A stretch of DNA of 64,000 bases from Pararoseomonas sp. SCSIO 73927. Its GTDB lineage: Bacteria; Pseudomonadota; Alphaproteobacteria; Acetobacterales; Acetobacteraceae. This document shows positions 1-64,000 of the stretch, in pieces. The notes beneath the pieces were generated by a model. The model saw nothing but the letters and a program-made list of their open reading frames with translations. It was not told where the DNA came from and ran no database searches. The stretch lies in NCBI RefSeq assembly GCF_037040815.1, contig NZ_CP146232.1, positions 496,001 through 560,000 of the forward strand, given 5' to 3'. The position numbers and the translations under genes were made by a program. Within the stretch, counting starts at the first letter, position 1, and each line of letters opens with the position of its first letter.

Positions 1-22
1 GCCTGGCGGCCGCGAGACCGCG

Positions 23-126
23 GCGGGCTTACCCCTGACGCAACTGCAGCGGGCTTACCGCTAACGTAACTGCAGCGGGCTTACCGCCCGCGGAACTGCA
101 GCGGGCTTAGCGCCCGCGGAACTGCG
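23..126. repeat. Four 26-bp tandem repeats
   Basis: Four head-to-tail copies begin at 23, 49, 75 and 101, each opening with GCGGGCTTA and closing with AACTGC plus two bases. The copies drift slightly in their middle. The last one contains the 3' end and stop codon of the crotonase gene on the minus strand, so the array looks like repeated duplication of that gene end. The unit length is not a multiple of three. No function is evident. Confidence 0.85.
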
Positions 127-922
127 GCGGCCGCTTCTCCATGAAGGCGCGGCGGCCCTCGATGTAGTCCTCGCTGCCGAAGCACTCGCGGACCAGGCGG
201 TCGCACAGCGCCTCGTCCGGCTGGGCCTTCAGCGCCTCCGCCACGATCGCCTTCACCGAGCCGACGGTCAGCGGCGCGTTGCCGGCGATGGTGCTGGCAT
301 AGTCCCCCACCGTGGCCTCCAGCGCGTCATCGGCCACCACGCGGTTCACCAGCCCCATGACCCGGGCATCCTCGGCGGTGAAGCGCTTGGCGGTGAAGAA
401 CAGCTCCTTCGCGAAGGAGGGGCCGACGAGGTGCACGAGCCGCCGGATGCCCGGCAGCGGGTAACCCAGGCCGAGCTTCGCGGCGGGGATGCCGAAGGAG
501 GACTTCTCCGTGCAGATCCGCATGTCGCAGCAGACCGCGAGCGCGGAGCCGCCGCCGATGCAGTGGCCGCGGATGGCGGCAATGGTCGGCTTCGGGAAGT
601 CCGAGAGGGCGTCGTACACCTTCGCGGTCTGCGCCTGGTAGGCGTCCACCGCCTCCTTGCTGCTGCGCTCGCTCTCGAACTTCGAGATGTCGGCGCCGGA
701 GACGAAGGCCTTGCCGCCCGCGCCGGTGACGACCACCACGCGGATCTCCGGGTCGGCCCCGAAATCGGCCAGGATCTTCTCCGCCGCCTCCCACATCTCC
801 ATGGAGACGGCGTTGTGGCGCTCCGGGTTGTTGAAGATCATCCAGCCGACGCCGCCCTCCTTGCGGGAGAGCATCTTGTCGGTGCCAAGCGCCGGGTTCG
901 GCGGGGGAAGCGCGTCGGGCAT
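107..922 (-). CDS. Enoyl-CoA hydratase/isomerase (crotonase) family protein, atypical active site
   Basis: A 271-aa cytosolic crotonase-fold protein. The first oxyanion-hole segment reads AFVSGADISKF and the second GHCIGGGSALAVCCD, both usual for enzymes that stabilise CoA-thioester enolates. The two glutamates used by true enoyl-CoA hydratases are absent: GGGCEL of the family reads GGGSAL here, and FGQPEI reads FGIPAA. Simple 2-enoyl-CoA hydration is therefore unlikely. An isomerase, decarboxylase or other crotonase reaction fits better. The gene lies 23 bp downstream of a family III CoA-transferase on the same strand, so both probably act on one CoA-linked carboxylate. The stop codon lies inside the last 26-bp repeat. 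Confidence 0.88.
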   Translation of the reverse strand: MPDALPPPNPALGTDKMLSRKEGGVGWMIFNNPERHNAVSMEMWEAAEKILADFGADPEIRVVVVTGAGGKAFVSGADISKFESERSSKEAVDAYQAQTAKVYDALSDFPKPTIAAIRGHCIGGGSALAVCCDMRICTEKSSFGIPAAKLGLGYPLPGIRRLVHLVGPSFAKELFFTAKRFTAEDARVMGLVNRVVADDALEATVGDYASTIAGNAPLTVGSVKAIVAEALKAQPDEALCDRLVRECFGSEDYIEGRRAFMEKRPPQFRGR

Positions 923-945
923 GTGCTGTCCTAGATCACCTGGTC

Positions 946-2157
946 TCAGATCACTTGGCGGGACTTGAGCCCCGCGATCTCGTCCTCGGGCAGGCCCATC
1001 TCGGCCATGATCTCGGCCGAGTGCTCGCCGATCGCCGGCGGGTGGCTGACGATGCGGCTGGGCGTGCGGGAGAGGGTGAAAGGCTGGGCGACGTAGGTCT
1101 GGCTCTTCGCGCCATCGTCCAGCGTCGTCGCGATACCCAGATGCTTCACCTGCTCGTCCCCGAACATCTGATCGATGGAGTAGATCGGCCCCGCCGGCAC
1201 CCCCGCCTCGTTCAGCGCCATCACCCACTCCTCGCTCGTGCGCTCGGCGATCTTCGCGTCGATCAGGGCGTTCAGCGCGTCGCGGTTGTCGGAGCGGGAG
1301 CCGGCATCCTTGAAGCGCGGGTCTTCCAGCCATTCCGGCGCGCCGGCGGCAATCGCGAAACGCTTCCAGATGGCGTTGCCGGTGGCCGCGATGTTGATGT
1401 GGCCGTCCCTGGTCTTGAACACCCCGGTGGGGATGCTGGTCGGGTGGTTGTTGCCGGCCTGCTTCGGCACCTCGCCGGCCTGCAGCCAGCGCGCGGCCTG
1501 GAAGTCCAGCATGAAGGCCTGGGCCTGCAGCAGGGAGGTCTGCACCCACTGCCCCTTGCCCGACACCTCGCGCTCCAGCAGCGCGACCATGATGCCCTGC
1601 GCGGCAAACAGCCCGGCGCAGAGGTCGGCGATGGGGATGCCCACGCGCACCGGGCCCTGGCCGGGCAGGCCGGTGATGGACATCAGCCCGCCCATGCCCT
1701 GCGCGATCTGATCGAAGCCGGGGCGGCCGGCGTAGGGCCCGTCCTGCCCGAAGCCGGAGATGGAGGCGTAGACGAGGCGCGGGTTCACCTTCGCCAGATC
1801 CTCGTAGCCGATGCCCAGCCGGTCCTTCACGTCCGGGCGGAAGTTCTCCACCACCACGTCGGCCTTTTCGGCAAGCTTCTTCAGGATCTCGACGCCCTCG
1901 GGCGACTTCAGGTTCAGCGTCAGGCCGCGCTTGTTGCGGTGCAGGTTCTGGAAGTCCGGGCCGCCGCGCGGGCCGCCCATCGGATCGCCCTGGTCCAGCC
2001 CCTCGGGCATCTCGATCTTGATCACCTTCGCGCCCCAGTCCGCCAGCTGGCGGACGCAGGTAGGGCCGGAGCGGACGCGGGTGAGATCGAGCACGGTGAA
2101 GCGGGAGAGGGCGCCGGCGGCGGTTCCCGTCTCGGCGGGGTTCGGGGCGTCGAGCAT
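946..2157 (-). CDS. CaiB/BaiF family (family III) CoA-transferase
   Basis: A 403-aa protein of normal family length. It moves CoA between an acyl-CoA donor and a free carboxylate in the cytosol. The N-terminal stretch VLDLTRVRSGPTCVRQLADWGA and the IKIE segment after it are characteristic. Asp178 in GIPIADLCAG aligns with the aspartate that forms the acyl-anhydride intermediate in formyl-CoA transferase. The ATG is preceded by AGGAGG with 6-nt spacing. It is probably co-transcribed with the crotonase gene downstream and controlled by the divergent GntR regulator. The substrate cannot be read from sequence. Confidence 0.92.
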   Translation of the reverse strand: MLDAPNPAETGTAAGALSRFTVLDLTRVRSGPTCVRQLADWGAKVIKIEMPEGLDQGDPMGGPRGGPDFQNLHRNKRGLTLNLKSPEGVEILKKLAEKADVVVENFRPDVKDRLGIGYEDLAKVNPRLVYASISGFGQDGPYAGRPGFDQIAQGMGGLMSITGLPGQGPVRVGIPIADLCAGLFAAQGIMVALLEREVSGKGQWVQTSLLQAQAFMLDFQAARWLQAGEVPKQAGNNHPTSIPTGVFKTRDGHINIAATGNAIWKRFAIAAGAPEWLEDPRFKDAGSRSDNRDALNALIDAKIAERTSEEWVMALNEAGVPAGPIYSIDQMFGDEQVKHLGIATTLDDGAKSQTYVAQPFTLSRTPSRIVSHPPAIGEHSAEIMAEMGLPEDEIAGLKSRQVI

Positions 2158-2195
2158 GGCGGTTCCTCCTGCGGCACAGGCTGGGCCGGGCGGGC

Positions 2196-2224
2196 CGCCC
2201 TGTCAACAGCCTGTTGACAGGGCG
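2196..2224. promoter_or_regulatory. 29-bp perfect palindrome, likely GntR operator
   Basis: Two perfect 14-bp arms (2196-2209 and 2211-2224) surround a single central base. The core reads CTGTCAACAG then CTGTTGACAG. It lies in the 93-bp gap between the divergent CoA-transferase and GntR-family genes. Each arm contains TTGACA pointing outward, so bound repressor would cover the -35 regions of both promoters. No good -10 hexamer was seen on either side. Confidence 0.75.
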
Positions 2225-2250
2225 CGCGCGGCCGTGATGCCCTGCCCCGC

Positions 2251-2931
2251 ATGGACCTGCCCTCCCCACCGGCCCCGCTCTCCGAGCGCGCGCGCACCGC
2301 GCTGGAGGAGCTCATCCTCTCCGGCGAGCTGGCACCGGGGGCGCGACTGAACGAGGTGGCGCTGGCCGCCCGCCTCGGCCTCTCCCGCGGGCCGCTGCGC
2401 GAGGCGCTGCGCGGGCTGGAGCGGGAGGGGCTGGTGGCCGCCGGCCCCGCCGGCCAGGGCATGAGCGTGCGGCGGCTGGAGCCGGAGGAGCTGGCCGAGC
2501 TCTACGACATGCGCGCCCTGCTCCAGGGCTTCGTCCTCGGCCGCATCGCGGAGCTGGCGGCCTCGGGCGCCCTGCCGCCGGGGGTGATGGAGGGGCTGCG
2601 CGCGCAGGTAGCGGCGATGGAGGCCGATGCCGGGGCCGGCGAGGCGGCCGGCTACTATGCCCGCAACCTCGCCTTCCACGAGGTGCTGCTGGACGCCGCC
2701 GGGCACCGCCGCGCCGCCGGCCTCTACGGCTCCCTGCTGAAGGAGAGCCACCTGGCCCGCCAGCGCTCCCTCGCCCGCCCCGCGGCGATGCGGGAGAGCA
2801 ACGCGGAGCACGCGGCGATGCTGGACGCGGCGGCCGCCGGCGATGTCCCCCGCGCCCGCGCCCTGGGGGAGGCCCATGTGGCCGGCGGCGGGAAGCGGCG
2901 CTGGCTGGAGACGCTGGGGCTGAAGGCCTAG
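2251..2931 (+). CDS. GntR family transcriptional regulator, FCD subfamily
   Basis: A 226-aa DNA-binding regulator. Residues about 10-75 form the winged helix-turn-helix (ARLNEVALAARLGLSRGPLR is the recognition region). Residues about 85-215 form the helical FCD ligand-binding domain, with LYDMRALLQGF at its start and conserved His residues in NLAFHEVLLDAAGH. FCD regulators usually sense small carboxylates and repress a neighbouring catabolic operon. Here that is the divergent CoA-transferase/crotonase pair. The 3' end overlaps the convergent solute-binding protein gene by 4 bp. Confidence 0.9.
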   Translation: MDLPSPPAPLSERARTALEELILSGELAPGARLNEVALAARLGLSRGPLREALRGLEREGLVAAGPAGQGMSVRRLEPEELAELYDMRALLQGFVLGRIAELAASGALPPGVMEGLRAQVAAMEADAGAGEAAGYYARNLAFHEVLLDAAGHRRAAGLYGSLLKESHLARQRSLARPAAMRESNAEHAAMLDAAAAGDVPRARALGEAHVAGGGKRRWLETLGLKA

Positions 2932-3869
2932 TTCACCAGCATGTCGCGCAATTCCCAGCGCTGGGCGGCCCGCGTCAGCGTGCCGTCCCCCTTCATCGCC
3001 GAGAGGAAGCCGTTCACCTCCGCCAGCCAGGCCGGGTCGTCCTTCGGCACGGCGTAGGCGTAGAGCGTCTCCCCCACCGTGCGGGGCGCGTCGGAGACGC
3101 GCCAGGCATCGTTCTCGCGCAGCCGGCGGGCGTCGGCGTAGTCCGTCACGAAGACGTCCGCCCGGCCGGCGCCCGTCTCCTGCTCCGGGTTCAGCGGCGC
3201 GGAGACGGAGAAGAGCTCCGCCTGGCGGAGCCTCTGGCGCATCACCTCCTCGGCCACCGAGCCGGCGAGCACGGCCACCACCACCCCGTCCCGGTCCATC
3301 TCCGCCCAGCCCGGCACGCGGTGGCTGACCTGCTGGCTCACGGCCGCGAGGGGGCCGGAGAGGAAGGGCTTGGTGAAGGCCACCCGCTCCGCCCGGGCCG
3401 GGGAGATGCCGAGGCCGCCCATGCCCACGTCGCAGTTCCCCCGCTCGATCAGGCCGACGATCGCGCCCGGCAGGGTCTCGATGAAGACCGGCCGCACACG
3501 GAGCCGCGCGGCGAGGTAGCGTGCCATGTCCGCGTCCAGCCCCTCCAGCTCCCCGTTCCGCGCGTTCCGCCAGGAGAGGGAAGGCAGGTCCGGCACGGTG
3601 CAGATCAGCAGCTCCCGCCGCGCGCGGATCTGGGAGACGCGGTCCAGCGGCCTCTCCGCGGGCCTGTCCATCGGCCGCTCCGGCGGCTGTTCCACCGGTC
3701 TCTCCGGTGGCCTCTCCGCCGGCCTTTCGACGGGCCTTTCCACTGACCTGGGCGCGGCTGGCGGATCGACGGTCCGGCGGTTCAAAGACTGAGCCTGGCC
3801 CGTGCCGACCGATGCGGTCTCGCAAAAGAGACAAAGTGCTGCGATGATGGCGGCACCTCGCATGAACAC
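2928..3869 (-). CDS. Periplasmic solute-binding protein, family 3, with Pro-rich linker
   Basis: A 313-aa protein with an N-terminal signal peptide ([23 protein letters not shown]), a low-complexity linker of ERPx units at residues 44-75, then a family 3 binding domain from about residue 78 to the end ([14 protein letters not shown], then [14 protein letters not shown] and [19 protein letters not shown]). Such proteins normally bind amino acids or other polar solutes for ABC importers, but no permease or ATPase is nearby. A GTG start is chosen because GGAGG lies 8 nt upstream; an ATG two codons later has poor spacing. The start overlaps that of the divergent histidine kinase, so it may feed ligand information to the kinase. 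That link is inference. Confidence 0.85.
3645..3740 (-). repeat. 12-nt tandem repeat encoding ERPx tetrapeptides
   Basis: Eight in-frame tetrapeptides of the form (E/D)(R/Q)P(x) follow the signal peptide of the solute-binding protein, alternating charge with proline. They probably form a stiff, extended spacer or a periplasm-spanning or peptidoglycan-contacting segment before the globular domain. Confidence 0.8.
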
Positions 3870-6474
3870 GTCGCCAACCTCCCTCTACCGGCTGCTGAAG
3901 CCCGACCCGCTGAGGCCTGCCACCCCCCGGCCCTGGCGGCTCTTCGCGGCAACCGTGCTGGTGGTGGGCGTCTGCTTCGCCGCTGTTTATCTGATTCTGT
4001 TCGACCGGGGCCAGCGCGAGGCGGCGAACGACGCGGAGCGCCTGACCATGGGCGTGACCGCCGCCATGGCCGACCAGCTCGCCCGCGCCATCCAGACGGT
4101 GGACTTCGTGCTGCTGGACATGGCCGAGCGCACCGCCGACCCCGACCCCGCCGGCACCGCCCGCTCGCTCGCCGGACGCATCCGGGACGTGCCCCAGCTG
4201 CGGGCGGTGCTGGTGGTGGACGCCAACGGCATCGTGACCGCCTCCACGGTGGAGAGCCTGCGGGGCGCCTCGGTGGCGGACCGGGACTGGTTCCGGGTGC
4301 TGCGGCTGGGCGGCCCCGCCCTGCGCCTGGGCGCGCCGGAGGCGGGGCGCTTCCTTGGCGGCTCGGCCTCCATGCAGGCGCGGGCGATCCAGGCGGCGGG
4401 AATCTGGTCCATCCCGCTGGCCCGCGGGCTGCGGACCCCCGGCGGGGAGTTCAGCGGCGCGGCCGTGGCCCTTCTGAACCCGGACTACCTCATCTCCGTC
4501 GGGCGCCGCCACGCGGAGGCCTTCGGGGTGACGGTGCGGATCCATGCCCTGAACGGCCTTCTCCTCGCCCGCTCGGACGGGCGGGTGGACGGGATCGGGG
4601 AGGCCAACCCCTCCGCTTGGCTGTTCCGGGACTTCCTGCCGCGGCGGGAGAGCGGGACCTTCTCCGGCCTGGACCAGGACGGGCAGGACGTCTTCGCCTC
4701 CTTCTCCACCATCCGCCAGGGCACGATGGTGATCGAGGCGGCGCGGCCCAAGCGCGCGGCCCTGGAGGGGGTGGAGCGGCTGGGCGCCCTGCTGATCGGC
4801 GGCGGCATCGCGATCGCGGCCATCATGCTCGTCGCCCTCTGGCTCATGTCCCGCCAGGCGGCGCTGCTGAAGGCCCAGGGCGACGCGCTGCAGGAGAGCG
4901 AGCGGGAGGCGCGGGCGGCCACGCGGGCCAAGGAGGAGTTCCTGGCCGCGATGAGCCACGAGATCCGCACGCCGATGAACGGCGTGATCGGCATGACCGG
5001 GCTGCTGCTGGACTCCAACCTGGACCCCATCCAGCGCCGCTACGGCGAGACCATCCAGGGCAGCGCCGAGCACCTGCTGATGGTGCTGAACGACATCCTC
5101 GACTTCTCCAAGCTGGAGGCGGGGATGATCGAGCACGAGCACATCCCCTTCACCTTGGAGAACGAGATCTCCACCATCGTGGAGCTCTTCGCGGCCCGGG
5201 CGGCCTCCAAGGGCGTGGAGATGGTCGCCTCCCTGCCGCCGGAGCTGCCGCGGCAGGTGCTGGGCGATCCCGGACGCTTCCGGCAGATCCTGTTCAACCT
5301 CGTCGGCAACGCCATCAAGTTCACCGAGAGCGGCTGGATCGAGGTCTCGATCGCGGCCGTCCCGCTGGAGGACGAGCCGGGGGCGCTGCGCCTCAACCTC
5401 TCCGTCGCCGATACCGGGATCGGGGTGGACCCGGCCAAGGTGCCGATCCTGTTCGAGCGCTTCACCCAGGCCGACGCCTCCATCAGCCGCAAGTACGGCG
5501 GCACGGGGCTGGGGCTGGCCATCTGCCGCAAGCTGGCGGAGCAGATGGGCGGCGGCATCGAGGCGACGCCGCGCAAGGGCGGCGGCAGCGTGTTCCGCTT
5601 CTGGATCGTGGTGGGGGAGATGCCCCAGCCCGAGCCCGTTCCTCCGCCGCTGGCCGGGCGCCGCATCCTGGTGGTGGACGACCTGGTGCTGAACCGCGAG
5701 GTGATGGTGCGCCAGCTCACGGCCTACGGGGCCTCGGCGCTGGCCACCGAGAGCGGGGCGGCGGCGCTGCACCTCCTGCGGCTGGCGGCGCGGCGCGGCA
5801 CCGCCTTCCACGCCGCGGTGCTGGACGGCGCGATGCCGGGCATGGGGGGGATCGAGATCGCCCGCCAGGTCCGCGCCGAGGCGCCGGCGCTGGGCAATCC
5901 CGCCCTCATTCTCTGCTCCTTCGGGGTGGAGGCGCAGGCCATGCCGCTGGGGGCACCCCCGCCCGGCCTGATCGACGCCATGCTGCTGAAGCCGGCCCTG
6001 CCCAGCCGACTGCTGGAGGCGGTGCTGGGGGCCCTGGCCCCGGCCGCCGTGGCCGCGCCGGCGCCCGCCATAGCCCCGGAGCCGGCGCGGCCGCGGCGGA
6101 TCCTGCTGGTCGAGGACAACGCGACGAACCAGCTCCTCATGCGCGCCCTGCTGGCGCGGATCGGGGCGGAGGTGACGGTGGCCGGCAACGGCGCGGAGGC
6201 GGTGGAGGCCTGCGGCGCGGCCCGCTTCGACGTGATCCTGATGGACCTCCAGATGCCCGTGATGGACGGGCTGGAGGCGACGCGGGCCATCCGCGCGGCG
6301 GGGCTGAACCGCGAGACCCGCATCGTCGGCCTCACGGCCGCGGTCGGGCCGCAGTTCGAGCGCCAGTGCCGGGAGGCCGGCATGGACGACTACCTGTCCA
6401 AGCCCGTGCAGCGGGAACAACTTGTCCGCGCGATCGGCCTGACCCCGCGCGTGGGGGAGCCGGCGGCGGAGTAG
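3862..6474 (+). CDS. Hybrid sensor histidine kinase with two receiver domains
   Basis: An inner-membrane kinase of 870 aa from this start. Order: TM1 (about 27-47), periplasmic Cache-like sensor (about 50-305), TM2 (about 309-331), HisKA with His366 in [12 protein letters not shown], HATPase_c with [14 protein letters not shown] and GGTGLGLAI, receiver 1 (about 596-715, Asp655) and receiver 2 (about 748-865, Asp795, closing lysine in YLSKP). There is no C-terminal HPt domain; a separate HPt protein is encoded just downstream on the other strand. Together they suggest a His-Asp-His-Asp relay. Starts at 3802 and 3844 are also open; no ribosome site decides between them. The start overlaps the divergent binding-protein gene. 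Confidence 0.92.
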
Positions 6475-6499
6475 GGCGGCCCCTCCAGGGCCCGGACCG

Positions 6500-6844
6500 T
6501 CAGGCCTCGCTCTCGGACGCCAGGGCGGCCAGCTCGCCGAGCGCCGCCTTCGCCTCCTGCCCGATGCCGAGGATCATCTGCTGCGCCGGGGTGCGGTCGT
6601 CCGGGCGCATCGCCTGGCGGGCCAGGGCCTCCAGAGCCTTGGCACCGATGGAGCCGGCCGCGCCGGCCAGGCCATGGGCGGCCCGGCGGTACTCCTCCGT
6701 GTTTCCGGCCCGGACGGCATCGATCATCTGCCGCACCAGCCGGGCCAGGTCCTGCTCGAAGGTCCGCACGATCCCCACGAAGACGTCGCGTGGAAGCTCT
6801 GCGGCCAACTGGCCTGCTACGTCCGGGTCGATCGCGCTCACCAC
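6500..6844 (-). CDS. Stand-alone HPt phosphotransfer protein
   Basis: A 114-aa helical protein from the GTG start chosen here. The phosphorylatable histidine is His57 in RRAAHGLAGAAGSIGA, the hallmark of Hpt domains, followed by the expected downstream helix. It should carry phosphate from the receivers of the hybrid kinase to a response regulator that is not in this window. It is convergent with the kinase gene, with 25 bp between stops. The frame stays open to a TTG at 6961, which would add 39 residues. That extension is Arg/Ser-rich and outside the domain, so the shorter form is preferred with modest certainty. Confidence 0.8.
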   Translation of the reverse strand: MVSAIDPDVAGQLAAELPRDVFVGIVRTFEQDLARLVRQMIDAVRAGNTEEYRRAAHGLAGAAGSIGAKALEALARQAMRPDDRTPAQQMILGIGQEAKAALGELAALASESEA

Positions 6845-7015
6845 TTCAGCTTGCTCGCCCTGGTTCGCAGGGTCAACTCGCGCCGGGCTCCCGCTCCGGG
6901 ATCGCCCCGAACGCGTTTCAGAACAAACCAACCCAAGGATGCGCAAACTTTCTCTTAACAACTATAGCGTGTGTTAGTACGTTTGCCTCGCGTCAATCGT
7001 CCGGGCCAAGCGAAC

Positions 7016-8137
7016 ATGCACAGCACCGTCGACCAGGGTGCCGCCCTCCGCACCATCCAGGGCCGCCGCTCCGTTCTCGGTCTTCTCGCGGCCCCTGCCC
7101 TTCTCGCGCTACCGCGGGGCGGCCAGGCCCAGGGAATGCCCGAGTGGCTGGCCGACCTGAAGACGGAATGGGCCGCCTTCCGCGGCCGCTACGTCACCCG
7201 GGAAGGCCGGGTGCTGGACTCCGGCAAGGGGGATGAGAGCCACACGGAAGGCCAGGGCTTCGGCCTTCTCTTCGCCGCCGAGGCCGGGGACGTCACCACC
7301 TTCGACCGCATCTGGGACTGGACGCGCCGCTACCTGCGCCACCGGCGGGACAACCTGCACGCGTGGCGGTACCGGGGCGATTCCGTCGACCCCGTGGGCG
7401 ACCAGAACAACGCCACGGACGGCGACATCCTGATTGCCTGGGGCTTGATGCGCGGCGCCGACCTCTTCACCCGCCCTGCGCTGGAGCGGGAGGCGGCGCT
7501 GATCGCCCGCGACATCCTGACCCTGTGCACCCGGGAGGTGGCGGGCCGGCTCGTGCTGCTGCCGGCCCAGAGCGGCTTCGAGAAGCGGGACCACGTGGTG
7601 GTCAACCCCTCCTACTACATCTTCCCCGCGCTGAGCGCCTTCGAGCGGCTGGTGCCAGGCCCGCAGTGGCGGCGGCTGGTGTCGGACGGGTTGGACCTGT
7701 GCTGCCGCGAGGCGCGCTTCGGCCGCTGGGGCCTGCCCGCGGACTGGATCGAGGTGCCGCGCGAGAGCAGCTTCAGGCCGCGCCTGGCCGCCAGCTGGCC
7801 CACCCGCTTCTCCTGGGACGCGGTGCGCGTGCCCCTCTACCTCGCCTGGGCGCGGCAGAAGGACAACCCTGCGTTGCAGGCCTGCACCGCCTTTTGGACC
7901 CGCCCTGGCAACGATGTTCCGGCCTGGACGGACCTGCGGAACAACAGCCTTGCCCCCTACCCCGGCCACGCCGGCATCCAGGCGGTGGCGATGCTCGCCC
8001 GCGCCACGCAGGACAACCGGCGGCGCATCCAGGACCTGCCGCGCGTGGCCCTGGCGCCGGACTACTACGGCGCCGCCCTCATCATGCTTTCCCGCCTCGC
8101 CTGGCAGGAATCCCAGGCCGGGGCACCGGTGGTCTGA
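7016..8137 (+). CDS. Glycoside hydrolase family 8 endoglucanase-like protein
   Basis: A 373-aa secreted glycosidase. The N-terminus has a twin-arginine-like signal (GRRSVLGLLAAPALLAL) ending near AQG. The GH8 core follows: Glu78 in SHTEGQGFGLLFA matches the catalytic acid of BcsZ-type cellulases (SEGQSYG in the family). Asp135 in NATDGDILIAWGL matches the second conserved acid. BcsZ normally belongs to a cellulose synthase operon, but no bcs genes are visible here, so this is an orphan enzyme for cellulose or a related beta-glucan. A GTG at 6971 would lengthen it by 15 residues; the ATG fits the signal peptide better. Confidence 0.88.
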   Translation: MHSTVDQGAALRTIQGRRSVLGLLAAPALLALPRGGQAQGMPEWLADLKTEWAAFRGRYVTREGRVLDSGKGDESHTEGQGFGLLFAAEAGDVTTFDRIWDWTRRYLRHRRDNLHAWRYRGDSVDPVGDQNNATDGDILIAWGLMRGADLFTRPALEREAALIARDILTLCTREVAGRLVLLPAQSGFEKRDHVVVNPSYYIFPALSAFERLVPGPQWRRLVSDGLDLCCREARFGRWGLPADWIEVPRESSFRPRLAASWPTRFSWDAVRVPLYLAWARQKDNPALQACTAFWTRPGNDVPAWTDLRNNSLAPYPGHAGIQAVAMLARATQDNRRRIQDLPRVALAPDYYGAALIMLSRLAWQESQAGAPVV

Positions 8138-8207
8138 TCCGGCTGGCGGGCCGGGCGGCGGGGCGGCATCCTGCCCGCCCCGCCATCCCGCTCCGGAGCC
8201 CCCGTCG

Positions 8208-8420
8208 ATGCACCGTGTCCCCGCCCTCCTGCTGCCCCTGGCGGCGACGCTCCTGCTCCTTGGCTGCGCACCGGAGGCGGGGGAACGCGCCGGGCGCTCC
8301 GTGGACCGGGCGGCAGGGCGCACGGGCGATGCGCTCGGCGGCGCGGCGCGGGATACGGGGGCAGCACTGAACCGGGCCGGCAACTGGGTGGGGGACCGCG
8401 TGGAGCCGGGCCGGCGCTGA
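8208..8420 (+). CDS. Small lipoprotein (entericidin-like size)
   Basis: A 70-aa protein with a hydrophobic signal (LLPLAATLLLL) ending in the lipobox LLGC, so it should be lipidated at Cys and anchored in a membrane. The mature part is small, Gly/Ala/Arg-rich and amphipathic (RAGRSVDRAAGRTGDALGG), like many short alphaproteobacterial envelope lipoproteins. It lies 70 bp after the GH8 gene on the same strand and may share its transcript. Function unknown. Confidence 0.7.
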   Translation: MHRVPALLLPLAATLLLLGCAPEAGERAGRSVDRAAGRTGDALGGAARDTGAALNRAGNWVGDRVEPGRR

Positions 8421-8440
8421 GGCGGTCCGTGCGGGTGACC

Positions 8441-8684
8441 CCAGGGGCGCTGCCCCTGGACCCCGCCAGGAGGCTGAGCCTCCTGGACCTGCATCGGGCT
8501 GCCGCGGCCGCGATGATCGGAGAGCGGTCCCGGACAGCTTCTAAAACCGCGTAGGCCCAGGCCGCCGCGTCAGCCGCCTGAGGTCGTCGACCTCAGGCGC
8601 ATCTCCAGCCGGGCATTCCGCGGCAGCCCCTTAGAAGAAGATGAGAGGGGGTCCAGGGGGAGAGAATTCCTTCTCTTCCCCTGG
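8441..8684. repeat. Spacer with four strong hairpins
   Basis: The 287-bp gap between the lipoprotein and HAD genes has no credible gene. It holds four near-perfect inverted repeats. They are 8441-8459 (8-bp stem, CCAGGGGC, 3-nt loop), 8466-8486 (9-bp stem, CCAGGAGGC), 8575-8599 (11-bp stem, CGCCTGAGGTC) and 8653-8684 (14-bp stem with one G-T pair, loop TTCC). The last sits 24 bp past the HAD stop codon and may terminate the pyrD-HAD transcript. The CCAGGGGC and CCAGGAGGC stems look like mobile palindromic units. Copy number elsewhere in the genome is unknown. Confidence 0.7.
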
Positions 8685-8707
8685 GGCCACAGGAACCGCC
8701 GCGGCCG

Positions 8708-9565
8708 CTACCAGCGCAGGGCGCGCAGCGCGGCCACCGGGGAAACGCCCTCGGCCGTCGCGCGGGCCACGAGCGTGGCGGAATCGGCGTCGGCCAGCCC
8801 TTCCTCCGCGGCTAGGCCGCCCAGGGCCCAGACGGCGTCCAGCCCAGCCGCCTGGGCGCCGGCCAAGTCCGTGTGCGGGCTGTCGCCGATCGCCACTACT
8901 TGGTCGCGCGGAAGGTCCAGCAGTTGCAGCACGGGCCCGTAGGCGTCCGGGTCGGGTTTGCCGATTTCCAGCGTGCGGCCGCCGAGGGCGACGTAGCGCT
9001 CGGAGAGGGCGCCGGCGCAGATGATCCGTCGGCCGCCGACGATCACCGCGCGGTCCGGGTTCACGCAGACCATGGGCAGGTCGCGAGCGAGGGCGGATTG
9101 CAGGGCGGGCTCGAAAGCCTCCACGCCCGCCCGCGCACCCTCGGGGTCGGGGCCGGTGTTGAGGAGCCAGTCCGCCTCCTCCGCCCGATCGGTCAGGGAG
9201 ATGCCCAGCCCCTCCACCACGGAGTGGTCGCGCGCGGTGCCGATGAACATGGCGCGGCTGCCGAGCGGCCGGATGAAGGGGTGGGTGCGGTCCCGCAGCA
9301 TCCGCCAGGTGATCTCGCCGGAGGACATGGCGTGGTCGTAGAGGGCGCGGTCCACGCCGAAGCTCGTCAGCTGCGCCTCGATCACGTGGGCCCGGCGCGG
9401 CGCGTTGGAGAGGAAGACGATGCGGGCGCCGGCCGCCTTCATGCGGGCCAGGGCGTCGGCCACGCCGGGGAAGGCGGCCTTTCCGTCATGCACGACGCCC
9501 CAGAGGTCCAGCACGAAGCCGCGGTAGCGGGCGGTGAGGCCCGCCACGCTGTCCAGGATCTCCAT
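8708..9565 (-). CDS. HAD-superfamily class IIA hydrolase (TIGR01459-like)
   Basis: A 285-aa HAD protein. The nucleophile motif is DLWGVVHDG with Asp20. The position two residues later, usually the Asp general acid of phosphatases (DxD), is Trp, as I recall for the TIGR01459 subgroup. Later motifs are normal: FLSNAPR (motif II), GKPDPDAYGPVL (motif III lysine) and AIGDSPHTDLAGAQAAG (motif IV). NagD/UmpH-type relatives dephosphorylate UMP. Its start overlaps the pyrD stop in the form TGATG, so the two are translationally coupled and a role in pyrimidine overflow is plausible but unproven. Confidence 0.88.
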   Translation of the reverse strand: MEILDSVAGLTARYRGFVLDLWGVVHDGKAAFPGVADALARMKAAGARIVFLSNAPRRAHVIEAQLTSFGVDRALYDHAMSSGEITWRMLRDRTHPFIRPLGSRAMFIGTARDHSVVEGLGISLTDRAEEADWLLNTGPDPEGARAGVEAFEPALQSALARDLPMVCVNPDRAVIVGGRRIICAGALSERYVALGGRTLEIGKPDPDAYGPVLQLLDLPRDQVVAIGDSPHTDLAGAQAAGLDAVWALGGLAAEEGLADADSATLVARATAEGVSPVAALRALRW

Positions 9566-10623
9566 CAGGCGTCAGCTCCGATCGCGTCCGAGAGGGTCTT
9601 TACCCCGTCCCGCCGCAGCAGGGCGGCGAGATCCCGCTTGATGCGGGGGATGAGGGCGGGGCCGGCATAGGCGAAGCCGGCATAGGTCTGCACCAGCGTC
9701 GCGCCGGCCCGAATCTTGGCATAGGCGGTCTCGCCGCTCTCCACCCCACCGGCGCCGACCAGCACCAGCCGGCCGCGAGAGAGGCGGTGGACGCGGCGGA
9801 GGAGCTCCGTGGAGGGCTCGAACAGCGGGCGGCCGGAGAGGCCCCCGGCCTCCGCCGCCTTGGCGGAGCGCAGCGTGGCCGGGCGCGCAATGGTGGTGTT
9901 GGAGACGATGAGGCCGGCCACGTCGCGGTCCAGGCAGGTCCCGACGATCGCCTCCACCGCCGCCTCGGCGAGGTCGGGCGCGATCTTCACCAGCACGGGC
10001 GGGCGGCGCTTCAGCTCGGCGCGCGCGGCGAGGGTGGCGTCCAGGATGGCGGCCAGCCGGGCCTCGCCCTGCAGATCGCGCAGGCCGGGGGTGTTGGGGG
10101 AGGAGACGTTGATCGTGACGTAGTCGGCCAGCGCGGCCACGCGCTGATAGAGGGCGGGGTAGTCCGCCTCCGGCGTCGTGCTGTCCTTGTTGATGCCGAT
10201 ATTGGCGCCCAGCACGGCGGGCAGCGGGCGGGGCAGCGCCGCCAGACGGGCGGCGTAGGCCTCGATGCCCTCGTTGTTGAAGCCGAAGCGGTTGATGACG
10301 GCCCGATCCTCCTCCAGTCGGAAGAGGCGGGGGCGCGGGTTGCCGGGCTGCGGGCGGAGGGTGGCGGTGCCGCACTCCACCAGGCCGAAGCCCAGCCGCA
10401 TCAGGGGCAGCACCGCGACCGCGTTCTTGTCGAAGCCGGCGGCGAGGCCGAGGGGGTTGCGGAACTCCAGCCCCATGGCGCGGACGGCGAGGACGGGGTC
10501 GTCCTCCCCCCGGTCCCGCCCGGCGAGGCCGAGCTGCAGGGCGCGCAGCGCCACCTCGTGCGCGCGCTCCGGGTCCAGGCCACGGACGAGCGGCATCAGG
10601 GCTGAGGCGAGGGCGGGAAGCAT
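9565..10623 (-). CDS. pyrD: Dihydroorotate dehydrogenase (quinone), class 2
   Basis: A 352-aa FMN enzyme on the inner membrane that oxidises dihydroorotate to orotate with quinone in pyrimidine synthesis. The N-terminal helical extension (ALASALMPLVRGLDPERAHEVALRAL) is the class 2 membrane-docking segment. Core motifs are PLGLAAGFDKNA, the active-site serine in TINVSSPNTPGLRDLQ, the FMN lysine in VLVKIAPDL, and GAGGVESGETAYAKIRAGA near the end. The ATG at 10623 gives normal length. It lies head-to-head with a DMT transporter gene across 118 bp that must hold both promoters. Confidence 0.96.
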   Translation of the reverse strand: MLPALASALMPLVRGLDPERAHEVALRALQLGLAGRDRGEDDPVLAVRAMGLEFRNPLGLAAGFDKNAVAVLPLMRLGFGLVECGTATLRPQPGNPRPRLFRLEEDRAVINRFGFNNEGIEAYAARLAALPRPLPAVLGANIGINKDSTTPEADYPALYQRVAALADYVTINVSSPNTPGLRDLQGEARLAAILDATLAARAELKRRPPVLVKIAPDLAEAAVEAIVGTCLDRDVAGLIVSNTTIARPATLRSAKAAEAGGLSGRPLFEPSTELLRRVHRLSRGRLVLVGAGGVESGETAYAKIRAGATLVQTYAGFAYAGPALIPRIKRDLAALLRRDGVKTLSDAIGADA

Positions 10624-10741
10624 CGCCGCCGCTTTTGCCGCAGCGCGGGGGGAAGGGCCAGGGGCCGCGAAGGGATCGGCCGCGTTGACGCGGGTGCGGC
10701 TGGCGGTGAGAAGCGAGGGCGGGGAACCGGGGAGAAACCGC

Positions 10742-11587
10742 TTGCGCGGGCCGTTGCTGCTGCTGGGCTCGCTCGCGCTCTTCGCGGTGCTGGACGCCAA
10801 CTCGAAGCTGCTCTCCGGCGGATACCATGTCAGCCAGGTGCTGGCCTTCCGCTACGCCGTGCTGCTCGCGCTGCTGATCCTGGCGGGGCTGCTGGGGCTG
10901 GTGCGGGCGGATGGGGAGAAGGGGCTGGCCTCGCGCCGGCCCGGGGCGCAGCTGTTCCGCGCGGCGCTGATGGTGGGGTCCGGGGCGGGGTTCTTCCTCT
11001 CGCTCCGCAGCCTGCCGATGGCGGAGGGCTACCTCGTCTACTTCACCGCGCCCTTCATGGTGCTTGGCCTGTTCCGGCTGGTGCTGGGGGAGCCGGTGCC
11101 CGGACGGGCCTGGATGTGGTGTGGGGTGGGGTTCCTCGGCGTCCTCGTCGCCCTTTCGCCGGGGATCTCGGCCGGGGCGCCCTGGGCGGCCTATGGTTGG
11201 GGCCTCTTCGGCTCACTCTGCCACGCCATGATCATGGTGATGAACCGCAGCCTGCGGGACGAGCCGGGGATGGCGCGGCTGACGCTCTGGAGCGCCGGGC
11301 CCGCCCTGCCCCTGCTGCTGCCCTGGGCGGCGGTGGAATGGGTGACGCCGAGCGCCCGGGACACGCTGGCGCTCTCGGCCAACGGCGTGCTGGCGGGCGG
11401 GGCGATGATCGGGCTGGCGGCCGCCTTCCGCTACGCCAGCGCCGGGCGGCTGGCCCCGCTGGAGTTCACCGCGCTGCTCTTCGCCGTGGCGGCGGACGTG
11501 CTGGTCTGGGGGGTGTGGCCGGCCCCCGTGGTGTGGGCGGGGGCGGCGATCGTGGCCGGTGCGGGTGTGATGGCGCAGCGGCGCTGA
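10742..11587 (+). CDS. EamA/DMT family permease
   Basis: An integral membrane protein of about 281 aa with ten predicted helices in two EamA repeats. The first repeat begins RGPLLLLGSLALFAVLDANSK and the second near GAPWAAYGWGLFGSL. DMT permeases export or import small metabolites; the substrate is unknown. A TTG start is used because GGGGAG lies 7 nt upstream. An in-frame GTG at 10706 lacks such a site. The gene diverges from pyrD and ends 9 bp from the convergent DUF952 gene. Confidence 0.82.
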   Translation: MRGPLLLLGSLALFAVLDANSKLLSGGYHVSQVLAFRYAVLLALLILAGLLGLVRADGEKGLASRRPGAQLFRAALMVGSGAGFFLSLRSLPMAEGYLVYFTAPFMVLGLFRLVLGEPVPGRAWMWCGVGFLGVLVALSPGISAGAPWAAYGWGLFGSLCHAMIMVMNRSLRDEPGMARLTLWSAGPALPLLLPWAAVEWVTPSARDTLALSANGVLAGGAMIGLAAAFRYASAGRLAPLEFTALLFAVAADVLVWGVWPAPVVWAGAAIVAGAGVMAQRR

Positions 11588-11596
11588 GGGGCGGCG

Positions 11597-11965
11597 CTAG
11601 GGCACCCAGGCGGGGAAGCGGTGCAGGCCGTTCCCGCCCAGCGGAAGGAAGACGGCGCCGCGCACGGCGCTGAGTGGCAGCGGCGCATAGAGATGGGGGA
11701 ACAGGCCGGGGCGCTTGCCGCCGGCGGCCGATTCCCAGCGCAGCGCCTCGCCGAGCGCCGCGCTCTCCGCGCTGACGAGCCACAGGTCGGGCTCGCCCGC
11801 GCGGTGCTTCGCGGCGCTGGCGCGCAGCTGGGCGGCGGTGGAGAAGTGCAGGAAGCCGTCCCGCCGGTCGTCGGCGCTGCCGTGATAGGTGCCGGCGGCC
11901 TGCGCGGCGCGCCAGTCGGCGCCGCGCATCAGGGTGTGGACCAGGGGCTCGGACGGGGCGGTCAT
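11597..11965 (-). CDS. DUF952 family protein
   Basis: A 122-aa soluble protein with the DUF952 pattern. VHTLMRGADWRAAQAAGTY opens the domain, then the DGFLHFSTAAQL segment with its conserved His, then DLWLVSAE and a closing FPHLYAPLPLSAV. The family folds like ADP-ribosyl-transfer enzymes but has no agreed activity. It is the first gene past the phage-type lysis genes, on the same strand, 38 bp after the endolysin stop. It is probably host DNA rather than part of the cassette. Confidence 0.85.
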   Translation of the reverse strand: MTAPSEPLVHTLMRGADWRAAQAAGTYHGSADDRRDGFLHFSTAAQLRASAAKHRAGEPDLWLVSAESAALGEALRWESAAGGKRPGLFPHLYAPLPLSAVRGAVFLPLGGNGLHRFPAWVP

Positions 11966-12003
11966 ACCCCGCTTCAAGCGCGGGGGCGGGCCGGCGTCCA
12001 GGC

Positions 12004-12534
12004 TCAGGCCGCGACCAACCCGGCGACCAGCACTGGCGCGGTCGGGGCGGCGGGGCGGGCGCCGGTCTCCAGGCGGTAGAAGAGCAGCCCGCCGACCTCC
12101 TCCACCGGCATCCGCGCCAGGGCCCAGGCCGGCAGCTCCTCCTCCGGGTGCCAGTGGGTCGCGCCGCCGGTAGGGTCGCCCAGCGTGCCGCCGACCGCGC
12201 GGACGGCGATCCGGCGGCAGATAGCAAGCGCCGGGTCTCCGGGCGGGGGCGCGTCCAGCAGCGCGTGGGCGGGGTGGCGGGGGTTGCGGCTGGGGAAGAG
12301 GAAGGGGTCGCGGCAGGCGGCCGCCACCTCCTGCGCCCCCGGCTCCGGCAGGCGGGCGTGGCCGCCCCGCGCGAAGGGCGCCGCGCCGGGGATGCGGGGC
12401 GGTCGGGGCACCGCGGCGCGGGCGCGGTTCACGGCCAGCGCCGCCAAGGCCTCGATCGCGCGCACGGGGCGGCGCCCGGCCTCGGCGTAGAGGGTCCGGG
12501 CCAGGGTCTCGGTGGCGTCCCGGGGGATGGTCAT
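12004..12534 (-). CDS. SleB-like cell wall hydrolase (phage endolysin)
   Basis: A 176-aa Hydrolase_2-family protein that should cut peptidoglycan for host lysis. LARTLYAEAGRRPVRAIEAL carries the conserved glutamate (TIYGEARGE in relatives) and is followed by the expected AVNRA. The C-terminal GATHWHPEEELPAWA matches the conserved GA-x-HW segment. There is no signal peptide, so export would need a holin. The start lies 2 bp past the stop of the preceding small membrane protein gene, as in a lysis cassette. Confidence 0.85.
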   Translation of the reverse strand: MTIPRDATETLARTLYAEAGRRPVRAIEALAALAVNRARAAVPRPPRIPGAAPFARGGHARLPEPGAQEVAAACRDPFLFPSRNPRHPAHALLDAPPPGDPALAICRRIAVRAVGGTLGDPTGGATHWHPEEELPAWALARMPVEEVGGLLFYRLETGARPAAPTAPVLVAGLVAA

Positions 12535-12536
12535 GG

Positions 12537-12908
12537 TCAGCGGTCCTCGGCAAGCACGCGCATCTGCGCGGCGGTGCTGTGGGCGGCGCGCGTGGCCTCG
12601 TCGAGCTTCTGCTCGATGCGGATCAGGTGCGCGGTCAGGCGCCCGTCCACGTCGCGGATGAGGGAGAGGGGAACGTAGGTGCGCGCCACCTCCAGCTTGA
12701 AGGCGGCCAGGTCCTCCCGCGTGCGCTCCAGCGCCGCGTTCTGCTGGGCGGGGTCGGTGCCGGGCTTGCAGGGGATCAGAGGCGGGAGGGCATCGGGGGA
12801 TTGCGCGATGGTGCGGCGGAGCGAGTGGAGCATCCACGCCAGCAGCGCCATCAGGGGGGTCTCCACCGCGGCGGAGATCCACTGGGGATCGGTGGGAAAG
12901 GACGGCAT
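12537..12908 (-). CDS. Small membrane/coiled-coil protein, putative holin or Rz-like lysis protein
   Basis: A 123-aa protein with one candidate membrane segment near the N-terminus (TPLMALLAWMLHSL) followed by a charged, helical region rich in Glu, Arg and Ala (QNAALERTREDLAAFKLEV). One anchor plus a coiled coil resembles Rz-type spanins or class III holins. Its place directly before the endolysin supports a lysis role. No signature motif proves it, so the assignment rests on topology and context. Confidence 0.6.
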   Translation of the reverse strand: MPSFPTDPQWISAAVETPLMALLAWMLHSLRRTIAQSPDALPPLIPCKPGTDPAQQNAALERTREDLAAFKLEVARTYVPLSLIRDVDGRLTAHLIRIEQKLDEATRAAHSTAAQMRVLAEDR

Positions 12909-13022
12909 GGGTCCTCCTTCGTCGGCCAGGCGGCCGGATCGGCCGTGGTTTCAGCCGGGGTTGAAGCGGGGATGCGCCGCCCCGACTTGCCGGGGCAGGG
13001 CGAGGGGTGCTTTGAGCGGGCG

Positions 13023-13244
13023 ATGTGGAACGAGCCGTATCTTGAGACCTGCTGCCGGGCGGCCCTTCACCGGCTGTTCCTGACGCATGGCGGCACCCGC
13101 CCGGCGGGATTGCCGGACGAGGCCTGCCTGCGCCGCCTCTGCACCATGGGCTTCGCCGAGGAGGTGACGCCCGGGCGTTTCGAGATGACCCCGGCCGGTT
13201 CCGCCCGGCACGCGAGCGAGGTGCTGAAGAACTCCGCGGCCTGA
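13023..13244 (+). CDS. Hypothetical small protein, opposite strand within phage cassette
   Basis: A 73-aa protein beginning MWNEPYLETCCRAALHRLF. The end, GFAEEVTPGRFEMTPAGSARHA, looks like the wing of a winged-helix fold, but no family is recognised. It is the only plus-strand gene between the repressor and DUF952. It ends 5 bp from the convergent large terminase stop and starts 114 bp from the lysis gene start. An in-frame ATG at 12972 would add 17 residues. Protein-like composition supports it as real; function unknown. Confidence 0.6.
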   Translation: MWNEPYLETCCRAALHRLFLTHGGTRPAGLPDEACLRRLCTMGFAEEVTPGRFEMTPAGSARHASEVLKNSAA

Positions 13245-13249
13245 GGCGT

Positions 13250-14695
13250 TCAGGCGCCCCGCCAGGACGCCCCGCGCGGCGCCGGGGGTAGTCCGGCCAT
13301 CCGCACCGGCTCGGCCAGCAGGCAGCCCGCCACCGCGTCCAGCGCATCGTCCCGCACGCCCGCCGCGCCGGGCTTCCACTCCATCATCTCCCGCGGGAAG
13401 GCGGTGCGGAACACCGCCTCGTGCGCGTGCAGGCGGCGCGCGGCCATCACCGGGTCCAACGCGCCGAGGATGCGCTCGTGCTTCGCCTTGCTGCTGTGGT
13501 GCTCCGTCACGGTGCAGGCGGCGCCGGCGCGGGCCATCTCCTGCCGCAGAAGCGGCGGCAGGAACTTGCCAATACCGTTCGTCTCCACCCGCACCACCGG
13601 CAGCAGCAGGTCCTTCGCGATCTGCGCCACGCGGCGGCACTGCTGCGTGGCGGGATCGGGCTGCGCCTCCGGGTCCTGGGTGATGTAGGCCAAGCGGTGC
13701 AGGTAGTGGTTCCCCTCCCCGTCGCAGAAGGTGGCGGCGAGGACGCTGGAATCCCCCTTGCCTTCCCGCCCGTAGGCCGGGTCCCAATACCCGCCGCCGG
13801 AGACGAGGCGGCGGCCGAGGAGGGAGAGGACCGGCCGCCCGTTCGCCTCGCGGTAGTCCGGCTCCTCGCCGTAGCGGACGAGGAGCGCGGGATCGAGCCG
13901 CGCGGCGCCGGAAGAGGCGCATTCCAGCATCATCTGCCGCCGGAACTGTAACGGCCCCACGCGGTCCTGCAGGGCGCGGATGGTCTCGCGCGGGAAGCGC
14001 TCCGGCCAGGCGCTGCGGCCGCCCGTGTTCATGACGGGAATGCGCAGCCGCCGGTAGGTGGCGAGGTAGGCGCCCTCCGTCTCCGCCGGCGCGTAGAGGC
14101 TCTCCGCGCAGTGCGGCGTGCCGACGAAGAGAATGGTGCCGCCCGGCGTCAGGATGAACTCGCACTCGGAGAGGCGCTCGCGCAGCTCCTCGCGCTTCCC
14201 CGGCGTGTCGCAGTTCCCCGCCACCTCCACGTCGTCGCAGACGATCAGCTCCGCCCGCGCGCCCGTCACGTTGCCGCCGATGCCCTGGGCGAGCATCGAC
14301 GGTTCGCGGATCGCGCCGGGGCGGCGCACCGTGAAGCGGTCCGTCGCCCACATCCCGCCGCCGCCTAACAGGTGGCGGCAGAGCGGGTGGCGCTCAATGA
14401 TCTTCCGCACCGTCGCCACCATGCGCGCCGCCAGCGTGTGATCGGCGGCGAGCACGAGAACCCGCAGTTCCGGCTGGACGGAGAGGCGCCACGCGCACCA
14501 AAGCCCCACCAGGGTGGACTTGCCGCAGCCGCGGAACGCCATCAGCAGCAGGCGCCGGTCCTCCCCCGCCTGGCGCGCCATCAGCCAGCGCGCCATGCGG
14601 CGGTGCACGCCGGGGGTGTTCACCCCGGCGCGCAGGTTCCAGGCGTAGAGGAATTCCAGGAAGTCGGGCTGGAGCCCTTCAGGCGGCGTCGTCAT
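13250..14695 (-). CDS. terL: Phage terminase large subunit
   Basis: A 481-aa DNA-packaging motor. The ATPase domain carries Walker A with Lys59 (AFRGCGKST) and Walker B at residues 150-156 (LIVCDDVE), followed by the coupling segment ILFVGTPH. The nuclease domain begins near residue 303 (YWDPAYG) with Asp315, and ends with the metal-binding DDALDAVAG. All catalytic motifs look intact. The start overlaps the small-subunit gene by 17 bp. Position after the tail fibre matches T7 gene 19. Confidence 0.93.
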   Translation of the reverse strand: MTTPPEGLQPDFLEFLYAWNLRAGVNTPGVHRRMARWLMARQAGEDRRLLLMAFRGCGKSTLVGLWCAWRLSVQPELRVLVLAADHTLAARMVATVRKIIERHPLCRHLLGGGGMWATDRFTVRRPGAIREPSMLAQGIGGNVTGARAELIVCDDVEVAGNCDTPGKREELRERLSECEFILTPGGTILFVGTPHCAESLYAPAETEGAYLATYRRLRIPVMNTGGRSAWPERFPRETIRALQDRVGPLQFRRQMMLECASSGAARLDPALLVRYGEEPDYREANGRPVLSLLGRRLVSGGGYWDPAYGREGKGDSSVLAATFCDGEGNHYLHRLAYITQDPEAQPDPATQQCRRVAQIAKDLLLPVVRVETNGIGKFLPPLLRQEMARAGAACTVTEHHSSKAKHERILGALDPVMAARRLHAHEAVFRTAFPREMMEWKPGAAGVRDDALDAVAGCLLAEPVRMAGLPPAPRGASWRGA

Positions 14696-14984
14696 CCTCC
14701 GGTGTCTCCTCGCCTTCTTCCTGTTCCGCCAGTTGGATGGAGCGGCGGGCCTCCGCGATCAGCGCGCCCGCCTCGGCCACCGCGTCCGTCTCCACCTGCC
14801 CCTTGTCGAGCTTCATCAGGTGCTCGAGATGCGCGAGGGCGGAGCGCGCCGCCGCGTGGTGGGCGGTGAAGGCCTTCGGGTCCTCGTGCGTGCCGGGGGC
14901 CGGCCCGCGCGCGACGAAGGCCTCGTAATCCGCCACCACCTTGCGGATGGCGCGGCGCAGCTCCTCCGGCGTCAGGGGGCTCAC
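14679..14984 (-). CDS. terS: Putative terminase small subunit
   Basis: A 101-aa acidic helical protein beginning SPLTPEELRRAIRKVV and ending in a Glu/Asp-rich tail (EEGEETPEDDDAA). It would recognise DNA and load it onto the large terminase, whose gene it overlaps by 17 bp. The GTG start overlaps the fibre gene stop as GTGA, giving translational coupling. Size, acidic tail and position match T7 gene 18. Similarity alone is too weak for certainty. Confidence 0.65.
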   Translation of the reverse strand: MSPLTPEELRRAIRKVVADYEAFVARGPAPGTHEDPKAFTAHHAAARSALAHLEHLMKLDKGQVETDAVAEAGALIAEARRSIQLAEQEEGEETPEDDDAA

Positions 14985-17263
14985 GTCTTCACCGCCCGCA
15001 CGCGCACCGTGCCGGGGTTCAGGTCGATCGCCGCGCCGCTGCGGTTCCAGGCCGTGACGGTGATCACGTCCTGCGCCCCCACCTGGGCGAGGAACATGAC
15101 GCCGGAGGTGGAGAGGCTGAAGGCCGCCTGGACGAAGTCGCCCGGCCGCACCCCCGTGCAGGGCACGTTGAGCGAGGCCGAGGCGCCGGCGGCGATGGAA
15201 GGCGGGTCCCACGGCGCCTCCGCCTTCAGGTCCCGCGCCCCGTGCGGCAGCTCCGGCGTGCCGTAGAGCACGGCCGGGCTCTGCGAGGGATCGCAGGCCA
15301 GGCGCATGCTCCGCACCTCGTAGTCGGTCCCCACGCGCGCCACGCCGATGATCGCCGCCTGCACCTGCGGCGCCAGGCGGATCACCTGCAGCCGCGTCAG
15401 GTTCGCGTCGTTGCTGTCCGCGTTGCCCTGCCACCACCGCGGCCCCTCCACGTAGGTGAGCGACATGCCGGAGGCCCGCACCATCGCTCCGTCCGCCGCG
15501 GTGAGCAGCGCGCCCCCCGCGCCGAAGCACTGGATGACCATGCGCGGGTCGTCGGCGTCCACCGCCAGCGCGAACTCCTTGCACTTGCGCGCATCGACCA
15601 CGAAGCCGAGGCCGCGCCCGCCCGGCAGGATCACGCCGCGATCCGTCAGCACGTAGCCCTCGAGCGACGGGAAGGCGAATTGCGGCAGGACCGTCGGCGC
15701 GTTGCTGACATTGGTGGAAAGGCAGGCCAGCCTCTCGAAGCCCGTCTCCGTCGCGCTCCAGCGGATGGCCGCCGCGCGCAGGTTCGGCACCTCCGCCAGC
15801 GTGCGGGTGGCCTCCCGGTGCGCCGCCGCCTGGTGGAAGCAGCGCACCACGCTCCCCACGCGCGTCGCGGTCGCCGCGTAGTCGATGTCCACCCCGTAGG
15901 CCTGGCTGGCCCAGGCCACCTCGTAGAGGTGATCCTGTGCCCCGGCGGTGTGGCGGGCGACGTAGGCGTCGCAGCCCTCCATCCGGACGTTGCGGGCCAC
16001 CACGGCGCGGGAGTTCACCTCCATCAGGAAGGGGATGCCGTCGATCGGCCGGTCCCGCGTCTGCAGCTCGAAGGCCGGCCCGTCGAAGACGTGGCGGTTA
16101 TGCGCGACATAGGCCCCCGGCGCGGCGGAGAGACGGACGCCGTAGCGGTCCTTGTCCGGATAGGTGGCCAGGGAGTGCGCGAAGTGCCCGCCATAGTAGC
16201 GCACCGAGGTGTTCCAGGCCGCCGCGCTCGCCGTACGCACGTCCAGCCCGTAGCGGTTGTCCACGATGCGGCCGAGATGGAGCACGGTGTCCTCGAAGCC
16301 GCGCTCCACGCCCAGGGTCTGCACGCCGATGGTGAACATCTCGGCCTGGCGGACCTCGATCAGCCCGGAATCCTGGTTGCGGATGAGGATGCCGATGTCC
16401 CGCTCATCCTCCCAGGAGGAGAGGCCGGCGCGCAGCACGCGCAGGCCGAGATACATCTTCGTGCGGTTCCGCACGTTGCCGCCGTCGCCCAGAGTCAGCG
16501 CCGCCTCCCCACCCGCGCCGGCGTAGAGGATGGCGCCGCGCATGGAGAGACCCGCCGCGGCGCCGGGAAGCGTCAGCGGGAGCGTGGTGCGATAGGTCCC
16601 CTCCCCGATATCGAGGAACTTGCCGGAAGCCGCGGCCGCGTTCATCGCCGCCTGCAGCGCCGGCCCGTCATCCGTCACCCCGTCCCCCGTCGCGCCGAAA
16701 TCGCGCGCGGAGAGCCGCTCGGAGAGCTTGTCCTCCACCGTGCGCGGGATCGCGCCGGGGAAGGGTGCGGAGAGCGTCGCCTCGCCGCGGGAGAAGGTGG
16801 CGATGTCGCCGAGGCTGTCGAAGCCCAGCAGCCGGTTGGCGCGGGCCCCGCGCTGCGGCAGCACGAACCGCCCGCCGGCCTCGCCAGGCCCCTGCCGGAC
16901 CGTACCGGTCGCCTCCTCCCGCACCTCCTGCAGCGCGGCCATCTGCCGGTCCAGCTCGTCGTTCAGCGTGCTCGCCCGCAGCACGCCATTGGGCTGGTAG
17001 TCCGTCACCCGCTCCATCCTGAGGTGGCGCCGCAGCACCACCCTGGCGCCGGCCGCCGGCGCCACGGCGAAGGTGACGAGGCCCCCCTCTGAGTTCCCGG
17101 CGCCGGAGACGGCGTAGCCGGCGCCGATGGAGAGGCCATCGACGTGCACCGCGAGATCCGCGGCGCCGAAGACGGGAAAGGGATAGACGAAGGCGGTCTG
17201 CGCGCCATCGGCCACGTACTGCACGCGCGGCGCGATGTCGCCGATGCGGATGTGCTCGGCCAT
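14981..17263 (-). CDS. Tail fibre/tailspike with T7-fibre N-terminus and pectate-lyase-like beta-helix
   Basis: A 760-aa receptor-binding protein. Residues 1 to about 130 resemble the T7 tail-fibre anchor domain (YVADGAQTAFVYPFPVF, then YQPNGVLRASTLNDELDRQ). From about residue 185, SARDFGATGDGVTDDGPALQ marks a pectate_lyase_3-type right-handed beta-helix that may bind or degrade surface polysaccharide. The C-terminal third is of unknown fold, probably for trimerisation. The frame is intact, so this gene is not obviously decaying. It overlaps the small-terminase start by 4 bp. Confidence 0.85.
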   Translation of the reverse strand: MAEHIRIGDIAPRVQYVADGAQTAFVYPFPVFGAADLAVHVDGLSIGAGYAVSGAGNSEGGLVTFAVAPAAGARVVLRRHLRMERVTDYQPNGVLRASTLNDELDRQMAALQEVREEATGTVRQGPGEAGGRFVLPQRGARANRLLGFDSLGDIATFSRGEATLSAPFPGAIPRTVEDKLSERLSARDFGATGDGVTDDGPALQAAMNAAAASGKFLDIGEGTYRTTLPLTLPGAAAGLSMRGAILYAGAGGEAALTLGDGGNVRNRTKMYLGLRVLRAGLSSWEDERDIGILIRNQDSGLIEVRQAEMFTIGVQTLGVERGFEDTVLHLGRIVDNRYGLDVRTASAAAWNTSVRYYGGHFAHSLATYPDKDRYGVRLSAAPGAYVAHNRHVFDGPAFELQTRDRPIDGIPFLMEVNSRAVVARNVRMEGCDAYVARHTAGAQDHLYEVAWASQAYGVDIDYAATATRVGSVVRCFHQAAAHREATRTLAEVPNLRAAAIRWSATETGFERLACLSTNVSNAPTVLPQFAFPSLEGYVLTDRGVILPGGRGLGFVVDARKCKEFALAVDADDPRMVIQCFGAGGALLTAADGAMVRASGMSLTYVEGPRWWQGNADSNDANLTRLQVIRLAPQVQAAIIGVARVGTDYEVRSMRLACDPSQSPAVLYGTPELPHGARDLKAEAPWDPPSIAAGASASLNVPCTGVRPGDFVQAAFSLSTSGVMFLAQVGAQDVITVTAWNRSGAAIDLNPGTVRVRAVKT

Positions 17264-17300
17264 TAGGATTCTCCGGTTCCGCCGCGTGGGCGTGGGGTTG

Positions 17301-17741
17301 TCAGTCCAGCAGGCTCTTCACGACGCGGCCGAGGCCCTGCCCCGCGCGAACCCAGTTGTTCAGCGAGGTGTCCCCATCCAGCAGCGATCGGCGATTGGCC
17401 GAGAGCCGCGCGGCGTAGACCGTGTCGTCCGCGCCCTGCGCCTCCGCCGCCGCGGCCCGCAGCCCGGCCGCCATGGCGGCGCCGGACCCCTCGTTCGGGC
17501 TCACCCCGCCCGCCGCCAGCCGCGCGCGGGAGGAGGCGATGGTGCGGTCCAGCGCGCGCTGCCGCTCCACGGAGTTCTGCGCGGCCTGCGCGGCCAGCAC
17601 CTCCTCCTGCGCCTGCTGCTGCACCTGCGCGTTCGCCTGCTGGATCTGCGCGTTCTTCTTCTGCCGCTTCGCCGCCTCCATCTGCGAGTAGATGGAGGCG
17701 CCGGTGGCGGCGAGCGTCACCACGGGGGCAAGCTGTGCCAT
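17301..17741 (-). CDS. Small phage virion protein, gp14-like internal protein candidate
   Basis: A 146-aa protein. A short N-terminal hydrophobic stretch (APVVTLAATGASIYSQM) precedes a Gln/Ala/Lys-rich coiled coil (KKNAQIQQANAQVQQQAQEE), and the C-terminal part contains VSPNEGSGAAMAAGL. This architecture and its place after tail tubular protein B recall T7 internal virion protein gp14. The much larger gp15 and gp16 that follow gp14 in T7 are missing. Its start overlaps the upstream stop by 1 bp (TGATG). Confidence 0.7.
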   Translation of the reverse strand: MAQLAPVVTLAATGASIYSQMEAAKRQKKNAQIQQANAQVQQQAQEEVLAAQAAQNSVERQRALDRTIASSRARLAAGGVSPNEGSGAAMAAGLRAAAAEAQGADDTVYAARLSANRRSLLDGDTSLNNWVRAGQGLGRVVKSLLD

Positions 17742-19621
17742 CAGTCGGTCGTCCTCGTCTCGGTGGTCACGGAAAGAAGGGTGAAGGGCAGCGGCGCCGA
17801 ATCCTCGATGCGCCAGAGCGGCGCGAGGCCGTCCCGCCGCCAGCCGAAGGCCCGCAGAGTCACGTCGCCCGTGAAGGCGGCCGGCGGTGCGTCCAGCAGC
17901 GGCCCGTCCAGCCGCCGGAAGGGCACGGGCCGCACGCCGCGGCCGGTATCCACGGCCAGCGCGCCCGTTCCCAGCAGCCGGAAGGTGACGGCGACCAGCC
18001 GCACCGGCCCCATCCGCGCCCCGGCGGCGGAGGCCGTCTCCGGCGGCATCGGCTCCACCACATGGGTGAAGGGAAGCCCCGCCTGCACGCTGCGGGCGGC
18101 GGGATCGACCGAAATCGCCCCGCCTATCACCGTCGCGGGATCGCGCGGCGCGCCATCGGCCACCACCGCGACACGTCGTCCCTCCAGGTGCCCCAGCCCG
18201 GACCAGACCGTGCCGGCGGCGTTGCCGGTGGGGGAGCTCGCCGCGTCCAGCGCCAGCGCGTCGTCGAAGCGCTCCAGCCGGAAGCCGCCGGCGCGCTCCA
18301 CCACCGCGTAGACCGTGCCCTCGATCTCCGCCAGCGAGCGGAAGGCGCCGTCCGTCTCCTGCCGCGTCCAGCCCGTGACGCCCTCGGCCCGGTAGATCGT
18401 CAGCGTCGCCAGCCCGCCATCCGCCACCGCCAGGTGCAGCAGGCGCCGCCGGGAATCGTAGGCCATGGCGACGGGCGAGACGATCAGGTGCCGCGCCGCC
18501 AGCGCCAGGTCGTCCGCCTGATAGGCCTGCTGCAGGTCGGTGTAGGAGAACTCGTGCACCGCCCGCCCGGAGCGCCCGACGAAAACGGTGGATCCATCGA
18601 CGTCGAGGGGCGGCACGCTGCGGTCAGCGGGCGACCCCACGCGGGTCTGCCGCGTCACCTGGATCGAGGCGGGGGTGAGCGGATCGCCCGTCACCATCCA
18701 TTCCGCGCCCGAGGTGAAAACCTGCAGGTGCCGCCCCGCGAAGACCGCGCGCACGGCGTTCAGCTGATCCGACACCAGCCCGAAGGCGATCGCCTGGTCG
18801 TCCAATCCTTCCCCGAGATCGAAGTTGAACGGATCGGCGGTGCGGGAGAACCACAGCCAGTTCGGCAGGCTCCGCGCACCGCCCAGCACCAGCCGCCCCT
18901 GGTGGAAGCAGGCGCTGGTGGGCCAGCCGCGCACCGCCCCGAAGGCGCTCTCGTCCCACTCCGCGATCGCGTCCGTGCCGGGCAGCGTGTCCTGCACCGT
19001 CGCCGTGACCGCCGTGGGCGAGGTGCGGCCCGTGACGAGCACCCGCCGCCCCGCCAGGCGCAGCCGCACCCCCACATGCCCGGCCTCGAACACGGCGGCG
19101 GAGGCGGTGATCGTCACGCTCCCCGTCGTTGCGCTCGGCGTCAGCGTCACCCCGGCCGGCGCGAAGCGGTGGAACGGCTCCGCGCCGAAGGCCATTGGCC
19201 GCACCGACCACTCGCCGGACGGCGCGCGGGCGATGATCTGCGGCCGCATGTCCCGGTGCAAAAGCAGCAGCATCTCAGCGTTCTGCGTGAACGCGATCTG
19301 CGGCAGCATCGCCTCCGTCCAGGGTCCGCCCAGCTCGACCACCGAGGTGTCGCCCTGGAACACGCGCACCGCACCCTCGCGCAGCGCGAGCAGGTGGGTC
19401 TGCTCCGTGCTCACCTCGAACGGCACCAGCCGCGCGCGGCCCGGCAGGGTCGCGATGTGTCGCAGCCCCGGCCGGCGCTGCACGCCGCCGGTGGGCTGGA
19501 TGAAGATGTTGCGGAGCCTCGCCGCCCCGTTGCCCCAGGCCGGCACGTCGCCGCGCCCAAGCAGTTCCGGCGCCAGCTCCCCGGCCGTGAAGGCCGTCTT
19601 GGCGCGCTTGATGACGGGCAT
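17741..19621 (-). CDS. Phage tail tubular protein B-like (nozzle) protein
   Basis: A 626-aa structural protein. Its N-terminus (FTAGELAPELLGRGDVPAWG, then IFIQPTGGVQRRPGLRHIA) is the typical opening of podovirus tail proteins that form the distal tube. Later segments such as FHQGRLVLGGARSLPNWLWFSRT are also typical of the family. It follows the tail tubular A gene after a 5-bp gap, as genes 11 and 12 do in T7. The frame is uninterrupted. Confidence 0.85.
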   Translation of the reverse strand: MPVIKRAKTAFTAGELAPELLGRGDVPAWGNGAARLRNIFIQPTGGVQRRPGLRHIATLPGRARLVPFEVSTEQTHLLALREGAVRVFQGDTSVVELGGPWTEAMLPQIAFTQNAEMLLLLHRDMRPQIIARAPSGEWSVRPMAFGAEPFHRFAPAGVTLTPSATTGSVTITASAAVFEAGHVGVRLRLAGRRVLVTGRTSPTAVTATVQDTLPGTDAIAEWDESAFGAVRGWPTSACFHQGRLVLGGARSLPNWLWFSRTADPFNFDLGEGLDDQAIAFGLVSDQLNAVRAVFAGRHLQVFTSGAEWMVTGDPLTPASIQVTRQTRVGSPADRSVPPLDVDGSTVFVGRSGRAVHEFSYTDLQQAYQADDLALAARHLIVSPVAMAYDSRRRLLHLAVADGGLATLTIYRAEGVTGWTRQETDGAFRSLAEIEGTVYAVVERAGGFRLERFDDALALDAASSPTGNAAGTVWSGLGHLEGRRVAVVADGAPRDPATVIGGAISVDPAARSVQAGLPFTHVVEPMPPETASAAGARMGPVRLVAVTFRLLGTGALAVDTGRGVRPVPFRRLDGPLLDAPPAAFTGDVTLRAFGWRRDGLAPLWRIEDSAPLPFTLLSVTTETRTTD

Positions 19622-19626
19622 CGCGA

Positions 19627-20193
19627 TCAGCCCCGCACGCCGATAAGAGGGAAGCTCTCGATGGCCCGCGGCGTCGCCTGCTGGCTGTCCGCCAGCCGCG
19701 CCTGGCGCAGCTCCGTCTCCGCGATCCGGTGCAGCATATCCGCGCGCGATGTGCTCTCCGTCAGCGGCAGGCAGAACTCCGCCGCCAGCCGCGCGACGAG
19801 GGCCGCAGCGAAGAAGGGCGGGAACTCCGCTTCGGCCGGGCGGAACACGTAGGTCAGCGTTACGCGGTAGGGATCGGCGTGCAGCCGCCCCTCGTTGATC
19901 CGGTAGGCGATGCCCCGCCCGCGCCCGCTGCCCGCGGAGATCACGCGCAGCAGCCCCGCCGGCAGCTGGAAGGCGTTGGAGAAGTCGGCCACCGGCACCG
20001 CATCCAGCCGGTTCAGCTCCATCTGCCCCGTCGCGAAGGACCAGGGATGACAGGAGAGCAGCGCGTCCCGCGTGCCCGGGTAGAGGTTGGCCGAGACCTC
20101 CGCCTCGGCCGTCCCCTCCTCTAGGGAGGCGATGGGCTGCGCGCCGACCTTGAGCAGCGCGCGCGAGCAGAGGGCGAGGGCGGACAGCGCCAT
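19627..20193 (-). CDS. Phage tail tubular protein A-like adaptor
   Basis: A 188-aa head-tail adaptor. ALCSRALLKVGAQPIASLEE opens the protein and LYPGTRDALLSCHPWSFAT follows, both typical of tail tubular protein A, which sits between portal and nozzle. The ATG gives family length. It is 216 bp downstream of the capsid gene start-to-stop unit, beyond a strong hairpin, so it may be transcribed at a lower level than capsid. Confidence 0.85.
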   Translation of the reverse strand: MALSALALCSRALLKVGAQPIASLEEGTAEAEVSANLYPGTRDALLSCHPWSFATGQMELNRLDAVPVADFSNAFQLPAGLLRVISAGSGRGRGIAYRINEGRLHADPYRVTLTYVFRPAEAEFPPFFAAALVARLAAEFCLPLTESTSRADMLHRIAETELRQARLADSQQATPRAIESFPLIGVRG

Positions 20194-20370
20194 CGGTTCG
20201 GTGCCTCCAGAAGAGGTTGTCGGAAGGGCTTGCGCGGGGGCCGGCGCCGGAGCGGCCGCGAACGTCGCGCCACGGCGTGCGCGGAACAGGCGCGAGTCAC
20301 CGTGCGCCGGCCTCACGCGCCACGCGCACCGGCCGGGGCCGCGGCGCGCTCGTCGTCTCGGGAGAAGGAG

Positions 20371-20399
20371 GGGGCCGCGCGGCATCGCCGCGCGGCCCC
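20371..20399 (-). terminator. Strong hairpin after capsid gene
   Basis: A perfect 13-bp GC stem (GGGGCCGCGCGGC) with loop ATC begins 10 bp past the capsid stop. There is no long T tract, so it may terminate imperfectly or protect the 3' end of capsid mRNA. The rest of the 20194-20409 gap holds no gene. Confidence 0.6.
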
Positions 20400-20409
20400 G
20401 GGCAGGCGA

Positions 20410-21243
20410 CTACTCCGCGGCGCGCATCCGCACGACACCGGCGCCATCGATCAGCACTGCGCCCTGGCTCATCATGTTGTTCACGAAGTGCGCAGCGCGG
20501 TCGCCGTGCCAGGTGATGTCGGTCATCACGTCCTGCGCCACGGCGTGGCCAATCGCCGTGCGGTGGTAGAAGTAGCAGAAGCGCAGGTTGCCGCTCCTCG
20601 TCAGGCCGGAATGCGGCATCCACAGCGCGCCGAGCCAGCGCTTCGCCTGCATGCCCTTCCAGGGAAGGTCAGCGTCGCCGATGTAGTCGGAATTGGCGAA
20701 CTCCTCGATCTGCAGCAGCTGGCTCCACTGCTTCCAGCCCACCACGGCGTAACGGTTGCCGTCGTCCGGCACGTCGGCGGCGCCCAGCGCCTCGAAGGCC
20801 AGCAGCACCTTCTGCTTCGTCAGCCCGTCCGTGTCGGTCGTGCCGGCCGCGGTGCCCACCGCCTCCTGCGTCGCGGTGTCGAGGGCGGCGATGATCAGCT
20901 CGTCCGTCTTGCGCCCCAGCGCGTAGGCGCCGGCATTGGCCACCACGGCGCGCTCGTCCACGCTGGACTTGATCTCGTCCAGCTTATCCACCCACTCGCC
21001 GGCGTAGTAGTCCTGCAGGAAGCACTCCACCGCGGAGTAGTCGAGGTTCATCACGGGCACCACGCCGTTGCGCGCCTTCGCCGCCGCCGTGCCCTTCCCG
21101 ACGCGGGGGAAGACGGTGGAGGCACCGGCAATGCCGGTCTTGGAGCGCACGGTCGGGCGCAGCTTGCTGCCCTGGCGCTGATAGGCCTCGTGCACCTCGG
21201 CCTGAAACTGCTTCACGAAAGCCTGGTCGATCGTGGCGGACAC
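20410..21243 (-). CDS. Major capsid protein
   Basis: A 277-aa phage capsid protein (podovirus type, not HK97-protease type). SATIDQAFVKQFQAEVHEAY opens it, followed by TVFPRVGKGTAAAKARNG, YAGEWVDKLDEIKSSVDERAVVANAGAYALGRKTD and a late VGWKQWSQLLQIEEF. A GTG start is used because GGAGG lies 5 nt upstream; the longer frame to 21300 adds unrelated residues. It follows scaffold in T7 order but is set off by a 451-bp gap upstream and a hairpin downstream, as expected for the most abundant product. Confidence 0.87.
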   Translation of the reverse strand: MSATIDQAFVKQFQAEVHEAYQRQGSKLRPTVRSKTGIAGASTVFPRVGKGTAAAKARNGVVPVMNLDYSAVECFLQDYYAGEWVDKLDEIKSSVDERAVVANAGAYALGRKTDELIIAALDTATQEAVGTAAGTTDTDGLTKQKVLLAFEALGAADVPDDGNRYAVVGWKQWSQLLQIEEFANSDYIGDADLPWKGMQAKRWLGALWMPHSGLTRSGNLRFCYFYHRTAIGHAVAQDVMTDITWHGDRAAHFVNNMMSQGAVLIDGAGVVRMRAAE

Positions 21244-21431
21244 GCGGTCCTCCTTCGAAATGGGTTTGGGGCACGATGGAGGCGGCCGACCGGTTGGCAC
21301 GGTGAATCCACGGGGCGAACCGGGGGCGAACCGGGGCCGGGCGGCGCTCGGAACGGCGCGCGCCCGCCGCGGCCCGTGGACGGGGTCCAGGGGCCGGGCG
21401 GGTTGATCGCGCCGGAAAGGGAGAAAACGAG

Positions 21432-21465
21432 AAGGGCCCCGCTCCGCCGTGCGAAGGGGGCCCTT
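21432..21465 (-). terminator. Putative rho-independent terminator upstream of capsid
   Basis: Nine-bp arms AAGGGCCCC (21432-21440) and GGGGCCCTT (21457-21465). Read on the minus strand, the stem is followed by CTCGTTTTCTCC, a T-rich tail, so it should stop transcription coming from the scaffold gene. Confidence 0.55.
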
Positions 21466-21479
21466 TCGGGAAATAGGAC

Positions 21480-21523
21480 GGGGGCGGGCGGCACCAGGGG
21501 GAAGTAGGGTGCCACCCGCCCCC
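21480..21523. repeat. 16-bp inverted repeat
   Basis: Arms 21480-21495 and 21508-21523 pair over 16 bp with one mismatch; the outer part reads GGGGGCGGG. It may be a second terminator or an mRNA structure in the scaffold-capsid spacer. Confidence 0.5.
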
Positions 21524-21616
21524 GTAGCCGGCCCGCACGAGGGGGGATGCGGGACCGGCGCGGACGGGAGCCACCCTTGGGGGGATGCAGTCGGTGACTG
21601 CCCGTCGCATGGAGGT

Positions 21617-21640
21617 ATCGGGAAAACGCCGCTTCCCGAT
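21617..21640. repeat. 8-bp inverted repeat (ATCGGGAA/TTCCCGAT)
   Basis: Perfect arms at 21617-21624 and 21633-21640 with an 8-nt spacer, 55 bp downstream of the scaffold stop on the minus strand. The symmetric, less GC-rich core could be a protein-binding site; a role is not established. Confidence 0.4.
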
Positions 21641-21694
21641 TCCGGTTTCAGTAGCTTACGCAGAAAACCTGAAGATCAGGTTGAGGGTTTTGCA

Positions 21695-22453
21695 TCACCC
21701 TCCCGTGAGCCTCCGGAAGCCCTCCGTCACCTTCCTCACGAAGTCCGGCTCGCGGCTCCGCCAGTAGCGGGGGTCGCGCATCATCTTCCGCAGCGCCGCC
21801 TCGTCCATCGGTTCCGGCGCCGCGCCGCGGCGTGCCAGGCCGGGCTCGCCCTTCTCCATCATGCGGTGCAGCGCGATCACCCCGTCCGCCGTGGTGGAGA
21901 GCGCGGAGACCACCTCCTCCGGCAGGTTGGCACGCCCCCAGGCCGCGATCTGCCTCGCCGTGCGCCGGTACCGCTCCTCCCCGCCGAACTCGGCCCGCAG
22001 CCGGTCCCGCTGGCGCTCCGCCTCGAACTGGCCGGCCGCCTCCGCCACGATCGGCAGCAGCCGCTCCGCCGCCAGGTCGTACACCACCTGCACCTGCGCC
22101 GGGGTGAAGCCTGCACGGTGCAGCATGGCGTTCACCTCGGGGTCGGCCCCCACCAGCTCGTGCCGCTGCTCCACCACGTACTCCTCGGCGGTCTCCGGCA
22201 CGCCGATCGCCCGGCGGAAGCGCTGCCGCTCGTCCTCCGGCGCGTCCTCGGCCGGCGGCGAGAAGCGGGCGGAGAGCTTCTTCTCCAGCTCGCGGTACGA
22301 CTTCAGCAGCGCCTCCGTCCGCAGCGCGCCGCGCTCGGCGTCCCAGAACTTCTCCGGCACCTCCTCCGGCCGCTCGGCCCGCTCGGGCTGCGCCCTCGTC
22401 TCGTCAGGCCCGTCCTCGTGCTTCGGCTCGGCCTCCAGCAGGTTCTCGCTCAT
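21695..22453 (-). CDS. Phage scaffolding (capsid assembly) protein
   Basis: A 252-aa acidic, largely helical protein. Residues about 30-60 (PEKFWDAERGALRTEALLKSYRELEKKL) match the opening of T7-like capsid assembly proteins, and the middle is coiled coil. The C-terminus is basic (RYWRSREPDFVRKV), as needed to contact capsid protein. It would direct procapsid assembly and then leave. The start overlaps the portal stop by 4 bp (ATGA). Confidence 0.82.
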   Translation of the reverse strand: MSENLLEAEPKHEDGPDETRAQPERAERPEEVPEKFWDAERGALRTEALLKSYRELEKKLSARFSPPAEDAPEDERQRFRRAIGVPETAEEYVVEQRHELVGADPEVNAMLHRAGFTPAQVQVVYDLAAERLLPIVAEAAGQFEAERQRDRLRAEFGGEERYRRTARQIAAWGRANLPEEVVSALSTTADGVIALHRMMEKGEPGLARRGAAPEPMDEAALRKMMRDPRYWRSREPDFVRKVTEGFRRLTGG

Positions 22454-23868
22454 GCGGCCTTCTCCTGATTGGGCATCTTGGTGGGCGCGGGCACCAGGAT
22501 GGCGCCCGGGGCAGAAAGGGTGCGGGCTAGGTGACGGGCCGCCGCGGGCAGGTCCACGACCCCCGCCGCCCCCGGCCCCAGCGCCGCCACGGCCTGGAGG
22601 AACAGCAGGGTGTTGGACGCATCCGCACGCCCCTGCACCCGCGCCAGCGGCGACTGGTAGGCGATCCGCGCCTCTCCCCCGTCCAGAGGGATCGGCGGCA
22701 CCTCCCCGCGCCGCCTGAGGATGGAGAGGCAGCGCGCCACCAGCGGCGTCAGCAGCTCCGCCTGCAGCCGGCCATAGGTCGCGCCCAGCAGCCGCGCCGT
22801 CTCCGCGCTCCGCTCCAGCACCTCCGTCGCCGTCATCCCCGGCCGCTGCGGCACAGAGAGCCGGTCCGCCAGCAGGGCGGAACGGATCCGCGCCCGCATG
22901 TCCGCCAGCACAAGCTGCGACACGTCGAAGGACCCTGGCGCCGCCAGCGGCGTCAGCCCGGCCGACCCCACCGCCTTGGGGATGATGCTCCCCGGCTCCA
23001 GCCGCACCGTCGCCGGGTTCAGCACCCCGTCGTCATCGGCCTGCCAGATCCCCGTGGCGGCGATGGAGGCGTTCTTCAGCACCAGCTCCACCACCTTGTT
23101 CGCCGTGCGGATGTCCGGCAGCGCCTTCATCACGGGGCCGCGGCCGTAGGTCTCGCCGGGCGCCTTCATCCAGCGGAAGGCCAGGAAAGGGCTCTCCTCG
23201 AACCGCCCGCTCGCCAGCAGAGTCCCGTTGCCATCCCGCTCCAGCACCGCCGCGAAGCGCGGCCCGGACCGCCCGGGCCACACCGCCTCGATCACGGGGT
23301 GCGTCGCCTCCGGGTCGTCCGACCCGAAGATCCCGGCCGGCAGGCTCGCCTCCGGGTAGCGCGCCGCCATCGCGTCCGCCGTCATCCGCACCAGCCGGAA
23401 CACCGTGTCCAGCCGCCCCGTCGCCCCCTCCTCCAGCACCGCCTCCCGCAGCGGCACCGCGGTGAAGCGCAGGGCGGAGGGCTCGCCCGGCGGGGCCTCC
23501 TCCACCAGCACCACCCCCGTCCCGGCAACCACCAGGTCCAGGAAGGCCTGGTGCATTTCGAGGGCGAAGTTGGACCGGTCCAGATGCCCCTGCAGCACCT
23601 CCGCCGCCCGCTCCAGCACCCCCGGATCGGCGGCCTCGTCCACGGGCGCCAGCCCGAACCAGCGCGACCAGGGCGGCGTCAGCTCCGCCAGCAGGGAGGC
23701 CGCCAGTCCTTCCGCCGCGTCCGCCGCCGTCCCGTCGTACAGCGCCGGCCCGCCCGAGCCCGGGGTGGTGGAGAGGACATGGTCGTAGCAGTCCCGCCAC
23801 ACGCTCTCCCACGGGCGCCGCCGCTCCAGGGCGCGCCCGGCGCGCGCGATGATCTCGTCGGGCGTCAT
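22450..23868 (-). CDS. T7-type portal (head-tail connector) protein
   Basis: A 472-aa portal protein that forms the DNA entry ring. ERRRPWESVWRDCYDHVL, YDGTAADAAEGLAASLLAELTPPWSRWFGL and ETYGRGPVMKALPDIRTANKVVEL are strong family segments. ATG at 23868 is chosen because GAGGGGG lies 8 nt upstream. The longer open frame to 24036 encodes Arg/Pro-rich junk. It overlaps scaffold by 4 bp. The 192 bp upstream of it holds no gene, only a small CGGGCA/TGCCCG hairpin at 24030-24046. Confidence 0.92.
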   Translation of the reverse strand: MTPDEIIARAGRALERRRPWESVWRDCYDHVLSTTPGSGGPALYDGTAADAAEGLAASLLAELTPPWSRWFGLAPVDEAADPGVLERAAEVLQGHLDRSNFALEMHQAFLDLVVAGTGVVLVEEAPPGEPSALRFTAVPLREAVLEEGATGRLDTVFRLVRMTADAMAARYPEASLPAGIFGSDDPEATHPVIEAVWPGRSGPRFAAVLERDGNGTLLASGRFEESPFLAFRWMKAPGETYGRGPVMKALPDIRTANKVVELVLKNASIAATGIWQADDDGVLNPATVRLEPGSIIPKAVGSAGLTPLAAPGSFDVSQLVLADMRARIRSALLADRLSVPQRPGMTATEVLERSAETARLLGATYGRLQAELLTPLVARCLSILRRRGEVPPIPLDGGEARIAYQSPLARVQGRADASNTLLFLQAVAALGPGAAGVVDLPAAARHLARTLSAPGAILVPAPTKMPNQEKAA

Positions 23869-24060
23869 GCCGCGATCCCCCTCTCGGGACGCCGCGGAAA
23901 GAGGGTGCTCTCGCCCATTCGCCGGCCTGCTCCTCTGATTGAGAACCCCGGCCCGAAAAGGGACAGGCCCGGCGCCGGAGGGGACCGGGCCGGGCCTGAG
24001 ACGCTTCAGGAGATCGGGGAGGAAGCCACCGGGCACAGCTTGCCCGTTGTCAGGGGTGTT

Positions 24061-24606
24061 CTAACCGGGCGCCTCACCACCGTAAAGAACATTTTCCTTA
24101 CGATGGGAAAGTTTCTCCAGTCCCCGGAAAAGCCCGTAAGGGGTCACGGCGAAGGGCGCCGCGGGCCCCAGCAGCGCCCGGCACAGCGAGACGCAGGAGA
24201 GCGGCACCACGCCGGGCATGCCCCGCGCCGGTGCCCCCGGCACGAAGGGTCCGAGCACCCGGCACCCGGCCCGCTGCCAGAAGCCCGGTAGGTCGAAGGC
24301 CGGCTCGACCCCGAGCCGCGTCACCAGCAGCCGCCCCGAGAGAGGGTCCAGCACCGTCCATCCCGAATCGTCCCGCAGCCCCGCGAAGCAGTGCCGAAAG
24401 CCCCGGCGCAGCAGCCGCGCCCAGCCCTGGTCCGCCCCGCCGCCGAAAGCGATCCACAGCGCCTGCGGCCGCGAATCGGCCGCGCGGCGATGCCCCGCCC
24501 CCATCGCGTCAACCCCAGCACGCCCGGCCCCCGAACGGCGATCGCCGCCCCGGTCTCCCGGGGTGGCGAGCAGATCGGGCGCCACCACGATCAGCGCCTG
24601 AATCAT
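24061..24606 (-). CDS. Hypothetical protein at head of virion operon
   Basis: A 181-aa soluble protein of unknown family. The N-terminal third is Gly/Arg-rich (about 10-50). The middle, RHCFAGLRDDSGWTVLDPLS, has a conserved-looking His-Cys pair and acidic residues. The end, VVPLSCVSLCRALLG then FAVTPYGLFRGLEKL, is strongly patterned. I recall similar conserved unknowns beside T7-like portals in alphaproteobacterial prophages, but I cannot name the family. The start is 5 bp past the upstream gene stop. Confidence 0.6.
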   Translation of the reverse strand: MIQALIVVAPDLLATPGDRGGDRRSGAGRAGVDAMGAGHRRAADSRPQALWIAFGGGADQGWARLLRRGFRHCFAGLRDDSGWTVLDPLSGRLLVTRLGVEPAFDLPGFWQRAGCRVLGPFVPGAPARGMPGVVPLSCVSLCRALLGPAAPFAVTPYGLFRGLEKLSHRKENVLYGGEAPG

Positions 24607-24611
24607 GGGCT

Positions 24612-24983
24612 TCAGGGCACCGGAAAGGCCACCACGCCGCCCTCGGCCCCGCGCGGCGCCGGCCCCGCCACGATCCCCTTCAGCCGCAGCGGCCAGTCCA
24701 GCCGCTCCATCGCCTCGCGCCACAGCCGGTGGTCGCCGCGCTCCCGCAGGGCGGCCGGATCGGGGGCCGTGCCGCGCTCCCCCCAGATCCGCATGATGCG
24801 GGCATGGGCAAGGTCGATCCGCCGCTGGCGGTACAGCCGGTCCAGGCACTTCACCACGTCGTCCGGCTCGCAGGGCCGCGTCACCAACCCGCGGCCGGAC
24901 ACGATCCGTGCGCCGTCGCGCCGGGCGACGAGGGCGGCCATGGTCCAGAACCAGGCCTCCTCCGCGCTGACGAAGGGCTGCAT
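24612..24983 (-). CDS. Hypothetical protein, first gene of virion operon
   Basis: A 123-aa protein (MQPFVSAEEAWFWTMAALVA) with a basic middle, EPDDVVKCLDRLYRQRRIDLAH, and a second block ALRERGDHRLWREAMERLDW. It is mostly helical and could bind nucleic acid. The start with AGGA 4 nt upstream is preferred; an ATG at 25046 would add 21 residues. It faces the S24 repressor gene across the operator-like repeats and is likely the first gene under its control. Function unknown. Confidence 0.6.
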   Translation of the reverse strand: MQPFVSAEEAWFWTMAALVARRDGARIVSGRGLVTRPCEPDDVVKCLDRLYRQRRIDLAHARIMRIWGERGTAPDPAALRERGDHRLWREAMERLDWPLRLKGIVAGPAPRGAEGGVVAFPVP

Positions 24984-25065
24984 CCTATCCTGGCCTGGGG
25001 CGGTGGAAGGCGTGGCGCGCAGCGCGCCGGCAGAAGGACGGGTCATCGGGGGCTGATCCCTATCG

Positions 25066-25113
25066 GTTGTGAACACAACATGAACATCAACCCACGCCGA
25101 TGTGAACGTCAAG
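25066..25113. promoter_or_regulatory. Phased TGAAC repeats, putative S24-repressor operators
   Basis: TGAAC occurs at 25070, 25081 and 25103, spaced 11 and 22 bp (one and two helical turns), each followed within 2 bp by CAA. The first lies in an inverted repeat GTTGTG-AA-CACAAC (25066-25079). The third overlaps a minus-strand TTGACG that could be the -35 of the virion operon. The cluster sits between the repressor gene and that operon, the expected operator position. Confidence 0.6.
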
Positions 25114-25162
25114 CCGATTCTATGATCGAATTCCTGTTGCCCACAGATTCCTCACCTATAAG

Positions 25163-25807
25163 ATGCCGGGCATGCAGCACAGCGACATCTGGCGCGCGAT
25201 CGACGCGCTGGCGGCGGAGAACGGCCTCTCCGCCTCCGGCCTCGCCCGCAAGGCGGGTCTCGATCCCACAGCCTTCAACCCCTCCAAGCGTATCGGCCCG
25301 GACGGCCGCGCCCGCTGGCCCTCCACGGAGAGCGTGGCGAAGGTCCTCGCCGCCACCGGCTCGGGCATGGACGCCTTCGCCAGCCTCATCACCGGCAATC
25401 TCCGCGCCGCCGCCCGCCCGAGCCGCCGCATCCCCCTGATCGGCCTCGCCCAGGCCGGCAGCTCCGGCTATTTCGACGATGGCGGCTACCCCGTCGGCGG
25501 CGGCTGGGACGAGATCAGCCTGCCGGAGGTCGGCGACCCCAATGCCTACGCCCTGGAGATCAGCGGCGACTCGATGGAGCCGGTCTTCCGGGACGGCGAC
25601 ATCATCATTGTCTCCCCCTCCGCCCCCGTCCGCCGCGGCGACCGCGTGGTGGTCCGCACCAAGGGCGGCGAGGTGATGGCGAAGGAGCTGCTCCGCCAAT
25701 CCGCCCGCCGCGTGGAGCTCGCCAGTCTCAACCCCGCCCACCCGAACTACAGCTTCGGGCTGGAGGAGCTGACCTGGATGCACCGCATCGTCTGGGCGAG
25801 CCAGTAG
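25163..25807 (+). CDS. XRE-type HTH regulator with S24 (LexA/CI-like) peptidase domain
   Basis: A 214-aa repressor. Residues about 8-65 form a helix-turn-helix domain (NGLSASGLARKAGLDPTAFN). Residues about 90-210 form the S24 domain. Ser137 in SGDSMEP and Lys174 in VMAKEL are the self-cleavage dyad, and Ala98-Gly99 in LAQAGS is the likely cleavage bond. RecA-stimulated self-cleavage after DNA damage would lift repression. It diverges from the phage virion operon, so control of that operon is the simplest model. Such regulators also exist as host genes without phage. Confidence 0.88.
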   Translation: MPGMQHSDIWRAIDALAAENGLSASGLARKAGLDPTAFNPSKRIGPDGRARWPSTESVAKVLAATGSGMDAFASLITGNLRAAARPSRRIPLIGLAQAGSSGYFDDGGYPVGGGWDEISLPEVGDPNAYALEISGDSMEPVFRDGDIIIVSPSAPVRRGDRVVVRTKGGEVMAKELLRQSARRVELASLNPAHPNYSFGLEELTWMHRIVWASQ

Positions 25808-25857
25808 GGGCGAGCCAATAGGAGCCAGCCGATAGGCAGCCGGCCGGCGGGCGGCCC

Positions 25858-27789
25858 TCAGTCCCCCGCCGCGCCCTCGGCCAGCAGCCGCAGCACCTTC
25901 TTCGGGTCCTGCTCGCCGGAGAGCACCATCACCCGCCCGTCCGGCATCGTCACCGGCGCCATCCCTGCCTGCTCGTAGGCGCGCAGCATGCCCTGCCCCA
26001 CCCCGGCGAAGGCGGGCGCCACCCCGGCTGCGTCGCACAGGTCGCGGAAGCGCCAAATGGCGTTGATCCGCGCCTCCGGCATCCCCGACGGATCGCCCTC
26101 CGCCACCCACACCCCATCCAGCTTGCGGAACGGGAAGCCCGCCCGGTCGCCATCGGCGAAGATCACGCCGTCCGCGTGATCCGGCAGGGCCGCCCCCAGT
26201 GCCGAGAGCCGGGCCTGGGAGGATTCGTCGTAATCCTCTGTCCGGATCCGCGCCGGGCGCAGCAGGCGGAAGCAGGCGAAGAGCAGCAGCGCCACCACCG
26301 CCAGCACGGCGAAGCGCAGCGGCGCCGGCGTCCCGGATTCTACCACCACCTCCCACCAGGCCGCGGTGGAGAAGCGCCCGTGATAGGCCACCGTCGCCAG
26401 CGTCAGCCCGCAGATCACCCCCGCGGCCAGAGAGAACACGCGCGAGGCCGTCAGCGGCTCCCCCGTCAGCCGCGCGTCCCGGTAGAAGGCGTGCCGCATC
26501 GCCGCCAGGAACAGACCCGTGCCGAGATAACCCGCCGCCACCCACCAGGGATCGCCCCGGACCAGCAGGATCCAGACCCCGTTGGCCAGCAGGAACAGCC
26601 CTGCCCACCAGGCGATCCGCAGCCGCCGCAGCATGCCGTAGGAGACCACGAGCAGCAGGGACCCGACGATGGAGGCCGCGAACTGGCTCGCCAGCGCCGC
26701 CCACTCCCCGCCCCAGCTGGCGAAGTCCGTCGCCCGCGCCGGCAGCGCGCCCACGAACAGCAGCACCACGCCCCCCAGCCCCGTCAGCCCGGCCAGCACG
26801 GGCACCTCCAGCGCCCCCGTCACCCGCGCCTCCGTCTGCAGCCGCGCCCCGGAAGGCCGGCGCTGGTTCAGCTCGAAGGCCGCGAAGAGCCCGCCCGCGA
26901 TGAAGAGCGGCACGATGTAGTAGAATAGCCGGAACAGCAGCACCGCCCCCACCACCTGGGCGGACGGCAGGTAGGGCTCCAGGCTCAGCAGGATGAAGCC
27001 GTCGAACACGCCGAGGCCGCCCGGCACGCTCGCAGCCAGCCCCGCCGTGTAGGCCGCGATGTAGATGCCCAGGAACCGCCAGTAGGTCAGCCCCGGCGCG
27101 TCCGGCAGCAGCGCGTAGAAGATCGCCGCCGTCACCGCCACGTCCACGCTCGCCAGCGCCACCTGCGCCAGCGCCATGCGGAACCCCGGCAGGTCGATCC
27201 GGTGCTTGAAGACCGTGAAGTGCGGCAGGAAGCGGGAGAGCACGAGATAGACGGCGACGATGCACCACATCAGCACGCCCACCGCCTGCGCCACCCAGGC
27301 CGGCACCGCCTCCCCCTCCCCCACCCAGGGCAGCACGGAAGGTTCCAGCACCAGCACCAGCCCGCCCAGTGCAAAGCCCCCCAGCCCGAAGGTGAGGGAG
27401 GTGAAGGCGATCACCTTCGCGATCTCGACCGGCGTCAGCCCCCAGGCCGCGTAGAACCGGTACCGCACCGCCGCGCCGGACACGGCGGCGAAGCCCAGGT
27501 TGTGCGCCAGCGTGTAGGCGCAGAACGATGCCAGGGACGTCCGCAGGTAGGAGATCGGCTTCCCCGCATAGACCGACCCCAGCCGGTCGTAGACGGTGAG
27601 CACGGCGTAGGCGATCAGCGTCCAGCCGCCCGCGATCCAGAGCTTGGCCGGCGAGGTTCCCTCCAGCGCCCGCCCGACATCGGCGACGGAGAGGCTCCGG
27701 AACTCCTTCTGCACGACGTAGAGCGCCCCCACGAGCAGGGCCAGGCCGAAGACGGTCGGCCCGTGCTTGCGGATCAGCGCCCAGCTCAT
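25858..27789 (-). CDS. MprF-like membrane protein with truncated synthetase domain
   Basis: A 643-aa inner-membrane protein, shorter than typical MprF (about 840 aa). Residues 1 to about 340 match the flippase domain ([32 protein letters not shown]), a second helix block runs to about 530, and only some 110 residues of the cytoplasmic DUF2156 domain follow ([19 protein letters not shown]). The rest of the aminoacyl-transfer domain is missing and is not present in another frame, because the S24 gene lies just beyond. The start overlaps the lysyl-tRNA synthetase stop by 4 bp. It may flip lipids without making lysyl-phosphatidylglycerol. Confidence 0.85.
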
Positions 27790-29417
27790 GCGGCGGCCAC
27801 GTCCTTGTTCAGGGTGCCCTCGATCAGGGCCACCGTCTCGGGGATGCCGTAGAGCGCGACGAAGCCGCCGAAGCGCGGCCCCTCCTCCTGCCCAAGCAGC
27901 ACCTGGTAGATTGCCGCGAACCAGGCCCTGGAAACCCCCGGCCGGGACGGATCCTTGCCCGGCTGCAGGAAGGGCTCCCGCCGCCCCGCGTCATAGACCA
28001 GGTCCTGGATGGCCCCGGGCCGCTCCGCGGCCGGCAGCGCCTCGATCCGCCCCGCGTTCTCCCGCAGCAGCGCGGCAAGGTGCAGCAGCGCCTCCCGCTC
28101 CGCCTCCGTCGCCGCCCGGAACCGCTTCGTCGGCTTCACCACGTCCCGGTAGTAGGCGCTCGCCCGCTCCACCAGGGTCGCCAGCATCGGCGAGGTGTCG
28201 GGCGTCGCCTCCGGCGCGTGCCGCCGCAGGTAGCCCCACAGCATCTCCGGCGTCTCGGCATTCGCCGCCACCGCCAGGTTCAGCAGCAGGGTGAAGGTGA
28301 TCGGGCTTCCCGCCCCGTTCGGCAGCGCCCCGCCATGGATATGCCAGGCCGGGTTCGCCGGATCATGGGCCGCCCGCAGCTTCTCCACATTCGCCAGGTA
28401 CTCGTCCGTGGCGCGCGGGATGACGTCGAAGTGCAGCCGCTTCGCCCGCCCGGGCTGCCCGTACATGAACTGGGACAGGCTCTCGGGCGGCGCGTAGCGC
28501 AGCCACTCGTCGATCGTCAGCCCGTTGCCCTTGCTCTTGCTGATCTTCTGCCCCTCGGCGTCCAGGAACAGCTCGTAGGTGAAGCCCACCGGCGGCTCCC
28601 CGCCCAGCACCCGGCAGATGGCGGAGGAAAGCTTCACGCTGTCGATCAGGTCCTTGCCGGACATCTCGTAGTCGACGCCCAGCGCGTACCAGCGCAGCGC
28701 CCAGTCCGCCTTCCACTGGGCCTTCACATGGCCCCCCGTCACCGGCGTCTCGAACCGCTCCCCCGTCTCCGGGTCCCGCCAGACGATCGTGCCGTCCGCC
28801 ACCCGCGCCTCCTCGACCGGCACCTGCATCACCAGCCCGGTCCTGGGATGGATCGGCAGGAATGGGGAGTAGGTCGCCCGCCGGTCCGGCCCCAGCGTCG
28901 GCAGGATCACCCCCCGCACCTCCTCGTGCACCGCCAGCATCCGCAGCAGCGCCTCGTCGAAGCGGCCGGACGCGTAGTACTCGGTCGAGGAGGCGAACTC
29001 GAACTCGAACCCGAAGGCCTCCAGGAAGGCCCGCAGCCGCGCGTTGTTGTGCGCCCCGTAGCTCTCATGGGTCCCGAACGGGTCGGGAATGCGGGAGACC
29101 GGCTTTCCCAGGTTGGCCCGCAGCAGCTCCGGATTCGGGACGTTGTCCGGCACCTTCCGCAGCGCGTCCATGTCGTCCGAGAAGGCCACCAGCCGGGAGG
29201 GCATCCCCGTCAGCCGCTCGAAGGCCCGCCGCACCCAGGTCGTGCGCGCCACCTCCCCGAAGGTGCCGATATGCGGCAGCCCGGAGGGCCCGTACCCCGT
29301 CTCGAACAGCGCCGTCCCCTTGGCTTTCACCGTGGCCCGGTCGGCCACCTTCGCCGCCTCCTCGAAAGGCCAGGCGCGCACGTCGCGGAGGGAGGGGTCG
29401 GCAGGAGGGCGTTCCAT
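27786..29417 (-). CDS. lysK: Lysyl-tRNA synthetase, class I (archaeal type)
   Basis: A 543-aa class I enzyme that charges tRNA-Lys, as in many alphaproteobacteria in place of class II LysS. The HIGH-like motif is HIGT at 49-52 and the KMSKS-like motif is KISKS starting at Lys291. [17 protein letters not shown] and [16 protein letters not shown] are family segments. The gene ends in a 4-bp overlap with the MprF-like gene, so lysyl-tRNA supply and a lysyl-lipid-type protein are co-translated. It diverges from asd across 210 bp. Confidence 0.95.
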
Positions 29418-29554
29418 CGCCCGGCCCACATGCCCCCGCGCCCCGGCCGGGTCAACGGAGAGGCACGCCGCCGGGAAATGAGGCGATTCCGCGACAGGGC
29501 GGGTCTGGTTCCCGGAACAAGCGCCTCGCATCGCCCCCCACCGCCTGTATAAGC

Positions 29555-29575
29555 CCCGTGCCACACCGGCACGGG
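29555..29575 (+). promoter_or_regulatory. Hairpin in asd leader region
   Basis: An 8-bp perfect stem CCCGTGCC/GGCACGGG with a 5-nt loop, just after a TATAAG (29548-29553) that could be a -10 element. Transcription from it would place this stem at the 5' end of asd mRNA. No known riboswitch consensus was recognised. Confidence 0.4.
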
Positions 29576-29627
29576 TGGGCCCGGAACGGCCCGCCGCGGC
29601 AACAACGCCTCGAGGGAAGATAAGGTC

Positions 29628-30635
29628 ATGCGCGTTGGGGTTTTCGGAGCGACGGGCGCGGTCGGCAAGGAACTGGTGCAGGTCCTGGGCGACCGCGGCT
29701 ACCCGGTGACCGAGCTGCGCCTCTTCGCCTCCACCCGCAGCGCCGGCACCCGAATTCCCACCCCCTTCGGCGAGAAAACGATCGAGGTCTACGACCCCGC
29801 CAGCCCGCCGCGCCTGGACCTGGCCCTGCTCGCCGTCTCCGGCGACTGGTCCAAGGCCCACGCGAAGGAGCTGGTGGCCGCCGGCGCCCTGGTGGTGGAC
29901 AACTCCTCCGCCTTCCGCCTGGACGAGGATGTCCCCCTGGTCGTGCCCGAGGTGAACGCCGGGGCCGCGAAGGGCGCCCGCCTCATCGCCAACCCGAACT
30001 GCACCACCGCCATCCTGGCCGTGGCCCTCGCCCCCCTGCACGCCGCCTTCGGCGTGAAGCGCGTCATCGTCTCCACCTACCAGGCCGCCTCTGGCGCGGG
30101 CGCCGAGGGCATGGAGGAGCTGGAGGCGGGGCTGAAGGAGGTCCTCCTCAACGGCGGCACGGCGAAGAACAGCGTGTTCCGCCACCCGCTGCCGATGAAC
30201 CTCATCCCGCACATCGATAGCTTCCAGCCCAACGGCTACACGCGGGAGGAGATGAAGGTCACCTGGGAGACCCGGAAGATCATGGGCCTGCCGGACCTCC
30301 TGGTCTCCTGCACCGCCGTCCGCGTGCCCACCCTGCGCGCCCACGCGGAGGCCGTGACGATCGAGACGGTGAAGCCCATCACCCCGGAGGCCGCCCGCGC
30401 CGTCCTCGCCTCCGCTCCCGGCGTAAAGCTGGTGGACGACGTGGAGAACGCCGCCTACCCGATGCCGCTGACCGCCAGCGGCCAGGACGACGTCGAGGCC
30501 GGCCGCATCCGCCAGAGCCTCGTCTTCGGCGACCACGGCATCGACTTCTTCGTCGTCGGCGACCAGCTGCTGAAGGGCGCCGCCCTGAACGCGGTCCAGA
30601 TCGCCGAGGCCCTGCCGGTGGCGGTGGCCGCCTGA
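29628..30635 (+). CDS. asd: Aspartate-semialdehyde dehydrogenase
   Basis: A 335-aa NADPH enzyme that reduces aspartyl phosphate to aspartate semialdehyde, the branch point to lysine, diaminopimelate, threonine and methionine. The N-terminal nucleotide-binding motif is [13 protein letters not shown]. Cys125 in NPNCTT is the acyl-thioester nucleophile. The downstream [14 protein letters not shown] and the [12 protein letters not shown] segment with its substrate-binding residues are intact. It is transcribed divergently from lysK. A GC hairpin follows the stop. Confidence 0.97.
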
Positions 30636-30640
30636 GAGAC

Positions 30641-30667
30641 GGGCGGGGAGGGTCTCCCTCCCCGCCC
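30641..30667 (+). terminator. asd terminator-like hairpin
   Basis: A perfect 12-bp stem GGGCGGGGAGGG with loop TCT begins 5 bp past the asd stop. The tail is C-rich rather than T-rich. Confidence 0.6.
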
Positions 30668-30749
30668 TCCCCCGCCCGACCAAAACCCCGCCGCGCGCGT
30701 TACCCCTCCCTGCCGGAAGGCCGCAGCCACGGATGGGAGCTTCGCGATC

Positions 30750-31514
30750 GTGACGGGACGGAAGGCCTGGCTCCTGGCAATCCCGGAGCGGGTCACGCGC
30801 ATGGAGCGCTGGACCCTCGTGGCCATCGCCCTCACGGCCGCCTCCCTCTTCGCTTTCGTCAACCTCGCCGCCGAGGTGACCGACGGCGACACCAACGCCT
30901 TCGACCGCGCCGTCCTCCTGGCGCTCCGCAACCCCGCCGACCCCTCCGACCCGATCGGCCCGCGCTGGCTGGAGGAGATGATGCGCGACCTTACCGCCCT
31001 CGGCGGCAACCTCGTGCTCGCCCTCCTCTCCCTCTCCATCACCGGCTTCCTGGTCCTCACGGGGAAGCGCCGGGCCGCCGCCATGATCGCGGCCTCCCTC
31101 ATCACCGGCACGCTGGTGGCCCATGCCCTGAAATGGGGCTTCGACCGCCCGCGCCCTGACCTCGTCCCGCACGGCACGGCCGTCTACACGCAGAGCTTCC
31201 CCAGCGCGCACGCCATGCTCTCCGCCATCGTCTACCTCACCCTCGGCGCCCTCCTCGCCCGGGTGCAGGCGGCCTGGCGGGTCAAGATCTATCTCCTGAC
31301 CGTGGCCGTGCTCCTCACCGTCATCATCGGGCTGAGCCGCGTCTACCTCGGCGTCCACTGGCCCACGGACGTCCTGGCCGGCTGGGCGGTGGGCGCCGCC
31401 TGGGCGCTGCTGTGCTGGCTCGTCCTGCTCTCCATCCAGCGCGCCCGCCGCCGAGCGCGGCAGAGAGCCGATACCTCCGTCATAGCCCGCCGGGAGGCGG
31501 CACCAGAACACTGA
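30750..31514 (+). CDS. PAP2 superfamily membrane phosphatase
   Basis: A 254-aa integral membrane phosphatase, probably acting on lipid or isoprenoid pyrophosphates at the periplasmic face. The three PAP2 motifs are [16 protein letters not shown] (His as acid/base) and [16 protein letters not shown] (nucleophilic His). Five to six hydrophobic helices surround them. The GTG start has GGGAGC upstream; an ATG at 30801 is an alternative. Its 3' end overlaps the convergent lipid-kinase gene by 35 bp, pairing a lipid phosphatase with a lipid kinase. Confidence 0.88.
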
Positions 31515-32418
31515 CCGCGCCCGGCAGCACCCGGAACCGCGCCGGCGTCCGCGTCGTCAGCTCGCCATCCGTGTTCACCGGCCGCGGGCGCCGCGTCCGG
31601 ATCTCGATCTCCTGGGAGCTCGCCGTCCGAACCTCCTGCCACAGCCCGTGCCGGCCGGACCGGAAGGCCGGGTAGATCATCGCCAGCTTCCAGACTCCCT
31701 CGAACTCCAGGCTGTAGAGGTTGAGCCGGCCGTCATCGATCGCCGCCGCCTCGTCGATCGTCATCCCGCCGCCGTAGAAGCGCCCGTTCCCCACCGCCAC
31801 CTGCAGCGTCCGCACCCGGTGCGCCTCGCCGTCGTGCTGGATCACGGCGCGGAAGGGCCGCATCTTCCACAGCGCCCGGCAGGTCGCCAGGGCGTAGCCC
31901 AGCCGCCCCCAGCGCCGCTTCACCTCCCCCGTCAGCTCACGCGTCACCGCCACGCTCAGCCCGACGCTGGCCACGTTGAAGAAGGGATGGCCGTTGACCT
32001 CCCCCAGGTCGATCCGGCGCGGCACGCCCTCGATCACCACCCGCACCGCCTCCTCAAGCTCCAGCGGGATCCCAAGCGTCCGCGCCAGGTCGTTCGCGGT
32101 GCCCAGCGGGAGAAGGCCCAGCGGCAGCCCCGTCTCGATCAGCGCCGGCGCGGCGGAGTTCATCGTTCCGTCACCGCCACCCAGCACCACCATGTCCACA
32201 GACCCCGCCATCCGGCGGATAGCCGCGCGAAGCCCCTCGGCATCGGTGCAGGGCTCGCGCACCAACCGGATCCCGCCGCGCTCCAGCGCGGCGGCCGCCG
32301 CATCGGCCCCCTCCGGGCCCCGGCGGCTCTTCTCATTGGCCACGAACAGGGCACGCCGCACCGGCCGATCCCCGGCCAACGGCCCGCTGAGGGCCCCGGC
32401 TTCAACACCGCCGCTCAT
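31480..32418 (-). CDS. Diacylglycerol/lipid kinase (YegS/BmrU family)
   Basis: A 312-aa DAGK_cat-family kinase that phosphorylates diacylglycerol or a related lipid with [17 protein letters not shown] is the nucleotide-binding motif, followed by [13 protein letters not shown], and [17 protein letters not shown] is typical of the C-terminal domain. ATG at 32418 gives normal length; upstream frame residues are not family-like. The convergent overlap with the PAP2 gene means the two mRNAs have complementary ends. Confidence 0.88.
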
Positions 32419-32601
32419 CCGGTCTGGCCACCTTTCGGCCGGTTCCCGAACAAGGGCCACCCCGCGCGGGGAGCACCTCCGACAGAATTCAACACCACGG
32501 CACCCCTTTTCCCGCCTCCCCGGACAAGGCCGGGATGACACCAAGCCGAACCACCGGCCCCGCCACAACGTTCCTTGCCGGCCCCTCGGCGCGGACCGGA
32601 C

Positions 32602-33444
32602 ATGATGATTTCTTCCAACAGCAACCGCCTCGAGCTCCTCGCCCGCCTCGGTTACGCGGCGAGAGGGCTCGTGAACCTCCTTATCGGGCTCCTGGCGCTC
32701 CTCGCCGCCTTCGGGCGGGACACGGGCGAAGAGGTCGCGGGCTCGCGGGGCGCCCTGGAGGCGCTGTTATCCCAGGCCTGGGGCAGCGCGCTGCTCGCGG
32801 TGGTGGCGCTCGGCCTTTTCGGCTTCGCCCTCTGGCGCCTCCTGCAATCCGTCCTGGACGCGGACCGCCGGGGCCGCTCCCCCTCAGCCCTCGTCGCCCG
32901 CGCCGGCCAGCTCGTCTCCGCCGCGATCTACGTCAGCCTTGGGATCTTCGCCGTCAGCCTCCTCACCGGCTCCGCCGCTGGCGGCGAGGAGGAACAGGCC
33001 GCCCGCGACTGGACGCGCTGGCTCCTCCGGCAGCCCTTCGGCCGCTGGCTCACCGGGGCCGTCGCGCTGGCCGTGCTCGGGACAGGGATCGCCATGGCCG
33101 CGAAGGCCTGGACCGCCTCCTTCCGCAAGCACCTCGCCTGCGGCCCCGGCATCGCCAACTGGGTCATCCCCCTCGGCCGGGCCGGCTACGCGGCCCGGTC
33201 CGTCGTGTTCCTGATCATCGCCGCCTTCCTGCTGCTCGCGGCCTGGCAGTCCGACGCCGGCGAGGCGCGCGGCCTCGGCGGCGCCCTGCTCGCCCTGCAG
33301 GAACAGCCCCTGGGCCAGGCCGCCTACGCCATCGTTGCCCTCGGCCTCGCCGCCTTCGGAGCGTTCGAGTTTGCCGAGGCACGGTACCGCCACATCGCGA
33401 CCCCGACGGAGGCGGAGATCGCGAAAGGCGCACTGAGGCGCTGA
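32602..33444 (+). CDS. DUF1206 family membrane protein
   Basis: A 280-aa protein with six membrane helices arranged as three two-helix repeats. Each repeat starts with a G-Y-A-A-R-like helix (LARLGYAARGLVNLLIGLLA near residue 14, GRAGYAARSVVFLIIAAFLL near residue 195), the DUF1206 hallmark. Function is unknown for the family. ATG at 32602 is used; a second ATG follows directly. A 10-bp hairpin lies 47 bp past the stop. Confidence 0.85.
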   Translation: MMISSNSNRLELLARLGYAARGLVNLLIGLLALLAAFGRDTGEEVAGSRGALEALLSQAWGSALLAVVALGLFGFALWRLLQSVLDADRRGRSPSALVARAGQLVSAAIYVSLGIFAVSLLTGSAAGGEEEQAARDWTRWLLRQPFGRWLTGAVALAVLGTGIAMAAKAWTASFRKHLACGPGIANWVIPLGRAGYAARSVVFLIIAAFLLLAAWQSDAGEARGLGGALLALQEQPLGQAAYAIVALGLAAFGAFEFAEARYRHIATPTEAEIAKGALRR

Positions 33445-33491
33445 TAGAACAGGCTCGGCCATCGGCCCGGCGGCTCGCGGTCCCCGCTTAA

Positions 33492-33517
33492 CTGTCCCAG
33501 GTTGCTTCCTGGGACAG
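33492..33517 (+). terminator. Hairpin after DUF1206 gene
   Basis: Perfect 10-bp arms CTGTCCCAGG and CCTGGGACAG around loop TTGCTT. No T tract follows, so termination is likely but not certain. Confidence 0.5.
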
Positions 33518-33570
33518 CTTGCGGCCGAATCCCCGCAACCGTCCCTTCCCCCCTGGCCCGGCGCAGGACA

Positions 33571-33596
33571 CCCTGATCACAACAAAACGATCAGGG
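33571..33596 (+). promoter_or_regulatory. Leader hairpin covering ribosome site of Bug SBP gene
   Basis: Arms CCCTGATC (33571-33578) and GATCAGGG (33589-33596) enclose an A-rich loop. The right arm contains the AGGG of the presumed Shine-Dalgarno sequence about 10 nt before the ATG, so folding would limit translation. Confidence 0.45.
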
Positions 33597-33606
33597 AACG
33601 TCCACG

Positions 33607-34569
33607 ATGCACCGCCGCCTTCTCCTCGGCAGCGCCCTCGCGCTGCCCGCCCTCACCGCCCGCGCGCAAGCCCCCTACCCCGACCGCGCCATCACCCTCG
33701 TCGAGGGCTACCCGCCCGGCGGCGTCACCGACCTCGCCTCCCGCGCGGTGGCCGAGCCCATGTCGCGCGCCCTCGGGGTCCCCGTCGTGGTCGAGAACCG
33801 CCCGGGTGCCGCCACCTCCGTTGCCGCCACCTACGGCGCCCGCGCCCGGCCGGACGGTCACACCCTGGTCATGGGCACCACCACCCTCGCCATCAACCAG
33901 ACCCTCCAGCCCAACCTGACGCCGAAGGACCCGGCGCGGGAACTGGACGCGATCGGGACCGTGTTCCGCACCCCCTTCATCCTCCACGTCCACCCCTCCG
34001 TCCCCGCCCGGAACGTCGCGGAACTCATCGCCCACTGCAAGGCGAACCCCGGCAAGGTCCTCTTCGGCTCCCCCGGCACCGGCTCCGTCAGCCACCTCTG
34101 CCTGGAACTCTTCCGCTCCCGCGCCGGGATCGACATCGTCCACGTCCCCTATCGCGGCGGCGCCCCCGCCGCGCTGGACCTGCGCCAGGGCCGCGTCCAC
34201 GCCGTGTTCCAGGCCATCCAGGAGGCCAAGACCACCCTCTCCGACGGCGGCACCCGCGGCCTCGCCGTCACGGCCAGCGCCCCCATCGCCGGCTACCCGG
34301 AGCTCCCGCCCGTCGCACAGACCCTGCCGGGCTTCGAGGTCTTCTTCTGGCAAGGCCTCTTCGCCCCCGCCGGCACCCCCGCCCCGGTCATCGCCCGCGC
34401 CGCCGCCGCCCTCCGCACCGCGACCGAGGACGCGGCGCTCCGCGCCCGCATGGCCGACCAGGGCGTGGAGCTCGTCAGCGGCGACGCCGCCATGCTGCGC
34501 GACGCCCTGGTGAACGACACCCGCCGCTGGGGCGACGTGATCCGCGAGGCGAACATCCGCCTCGAGTAG
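33607..34569 (+). CDS. Bug/TctC family periplasmic solute-binding protein
   Basis: A 320-aa secreted protein. The signal peptide is RRLLLGSALALPALTARAQA, and the mature part begins YPDRAITLVEGYPPGG, the classic Bug opening. VVENRPGAATSVAATYGARA and VHVPYRGGAPAALDLRQGRV complete the family pattern. Bug proteins bind carboxylates such as citrate or dicarboxylates, usually for a TctAB permease, which is absent here. It lies 44 bp before the HMG-CoA reductase gene on the same strand, suggesting a ligand related to mevalonate or another carboxylate of that pathway. That link is inference. Confidence 0.92.
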   Translation: MHRRLLLGSALALPALTARAQAPYPDRAITLVEGYPPGGVTDLASRAVAEPMSRALGVPVVVENRPGAATSVAATYGARARPDGHTLVMGTTTLAINQTLQPNLTPKDPARELDAIGTVFRTPFILHVHPSVPARNVAELIAHCKANPGKVLFGSPGTGSVSHLCLELFRSRAGIDIVHVPYRGGAPAALDLRQGRVHAVFQAIQEAKTTLSDGGTRGLAVTASAPIAGYPELPPVAQTLPGFEVFFWQGLFAPAGTPAPVIARAAAALRTATEDAALRARMADQGVELVSGDAAMLRDALVNDTRRWGDVIREANIRLE

Positions 34570-34613
34570 CCACCGCCCATCGCCGAAGCCCGCCCCCTCC
34601 TCCCGGACAGATC

Positions 34614-35887
<1,274 letters not shown>

Positions 35888-35891
<4 letters not shown>

Positions 35892-37267
35892 CCCCCCAGC
35901 CGCTCGCGGAGAAAGGCGATGAAGCGCGGGTCGCTCGCATGCGCCACGTTCAGCCGCAGTATGGGAACCGCCGCCTGCCGCTCGGGGCTGAACACCGCCC
36001 CGGGCGCCAGGAAGATGCTCCGCGCCGCCGCCTCCCGCACGATCGCCGCCTCCTCCACCCCGTCCGGCAGTGGCGTCCACAGATAGAACCCGCCGCCCGG
36101 CGGCCGCGGCGGCCTCAGCCCCACGGCCGCCAGGTCGCGCAGAGCCTCGTCCGTCGCCCGCTCCACCCGCGTCCGCAGCCGCCGCAGGTGGCGCAGGTAG
36201 TGCCCGCCGGCCATCAACCCCGCCACCAGCCGCTCCGCGTACTGGGACGTCGCCACCACCGTCAGCAGCTTCATGTGCCCGAGCGCCCGCAACAGCTCCG
36301 GCGCCGCCGCCACGAACCCCACCCGCAGCGAGGCCGAGAGCGTCTTGGAGAAGGTGCCGACGTGCAGCACCCGCCGCAGCCCGTCCAGCGCCGCCAGCCG
36401 CGTCGCCATGGCGGGCAGGATGTCGGCGAAGGGATCGTCCTCCACGATATGGAACCCGTGCCGCTCCGCCGCCTGCAGCACCGCGTGCGCCACGGCCGGC
36501 ACCAGCGTCCCTCCCGTCGGATTGTGCGCCAGCGATTGCGTGAAGAAGAGCTTCGGCCGCACCACCGCCAGCTTCTCCGCCAGATCCTCCAGATCCGGCC
36601 CCTCCGGCCCGCGCCGCACCCCCACGATCCGCGCCCGCGCCAGCCGCAGCTTGCCGAACAGCGGGTAGTAGCCGGGATCGTCCACCAGCACCGCGTCCCC
36701 CGGCTCCACCATGTGCCGGATGATCAGGTCCAGCGCGTGGTTCGCCCCGCCGGTCAGCAGCACCTGGTCCGGCGGGCAGGGAATCGCCCGCTCCTGCAGC
36801 GAGAGCGCGATCCGCTCCCGCAGCGGCGCGTAGCCCCAGGCGCTGCCATAGTCGTGCGCCCCGCCCTGCGTCCCGAAGCGCGCAGCCCGGGCGAAATGCG
36901 CCCCGAGTTCCGACTCCTCCATCCAAGCCGGCGGCGGCCGCCCCTCGCCAGGCCGCACGGCGTAGTGCGCCTCCGTCTGCTCCCGCAGCAGCGAGACGAG
37001 GTCCAGCGCCTCCTCCACCTCCGGCCCGATCCGCCGGGGCGGCATGCGCGGCGCCGCCGCCACGAAATACCCCGCCCCCCGCCGCGCCTCCAGGTGGCCG
37101 GACGCGACGAGCTGGTCATAGGCGACCGCCAGCGTGTTCTTGGAGACGCCCCTGTCCCGCGCCCCCTTCCGCACCGAGGCCACGCGCTCCCCCGGCCTCA
37201 GCGTCCCGCCCTCGATCGCGGCCGTGACCCGCTCGACGATCGTGCTGGCCTTGGACGGGATGGACAT
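35888..37267 (-). CDS. MocR-type PLP-dependent transcriptional regulator
   Basis: A 459-aa fusion of an N-terminal GntR winged helix (about 1-70, with SVRKGARDRGVSKNTLAVAY) and a class I aminotransferase-like domain (about 100-459). The PLP lysine is in GTFSKTLSASLRVGFV. DDPGYYPLFGKL, NPTGGTLVP and VEDDPFADI are fold markers. MocR proteins sense an amino acid or amine through PLP and usually control a neighbour. The closest candidates are the fba gene it precedes and the convergent mvaA. ATG at 37267 is chosen; two upstream ATGs add up to 10 residues. Confidence 0.9.
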
Positions 37268-37344
37268 GGCGGGATTCCAGCACGCCGCCGGCATCATGCG
37301 AAAGGGGCGGGCGCCACCGGCACCCGCCCCCCCCCTCGGAAAAC

Positions 37345-37364
37345 CTGCCCGGTTGCCCGGGCAG
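37345..37364 (-). terminator. fba terminator
   Basis: An 8-bp stem CTGCCCGG/CCGGGCAG with a 4-nt loop begins 4 bp past the fba stop. On the minus strand it is followed by GTTTTCC, a good rho-independent pattern. Confidence 0.7.
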
Positions 37365-37368
37365 CACC

Positions 37369-38466
37369 TCACCCGGCGAGGGTGCGCCCGGCCGAACCCA
37401 GGTCGGCGAAGGCCTCGTCCAGCCGCTTCGCCACGCCCTTCTCGCCGGCCCGCAGCCACTTGCGGGGGTCGTAGAACTTCTTCTGCGGCTTGCCCGTGGC
37501 GGGGTCGATCTGGTGCTTGAAGGCCACCGGGTTGGCATCGACGTAGGCGCCCACCGGCTCGGAGAAAGCGAACTGCGTGTCCGTGTCGATGTTCATCTTG
37601 AACACGCCGTAGGAAACCGCCTCCGCGATCTTGTCCTTCTCGGAACCGGAGCCGCCGTGGAAGACAAGGCTCATCGGCTTCGCGCCACCGCCGAACTTGC
37701 CGGCCACCGCCTCCTGCGAGGCCTTCAGGATCTCCGGCCGCAGCTTCACGTTGCCCGGCGCGTACACGCCGTGCACGTTCCCGAAGGAGGCCGCCATGGT
37801 GATGTGCCCGATCGGCGACAGCACCTCCCAGGCCTTCAGCACGTCCTCGGGCTGGGTGTAGAGGTGGGCGTTGTCGGCGCTCTCGTCGATGTCGTGCCCG
37901 ATCCCGTCCTCCTCGCCGCCGGTCACGCCGAGCTCGATCTCCAGGCTCATCCCCAGCGGCGCCATGCGCTTCAGCACGGTCGCGCACTCCGCGATGTTCA
38001 CGTCCAGCGGCTCGGCCGAGAGGTCGATCATGTGGGAGGAGTAGAGCGGCTTGCCCGTCCGCTTCATGTGCTCCTCGCCGTGGTCGATCAGCTTGTTGAT
38101 CCAGGGCAGCAGCGAGCGGTCGGCGTGGTCGGTGTGCAGCACGACGCAGACGCCGTAGGCGGCCGCGAGCGTGTGCACGTGCTGCGCCGCGGAAACCGCG
38201 CCCAGCACCCGGGCCGCGTCGGCGTCCGGGCAGCCCTCGCCGCCGAAGAAGCGCGCACCGCCGTTGGAGAGCTGGATGATGACGTCGGACTTGTTCTTCG
38301 CCGCCGCCTCCAGCACCGCGTTGATGGAGTTCGTCCCCACCACGTTCACCGCCGGCAGGGCGTAGCCGCCCTCGCGGCAGGCCTCGAGCAGGGTCAGGTA
38401 GTCCTGGCCGGTCACGACACCCGGCTTCAGCTTCGTGTTGGTGCCCGACGGCGCAATTTGGTCCAC
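37369..38466 (-). CDS. fba: Fructose-bisphosphate aldolase, class II
   Basis: A 365-aa zinc-dependent aldolase cleaving fructose 1,6-bisphosphate to triose phosphates. PAVNVVGTNSINAVLEAA marks the class IIA (E. coli FbaA-like) form. VVLHTDHADRSLLPW holds the zinc histidine and catalytic Asp. SLEIELGVTGGEEDG, VHGVYAPGNVKLRPEIL and LVFHGGSGS carry further metal and phosphate ligands. The GTG start has GGAAGG 8 nt upstream. It is divergent from the helicase gene across 156 bp. Confidence 0.95.
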   Translation of the reverse strand: MDQIAPSGTNTKLKPGVVTGQDYLTLLEACREGGYALPAVNVVGTNSINAVLEAAAKNKSDVIIQLSNGGARFFGGEGCPDADAARVLGAVSAAQHVHTLAAAYGVCVVLHTDHADRSLLPWINKLIDHGEEHMKRTGKPLYSSHMIDLSAEPLDVNIAECATVLKRMAPLGMSLEIELGVTGGEEDGIGHDIDESADNAHLYTQPEDVLKAWEVLSPIGHITMAASFGNVHGVYAPGNVKLRPEILKASQEAVAGKFGGGAKPMSLVFHGGSGSEKDKIAEAVSYGVFKMNIDTDTQFAFSEPVGAYVDANPVAFKHQIDPATGKPQKKFYDPRKWLRAGEKGVAKRLDEAFADLGSAGRTLAG

Positions 38467-38622
38467 GCTCTGCCTTCCCGCGTCCTGTTGATCCGAGTGC
38501 CCGGATAGCCGCCTTATACAAGCTAAGCACTCCGCCGAACCCTCCTCTGCGCGAAAGATTCGGCAAAAGATTGGCGACGCCGCGGGCTCCCCGATGCGAA
38601 CAAACCGCGTATAGACCGGCCG

Positions 38623-41463
38623 ATGCCCCCTTCCGCGGCGCCCACCCCCGCCCCTTCCGGGTCCACCCCTCGTCTCCTGCTGCCCGAGGCCCCCGCCCTC
38701 GTCGCCGGCATCGGCCGCGCCACCATCCTCACGCCCGATGGCGAGATCGAGACCCTTCCCACCGCCGCCCTCGCCAACCGCCTGTCCGAACTCCCGCCCC
38801 CGATCCTCGTTCACGCCCCTGCCACGGCCCGCCGCCTCGGCCTGCCGCCCTTCCCCGTGGCCTTCGACCTTCTTGAGCTCTTCGCCTTCATCCTCCCCGC
38901 CCAGCTCGCCGCCCCCACCCCGCGCGGCCTCGCCCTGGTGCTGGAGATGGATGCCCCGAAGGACGACGAGGCCGCCGCGATCCTCCTTCCGGAGATCGCC
39001 ACCACCCTCCTCCGCCGCCTCGCCGCCACGCGCCACGCGCCGATCAACCGCGATGCCGCCATGCTCGCCGCCCGCCTGCGCGACGCCTCGGACTGGACTT
39101 GGGCCCCGAGCCTCCTCGCCGCCCTCGGCCAGCCCGAAGCCCGCCCGGGCACGGACGCGCTGAAGGTCTGGCGCCGCCTCCCGGACTGGGAGGAGACCGC
39201 GCCCCCCACCCCGCCCGCCTCCATCCCCGTCGCCCCGCTGGAAGCCCGCAAGCGCCTGGCCGAGATCCTCGGCGCGGACGCGGAGACCCGCCCCGCCCAG
39301 GCCGACTACGCCTCCGCCGCCGCTCTCGCCTTCGCCCCGCGCGAGGCGGAGGGCCACCCCCAGCTCGTCCTGGCGGAGGCCGGCACCGGCACCGGCAAGA
39401 CGCTGGGCTACATCGCCCCCGCCTCTCTCTGGGCCGAGCGCAACGGCGCCCCCGTCTGGGTCAGCACCTACACCCGCAACCTCCAGCGCCAGATCGACGG
39501 CGAGCTCTTCCGCCTCTTCCCCGACCCGGCGGAGCGCCGCCAGCACGTCGTCATCCGCAAGGGCCGCGAGAACTATCTCTGCCTCCTGAACCACGAGGAG
39601 GCGGTGAACGGCGCCATGCCCTCCCGCCTCCTCGCCCTCTCCCTCGTCTCCCGCTGGGCCGCCGCCACGCGGGACGGCGATATGCAGGGCGGCGACTTCC
39701 CGGGCTGGATCGCCGAGCTCTTCCCCTGGGGCCACGTCGCCGGCCTCACGGACCGCCGCGGCGAGTGCATCCACTCCGCCTGCCCGCACTGGCGCCGCTG
39801 CTTCGTGGAGCACTCCATCCGCCGCGCCCGCACCGCGCGCCTCGTCATCGCCAACCACGCCCTCGTCATGGTCCAGGCGGCGCTTGGCGGCGGCGACGAT
39901 AAGCCCGCCCTGCGCTACGTCTTCGACGAGGGCCACCACCTCTTCGACGCCGCCGACGCCGCCTTCTCCGCGGAAATCAGCGGCGGCGAGATGGCCGAAC
40001 TGCGCCGCTGGCTCCTCGGTGCGGAGGGCGGCCGCGGCCGCGCCCGCGGCCTGCGCCGCCGCCTGGAGGAGGTCACCACCGACCACCCCGCCCTCCTCCC
40101 CCTGGTGGAGGAAGCCCTGCGCCACGCCGGCAGCCTCCCCGGCCCAGGCTGGTCCTCCCGCCTCGGCGAGCCGGAGGAGCATGACCTCGACGAGGAGGAC
40201 CTCCCCGGCCATCCCGCCCGCACCAACCCCGGCGAGACCTTCCTCCGCACGATCATCCTCCAGGTCTTCGCCCGCAGCCCGGAGGCCGATGTCGGCTATG
40301 ACGCCGAGTGCGACCTCCACCCCCTCAACCCCGGCGTCGCCGAGGCCGGGGCGGCGCTGGAGGACGCCCTCCGCCTCGTCGAGACCCCCCTCCAGGCCCT
40401 CCACGCCCGCCTCACCGGCCTGCTGGAAGACCCGGACGCCGAGTTGGAGACCGGCGACCGCATCCGCCTGGACACGGCCCGCCGCACCGTGGAGCGCCGC
40501 GGCCTGCGCCCCCTCGGCGCCTGGCGCGGCATGCTGAAGGCCCTGTCGGACCGCCCGCCCGAGCCCGGCACCCGTCCCCTCCACGTGGACTGGCTCGCCA
40601 TCACCCGCCGGGAAGGCCGCGTGATCGACGCCGCCCTGCACCGCCACTTCCTCGACCCCACCCAGCCTTTCGCCACCGTGGTCGCCGCCCCCGCCCACGG
40701 CCTCCTCATCACCTCCGCCACGCTCCGGGACAGCGGCGAGGGTGACGCCGAGGCCGCCTGGGAGGAGGCCGAGGCCCGCACCGGCGCGAACCACATCGCC
40801 AGCCCCGCCATCCGCGCCGCCGTCCCCTCCCCCTTCGACTACCCCGCCCAGACCCTCGCGGTCGTCGTCACCGACGTTGCGCGGGATGGCCCCCAGGCCG
40901 CGATGGCGATGGAGCAGCTATTCCGCGCCTCCGGCGGCGGCGCCCTCGGCCTCTTCACCGCCATCCGCCGCCTGCGCGACGCCCATCGCCGCATGGCCCC
41001 GGGCCTGGAGGCCGCCGGCCTCCCCCTCTACGCCCAGCACGTGGACGCCATGGACAACGCCACCCTCGTGGACGTCTTCCGGGCGGAGGAGGATTCCTGC
41101 CTTCTCGGCACGGACGCCCTGCGGGACGGCGTGGACGTGCCCGGCCGCTCCCTCCGCCTGCTGGTCTTCGACCGCATTCCCTGGCCCCGCCCCACCATCC
41201 TCCACCGGGAGCGCCGCACCCACCTCTCCGGCGCCCGGCCCAAGGCCTATGACGACGCCATCGCCCGCCACCGCCTGCGCCAGGCTTTCGGCCGCCTGAT
41301 CCGCCGCGCCGATGACCGCGGCGTCTTCGTCCTGCTGGATTCCCGCGCCCCCACCCGCCTCCTTGCCGGCCTGCCGGAGGGCGTGGCCGTGCACCGCATG
41401 GGACTGGCCGAGGCGGTGCGGGAAACCCGGCGCTTCCTAAATGGTGATCGTCCCGCCGATTGA
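38623..41463 (+). CDS. DinG-like Fe-S DNA helicase
   Basis: A 946-aa superfamily 2 helicase of the XPD/DinG type. Walker A is EAGTGTGKT (Lys259) and the DEAH-like box is DEGH at 435-438. Cys320, Cys382, Cys387 and Cys393 lie between them in the spacing expected for a 4Fe-4S cluster. Motif VI is RQAFGRLIRRADDRG near the C-terminus. An extra N-terminal region of about 210 residues, with no clear motif, precedes the helicase core. It likely unwinds damaged or structured DNA 5'-3'. The stop overlaps a possible TTG start of the TerB-like gene. Confidence 0.9.
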   Translation: MPPSAAPTPAPSGSTPRLLLPEAPALVAGIGRATILTPDGEIETLPTAALANRLSELPPPILVHAPATARRLGLPPFPVAFDLLELFAFILPAQLAAPTPRGLALVLEMDAPKDDEAAAILLPEIATTLLRRLAATRHAPINRDAAMLAARLRDASDWTWAPSLLAALGQPEARPGTDALKVWRRLPDWEETAPPTPPASIPVAPLEARKRLAEILGADAETRPAQADYASAAALAFAPREAEGHPQLVLAEAGTGTGKTLGYIAPASLWAERNGAPVWVSTYTRNLQRQIDGELFRLFPDPAERRQHVVIRKGRENYLCLLNHEEAVNGAMPSRLLALSLVSRWAAATRDGDMQGGDFPGWIAELFPWGHVAGLTDRRGECIHSACPHWRRCFVEHSIRRARTARLVIANHALVMVQAALGGGDDKPALRYVFDEGHHLFDAADAAFSAEISGGEMAELRRWLLGAEGGRGRARGLRRRLEEVTTDHPALLPLVEEALRHAGSLPGPGWSSRLGEPEEHDLDEEDLPGHPARTNPGETFLRTIILQVFARSPEADVGYDAECDLHPLNPGVAEAGAALEDALRLVETPLQALHARLTGLLEDPDAELETGDRIRLDTARRTVERRGLRPLGAWRGMLKALSDRPPEPGTRPLHVDWLAITRREGRVIDAALHRHFLDPTQPFATVVAAPAHGLLITSATLRDSGEGDAEAAWEEAEARTGANHIASPAIRAAVPSPFDYPAQTLAVVVTDVARDGPQAAMAMEQLFRASGGGALGLFTAIRRLRDAHRRMAPGLEAAGLPLYAQHVDAMDNATLVDVFRAEEDSCLLGTDALRDGVDVPGRSLRLLVFDRIPWPRPTILHRERRTHLSGARPKAYDDAIARHRLRQAFGRLIRRADDRGVFVLLDSRAPTRLLAGLPEGVAVHRMGLAEAVRETRRFLNGDRPAD

Positions 41464-41498
41464 CGCAGGGGCCGCGGCGGAAGAACCCTTCCCCCACG

Positions 41499-41948
41499 AT
41501 GGACACGAACGTCATGGACACCGCCCCCACCCCCCTGCCCACGCGCTTCACCGCGCAGGAGGCCCTGGTCTGCGCCATGGTGCTGATGGGCGTCAGCGAC
41601 CGCGGCATGACGGACGCGGAGCTCGCCGCCATGTCCCGCCTCGTCCGGGAACTCCCGGCCTTCGGCGACTTCCACCCCAGCGAGATCGACACCGTCACCG
41701 AGGTCGTCCTCGGCCTGCTGGACCAGGCGGACGGGCTGGACCGCGCCAGCGAGATGATCCGCGACGCCCTGCCCCCGCGCCTCCGCGAGACCGCCTACCT
41801 CCTGGCATGCGAGATCGCCGCCGCCGATGGCGACGCCTCCCAGGAGGAGCTTCGCTTCCTGCAGGACTTCCGCATCGCCCTCGACATCGACCGCCTGGTG
41901 GCCGGCGCGATCGAGCGCGCCGCCAAGGCCCGCTTCCAGGTCATCTGA
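41499..41948 (+). CDS. TerB-like protein
   Basis: A 149-aa all-helical protein from the ATG used here. RFTAQEALVCAMVLMGVSDRGMTDAEL and AYLLACEIAAADGDASQEELRFL contain the paired acidic motifs of TerB folds that bind divalent metals. TerB proteins occur with tellurite or stress modules, and standalone copies are poorly understood. A TTG at 41460, overlapping the helicase stop, would add 13 residues and couple the two genes. No ribosome site favours either start. Confidence 0.82.
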   Translation: MDTNVMDTAPTPLPTRFTAQEALVCAMVLMGVSDRGMTDAELAAMSRLVRELPAFGDFHPSEIDTVTEVVLGLLDQADGLDRASEMIRDALPPRLRETAYLLACEIAAADGDASQEELRFLQDFRIALDIDRLVAGAIERAAKARFQVI

Positions 41949-42033
41949 GCCGTCCCGCCGCCGGGACCGTTCCGGCGGCAACAACCCGGCGCAAGCGGCG
42001 TTCCCTGGCATGACGAACCCAGAGGAACGCACC

Positions 42034-42525
42034 ATGTCGGATATGCCGCACGCCCAGCGCCAGGTCATGGCGAGCTTCGGCACCCACGAAGGCGCCGAGC
42101 AGGCCATCCAGTACCTGACCGCAGAGGCGATCCCCCGCGACCAGATCTCCATCCGCACCTCCGATACCGGCCTCCAGCCCGTCCAGGCCCCCGGCGAGAC
42201 GAACGGGGTGGTGCAGGAGGACGAGCAGCGCAACCTTCGCACCATGGGCACCAGCATCGCCTCCGCCGGCGCCGCCATGGCCGCCGCGGGCGTGGTGGTG
42301 GCCACGGGCGGTGCCGCCCTGCCGGCCGTGGCCGCCGCCGCCGCCGCCGGCCTGGGCGCCGGTGCCGTCACCCAGGGCGTGACCAACGCCGCCACCCCGG
42401 AGGTCGTCCCGGACTCCGAGAAGGCCGTCGCTGTCCTCACCGTGAACGTCGCCAACGCCGACCAGGCGGAGCGCGCGAAGGGCGTCCTCCGCAAGATCTC
42501 CGCCATCAAGGTCTGGGAGGAGTAG
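42034..42525 (+). CDS. General stress protein 17M-like / YflT-type membrane-associated protein
   Basis: A 163-aa protein. The N-terminal domain (VMASFGTHEGAEQAIQYLTAEAIPRDQISI) resembles the heat-induced stress protein YflT fold. A long Ala/Gly/Val hydrophobic region (about 76-115) follows, and a ferredoxin-like tail (AVAVLTVNVANADQAERAKGVLR) closes it. Proteins of this kind are often stress-induced. The start with AGAGGAAC 8 nt upstream is used; an ATG at 42010 is an alternative. Confidence 0.75.
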   Translation: MSDMPHAQRQVMASFGTHEGAEQAIQYLTAEAIPRDQISIRTSDTGLQPVQAPGETNGVVQEDEQRNLRTMGTSIASAGAAMAAAGVVVATGGAALPAVAAAAAAGLGAGAVTQGVTNAATPEVVPDSEKAVAVLTVNVANADQAERAKGVLRKISAIKVWEE

Positions 42526-42564
42526 GGGCGGATCGCCGGAGGGCACACCGCCCCCCCGGCCCGC

Positions 42565-42774
42565 CTAGCGGGAGAGGATGCGCATCACGATCGGCGCCGG
42601 CTTCTTCGGAAGCTGCGCCGCCTCGTACTCGATCTCCTCTCCCTTTTTCAGGTCTCGCCGCCCGGCGGCCTCCACCACCGATTCGTGCACCATCACGTCC
42701 GGCCCGCCATCATCGGGCCGGATGAAGCCGTAGCCCTTGTGCGGCTGGTACCAGACCACCGTCCCCATCGGCAT
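42565..42774 (-). CDS. Cold-shock domain protein (CspA family)
   Basis: A 69-aa single OB-fold RNA-binding protein. RNP1-like KGYGFIRPDD and RNP2-like DVMVHESVVEA are both visible. The usual VxxFVH of RNP2 reads VMVH here, losing an aromatic residue, so RNA binding may be altered. The gene lies 121 bp downstream of groEL on the same strand but beyond a strong terminator, so it likely has its own promoter. Confidence 0.9.
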   Translation of the reverse strand: MPMGTVVWYQPHKGYGFIRPDDGGPDVMVHESVVEAAGRRDLKKGEEIEYEAAQLPKKPAPIVMRILSR

Positions 42775-42817
42775 CGCGCCAACCTCCGCGCTGAAAGACC
42801 CACCCTACAACGAGGAA

Positions 42818-42841
42818 GGGCGGCCCGTTGCCGGACCGCCC
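42818..42841 (-). terminator. groESL terminator
   Basis: A 10-bp stem with one G-T pair, closed on the minus strand by the GNRA-type loop GCAA, 54 bp past the groEL stop. The tail TTCCTCGTTGT is moderately T-rich. Confidence 0.7.
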
Positions 42842-42895
42842 CTCTTCGTCATGGCTGACGCCTGACTGTGGGGATCGAAGCCGATCCCCATCAGA

Positions 42896-44584
<1,689 letters not shown>

Positions 44585-44595
44585 TCACGGAACGA

Positions 44596-44895
44596 TCAGG
44601 CGGCCTTCTCCACGATGCCCATGATGTCGGACTCCTTCATGATCAGGAGCTCCTCACCATTCAGCTTCACCTCGGTGCCGGACCACTTGCCGAACAGGAT
44701 GCGGTCGCCGGCCTTCACGTCCAGCGCCACGATCTGGCCGGCCTCGTTGCGCGCGCCCGAACCCACGGACACGACCTCGCCCTCCTGGGGCTTCTCCTTG
44801 GCGGTGTCGGGGATGATGATGCCGCCAGCGCTCTTCTCTTCGGCCGTCACGCGACGGACGAGAACGCGGTCATGCAGGGGACGGAAGTTCGCCAT
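44596..44895 (-). CDS. groS: Co-chaperonin GroES (Hsp10)
   Basis: A 99-aa lid for Gro[14 protein letters not shown] opens it, [17 protein letters not shown] is the mobile loop that contacts GroEL, and [19 protein letters not shown] closes the barrel. It is first in the operon, preceded by a TTGACG/CTAGAT promoter and two CIRCE sites, so HrcA repression is expected, with release on heat shock. Confidence 0.99.
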
Positions 44896-44944
44896 GCGAT
44901 CCTCTCCTGAGCCTTGATCGTGGTTGAGCCCGGCCGGGGGATTG

Positions 44945-44971
44945 TTGGCACTCACCCCCGGCGAGTGCCAG
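44945..44971. promoter_or_regulatory. CIRCE element 1 (HrcA operator)
   Basis: TTGGCACTC, a 9-bp spacer, then GAGTGCCAG: the CIRCE arrangement with minor changes from TTAGCACTC-N9-GAGTGCTAA. It covers the predicted transcription start of groES. Confidence 0.9.
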
Positions 44972-44973
44972 CG

Positions 44974-45002
44974 ATCTAGGAGATCACCCCCCACGCCGTC
45001 AA
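44974..45002 (-). promoter_or_regulatory. groESL promoter
   Basis: Minus-strand TTGACG (45002-44997) and CTAGAT (44979-44974) separated by 17 bp. The -35 sits in CTTGACGG, which also fits an alphaproteobacterial RpoH -35, so heat-shock sigma use is possible. Flanked by the two CIRCE sites. Confidence 0.7.
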
Positions 45003-45009
45003 GCGCCCA

Positions 45010-45036
45010 GCAGCACTCTCGGTGTGAGAGTGCCAT
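45010..45036. promoter_or_regulatory. CIRCE-like element 2
   Basis: AGCACTC (45012-45018), an exact 9-bp spacer, then GAGTGCC (45028-45034). The inner seven positions of each arm match CIRCE apart from the last; the outer bases diverge. It lies just upstream of the groES -35. Confidence 0.7.
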
Positions 45037-45135
45037 TGCATTGATATGAAACATTTTTTGCGCCCAGACATTGCTCCTGCATGGCACCATTCGCCCCTGG
45101 CGGCCTCCCTGCCGCCCGGCTTGAGGAGAAAGGAC

Positions 45136-45411
45136 ATGCACCTGCGGGGCATCGAGCACGTCGTCCGCATCCCCGAATGGCACCTGACCACGGCCGAGAT
45201 CCTCTACCGCCTGCCCGACCACCCGGCCGTCCTGCAGTCCTTCATCTGGCAGAAGGTCGATCGCGCCCCGACCTTCCCGGAGTTGCACGGCTTCCTCGAT
45301 TTCTGGCGAAAGGACATCGAGGGCGCGCTCCACTCCGTCCGCGTCGCCTCCGCCGCCCTCTGGAAGCCCGCCGAATTCACCTACGCGGATGGCGAGTTGC
45401 GCCTGCATTAG
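45136..45411 (+). CDS. usg: Usg family protein
   Basis: A 91-aa protein. [25 protein letters not shown] and [25 protein letters not shown] are the near-invariant core of the alphaproteobacterial Usg family, first named next to trp genes. The molecular role is unknown. AGGAG lies 9 nt before the ATG. It is divergent from groES, and the CIRCE-containing gap of 240 bp is shared. Confidence 0.9.
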
Positions 45412-45422
45412 GCCTCCGGCCG

Positions 45423-46355
45423 CTAGCGGCCGAGAATCCCCAGCACCGCCGTCAGCGTCACCACGGAGGCGACCGTGCTCAGCAGCACCGCCGCCCCGGC
45501 CCGCTCCGTCCCCACCGCGTAGCGGCGGGAGAGCAGGAAGGCGTTCGCCCCCGTCGGCATGGCGGCCATCACCACCACCACGGAGAGCTCCAGCGCCCCC
45601 AGCCCCGCCCAGCGCCCCGCGCCGAAGACCACGGCGGGCAGCACCACCAGTTTCACGGCGCTGATCGCCACCGCGTCCGCCCAGTCCCGCCGGATCTCGA
45701 AATCGCGCAGCGAGGCGCCGAGGCAGAAGAGCAGCATGGGGCTCATGCCCCCGCCCAGCAGGTGCAGGAAGCGCTGCATCGGGGCGGGCGGCGGCGGAAG
45801 GAACAGGGCCCAGAGATGCCCCAGCAGCACCGCCATCACCACGGGGTTCCGGATCACGGACCGCGCGGTGGCGCGCAGCACCTGCAACGGCCGCGCCCTC
45901 GCGCTCAGCCCGGCCTCCGCGACGATCGTGGTCAGCGGCAGCATGATGAGGGAGTAGAGCCCGATCACCGCCGTCGCCGGCGCCACCCCCGCCGGCCCGA
46001 AGCTCGCCAGCACCACCGGCAGCCCCATCATCAGCGTGTTCCCGAAGGCGCAGTTCAGGGCGAAGAGCCCCGATTCCGCCAGCCCCCGCCGCGCCACCCC
46101 CCGGCACAGCACGAGGCACGCGGCGTAGACAAGCAGCACGCAGGAGAAGAAGGCGACCTCCAGCCGCCCCCCATGCGCCGCCAGCCCCCCGCCCGAGGCC
46201 GCGGAGACAAACAGCAGGGCCGGCGCGCAGAGCCAGAAGGCGAAGTCGTTGATCCCCCGCATCGCCTCGTCCGAGAGCATCCGCCGCACGCCCGACACGT
46301 AGCCGAGGGCGATCAGCAGGAAGACCGGCGCGACGAGGCCGAGGACCTGGAGCAC
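45423..46355 (-). CDS. AEC family transporter (auxin efflux carrier type)
   Basis: A 310-aa permease with about ten membrane helices in two five-helix halves. [21 protein letters not shown] opens it, [14 protein letters not shown] is the conserved helix-breaking motif, and [14 protein letters not shown] the matching motif in the second half. Family members export organic acids or similar solutes. The GTG start overlaps the gmk stop by one base (TAGTG), so the two are coupled despite unrelated roles. Confidence 0.9.
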
Positions 46356-46990
46356 TACCCCATCCCCGCCACGAAATCGCCCAGCCACAGGTTCCGCGCC
46401 CGCGCCGTGCGCGCCGCCCGCAGGATGGCCTGCACCGTGTCCACCGTCTCCGCGAAGTCGGTGTTGACCAGCACGTGGTCGAACTCCCGCCAGTGGGAGG
46501 CATCGTCGCGCGCCTTGCCCATGCGGCGGAGAATCTCCTCCTCGCTGTCTGTCCCCCGCGCCCGCAGCCGCCGCTCCAGCTCGGGGATGGAGGGCGGCAT
46601 CAGGAACACCCCCACCACGTCGCCGGGCATCGCGCGCTGCAGCAGCAGGTGCCCCTGCCAGTCCACGTCGAACAGCACGTCTCGCCCGGAGGCCAGCGCC
46701 TCCTCCACCGGGGCGCGCGGCGTGCCGTAGCGGCGGCCGTAGACATGGGCGCTCTCCAGGAAGTGCCCCGCCGCCTCCATCGCCTCGAACTCGTCCGGCC
46801 CATGGAAGAAGTAGTGCACCCCGTGCACCTCCCCCGGGCGCGCCGCCCGCGTGGTGGCGGAGATGGAGAGGGACAGCTCCTCCTCCCGCGACAGCAGCGC
46901 CCGCGAGACGCTCGTCTTCCCCGCGCCGGAAGGCGCCACCAGCACGAGGCAGAGCCCCCTTCGCCGCATCTTCGGATCCACGGGGGTCAT
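46355..46990 (-). CDS. gmk: Guanylate kinase
   Basis: A 211-aa kinase converting GMP to GDP with ATP. The P-loop is [30 protein letters not shown] is the GMP-binding segment and VLFDVDWQG the Walker B-like strand. It sits in the order yicC-gmk seen in many proteobacteria, with a 4-bp ATGA overlap to yicC. Confidence 0.97.
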
Positions 46991-47880
46991 TCCACGTTCG
47001 CCGCCTGCTCGCGCAGCCGCTCCACCGCCGCCTTCAACTCCAGGGAGAGCCGCGTGAGCGCCAGGCTGCCCGCCTTGGCCCCCAGCGTGTTCGACTCCCG
47101 CCCGAACTCCTGGGTCAGGAACTCCAGCTTGCGCCCCACCGGCGCCCCCTCGGCCAGCAGCGCCCGCGCGGCCTCGACATGGGCGCCCAGCCGGTCCAGC
47201 TCCTCCCGCACGTCGGAGCGCGCGGCCAGCAGCGCTACCTCCCCGGCCAGCCGCTCCTCCGGCACGCGCCGCTCGCCCTCCAGCAGCTCCCGCAGCACCG
47301 CCTCCAGCCGCGCCCGGTGCGCCGCCGGCTGCCGCGCCGCCTCCGCCGCCGCCTGAGCCCGCAGCGCCTCGATCTCGTCCAGCAGGGTGGAGAGGATGCC
47401 GTGCAGCCGCGCCCCTTCCGCCGCCCGAGCCGCGAAGAGCTCGGCCAGCGCCTCCCCGAACCCCTCGGAGACGGCGGCGCGCCGCGCGCCCTCCGCCGCC
47501 TCGTCCGGCACCTCCACCTCCGTCCGCAGCACGCCCGGCAGGGCCAGCACCGCTTCCGGCCGGGGTGCCGCCGCCCCCGGCATCCGCGCCGCGAGGTCCG
47601 AGACCAGCGCCAGCGCCCGCTCCAGCGCCGCGGGGTCCAGCACCAGCCGCGGCGCCCGGTCCTCCCGCTTCACCGTCAGGGTGGCGGAGACGTTGCCCCG
47701 CGCGAAGCGCGCCGCCGCCGCCTCCCGCAGCGGCGCCTCCAGCACGTCCAGCCCGCCCGGCAGGCGCAGCCGCACGTCCAGCCCCCGCCCGTTGACGCTG
47801 CGGAGTTCCCAGGTGAAGGGGGTGCCATCGGGAAGCGTCCCGGTGGCGCGCGCGAAGCCGGTCATGGATCGGATGGCCAT
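46987..47880 (-). CDS. yicC: YicC family endoribonuclease
   Basis: A 297-aa protein. IRSMTGFARATG is the family N-terminus, with WELRSVNGRGLDVRLRLP next. GRKLEFLTQEFGRESNTLGAK near the C-terminus is the DUF1732 motif. YicC proteins are reported endoribonucleases acting on structured RNA. It starts the yicC-gmk-AEC operon and diverges from an SDR gene across 27 bp. Confidence 0.95.
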   Translation of the reverse strand: MAIRSMTGFARATGTLPDGTPFTWELRSVNGRGLDVRLRLPGGLDVLEAPLREAAAARFARGNVSATLTVKREDRAPRLVLDPAALERALALVSDLAARMPGAAAPRPEAVLALPGVLRTEVEVPDEAAEGARRAAVSEGFGEALAELFAARAAEGARLHGILSTLLDEIEALRAQAAAEAARQPAAHRARLEAVLRELLEGERRVPEERLAGEVALLAARSDVREELDRLGAHVEAARALLAEGAPVGRKLEFLTQEFGRESNTLGAKAGSLALTRLSLELKAAVERLREQAANVE

Positions 47881-47907
47881 GTTCGGCCTTCTGCGGCGGG
47901 AGAGGGC

Positions 47908-48741
47908 ATGATGCAAGGCAGCAAGGCCACCTGGCCATGGCCCCGCGCCGCGATCACCGGCGCCTCCTCCGGCCTCGGCGCCGCCCTGGCCCTGGAACTC
48001 GCCGCCCCCGGCCGCACCCTGCACCTCTCGGGCCGCGACCCCGCCCGCCTCGCCGCCACCGCCGCCGCCTGCCGCGCCGCGGGCGCCACGGTGGCCGAGA
48101 CCGCCTTCGACGTGCGGGACGCGGAAGCGGCCGCCGCCTGGATCCGCGGCATGGTTGGCAGCACGGGCGGCCTCGACCTCCTCGTCGCCAATGCCGGCAC
48201 CTCCGCCGGCACCGGCGGCACGCGGGAGGCACCGGAGGCGGTCGCCCGCATCTTCGCGGTGAACCTGACGGGCGCCCTGAACACGATCATGCCCGCGCTG
48301 GACCTCATGGGCGCCCAGCCGCCGGGCCCGGACGGCATCCGCGGCCGGGTGGCCGCCATCGCCTCCATCGCGGCCTTCACCGCATCGCCCGGCGCCCCCG
48401 CCTACTGCGCCTCCAAGACGGCGCTCCAGCGCTGGACCGAGGCCACGGACGCCACGGCCCGGAGAAACGGCATCCGCCTCCACGCGGTCTGCCCGGGCTT
48501 CATCCGGACGCCGATGACGGCCCCGAACACCTTCCCCATGCCCTTCCTGATGGAGCCGGAGAGGGCCGCCCGCCTCACCCTGGCGGGGGTGCAAAAAGGA
48601 AGGGCCAGGGTTGTCTTCCCCTGGCCCCTCTACGCGGCGGCGCGCCTCGCGGGCGCGCTGCCCGTCTCCTGGCTCAGCCGGCTGCCGTCGAAGGCGGGTT
48701 CCGGTGCGCCAGAACCTCCTCCGCCACCGCCTGCTGGCTGA
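47908..48741 (+). CDS. Short-chain dehydrogenase/reductase
   Basis: A 277-aa SDR. The cofactor motif is TGASSGLGAALALE, LVANAGTSAG follows, and the catalytic Ser-Tyr-Lys lie in IASIAAFTASPGAPAYCASK. The C-terminal region (FPWPLYAAARLAGALPVSWL) is hydrophobic and ends in a Pro-rich tail, suggesting a membrane-near or lipid substrate. Substrate unknown. The 3' end overlaps the convergent TerC gene by 68 bp. Confidence 0.9.
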   Translation: MMQGSKATWPWPRAAITGASSGLGAALALELAAPGRTLHLSGRDPARLAATAAACRAAGATVAETAFDVRDAEAAAAWIRGMVGSTGGLDLLVANAGTSAGTGGTREAPEAVARIFAVNLTGALNTIMPALDLMGAQPPGPDGIRGRVAAIASIAAFTASPGAPAYCASKTALQRWTEATDATARRNGIRLHAVCPGFIRTPMTAPNTFPMPFLMEPERAARLTLAGVQKGRARVVFPWPLYAAARLAGALPVSWLSRLPSKAGSGAPEPPPPPPAG

Positions 48742-49498
48742 CCGAGGCCTCCCCTGGCGCGGCGAGGGTGGTGCTCGTCGGGGAAACGGTGCGCTTCCCG
48801 TCCGAGCGCCGCGCCCAGATGTTCAGCCCCTCCACCGCCGCCGCGAAGGCCATGGCGACGTAGACGAAGCCCTTGGGCAGGTGGAAGCCCAGCCCCTCGC
48901 CGATCAGCACCATGCCGATCATCACGAGGAAGGCGAGCGCCAGCATCACCACCGTCGGGTTCTTCTCCATGAAATTGGAGAGGGCATCCATCGACAGCAG
49001 CATGACGGTAACGGACACGAGGATCGCCACCGCGATGACCCACATGACGCTCGTCATGCCGATCGCAGCGAGGATGCTGTCCACGCTGAACACCATGTCG
49101 ATCAGGATGATCTGGAACACGGTGGCGCCGAAGCTGGCGACGACCTGGTTCGCCGCCTTCGCATCGGCCTGGGAAGCCGGGTCCACGCGATGGTGGATCT
49201 CGATCACCGCCTTGACGATCAGGAAAACGCCGCCCGCCAGCAGGATGATGTCGCGGCCCGAGAACTCGTTGCCGAGAATCGTGAACAGCGGCGTCGTCAG
49301 CGACATCAGCCAGCCCACGCCGGCCAGCATGCCCAACCGCATCACCACGGCGAGGCCAAGGCCGATCAGCCGGGCCTTGCGGCGCTGCTCCACCGGCAGG
49401 CGGTTACTCAGGATCGCGATGAAGACGAGGTTGTCGATCCCAAGGACCACCTCCATGCCGATCAACGCCAACAGGGCAATCAGAACCTCGGCTTCCAC
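48674..49498 (-). CDS. TerC family integral membrane protein
   Basis: A 274-aa protein with seven or more helices. EVVLGIDNLVFIAILSNRLP and ILIDMVFSVDSILAAIGMT carry the paired Asp-containing motifs of TerC proteins, several of which export manganese. The C-terminal 40 residues form a hydrophilic tail encoded over the end of the SDR gene. A GTG start with AAGGAC 11 nt upstream is used. No manganese riboswitch was recognised in the leader. Confidence 0.9.
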   Translation of the reverse strand: MEAEVLIALLALIGMEVVLGIDNLVFIAILSNRLPVEQRRKARLIGLGLAVVMRLGMLAGVGWLMSLTTPLFTILGNEFSGRDIILLAGGVFLIVKAVIEIHHRVDPASQADAKAANQVVASFGATVFQIILIDMVFSVDSILAAIGMTSVMWVIAVAILVSVTVMLLSMDALSNFMEKNPTVVMLALAFLVMIGMVLIGEGLGFHLPKGFVYVAMAFAAAVEGLNIWARRSDGKRTVSPTSTTLAAPGEASVSQQAVAEEVLAHRNPPSTAAG

Positions 49499-49568
49499 GG
49501 CCTAGCATGTCCTTTCTGTAATGTGCGCCCTGGTATGGTGCGGCGGGCGGCACTCTGAAAGGCTCGGC

Positions 49569-49592
49569 GCGCAAGTTGCGCCCGATCTTTTT
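49569..49592 (+). terminator. Possible terminator/attenuator before rutA
   Basis: GCGCAA/TTGCGC arms around one base, then CCCGATC and a run of five T. No plus-strand gene ends here, so if active it would attenuate rutA transcription started upstream. The remaining 49499-49687 gap shows no gene. Confidence 0.35.
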
Positions 49593-49687
49593 GTTACAAC
49601 CCGTTTCCGAGGCCAGGGTTCCGCGCCGGCCGCCCCCGTGGAACGGGATTTGCTCGGCTCCTCTCCTCAGCAGGAGGCCACTCAGGC

Positions 49688-50773
49688 ATGGAAGTCGGCG
49701 TCTTCATCCCGATCGGCAACAACGGCTGGCTCATCTCGGCCAACGCGCCCCAGTACAAGCCGAGTTTCGAGCTGAACAAGAGGGTCTCCCAGCGCGCGGA
49801 GCACTACGGGCTCGACTTTCTCCTCTCTATGATCAAGCTGCGCGGCTTCGGCGGAAAAACGGAGTTCTGGGACTACAACCTGGAATCCTTCACCCTCATG
49901 GCCGGCCTCGCCGCCGTCACCAGCCGGATCAGGCTCTTCGCTACCGCGGCCTCCCTGGTGCTGCCCCCGGCCATCATGGCCCGCATGGCCGTCACCATCG
50001 ATTCCATCGCCCCCGGCCGCTTCGGGGTGAACCTCATCACCGGCTGGCAGCGCCCGGAATACTCGCAGATGGGCCTCTGGCCGGGCGACGAGCACTTCGC
50101 CTCCCGCTACGACCACCTCTCCGAGTACGCCACCGTCATCCGCGAGCTCTGGTCCACCGGCCGGTCGGACTTCAAGGGCCAGTTCTTCCAGATGGATGAC
50201 TGCCGCCTGCTGCCGAAGCCGAGCGCCGACATCCCGATCGTCTGCGCCGGGCAGAGCGCCGCCGGGCTGGCGTTCATGGCAGAGTACGCGGACTACAACT
50301 TCTGCCTGGGACAGGGCATCAACACCCCGAAGGCCCTGGCGCCGATGGTCGCCCGCACCGGGGCCGCCGCCGCCGTCACCGGCCGGAAGGTCGGCTCCCT
50401 CGCTCTCATCATGCTCATCGCGGACGAGACGGAGGAGGCCGCCTGGGCCCGGTGGAACCACTACCAGGCCGGTGCGGACCGGGAGGCCATCGCCTGGATG
50501 GCCGGCCAGGCCGCCGCCGACACCCGGTCGGGCGCGGACGCCAACGCCAAGCAGTACGCGTTGCCCGAAGGCGCCATCAACCTGAACATGGGCACCCTCG
50601 TCGGCTCCTACGCCTCGGTGGCGCGCATGCTGGACGAGATGGCGGAGGTCCCCGGCCTCTCCGGCGTCCTCCTCACCTTCGACGACTTCCTCGAGGGCAT
50701 CGAGGCCTTCGGGCAGCGCATCCAGCCCCTGATGAGAAGCCGCGCCCACCTGCCCGAGCCCGCCCTGTCCTGA
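49688..50773 (+). CDS. rutA: Pyrimidine monooxygenase RutA
   Basis: A 361-aa flavin-dependent luciferase-like monooxygenase that opens the uracil ring with FMN and oxygen. It matches E. coli RutA over its full length, with segments such as [40 protein letters not shown] and [23 protein letters not shown] regions. AGGAGG lies 10 nt upstream. The other rut genes are not in the window: the next gene is an unrelated permease on the other strand. Confidence 0.95.
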
Positions 50774-50802
50774 CCACCGAACGCTAAGGCCGGATGCGGC
50801 GG

Positions 50803-51690
50803 CTACGGCCCCCGCCGCCCCGTTGCCAGCCAGACCCCGAGCAGCACCACCGCCCCGCCCAGCCAGACCCGCGGCTCGGGCCATTCCCCCAGCAAGGGCG
50901 CGGCGAAGAGGGCGGCGAAGCCGGGCTGGAGATAACCTGTCATGGCCGCGTCCGTCGCCCGCGCCCGCTGCGCCAGGGCGAGGAAGAAGGCCAGCGGAAG
51001 GGCGGAGCTCACCACCCCCAGCCAGAGCACGGCCCCCCAGACCTCGATCGGCTGGTCGAAGGCCCCCGCCGGCTCGAAGAGCAGGGTCATCGCCCCCGCT
51101 CCCAGCGCGCTGGCGGCCTGCTGCCCTACCGAGAGCGCCACGGGCGAGCCCGGCTGCCGCAGCCGCACATAGACCGTGCCCACGGCGTAGGAGAGCGCTG
51201 ACAGCAGCACCAGCCCGCCCGCCAGCAGCCCATCCCCGCCCAGCAGCGCCTGCGAGCCGAGAATCACCGCGATCCCCGCGAAGCCGGCCGCCATCCCCGC
51301 CAGGGTCCGCAGCCCCGGCCGTTCCGCCGGCAGGAAGGGGAAGGCCAGCAGCGCGACGAAGAGCGGCGTGGTGGACTGAATCAGCGCCACCGTCGCCGCC
51401 CCCAGAGAGACCAGCGCCACCGCGAGAAGGCAGTTCGGCAGCCAGCCATTCGTCGTGCCCAACAGCAGCCCGTGCCGCCAGATGCCGCGCCGCACCCCGC
51501 GAAGCGCGCCTGTCGCCATCACGAAGCCCAGCATCACCACGGCCGCCACCACCCCCCGCCCGAAGGAGAGCGCGAAGGGCGGCATGGAGCGCGTGGCCAG
51601 CCGCACCACGGGAAAGGCGGTGGCCCAGAGCCCGGAAACCAACAGGAGCCGCCACCAGAGCGGCCAGCCCGAGAGCGGCGCCCCGCTCAA
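50803..51690 (-). CDS. EamA/DMT family transporter
   Basis: A permease of about 295 aa with ten helices (WRLLLVSGLWATAFPVVRLA is the first). LVSLGAATVALIQSTTPLFVALLAF is the conserved EamA core. Substrate unknown. The frame is open to an ATG at 51810, but those extra residues are Arg-rich and lie over the mltG 3' end. A TTG at 51690, 19 bp past the mltG stop, fits better though its ribosome site is weak. Confidence 0.82.
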   Translation of the reverse strand: MSGAPLSGWPLWWRLLLVSGLWATAFPVVRLATRSMPPFALSFGRGVVAAVVMLGFVMATGALRGVRRGIWRHGLLLGTTNGWLPNCLLAVALVSLGAATVALIQSTTPLFVALLAFPFLPAERPGLRTLAGMAAGFAGIAVILGSQALLGGDGLLAGGLVLLSALSYAVGTVYVRLRQPGSPVALSVGQQAASALGAGAMTLLFEPAGAFDQPIEVWGAVLWLGVVSSALPLAFFLALAQRARATDAAMTGYLQPGFAALFAAPLLGEWPEPRVWLGGAVVLLGVWLATGRRGP

Positions 51691-51709
51691 GCCGGGGCCC
51701 CGCCGGACC

Positions 51710-52726
51710 TCACCGCGCCGTTGCCGGCGTCGGTGGCGCCGGGTTGGTCGCCGGGGCCGCGCGCCCCCGCTCCACCTCGCGCCAGCGCGCCACGTTGCGG
51801 TTGTGCTCATCCAACGTCCGCGAGAAGGCGTGCCCGCCCGTGCCGTCCGCCACGAAGTAGAGGAAATCCGTCGCGTCCGGCCGCGTCACCGCCCGCAGCG
51901 CCTCCTTGCCCGGGGAGGCGATGGGGCCGGGCGGCAGGCCCCGGTTGCGGTAGGTGTTGAAGGGGTGGTCCCGGTCCAGGTCGGCCCGCGTCAGCGCCCG
52001 CTCCAGCACCGCCCCGTCCGCGGCCGCATAGGCCACGGTCGGGTCGGATTGCAGCGGCATCCCCCGCCGCAGCCGGTTCACGAAGACGGAGGCCACCCGC
52101 GGCCGCTCCGCCGCGACGCCCGTCTCCCGCTCCACGATGCTCGCCAGCACCAGAGCCTCCCGCGGGGAGGCGATCGGCAGGTCCCCTGCCCGCCCCGCCC
52201 AGGCCTCGCGCAGCGCCTCCGCCATGGCGGCCTCGGCCCGGCGGACGATCGCGGCGCGCGTGTCGCCCCACTGATAGGTATAGGTCTCCGGCAGCAGGTC
52301 GCCCTCGTCCACCGGCGGCGTCTCGCCCGTCAGGCCCTCGGCCCGGTCGATCAGGGCCACCATCTGCCGGGCCGTCAGCCCCTCCGGGATCGTCAGGCGC
52401 CGCTGTACCGGCCGCGCCGTCCGCAGCACCTCCAGCACGTCGCGCAGGGAACCCCCGGCGGGGAAGGCGAACTCACCGGCCCGCAGCGGCCCCTCGCCGC
52501 GCGTCACCGTGGCGGCGACGAGGAAGGCGCGCGCATCGGCCACGATCCCCGCGCCCTGCAGCGCCGCCCCGATCGCCTCCGTGCCCCCGCGCGGCACCAC
52601 GAGGTTCCGCGGCTCCGCGAGCGGCCCCGGGCTCTCATAGACCTGCCGCGCGTAGAGGAAGGCGCCGCCCCCGGCCAGGCCGAGGATCAGCACCAGGATC
52701 AGCAGCCCACGGATCGCACGTCCCAT
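51710..52726 (-). CDS. mltG: Endolytic transglycosylase MltG
   Basis: A 338-aa inner-membrane enzyme that cuts nascent glycan strands in the periplasm. There is one N-terminal helix (LLILVLILGLAGGGAFLYA), a LysM-like part, then the YceG core. Catalytic Glu199 lies in LASIVERETG. VFVNRLRRGMPLQSDPTVAY and the ending SRTLDEHNRNVARWR are typical. It is 35 bp downstream of fabF, a common arrangement. Confidence 0.95.
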   Translation of the reverse strand: MGRAIRGLLILVLILGLAGGGAFLYARQVYESPGPLAEPRNLVVPRGGTEAIGAALQGAGIVADARAFLVAATVTRGEGPLRAGEFAFPAGGSLRDVLEVLRTARPVQRRLTIPEGLTARQMVALIDRAEGLTGETPPVDEGDLLPETYTYQWGDTRAAIVRRAEAAMAEALREAWAGRAGDLPIASPREALVLASIVERETGVAAERPRVASVFVNRLRRGMPLQSDPTVAYAAADGAVLERALTRADLDRDHPFNTYRNRGLPPGPIASPGKEALRAVTRPDATDFLYFVADGTGGHAFSRTLDEHNRNVARWREVERGRAAPATNPAPPTPATAR

Positions 52727-52761
52727 CGGCGGGCAATCCCCTCAGCGGCAGGAAGTAGGGT

Positions 52762-54045
52762 TCAGGCCGCGGCCTTGAACAGGATGGAGGCGTTGGTGCC
52801 ACCGAAGCCGAAGGAGTTGGACAGCGCCACCTCGATCTTGCGCGGCTGCGCCTCCTTCGCCACCCGGTCGATGACCGAGGGGTGGGAGGGCTCCTCCAGG
52901 TTCAGCGTCGGCGGCGCCACGCCGTCGCGGATGGCCAGCAGGGAGAAGATCGCCTCCACCGCCCCCGCCGCGCCCAGCAGGTGCCCGATCGCCGACTTGG
53001 TGGAGGACATGGCCACGCCCTTGGCGGCATCGCCGAACAGCCGCTCCACCGCCTGCAGCTCCAGGTCGTCGCCCAGCGGCGTGCTCGTGCCGTGGGCGTT
53101 GATGTACTGCACGTCCTCCGGCGACAGGCCGCAGGAGCGGAAGCAGGCCTTCATCGCCCGGAAGGCGCCCTCATGCCCCTCGGCAGGCGCCGTGATGTGA
53201 TAGGCGTCGCCGGACATGCCGTAGCCGATCACCTCGCCGTAAATCTTGGCGCCGCGGGCCTTGGCGTGCTCGTACTCCTCGAGCACCAGCACCCCCGAGC
53301 CCTCGCCCATCACGAAGCCGTCCCGGTCCTTGTCCCAGGGGCGGGACGCCGCGGCCGGCGTGTCGTTGAAGGCGGTGGAGAGCGCACGGGAGGCGGCGAA
53401 GCCGGCCATGCCGATCTCGACAACCGCCGCCTCGGCCCCGCCGGCCACCATCACGTCGGCGTCGCCGAGCGCGATCAGCCGCGATGCGTCGCCGAGCGCG
53501 TGCACGCCGGTCGCGCAGGCCGTCACCACGGAATGGTTCGGTCCCTTGAAGCCGTACTTGATGGAGACATGCCCGGAGGCGAGGTTGATCAGCGCCGAGG
53601 GGATGAAGAAGGGCGAGAGCCGGCGGTGCTTGCCGGCCGCGATGAGCTGGGAGGCCTCGTAGATCGTCTGCAGCCCGCCGATGCCGGAGCCGATCATCAC
53701 GCCGGTGGCGTAGCGATCCTCCTCCGTTTCCGGCACCCAGCCGGAATCCTCGACCGCCTCAGTGGCCGCCACCAGCGCGAGCTGGATGAAGCGGTCCATC
53801 TTCTTCTGGTCCTTGACGGGGATCCACTCCGCCAGGTCCAGCGCGCCATCGGCCTTCGTGCCGACCGGCACCGTGCCCGCGATCTTCGCGGGCAGGTTGG
53901 ACACGTCGAAGCCCTGGATGGCGGTGATGCCGGATTCCCCGGCCAGCATCCGCTTCCAGACATGCTCCACGCCAAGGCCCAGCGGGCTGGCAATTCCCAT
54001 GCCGGTGACGACGACGCGGCGCGGGGCCGTGAGCTGACCGAACAC
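52762..54045 (-). CDS. fabF: 3-oxoacyl-ACP synthase II
   Basis: A 427-aa condensing enzyme that elongates acyl-ACP with malonyl-ACP. Catalytic Cys177 is in TACATGVHALGD. The two active-site histidines lie in NAHGTSTPLGD and KSAIGHLLGAAG. SNSFGFGGTNASI closes the fold. It follows acpP by 143 bp within the fab cluster. Confidence 0.98.
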   Translation of the reverse strand: MFGQLTAPRRVVVTGMGIASPLGLGVEHVWKRMLAGESGITAIQGFDVSNLPAKIAGTVPVGTKADGALDLAEWIPVKDQKKMDRFIQLALVAATEAVEDSGWVPETEEDRYATGVMIGSGIGGLQTIYEASQLIAAGKHRRLSPFFIPSALINLASGHVSIKYGFKGPNHSVVTACATGVHALGDASRLIALGDADVMVAGGAEAAVVEIGMAGFAASRALSTAFNDTPAAASRPWDKDRDGFVMGEGSGVLVLEEYEHAKARGAKIYGEVIGYGMSGDAYHITAPAEGHEGAFRAMKACFRSCGLSPEDVQYINAHGTSTPLGDDLELQAVERLFGDAAKGVAMSSTKSAIGHLLGAAGAVEAIFSLLAIRDGVAPPTLNLEEPSHPSVIDRVAKEAQPRKIEVALSNSFGFGGTNASILFKAAA

Positions 54046-54188
54046 TCTCGCTTACTCCCTACCCGCGCCGAGGGCCCGGCCACTCCTGCGGGGCCTGGCG
54101 GTGGCCGGTGGAACCGGCCCCGCCGCGCGTCATGAACTTACGGCCGGGCCGGCCCGGGATGGGCGGCCCGCCGGTCACGGTTGGGCCT

Positions 54189-54428
54189 TCAGGCCGTCTT
54201 GTGCGCGTCGATATAGGTGATGGCGTCGCCGACGGTCGTGATCTTCTCGGCCGCGTCGTCCGGGATCTCCACGCCAAAGGCCTCCTCGAAGGCCATCACC
54301 AGCTCGACCGTGTCCAGGCTGTCCGCGCCCAGGTCGTCGATGAAGGACGCCTCCGGGGTCACCTTCGCCTCCTCGACGCCGAGGTGCTCGACCACGATCT
54401 TCTTCACCTTCTCGGCGGTTTCGCTCAT
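54189..54428 (-). CDS. acpP: Acyl carrier protein
   Basis: A 79-aa acidic carrier. Ser37 in [12 protein letters not shown] receives 4'-phosphopantetheine, and the [17 protein letters not shown] helix contacts fab enzymes. Gaps of 206 bp upstream and 143 bp downstream, GC-rich with short inverted repeats and no gene, suggest its own promoter, as usual for this abundant protein. Confidence 0.98.
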
Positions 54429-54634
54429 CGCGTTTGCTCTCTCCTGATGGCGGCTGCCCGCCGGAAACCCGTTCATGCGGCCGGGCGAAGGTCGCAGGTC
54501 GGCGCCCGGGCACATTGGGCGCGCGCCTTAGCACGCCTCTGTCACGCGGCCTAGGCCGAAGGAGGGGAGGCGGGAGGCCCGGTTCAAGGACCGTTGTTCC
54601 CGCTCGCACCCTTTCCCCTTCCCAGATCCCCCTC

Positions 54635-55372
54635 TCAGATCATCGCCATGCCGCCGTTGACGTGGAGCGTCACCCCCGTCACCCAGGCCGCCTCGTCGGA
54701 GGCGAGGTAGGCCACGGCGGACGCGATGTCCTCGGAAGCGCCCATCCGGCCCATGGGGATGCGGCCCATCAGCGCGGCCTTCTGGGCGTCGTTCAGCGCG
54801 TCCGTCATGGCGGTCTTGACGAAGCCCGGCGCCACCACGTTCACCGTCACGCCGCGCGGCGCCACCTCCTGGGCCAGGGCCTTGCTCATCCCGATCAGCC
54901 CCGCCTTGGCCGCGGCGTAGTTCGCCTGCCCGGGATTGCCGGTGACGCCGACGATGGAGGCGATGGAGACGATCCGCCCCGTGCGCCGCTTCATCATCCC
55001 CCGCAGGCAGGCGCGGGCCAGGCGGAACGGGGCGGTCAGGTCCACCTCGATCACGTCGGACCAGTCCTTGTCGCCCATCCGCAGCGCCAGCCCGTCCCGC
55101 GTCAGCCCGGCATTGTTCACCAGGATGTCCAGCACGCCGAACTCCGCCTCCACCTTCTCCACCAGCGCGGCCGGAGCGGCGGGATCGGAGAGGTCGGCCG
55201 GGGCCACGAAGGCCCGTTCCCCCAGCTCGGAGGCGAGCGAGGCCAGCTCCGCCTCCCGCCGCCCGGTGAGCGCCACCTTCGCCCCCTGGGCGTGCAGCGC
55301 GCGGGCGATGGCCGCGCCGATTCCCCCCGTGGCGCCGGTGACGAGGGCGGTCTTGCCGGTCAGGTCGAACAT
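54635..55372 (-). CDS. fabG: 3-oxoacyl-ACP reductase
   Basis: A 245-aa NADPH-dependent SDR reducing 3-oxoacyl-ACP. Cofactor motif TGATGGIGAAIA, catalytic Ser139, Tyr152 and Lys156 in the stretch from SIASIVG to NYAAAKAG, and the C-terminal WVTGVTLHVNGGMAMI are all typical. The start overlaps the GNAT gene stop by one base (TGATG), so translation is coupled. Confidence 0.97.
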   Translation of the reverse strand: MFDLTGKTALVTGATGGIGAAIARALHAQGAKVALTGRREAELASLASELGERAFVAPADLSDPAAPAALVEKVEAEFGVLDILVNNAGLTRDGLALRMGDKDWSDVIEVDLTAPFRLARACLRGMMKRRTGRIVSIASIVGVTGNPGQANYAAAKAGLIGMSKALAQEVAPRGVTVNVVAPGFVKTAMTDALNDAQKAALMGRIPMGRMGASEDIASAVAYLASDEAAWVTGVTLHVNGGMAMI

Positions 55373-55839
55373 CACGGGGTCTCCAGGGGCGCGCCGTCGA
55401 GGCGCTTGGCAAGGAAGTGGCACGCCTGTCCCGGCGGGCAGCCGGGCAGCGTGCCCACGGTGGTGTAGCCCATGCGGGCGTAGAAGCCGGGCGCCTGGAA
55501 GGCGTAGGTCTCGAGCCAGACACCCGTGAGGCCGCGCCCGCGCGCCTCCTCCTCCGCCCGCCCCAGGATCTCCCGCCCCAGGCCCTGGCCGCGATGGGAT
55601 TCCGGGATGTGCAGCAGCTCCACGTAGAGCCAGCCCGCCCGGTTCCGCCCCACCAGCCCGCCGATCGGGGCGCCGGCACCGTCGCGCAGCACCACCAGCA
55701 GGGGCGTTGCGTCGAAGATCCCCGGCCCGGTCCGGGCCGTGTTGAAGGCGATCAGCCCGTCCAGCACGGCCGCGCGGGCCCCCGGGTCCGCCGCGTCCTC
55801 GACGGTGAGGTGGGCGGCGCCGCCCATGCCGTCGCTCAC
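55372..55839 (-). CDS. GNAT family N-acetyltransferase within fab operon
   Basis: A 155-aa acetyl-CoA-dependent acetyltransferase. LYVELLHIPESHRGQGLGREIL is the acetyl-CoA binding motif (R-G-x-G-L-G), and TYAFQAPGFYARMGYTTVGTL is the C-terminal motif. The GTG start overlaps the fabD stop as GTGA, and its stop overlaps the fabG start, so it is coupled on both sides. Its place between fabD and fabG is unusual. The substrate may be a small molecule or a Fab protein. Unknown. Confidence 0.88.
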   Translation of the reverse strand: MSDGMGGAAHLTVEDAADPGARAAVLDGLIAFNTARTGPGIFDATPLLVVLRDGAGAPIGGLVGRNRAGWLYVELLHIPESHRGQGLGREILGRAEEEARGRGLTGVWLETYAFQAPGFYARMGYTTVGTLPGCPPGQACHFLAKRLDGAPLETP

Positions 55840-56795
55840 AGCGACCTCAGCACCGCCTCGATCTCGGCAGGCGTGCCGCAGGCGGTGGCGGTGGCCTCCG
55901 GCGCGTTCCGCTTCATCAGCCCCGTCAGCACCTTGCCCGAGCCGACCTCGATGAATCGGTCGCAGCCCATCGCGGTCATGGCCGCCACGCACTCGCGCCA
56001 GCGCACCGTGCCCGTGACCTGCCGCACCAGCAGGTCGCGGATCGTGCCGGGGTCCGTCGCCTTGGCGGCGGTCACGTTCGCCACCACCGGCACCAGCGGC
56101 GCGCGCGGCGGATCCCGCTCCAGCGCCTCGCCCATCGCATCGGCCGCCGGGGCCATCAGGGAGGAGTGAAAGGGCGCGGAGACGGGCAGCAGCATGGCGC
56201 GCTTCACCCCCTCGGCCTTCGCGAGCTCCACCGCCCGCTCCACCGCGGCCTTGTGGCCGGAGATCACCACCTGCCCGCCGCCATTGTCGTTGGCGGCCTC
56301 GACCACCTGCCGCTCCCCTGTCACCGGGTCCTCGGCCGCGCGCTCGCAGATGGCCCGCGCCTGCTCCATCTCGGCCCCCAGCAGCGCCGCCATGGCGCCC
56401 GTGCCCGCCGGCACCGCCTTCTGCATGGCCTCGCCCCGCAGCCGCAGCAGCCGCGCCGCCTGCGGCACATCGAAGGCCCGCACGGCCGCGAGCGCGCTGT
56501 ACTCCCCGAGCGAGTGCCCGGCCACCAGCGCCACCTTGCCCTTGATATCGAAGCCGCCCTCGGCCTCCAGCACCCGCAGCACCGCCAGCGAGACGGCCAT
56601 CAGCGCAGGCTGCGCGTTCGCCGTGAGGGTCAGCTCCTCCGCCGGCCCCTCGAACATCAGCCGGGTGAGGTTCTGGTGCAGCGTCTCGTCCACTGCCTCG
56701 AACACCTCGCGCGCGGGGGCGAAGGCGGCGGCGAGGTCCCGGCCCATGCCGACGGCCTGGCTGCCCTGGCCGGGAAAGACGAGCGCGAGGGCCAT
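55836..56795 (-). CDS. fabD: Malonyl-CoA:ACP transacylase
   Basis: A 319-aa enzyme loading malonyl groups onto ACP. FPGQGSQAVGMG is the opening motif, Ser95 in AGHSLGEYSAL the nucleophile, and the partner His lies in VSAPFHSSLM. It is the first gene of the fab cluster. Its promoter lies in the roughly 110 bp upstream, which contain GC-rich inverted sequence. Confidence 0.97.
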   Translation of the reverse strand: MALALVFPGQGSQAVGMGRDLAAAFAPAREVFEAVDETLHQNLTRLMFEGPAEELTLTANAQPALMAVSLAVLRVLEAEGGFDIKGKVALVAGHSLGEYSALAAVRAFDVPQAARLLRLRGEAMQKAVPAGTGAMAALLGAEMEQARAICERAAEDPVTGERQVVEAANDNGGGQVVISGHKAAVERAVELAKAEGVKRAMLLPVSAPFHSSLMAPAADAMGEALERDPPRAPLVPVVANVTAAKATDPGTIRDLLVRQVTGTVRWRECVAAMTAMGCDRFIEVGSGKVLTGLMKRNAPEATATACGTPAEIEAVLRSL

Positions 56796-56906
56796 GGTGA
56801 CGTGTTTCCTGCCTGTGGCCCAGCAGGGAACCGCTACCCCGCCGTGGCGCGGCGGGGTAGCGGCGGTGTCACGGCGCTGTCAACCGCAGCGCCGGCAGCG
56901 CGCCCT

Positions 56907-57170
56907 CTAGTAGCGGCCGCGGCCCACCCACACGCGGCGGCAGACCTCGCGGGTCACGCGCACCGGGCGGCCGAAGCGGTCCTGCCGGTACACCGTCCGC
57001 GGGCGGCAGCGGGTGACGTAGCGCACCTCCTGCAGCAGGTCAGAGGAGGTCTCGGCCAGCGGCCCGGCCAGCATCGGCGCGGCGGAAGCCGGCGCGGCCT
57101 GGGCGGGGGAGAGGACGGCGCCGCCGGCAACCAGGCCGGCCAGCAGGATGGAACGGGAAAGCCAGGACAT
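56907..57170 (-). CDS. Small secreted basic protein, hypothetical
   Basis: An 87-aa protein with a clear signal peptide (RSILLAGLVAGGAVLSPAQA). The mature form is about 60 aa, with two cysteines (TRCRPRT and REVCRRVW) that could form a disulfide, and many Arg and aromatic residues. GGAGG lies 8 nt before the ATG. No family recognised; location is periplasmic or extracellular. Confidence 0.75.
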   Translation of the reverse strand: MSWLSRSILLAGLVAGGAVLSPAQAAPASAAPMLAGPLAETSSDLLQEVRYVTRCRPRTVYRQDRFGRPVRVTREVCRRVWVGRGRY

Positions 57171-57378
57171 CGTCGCAACCTCCATATCTCTGATCCGCCG
57201 GTCATCCGGCCGGATCGGCCCGGCACGAAGGCGGGGCAGCGGCAGAATGAAGGCGGCAGGTGACTTTACGTTTCAGGCCGGAAGTCCCGCGGCTCGCTCC
57301 TTTTAAATTACAATCCGGCAATCTAGGACGTCCCGTTCCAGAACAAGGCGTGCTTACGCTGCAACAGTCGGGTTTCAC

Positions 57379-57393
57379 TGAGAACGACTCTCA
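57379..57393. promoter_or_regulatory. Fur/iron-box-like site 1
   Basis: TGAGAA-CGA-CTCTCA, a 6-3-6 palindrome-like site just upstream of the -35 of the TonB-receptor gene. It resembles Fur-type operators and is nearly repeated at 57427-57441 on the other strand. Confidence 0.65.
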
Positions 57394-57402
57394 CACGCAA
57401 TC

Positions 57403-57431
57403 TTGACCCGCTGTAACGCGGGAAACTAAGA
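57403..57431 (+). promoter_or_regulatory. Promoter of TonB-dependent receptor gene
   Basis: TTGACC (57403-57408), 17-bp spacer, CTAAGA (57426-57431). The -10 lies inside the second iron-box-like site, so repressor binding would block polymerase. Confidence 0.6.
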
Positions 57432-57441
57432 GCGATTCTCA
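57427..57441. promoter_or_regulatory. Fur/iron-box-like site 2
   Basis: On the minus strand it reads TGAGAA-TCG-CTCTTA, matching site 1 at 12 of 15 positions. It overlaps the -10 of the receptor promoter. Centre-to-centre distance to site 1 is 48 bp. Confidence 0.65.
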
Positions 57442-57466
57442 TTACCAACTGAGCAAGGTTGCCCCG

Positions 57467-59734
57467 ATGCGCCGCGTCTCCCCGGGAGGCCCGATGGCCC
57501 CCAGCACTGCCCTGGTCGCCAGCCTCAGCCTCGGCGCCGCGATGGCAGGGGGCGCCGCCCTCGCCCCCGCCTTCGCCCAGGGAACCATCCCCGGCGCTGC
57601 GCCCACCATTCCCGTCCCGGAAGTGGCCGTGACCGGCGCGGCCCCCGCGAACCAGCTCCAGGCCACCACGGGCAATCCTCGCCTCCCCAACTCCATCCAG
57701 GACACCCCGCAGACCATCAACGTGGTGCCGCAGGAGATCCTGCAGCAGCAGACCGTCACCACGCTGGAGCAGGCGCTGCGCAACGTCCCCGGCATCACTT
57801 CCACCATCGGCGAGGGCAATGGCGGCGTCTCGGGCGACCAGTTCCGCATCCGCGGCTTCTCCGCCCAGAACGACGTGCTGGTGGACGGGCTGCGCGACTT
57901 CGGCTCCTACTCGCGCGACGCCTTCACCTACGAGGACGTGCAGGTCCTGAAGGGCGCCTCCGGCTTCGCCCTCGGCACCAGCTCCATCGGCGGCGGCATC
58001 AACGTGAACAGCCGCCTGCCGACACTGGAGACCCGCTACTCCGGCGTGGCCACCGGCGGCATGGGGCCCTTCGCCCGCGGCACGCTCGACATCAACCAGC
58101 GCATCAGCGAGACGATCGCGGCGCGCATCAACGTCATGGGCCAGTCCAGCAGCGTGGTGGACCGCGACGACATCGACACGCGCCGCTGGGGCGTCGCCCC
58201 CTCCATCGCCTTCGGCCTCGGCACGCCGACCACCTTCTCGCTGGAATACCTGCACTACCGCGACCGCCACACGATCGACGGCGGCATGCCCATCGTCTTC
58301 AGCGGCCCCGGCGCCACCGGCCGCCCCGCCTCCGAGTACGGCGTGCGCCGCGCCAACTTTTACGGCATCGACAACGACCTGGACAACGTGACGGTGGACC
58401 GCGTCACCGGCCGCCTGTCCCACCGTTTCAGCAACTGGCTCACCGTCACCAACGACACGCGCTACACGCATGTGGACCGCTACACGGCACTGACCGCGGC
58501 CACCTGCGGCGGCCAGACCGCGACGGTGTCCTACTTCAACTCCTGCTCCGGGCAGTTCTTCCGCGGCCTGAACCCCACCCTCGCCTATGGCGGCGGCAGC
58601 AACGCGCCGTACCATCAGGTGAACGAGGGGATCCAGAACCTCACCACCGCCCTCGCCCGCTTCACCACCGGCCCCTTCCGGCACGAGCTGACGGCCGGCG
58701 TGGACATCGCGCACGAGACGGTGGACCGCACGGCCTACCCCTACTCCCCCACGCGCCCGAGCGTCACGCTGCTGAACCCCTGGACCAACAACGACCTGAT
58801 GCTGAACACGGGCGCGGCCAACAACGTCCGGAACACGGAATCCACCAATCTCGGCCTGTTCCTGAACGAGCGCCTGTTCCTTTTGCCCACGCTCTCGGTC
58901 TATGGCGGCTTCCGCTGGACGAACTACGACTTCGACTACAAGGCCGGCGCGCCGGGTCTCGCGCCCTCCCAGAACGTCAGCGTGCGCGACAGCTTCTTCG
59001 ACCCGCGCGCCGGCGTGGTCTGGGAGCCGACGCCGAGCCAGACCTACTACTACTCCTACTCCACCTCCACGACGCCGCCGGGCACCTTCTTCACGACCTT
59101 CCCGGCCGATGCGGGCAGCTTCAACAGCAACTTCGAGCCGACCCGGAACACCAATCACGAGATCGGCGCGAAGATCAGCCTTCTCGACCAGCGCCTGGGC
59201 CTGACCGCCGCACTCTTCCACTCCGAGCGCAACAACGCCCTGGCCCCCTCGGACACGGCGGTGGGCGAGTTCGTGGCCACCAATGACCGTCAGCGGATCC
59301 GCGGCGTGGAGCTGGGGATCACCGGCCGCATCACGCCGGAATGGAATATCCTGGCCAACTACACCTACCTGGACAGCAAGACGACGCGTTCCACCACCGC
59401 CACCAGCGTCGGCCGGCGCGTGCAGTACGTGCCGAAGCACTCTGCCTCGGTCTGGACGACCTACGACATCGCCCGCGACACGCCCTGGAACGTCACGGTC
59501 GGCGCCGGCATCGTCTATCGCAGCCAGGTCTTCGTGGACACGGCGAACACCGCGGAGGTGCCGGACAACTTCAGCCTGGACGCCCTGATCCAGCACCGCA
59601 TCAACCAGAACCTGACGGTGCGCGTGAACGGCTACAACCTGACGGACCGCACCAACTACGAGGGCCTGTTCGGCAACCGCGCCGTGGTCGCCGGCGGCCG
59701 CACCGTGCTCGTCTCCCTCGCCGCCGACTTCTGA
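57467..59734 (+). CDS. TonB-dependent siderophore receptor (Fiu-like)
   Basis: A 755-aa outer-membrane receptor. The signal peptide ends near AFAQG, and VPEVAVTGA is a likely TonB box. The plug domain runs about 65-190 ([54 protein letters not shown]), followed by a 22-strand barrel ending in Phe. Similarity is to catecholate siderophore receptors. It is followed after 109 bp by piuC, as E. coli fiu is by ybiX. Iron control through the two upstream sites is likely. Confidence 0.93.
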
Positions 59735-59843
59735 CGGCGGGTATGCGGGGGCGGGATGCGCCCCCGCACATGACGCCGGGCGGCGGGAGTGGCACAAGGC
59801 CACCCCCGCCGCCCGCTCTCGTTTCCAAGCCCGGAGCGCCCCG

Positions 59844-60527
59844 ATGCTCGTCCGCATCCCCCAGGTTCTGACGCCCGCCGAGGTCGCCCTCTGCCGGGAG
59901 CGCCTGGAGGCCGCCGCCTGGCAGGACGGCCGCGCCACCGCCGGCGAGCAATCCGCCAAGGTGAAGAACAACCTTCAGATCCCCGTGGACTCCCCCGTGG
60001 CTGGGGAACTGGGCGAGCTCGTCCTCCGCGCCCTCGGCCGCAGCCCGCTCTTCGCCACCGCCGCCCTGCCGCTGCGCGTGCTGCCGCCCATGTTCAACCG
60101 CTACGACCCCGGCATGACCTTCCGGCCGCACGTGGACAACGCCATCCGCGCCGTGCCCGGCACCGGCGGGCGTATCCGTGCCGATGTCTCCTCCACCCTC
60201 TTTCTCACCGAACCCGGCGACTACGACGGCGGCGAGCTGGTGGTGCAGGACACCTACGGCGAGCAAGCGGTGAAGCTCCCGGCCGGGGACATGGTTGTTT
60301 ATCCCTCCACCTCCCTCCACCACGTGAACCCCGTGACGCGGGGCAGCCGCTGGGGCTCCTTCTTCTGGACCCAATCCATGGTGAAGGACGACGCCCAGCG
60401 CGCCTTACTCTACGAGATGGACATGGGGATCATCGCGCTCCGCCAGGACCTGCCGGACGACCACCCGGGCGTGCTCGCCATGACCTCCGGCTACCACAAC
60501 CTCCTCCGCCGCTGGGTGGAGATCTGA
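59844..60527 (+). CDS. piuC: Fe(II)/2-oxoglutarate PKHD-type hydroxylase PiuC/YbiX
   Basis: A 227-aa cytosolic oxygenase. The iron ligands are in FRPHVDNAI (His-x-Asp) and [14 protein letters not shown] (distal His, then the 2-oxoglutarate-binding Arg). VKNNLQIP and [14 protein letters not shown] are family segments. It is commonly paired with catecholate siderophore receptors and is thought to act on imported siderophores, but its substrate is not settled. A CGCG hairpin followed by TTT lies shortly after the stop. Confidence 0.93.
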
Positions 60528-60605
60528 GAGCCAGTCCGAGGGGCGAGCATACCTCGGCGCGCTCGCGCGTTTCCCTCTCCAGGCCCAGAAAGAACGGAGA
60601 GACCG

Positions 60606-60830
60606 ATGAGCGACAACCATGACAGGTCGGGCCAGGACCACAGCGAGGACCAGAGCCCCGCGCCCGGCCCGGGCAGCGATACCCACACCAAGGGCGGCGC
60701 CCCGACCAACAAGGCCCATGAGGAGGCCGGGGACGGCAGCCTGGCCGGCTCGATCCCCGCCGGGCTGGGCTCCGAGGAGCTGCGGAAGCTGGCCGAGGGC
60801 GGCAAGACCGACGACGGCGGCACCGGCTGA
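60606..60830 (+). CDS. Small hydrophilic disordered protein, hypothetical
   Basis: A 74-aa protein of mostly Gly, Ser, Asp, Glu, Pro and Lys (DNHDRSGQDHSEDQSPAPGP), ending in a short helix GSEELRKLAEGG. It has no hydrophobic core and is probably intrinsically disordered. GGAGAGACC lies just before the ATG. It could be a stress protectant, but no family is recognised. Confidence 0.6.
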   Translation: MSDNHDRSGQDHSEDQSPAPGPGSDTHTKGGAPTNKAHEEAGDGSLAGSIPAGLGSEELRKLAEGGKTDDGGTG

Positions 60831-60997
60831 CCGCGCCGGGGACCACGCCCCCTTCAACCGGCTTGCCCCCGCCCGTCCACCCGGCTATACGCCCCCGCCA
60901 CCCTGCCGGGCGCGAGGCATCGCGCGCGGCTATGCCCTTTTTCCGGCCCTCGCATCCCGCGTCGGCCTCCGGGGCTGAGACATCCGAAGGGAAACAG

Positions 60998-61477
60998 ATG
61001 CCGCTGTATGAAACCGTGCTCATCGCGCGGAATGATCTGACTCAGGCGCAGGTCGAGGCCATCGCCGACCAGGTCGGCGAGATCGTCGGCGCCGCCGGCG
61101 GCGAGATCCGCAAGCGCGAGTACTGGGGCCTCCGCGGCCTCGCGTACAAGATCAAGAAGAACCGCAAGGCCCACTACATGCTGCTGGGCCTCGACTGCCC
61201 GGCCGAGGCCGAGAAGGAGACCGCGCGCCAGCTGGGCCTGCACGAGGACGTGCTGCGCCACATGACGCTGCGGATCGAGACGATTGACGACGCCCCCTCC
61301 GCCATCCTCGCCAAGCGCGGCGACGACCGTGAGCGCGACCGCGGCTTCCGCGGCCCCCGCCCGGCCGGCCGCTTCGGCTCCGGCCGCGGCCGCGAGCGCG
61401 GCGACGACCGCGAGGAGTTCCGCGCCCGCCCCCGCGACGACGCGGACGGCATGGGTGGCATGGGCGGCGAGGAGTAA
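60998..61477 (+). CDS. rpsF: 30S ribosomal protein S6
   Basis: A 159-aa primary 16S-binding protein that pairs with S18. The core (PLYETVLIARNDLTQAQVEAI, YWGLRGLAYKIKKNRKAHY) ends near residue 105. A long Arg/Gly/Asp-rich tail (GFRGPRPAGRFGSGRGRERG) follows, as in many alphaproteobacteria. First of the rpsF-rpsR-rplI operon. The 167-bp leader is structured, but I could not match it confidently to the known S6:S18 autoregulatory motif. Confidence 0.97.
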   Translation: MPLYETVLIARNDLTQAQVEAIADQVGEIVGAAGGEIRKREYWGLRGLAYKIKKNRKAHYMLLGLDCPAEAEKETARQLGLHEDVLRHMTLRIETIDDAPSAILAKRGDDRERDRGFRGPRPAGRFGSGRGRERGDDREEFRARPRDDADGMGGMGGEE

Positions 61478-61483
61478 GCCAAG

Positions 61484-61762
61484 ATGTCCGACACGACCGA
61501 CCTGACCCCCGCCGCGCGCCGCCCGGCCGTCGGCGCCCGCCGGCCCTTCTACCGCCGCCGCAAGTCCTGCCCCTTCTCCGGCCCGAACGCGCCGAAGATC
61601 GACTACAAGGACGTGCGCCTGCTCTCCCGCTTCCTGAGCGAGCGCGGCAAGATCGTGCCCTCCCGCATCACGGCGGTTTCCGCCAAGAAGCAGCGCGAGC
61701 TGGCGAACGCCATCAAGCGCGCCCGCTTCCTGGCGCTGCTGCCCTACGTCATCAACGACTGA
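61484..61762 (+). CDS. rpsR: 30S ribosomal protein S18
   Basis: A 92-aa ribosomal protein. [44 protein letters not shown] is the diagnostic core and [20 protein letters not shown] the end. It starts 6 bp after rpsF and binds S6 on the 30S platform. Confidence 0.98.
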
Positions 61763-61777
61763 TCGGGGCATAGCACC

Positions 61778-62344
61778 ATGATCAACGTCATCCTGATGCA
61801 GCGGGTCGAGAAGCTCGGCCAGATGGGCGACACCGTGAAGGTGAAGCCCGGCTACGCCCGCAACTTCCTCCTCCCCTCCGGCCGCGCCATCCGCGCGACC
61901 GAGACGAACCTCAAGAAGTTCGAGGCCGAGCGCGCCCAGCTCGAGGCCCTGAACATCAAGCGGCGCGAGGAGGCCGAGCGCGTGGCCGAGCGGATGGAGG
62001 GCCTGCAGGTCGTCCTGATCCGCTCCGCCGGCGAGAGCGGCGCGCTCTACGGCTCCGTCTCCGGCCGCGACATCGCGGACGCGGTGAAGGACGCCGGCCT
62101 GACGATCACCCGCGACCAGGTCGTCCTGGAGCAGCCGATCAAGTCCCTGGGCCTCACCACCGTCCGCGTGGCGCTGCACCCGGAGGTCTCGATCCCCGTG
62201 ATCGTGAACGTCGCCCGCTCCCCGGAAGAGGCGGAGAAGCAGGCGCGCGGCGAGGACCTGCGGGCCGAGCAGGAGGCCGAGGAGGCCTCGCTCGAGGCCG
62301 AGCTGGCCGCCGAGCTCTCCGAGCTGGGCGCCGCCCGCGAGTAA
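61778..62344 (+). CDS. rplI: 50S ribosomal protein L9
   Basis: A 188-aa two-domain 23S-binding protein. The N-terminal domain reads [24 protein letters not shown], a long helix links to the C-terminal domain ([17 protein letters not shown]), and a Glu-rich tail of some 30 residues follows. Third gene of the operon; a terminator-like hairpin follows. Confidence 0.98.
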
Positions 62345-62371
62345 GCGGCGCGCCACGGGCACGCCGGAAGG

Positions 62372-62399
62372 ATGGCCGCCTCCGCAGGGGGGCGGCCAT
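62372..62399 (+). terminator. rplI terminator-like hairpin
   Basis: Perfect 9-bp stem ATGGCCGCC/GGCGGCCAT with a 10-nt loop, 27 bp after the rplI stop, followed by TCGCGTTTCC. It separates the ribosomal operon from dnaB. Confidence 0.6.
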
Positions 62400-62470
62400 T
62401 CGCGTTTCCGGCACGTCGCGCCGGGGTTATCAGGCCGCGGTCCTGGCACCGGGCGGGGGCCCGTGGCGGC

Positions 62471-62479
62471 TTATCCACA
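62471..62479. promoter_or_regulatory. DnaA box upstream of dnaB
   Basis: TTATCCACA, a perfect DnaA 9-mer, 76 bp before the dnaB start. A second partial match, CCATCCACA, lies at 62490-62498. DnaA may regulate dnaB expression here. Confidence 0.6.
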
Positions 62480-62554
62480 TGATCCACCGCCATCCACAGG
62501 ACCCCGGGAAAGGTCGGAGGGGACGCGGCACGCGCCGGGGGCTAGACTGGACCC

Positions 62555-64000
62555 ATGAACGCCTTCGACTCCCTCGTCCAGCCCGGGGCCGAGCCGTCCG
62601 GCAACGGGCTGCTGGGCCTCTCCCAGCGCCTGCCCCCCTCGAACATCGAGGCGGAGCAGGCCCTGCTGGGCGCGCTCCTGGCCAACAACAAGGCCTATGA
62701 GCGGGTTTCGGAGTTCCTGGCGGCGGAACACTTCGCCGACCCGATCCACGGCCGCATCTTCCACGCCGTTCAGCGCCGGATCGAGGCCGGGCAGCTCGCG
62801 GACGTGGTGACCCTGCGGGCGGAGTTCGAGCACTCCGGCCTGCTGGACGAGGTGGGCGGCCCCGCCTACCTGACGCAGCTCCTCACCGCCATGGTCGGCA
62901 TCATCAACGCCGGCGAGTACGGCCGCGTCATCTTCGACTGCTTCCTGCGCCGCCAACTGGTGGACCTCGGCGAGGTGGTGGTGAACCGCGCCTTCGGGGC
63001 GGAGCCGGAGCTGGACGGCAAGGCCCAGCTCGAGGCGGCCGAGCAGGCCCTGTTCAACCTCGCCACCGACGGGTCCTCGGACGGCGGCATGGTTACCTTC
63101 GAGAAGGCCCTGGCCGAGGCGGTGAACCTCGCGGAGCGCGCCTTCTCCACCCCCGGCGGCGTCTCCGGCCTTTCCACGGGGCTGCGGGACGTGGACAGCA
63201 AGCTCGGCGGCCTGCACCCCTCGGACCTGCTGATCCTCGCGGGCCGCCCGGCCATGGGCAAGACGGCGCTGGCCGTGAAGATCGGCTTCGGCGCCGCCCA
63301 GGCCGTGATCCGGGAGGCGCGGGACAAGGATCCGAACGCCGTGGTGCGCGGCGGCGTCGCCATCTTCTCCCTGGAAATGAGCGCCGACCAGCTCGCCACC
63401 CGTATCCTGTCCGAGCAGTCCCGCGTCTCCGGCGACCGCATCCGCCGCGGCGACATCGCCCAGCGCGACTTCGACAAGTTCGTGGAGGTGAGCCGGGAGC
63501 TCTCCTCCATCCCCCTCTTCATCGACGACACCCCGGCCATCACCATCTCCGCCCTCCGCACCCGCTGCCGGCGGCTGATGCGGACCAAGGGGCTGAGCCT
63601 CATCATCGTGGACTACCTGCAGCTGATGCGCCCCGCCGCCGGAACCCGGCCGGAGAACCGCGTGCAGGAGATCAGCCAGATTACCCAGGGGCTGAAGGCC
63701 ATCGCCAAGGAGCTGTCGGTCCCGGTGATCGCCCTCTCCCAGCTCTCCCGCCAAGTGGAGAGCCGCGAGGACAAGCGGCCGCAGCTCGCCGATCTCCGCG
63801 AATCCGGCTCGATCGAGCAGGACGCCGACGTGGTGATGTTCGTGTACCGCGACGAGTACTACCTCGCCCAGAAAATGCCGAAGGAGCTGAACTTCGACAA
63901 CGGCGAGAAGTACACGGAAGCCCTGGACAAGTGGCAGAAAGACATGGAGATGGCCCACAACAAGGCCGAGCTCATCGTCTCCAAGCAGCGCCACGGCCCC
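62555..64000 (+). CDS. dnaB: Replicative DNA helicase DnaB (3' end beyond window)
   Basis: 482 codons visible of an expected 490-510; the stop lies outside. The N-terminal domain (PPSNIEAEQALLGALLANNKAYERV) precedes the RecA-like core. Walker A is AGRPAMGKTALAVK, IFSLEMSADQL follows, and Walker B is LIIVDYLQLM. LSQLSRQVESREDKRPQLADLRESGSIEQDADVVM includes the arginine finger region. No intein is seen in the visible part. DnaB is the hexameric fork helicase. Confidence 0.98.
   Translation, partial: MNAFDSLVQPGAEPSGNGLLGLSQRLPPSNIEAEQALLGALLANNKAYERVSEFLAAEHFADPIHGRIFHAVQRRIEAGQLADVVTLRAEFEHSGLLDEVGGPAYLTQLLTAMVGIINAGEYGRVIFDCFLRRQLVDLGEVVVNRAFGAEPELDGKAQLEAAEQALFNLATDGSSDGGMVTFEKALAEAVNLAERAFSTPGGVSGLSTGLRDVDSKLGGLHPSDLLILAGRPAMGKTALAVKIGFGAAQAVIREARDKDPNAVVRGGVAIFSLEMSADQLATRILSEQSRVSGDRIRRGDIAQRDFDKFVEVSRELSSIPLFIDDTPAITISALRTRCRRLMRTKGLSLIIVDYLQLMRPAAGTRPENRVQEISQITQGLKAIAKELSVPVIALSQLSRQVESREDKRPQLADLRESGSIEQDADVVMFVYRDEYYLAQKMPKELNFDNGEKYTEALDKWQKDMEMAHNKAELIVSKQRHGP

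Follow-up and report, generated by a model that had tools for sequence, protein, structure and literature searches.

A T7-like particle gene cassette of Alphaproteobacteria that probably serves as a gene transfer agent

Gene transfer agents (GTAs) are few, and the well-studied alphaproteobacterial ones are siphovirus-like. By definition, GTAs are caudoviricete-derived and endogenised, often at several loci, and descend mostly vertically; their own genome is not, or cannot be, fully packaged, and mostly random host DNA is encapsidated and delivered to other cells (PMC9662315). RcGTA is described as a siphovirus-like particle with a long tail that releases its DNA into the periplasm (PMC7296036). 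FpGTA of Faecalibacterium has short-tailed-phage genes in two operons, which in one strain lie ~125 kb from each other, and its particles have been shown (PMC12946183). Podoviral structural modules with partly vertical descent are also reported for alphaproteobacterial prophages of the PhiGT1/LUZ24/Mx8 type, which are ~40 kb long and were sought by integrase and att; the term 'gene transfer agent' is absent from the accessible part of that article (PMC10386132).

Here we analyzed a 64,000-nt stretch (the window) of Pararoseomonas sp. SCSIO 73927 (GTDB lineage Bacteria; Pseudomonadota; Alphaproteobacteria; Acetobacterales; Acetobacteraceae; GCF_037040815.1, NZ_CP146232.1, positions 496,001 to 560,000, forward strand), in which positions 12004..25807 hold a particle gene cassette; all cassette coordinates are relative to the window. 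T7 genes run in the order portal, scaffold, capsid, tubular A, tubular B, gp14, fibre, terminase. A preliminary description had claimed this order for the cassette, and we observed it, with additions: S24, two small genes, portal, scaffold, capsid, tubular A and B, gp14-like, fibre, small (TerS) and large (TerL) terminase subunits, holin candidate and hydrolase. The features are as follows.

25858..29420, - strand: host flank, LPG synthase and lysK (class I LysRS)
25163..25807, + strand: S24 (LexA/CI-like) repressor, divergent from the particle operon (PF00717 E 3.7e-23)
25071..25085, - strand: GTTCN7GTTC box of LexA (SOS) type, in the S24/operon gap
24612..24986, - strand: o24612, small conserved protein, operon gene 1, start uncertain (codon periodicity, alignment A5)
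24061..24603, - strand: o24061, conserved protein with an F-x-H-C-F motif, start uncertain (codon periodicity)
22450..24036, - strand: portal, gp8-like (PF12236 E 7e-125)
21695..22453, - strand: scaffold, gp9-like (PF05396 E 2.5e-14)
21301..21694, - strand: conserved non-coding gap before the capsid gene (no codon periodicity; hairpins)
20410..21300, - strand: major capsid protein, gp10-like (PF19821 E 1.4e-78)
19627..20385, - strand: tubular A, gp11-like (phrog_394 E 1.4e-42)
17741..19621, - strand: tubular B, gp12-like (phrog_376 E 6e-130)
17301..17741, - strand: small protein, tentatively gp14-like (alignment A3; PF24072 weak)
14981..17263, - strand: tail fibre/spike (phrog_1640 E 3e-25, PF12708 E 1.8e-7)
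14679..15005, - strand: terminase small subunit candidate (by position; codon periodicity; conserved family A4)
13250..14695, - strand: terminase large subunit, gp19-like (NF033889 E 2e-121; conserved catalytic residues)
12972..13244, + strand: between TerL and the lysis pair, a 90-aa gene in opposite orientation (codon periodicity)
12537..12908, - strand: holin candidate, small protein (phrog_29007 E 3e-17; hydropathy)
12004..12540, - strand: SleB/Hydrolase_2-type cell wall hydrolase, lysis candidate (PF07486 in relatives; alignment A7)
9565..11965, strand not given: host flank, DUF952, EamA, DHOdh

The gene set first described stood, with a correction at its start: the divergent S24 gene (25163-25807, +) opens the cassette, and two more small genes precede the portal. 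Its base composition is host-like, as claimed, with a GC content of 0.731 compared to 0.738 and 0.727 in the flanks.

Portal homology starts at about residue 50 of the ORF, and that of tubular A covers the C-terminal ~185 residues. The fibre combines a T7-type N-part, in which the T7 fibre N-domain PF03906 scored below its family cut-off (E 1e-4), with a pectate-lyase-like part. TerL matched NF033889 termin_lrg_T7 (E 2e-121), phrog_38 terminase (E 9e-84) and PF22530 (E 1.5e-6). Its catalytic motifs had been described as intact, and K59, D154-D155, E157 and the acidic residues 305, 315, 449, 450 and 453 were indeed invariant in 17 TerLs of the family. A wider alignment of 43 rows kept them with few exceptions: G626 at 315/450/453, the frame-split G125, and G597 and G669, whose rows are cut off. 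The TerS candidate had no Pfam match of weight. The gene at 17301..17741 had been called an internal protein; the gene itself was upheld, but the product is gp14-like at best, and we make this assignment tentatively. The family has a hydrophobic N-terminus and a Q/A-rich helix (A3 alignment), PF24072 gave weak matches to 4 of its 13 members, at E 0.18 for the best, and hhalign of the family against Hodr gp14 gave nothing significant. No equivalent of gp13, gp15 or gp16 was found in the cassette.

The holin candidate has a single N-terminal hydrophobic stretch, and phrog_29007 is a family of function unknown. PF07486 was detected at E 1e-9 to 1e-12 in four relatives of the hydrolase, while the window copy by itself scored E 0.016. 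Relatives of the 90-aa gene, with 51-63% identity, occur in cassette-less loci of three genomes (G016, G019 and G027). The gap at 21301..21694 contains two hairpins ahead of the capsid gene, one of 18 bp and one terminator-like, and its predicted structure is conserved across 11 congeners, with compensatory change in 9 of 87 pairs. The same junction is where other families split the cassette into two loci.

S24 residues A98-G99, S137 and K174 were invariant in 17 members, and the conserved start is probably at codon 4; the gene also occurs without the cassette in other lineages. An exact LexA-type box lies in the promoter gap between S24 and the operon in 32/40 family carriers, compared to 0.4% of base-shuffled gaps, and is missing in the other 8/40; at class level, only 7/22 gaps contained an exact box. 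The GTTCN7GTTC motif is also present upstream of the genome's own recA and lexA. The first operon gene, o24612, is kept in cassette-less relatives. Its predicted model is all-helical and of low confidence (pLDDT 72.7), with no significant fold match and no PDB sequence match of weight. The 8000 scored candidates included 4331 homologues, and the 120 listed were hypothetical or unnamed except one 'DUF2285 domain-containing' protein.

Sporadic presence and relaxed selection on terminase or capsid, named in advance as signs against a domesticated system, were not seen. The portal was single-copy in 15/15 congeners. Of 123 genomes sampled from 24 Acetobacteraceae genera, 117 gave a strong TerL match, whereas 78 other genera gave none; in 111 of these 117 TerLs the match was free of stops and spanned at least about 460 of the 481 residues, as counted from match rows. 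TerL and lysK lie within 30 kb of each other in 58/64 same-contig cases, a linkage by which the site is fixed across 12 genera, and an ancestral flank gene was retained at 36/40 fetched family loci. A cassette-free lysK-S24-DUF952-DHOdh arrangement occurs in other families. Every measured cassette gene was under purifying selection, with dN/dS of 0.04-0.41, a range like that of the flanks that leaves out the 90-aa gene at 12972-13244; values were 0.11-0.19 for terminase and capsid and 0.12-0.19 for TerL, and cassette dS was host-like. Damaged cassettes were found in G009, G281, G125 and G238, and one whole sampled clade of Acetobacteraceae lacks the cassette.

Across the class, the portal was detected in 48/385 Alphaproteobacteria genomes, in 29 families, a count that leaves out G675, G752, G501, G479, G582, G463 and G593 (portal 45-48%) and lower matches. 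The portal frame was broken in 3 of the 48 (G446, G749 and G579). Among 24 class-level genomes examined, 17 had all eight core genes and 10 an ancestral flank. Stops were reported in the class-level genomes G740, G526, G531 and G736.

Cassette and rpoB trees had 17/39 splits in common, compared to a maximum of 3 in 2000 shuffles (Mantel r 0.905). A seven-gene tree that included the fibre had 11 strongly conflicting pairs and grouped G003/G013 with G029, against rpoB. In single-gene trees, fibre and portal conflicted most with rpoB (4 strong conflicts each). The genus formed one clade for portal, scaffold, TerL, S24 and the gene set without fibre, and did not for capsid, tubular B or fibre. As judged from these trees, inheritance is mostly vertical, with some exchange between lineages, since cassette and rpoB conflict strongly at some nodes. 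On the rpoB tree, presence and absence required 9 changes versus a shuffled minimum of 16, among hand-chosen genomes in which carriers are over-represented.

In seven genomes the cassette is divided between two loci; where the distance could be measured, in four of them, it was 141 kb-1.2 Mb. In such genomes the cassette cannot be a single packaged phage genome. In G050 this split falls within the capsid gene rather than at the scaffold|capsid junction. Among the best 80 of 196 relatives in IMG/VR, 78 were on contigs no longer than 16.3 kb, and 57 of these contigs measured 11.5-13.9 kb.

The cassette encodes head, short tail, packaging and lysis functions, with no self-replication genes found in it, and its site next to an S24 regulator is largely fixed. 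We consider it likely that it is a domesticated T7-like (podovirus-type) particle system, most likely working as a GTA. Its particles would most likely carry DNA and serve the bacterium, not a virus. Domestication had been proposed earlier, and near-universal presence in its genera, the fixed site, mostly vertical descent, purifying selection, two unlinked loci in some genomes, the LexA-type box, the short IMG/VR contigs and no self-replication genes found support it. Conflicts at nodes, damaged or absent copies, the divided capsid gene of G050, the weak gp14 call, the box missing in 8/40 carriers and an exact box in only 7/22 class-level gaps count against the GTA reading.

A T7-like prophage, or a recent deletion derivative of one, able to return to the same site and dependent on the host or a helper for its replication, would fit the intact virion genes, the CI/LexA-like repressor at one end, the exchange shown by tree conflicts and the listing of cassette relatives among viral contigs in IMG/VR. 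However, searches of the cassette and scanned window flanks found neither the hallmarks of a temperate prophage (integrase, attachment sites) nor those of a T7-like phage (its own RNA polymerase, DNA replication genes), in agreement with the preliminary description. Early phage genes just outside the limits, which it had named as contrary evidence, were likewise not found in the scanned flanks, where the genes were ordinary chromosomal ones, and no direct repeat >10 nt linked 11400-12060 with 25050-26100 (shuffles mean 10.7). With the site fixed across 12 genera by lysK linkage and in further families, host-like dS and two unlinked loci in seven genomes, we regard a prophage as very unlikely. 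The deletion derivative, previously the plain alternative, is strongly disfavoured because different genera and families have the same set at one shared locus and because some genomes have it at two unlinked loci. That no integrase or att was found in the cassette or scanned window flanks also argues against a PICI-like phage satellite with its own capsids, moved by a helper. Compact size, capsid and terminase genes and a phage-type repressor would suit such an element, but the cassette is near-universal in its genera, occupies two loci in some genomes and encodes tail and lysis genes, and we consider a satellite extremely improbable.

A domesticated weapon or carrier particle in the manner of PBSX, with DNA delivery lost, is unlikely, but it is the alternative to which we give most weight. 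The retained fibre, lysis genes and SOS-type box would suit a damage-released weapon, and gp15/gp16-like ejection genes were not found in the cassette. Against this, the TerL ATPase and nuclease residues are conserved across families and TerL dN/dS is low, which implies that DNA is still packaged; no tailocins with a podoviral tail are known. Chance survival of a decaying ancient prophage would explain the few damaged copies named above but not the near-full-length, stop-free TerLs or purifying selection in every measured gene, and we give it almost no credence.

If the cassette works as a GTA, DNA damage would relieve LexA, and perhaps a self-cleaving S24 repressor too, at the divergent promoter gap, and portal, capsid and tail would be made in a damaged minority of cells. 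TerL would fill the heads with host DNA, there being no phage genome to choose, the holin candidate and hydrolase would lyse the cell, and the conserved fibre would bind kin. In T7, gp15 and gp16 provide the tube that spans the periplasm and the part in the inner membrane. As the cassette retains a gp14-like protein while equivalents of these two were not found in it, DNA would probably be dropped in the periplasm and then taken in by the recipient's competence proteins, as for RcGTA. We tentatively extend this to a scenario, somewhat short of even odds, in which a second, independently domesticated, class-old T7-type GTA has lain between an SOS-type S24 regulator and DUF952-DHOdh since an early ancestor, gave up the inner ejection proteins of T7 because competence brings the DNA into recipients, and tends to be kept by a lineage in place of the RcGTA type or replaced by it.

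If true, a podovirus-type counterpart in 29 sampled families would mean that the class domesticated more than one kind of phage for DNA sharing. It would offer many culturable hosts for asking why GTAs persist, and a group of 'viral' database contigs of ~12-13 kb would be explained as host genes. The scaffold|capsid split and apparent gp15/gp16 loss give direct handles on phage domestication.

Among phages, the cassette has its gene order in common with T7, and its capsid is 42% identical to that of Pelagibacter phage Hodr. The Hodr genome, 34 kb long, carries many further genes, annotated as hypothetical and all missing from the cassette, and its tubular B-to-fibre interval holds gp14-like, 783-aa and gp16-like 1247-aa genes where the cassette has the gp14-like gene only. 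The PhiGT1/LUZ24/Mx8-type prophages are compared here by their published description only. FpGTA, likened to the cassette on the same footing, has a Gram-positive host. When set beside the definition of GTAs, the cassette is caudoviricete-derived by similarity of its portal, capsid, tail and TerL, a comparison of genes rather than particles. It is endogenised at a fixed host site, in two loci in seven genomes, and mostly vertical with congruent trees and strong conflicts at some nodes. An unpackageable genome follows where the loci are 141 kb-1.2 Mb apart, whereas the one-locus cassette, at 13.8 kb, could fit into a head of T7 size. RcGTA-type structural genes were not found: the genes are T7-like, and the RcGTA marker TIGR02218 was not detected in G000. 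This marker occurred in 2/40 carriers versus 5/18 non-carriers (Fisher p 0.025, relatedness ignored). RcGTA (Rhodogtaviriformidae, type I) is likewise wide in Alphaproteobacteria, endogenised and mostly vertical, but siphovirus-like where the head, tail and TerL of the cassette are T7-like. On the best reading of the evidence, the cassette would be a second GTA of Alphaproteobacteria, of podovirus type and linked to the SOS response.

The cassette operon lies on the minus strand at 12004-24986 in T7 gene order, and its gene families matched, which bears out the preliminary description of a T7-colinear virion and lysis cassette. The features are:

25163-25807, S24 repressor gene, divergent from the minus-strand operon
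Minus strand, operon order: o24612, o24061, portal, scaffold, capsid, tubular A, tubular B, gp14-like, fibre, TerS candidate, TerL, holin candidate, SleB-type hydrolase
After tubular B and before fibre, gp14-like protein, 146 aa
21301-21694, minus strand, non-coding gap before capsid with an 18-bp hairpin and a terminator-like hairpin, conserved in the window's genus
Flank on one side: LPG synthase and lysK, ordinary chromosomal genes
Flank on the other side: DUF952, EamA, DHOdh and HAD, ordinary chromosomal genes

The host-like base composition and lack of a visible att repeat described earlier also held, as cassette GC equals that of the flanks and a comparison of the two border stretches gave no repeat longer than 10 nt joining them. 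No genes for self-replication turned up within the cassette.

Portal was present in one copy in 15/15 genomes of the window's genus. In a TerL survey of 397 Acetobacteraceae genomes, identities among the matches listed were bimodal, with one class at 52% or higher and another at 37% or lower. The strong class occurred in 117 of 123 sampled genomes in 24 genera and was absent from the remaining 78 genera of the family sample; the sporadic presence that the preliminary description had set against a domesticated particle system was thus not seen. Among 80 listed of 265 confirmed loci, carriers include Pararoseomonas, Roseomonas, Neoroseomonas, Pseudoroseomonas, Falsiroseomonas, Belnapia, Siccirubricoccus, and Roseococcus. 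Most strong TerLs (111 of 117) were stop-free, and the match covered about 460 or more of the 481 residues, with TerL broken in genomes G009, G125, and G281 and partial in G151, G212, and G310; the cassette was damaged in G009, G281, G125, and G238. In the congener G009 (locus L034), most of tubular B to TerL is replaced by other DNA, and ~7.6 kb separates the two remnants. The synteny comparison proposed earlier showed at least one ancestral flank gene at 36 of 40 fetched family loci, with none seen at those of G013, G034, G096, and G259 and inverted flanks in G010. LysK lay within 30 kb of TerL in 58 of 64 genomes with both listed on one contig (12 genera), a count that excludes 40 genomes with the two on separate contigs and 13 with no lysK among the matches listed; in 56 of these 58 pairs it was upstream on the same strand.

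Among ten congeners, substitutions in cassette genes fell mainly at third codon positions, as in the flanks; they are genuine genes under constraint. Compared with the two closest congeners by the Nei-Gojobori method (opposite-strand gene at 12972-13244 left out), TerL has a dN/dS of 0.115-0.119, capsid 0.11-0.16, fibre 0.13-0.14, and S24 0.04-0.07, so the relaxed selection considered earlier was not apparent; the highest values were those of the holin candidate (up to 0.41) and the hydrolase (up to 0.39). In the same comparison dS was 0.13-0.40 in the cassette versus 0.12-0.32 in the flanks, a similarity showing that the cassette has diverged together with its host.

Inheritance was assessed by comparing six cassette genes with rpoB in 42 genomes, using 2000 label shuffles. 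The trees had 17 of 39 splits in common (shuffle maximum 3), including 15 of the 23 strong splits per tree, and Acetobacteraceae formed one clade in both; Mantel r was 0.905 overall and 0.697 for the 20 genomes outside the family. Within the family, a seven-gene tree and rpoB had 8 of 25 splits in common (shuffle maximum 2) with 11 strongly supported conflicting pairs, while single-gene trees recovered 8 to 12 of 25, fibre fewest, and S24 14. Collectively, the common splits and conflicting pairs indicate mostly vertical descent with occasional exchange, most of all of fibre. Identity classes of fibre (14981-17263) cut across genera, at 52-56% in some congeners and 62-71% in several other genera, which suggests exchange of this receptor-binding gene.

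Of 385 genomes sampled across the class, 48 had portal at 52% identity or more, with a broken frame in three; these 48 belong to 29 families. Stretches from 24 carriers were examined (20 plus G037, G056, G050, and G664, the last at its second locus only). Gene order was that of the window within reach of these stretches; all eight core genes were present in 17, S24 in 21, and lysK, DUF952, or DHOdh in 10. In five of the seven incomplete carriers, a contig or stretch end truncated the view or a single locus was read, and fibre went undetected in the stretches examined from G626 and G627. MT838907 (L066), a phage-clone record of 5 kb that comes from human faecal samples, spans portal to tubular B with identities of 45-59% and is possibly a cassette fragment. 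Two IMG/VR cassette contigs (L224, L227) measure 55.8 kb and 21.5 kb, against the usual 12-13 kb.

Cassette-free loci in other families have lysK-S24-DUF952-DHOdh (G036, G038, G044) or lysK-S24-DHOdh (G039, G049), which places the cassette in the S24/DUF952 gap. Acetobacteraceae without the cassette still hold S24: it adjoins o24612 and DHOdh in G016, G019, G027, and G031, accompanies o24612 in G030 and G033, and stands alone in G023. Relatives of the 90-aa opposite-strand gene (51-63% identity) occur in G016, G019, and G027 (L250, L251, L253), as if the cassette interior had been deleted between border genes. On the rpoB tree, 17 sampled cassette-less genomes of one Acetobacteraceae clade look like one loss.

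In G771, G694, G569, G612, G500, G050, and G664, the cassette is split in two. Locus A, read in six of the seven (for G664 it is known from a portal match on another contig alone), holds S24, o24612 (missing in G694), o24061, portal, and scaffold; locus B, read in all seven, runs from capsid to TerL, with the hydrolase in six. The break falls between scaffold and capsid in G771, G694, G569, G612, and G500, and G664 is consistent over the part read; in G050 capsid itself is divided (residues 20-251 in locus A, 227-296 in locus B). The loci lie 1.2 Mb apart in G771 and 235 kb apart in G694, each a genome on one contig; the spacing is 160 kb for G569 and 141 kb for G612, and in G500, G050, and G664 the loci are on different contigs. 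DUF952-DHOdh flanks locus B in G771, G569, G500, and G050. With its loci so divided, the whole cassette could not be packaged as one phage genome. A second stretch resembling the scaffold C-terminus (residues 218-252) lies ~240-350 bases behind scaffold in locus A of G500, G771, and G694 (L349, L350, L354). In the window's genus, the scaffold/capsid junction is the 21301-21694 gap, whose hairpins show compensatory changes among 11 congeners, making it a candidate attenuator or second transcription start.

The S24 protein retains an Ala-Gly cleavage site and Ser/Lys pair, and its C-terminal part is similar to CI and LexA. GTTCN7GTTC, given as the Caulobacter LexA box in PMC12700426, occurs in the S24/operon gap of 32 of 40 family carriers versus 0.4% of base-shuffled gaps; counting both orientations, an exact copy lies in 7 of 22 class-level gaps. 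It is also found upstream of the window genome's own recA and lexA. Taken together, these findings make SOS control of the cassette likely in Acetobacteraceae; LexA, S24, or both may bind the gap. o24612 (24612-24986) persists beside S24 in six relatives without particle genes (L250, L251, L253, L254, L255, L256), four with the box (G019, G027, G030, G033), and may have its own SOS role.

TerL conserves its ATP-hydrolysis and cleavage residues across families, which argues that DNA packaging is still under selection, and the lack of self-replication genes found in the cassette makes host DNA the likely cargo. Between tubular B and fibre, the isolated T7-like Pelagibacter phage Hodr has genes for an internal virion protein of 159 aa, a 783-aa product that matched no family, and a gp16-like product of 1247 aa, whereas the cassette has the gp14-like gene alone. 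With gp15/gp16 gone, DNA would end in the periplasm. RcGTA, the siphovirus-like gene transfer agent (GTA) of Alphaproteobacteria, delivers DNA there, and its last step requires competence-derived proteins (PMC7296036); by analogy, such proteins could import cassette DNA.

Among the literature matches listed, from a collection with few subscription papers, none described a GTA of T7-like or podoviral type for Alphaproteobacteria or Roseomonas, nor did term searches of PMC11841831 and PMC13236601 show one; PMC10386132 deals with other podoviral prophages. Of the six features in the GTA definition of PMC9662315, the cassette shows three at the sequence level. The RcGTA marker TIGR02218 occurred in 2 of 40 cassette carriers versus 5 of 18 non-carriers, a small sample uncorrected for relatedness, and its three strongest matches were in G038, G039, and G044, which have the S24 locus without the cassette. 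These data hint that the RcGTA type and the cassette may replace one another.
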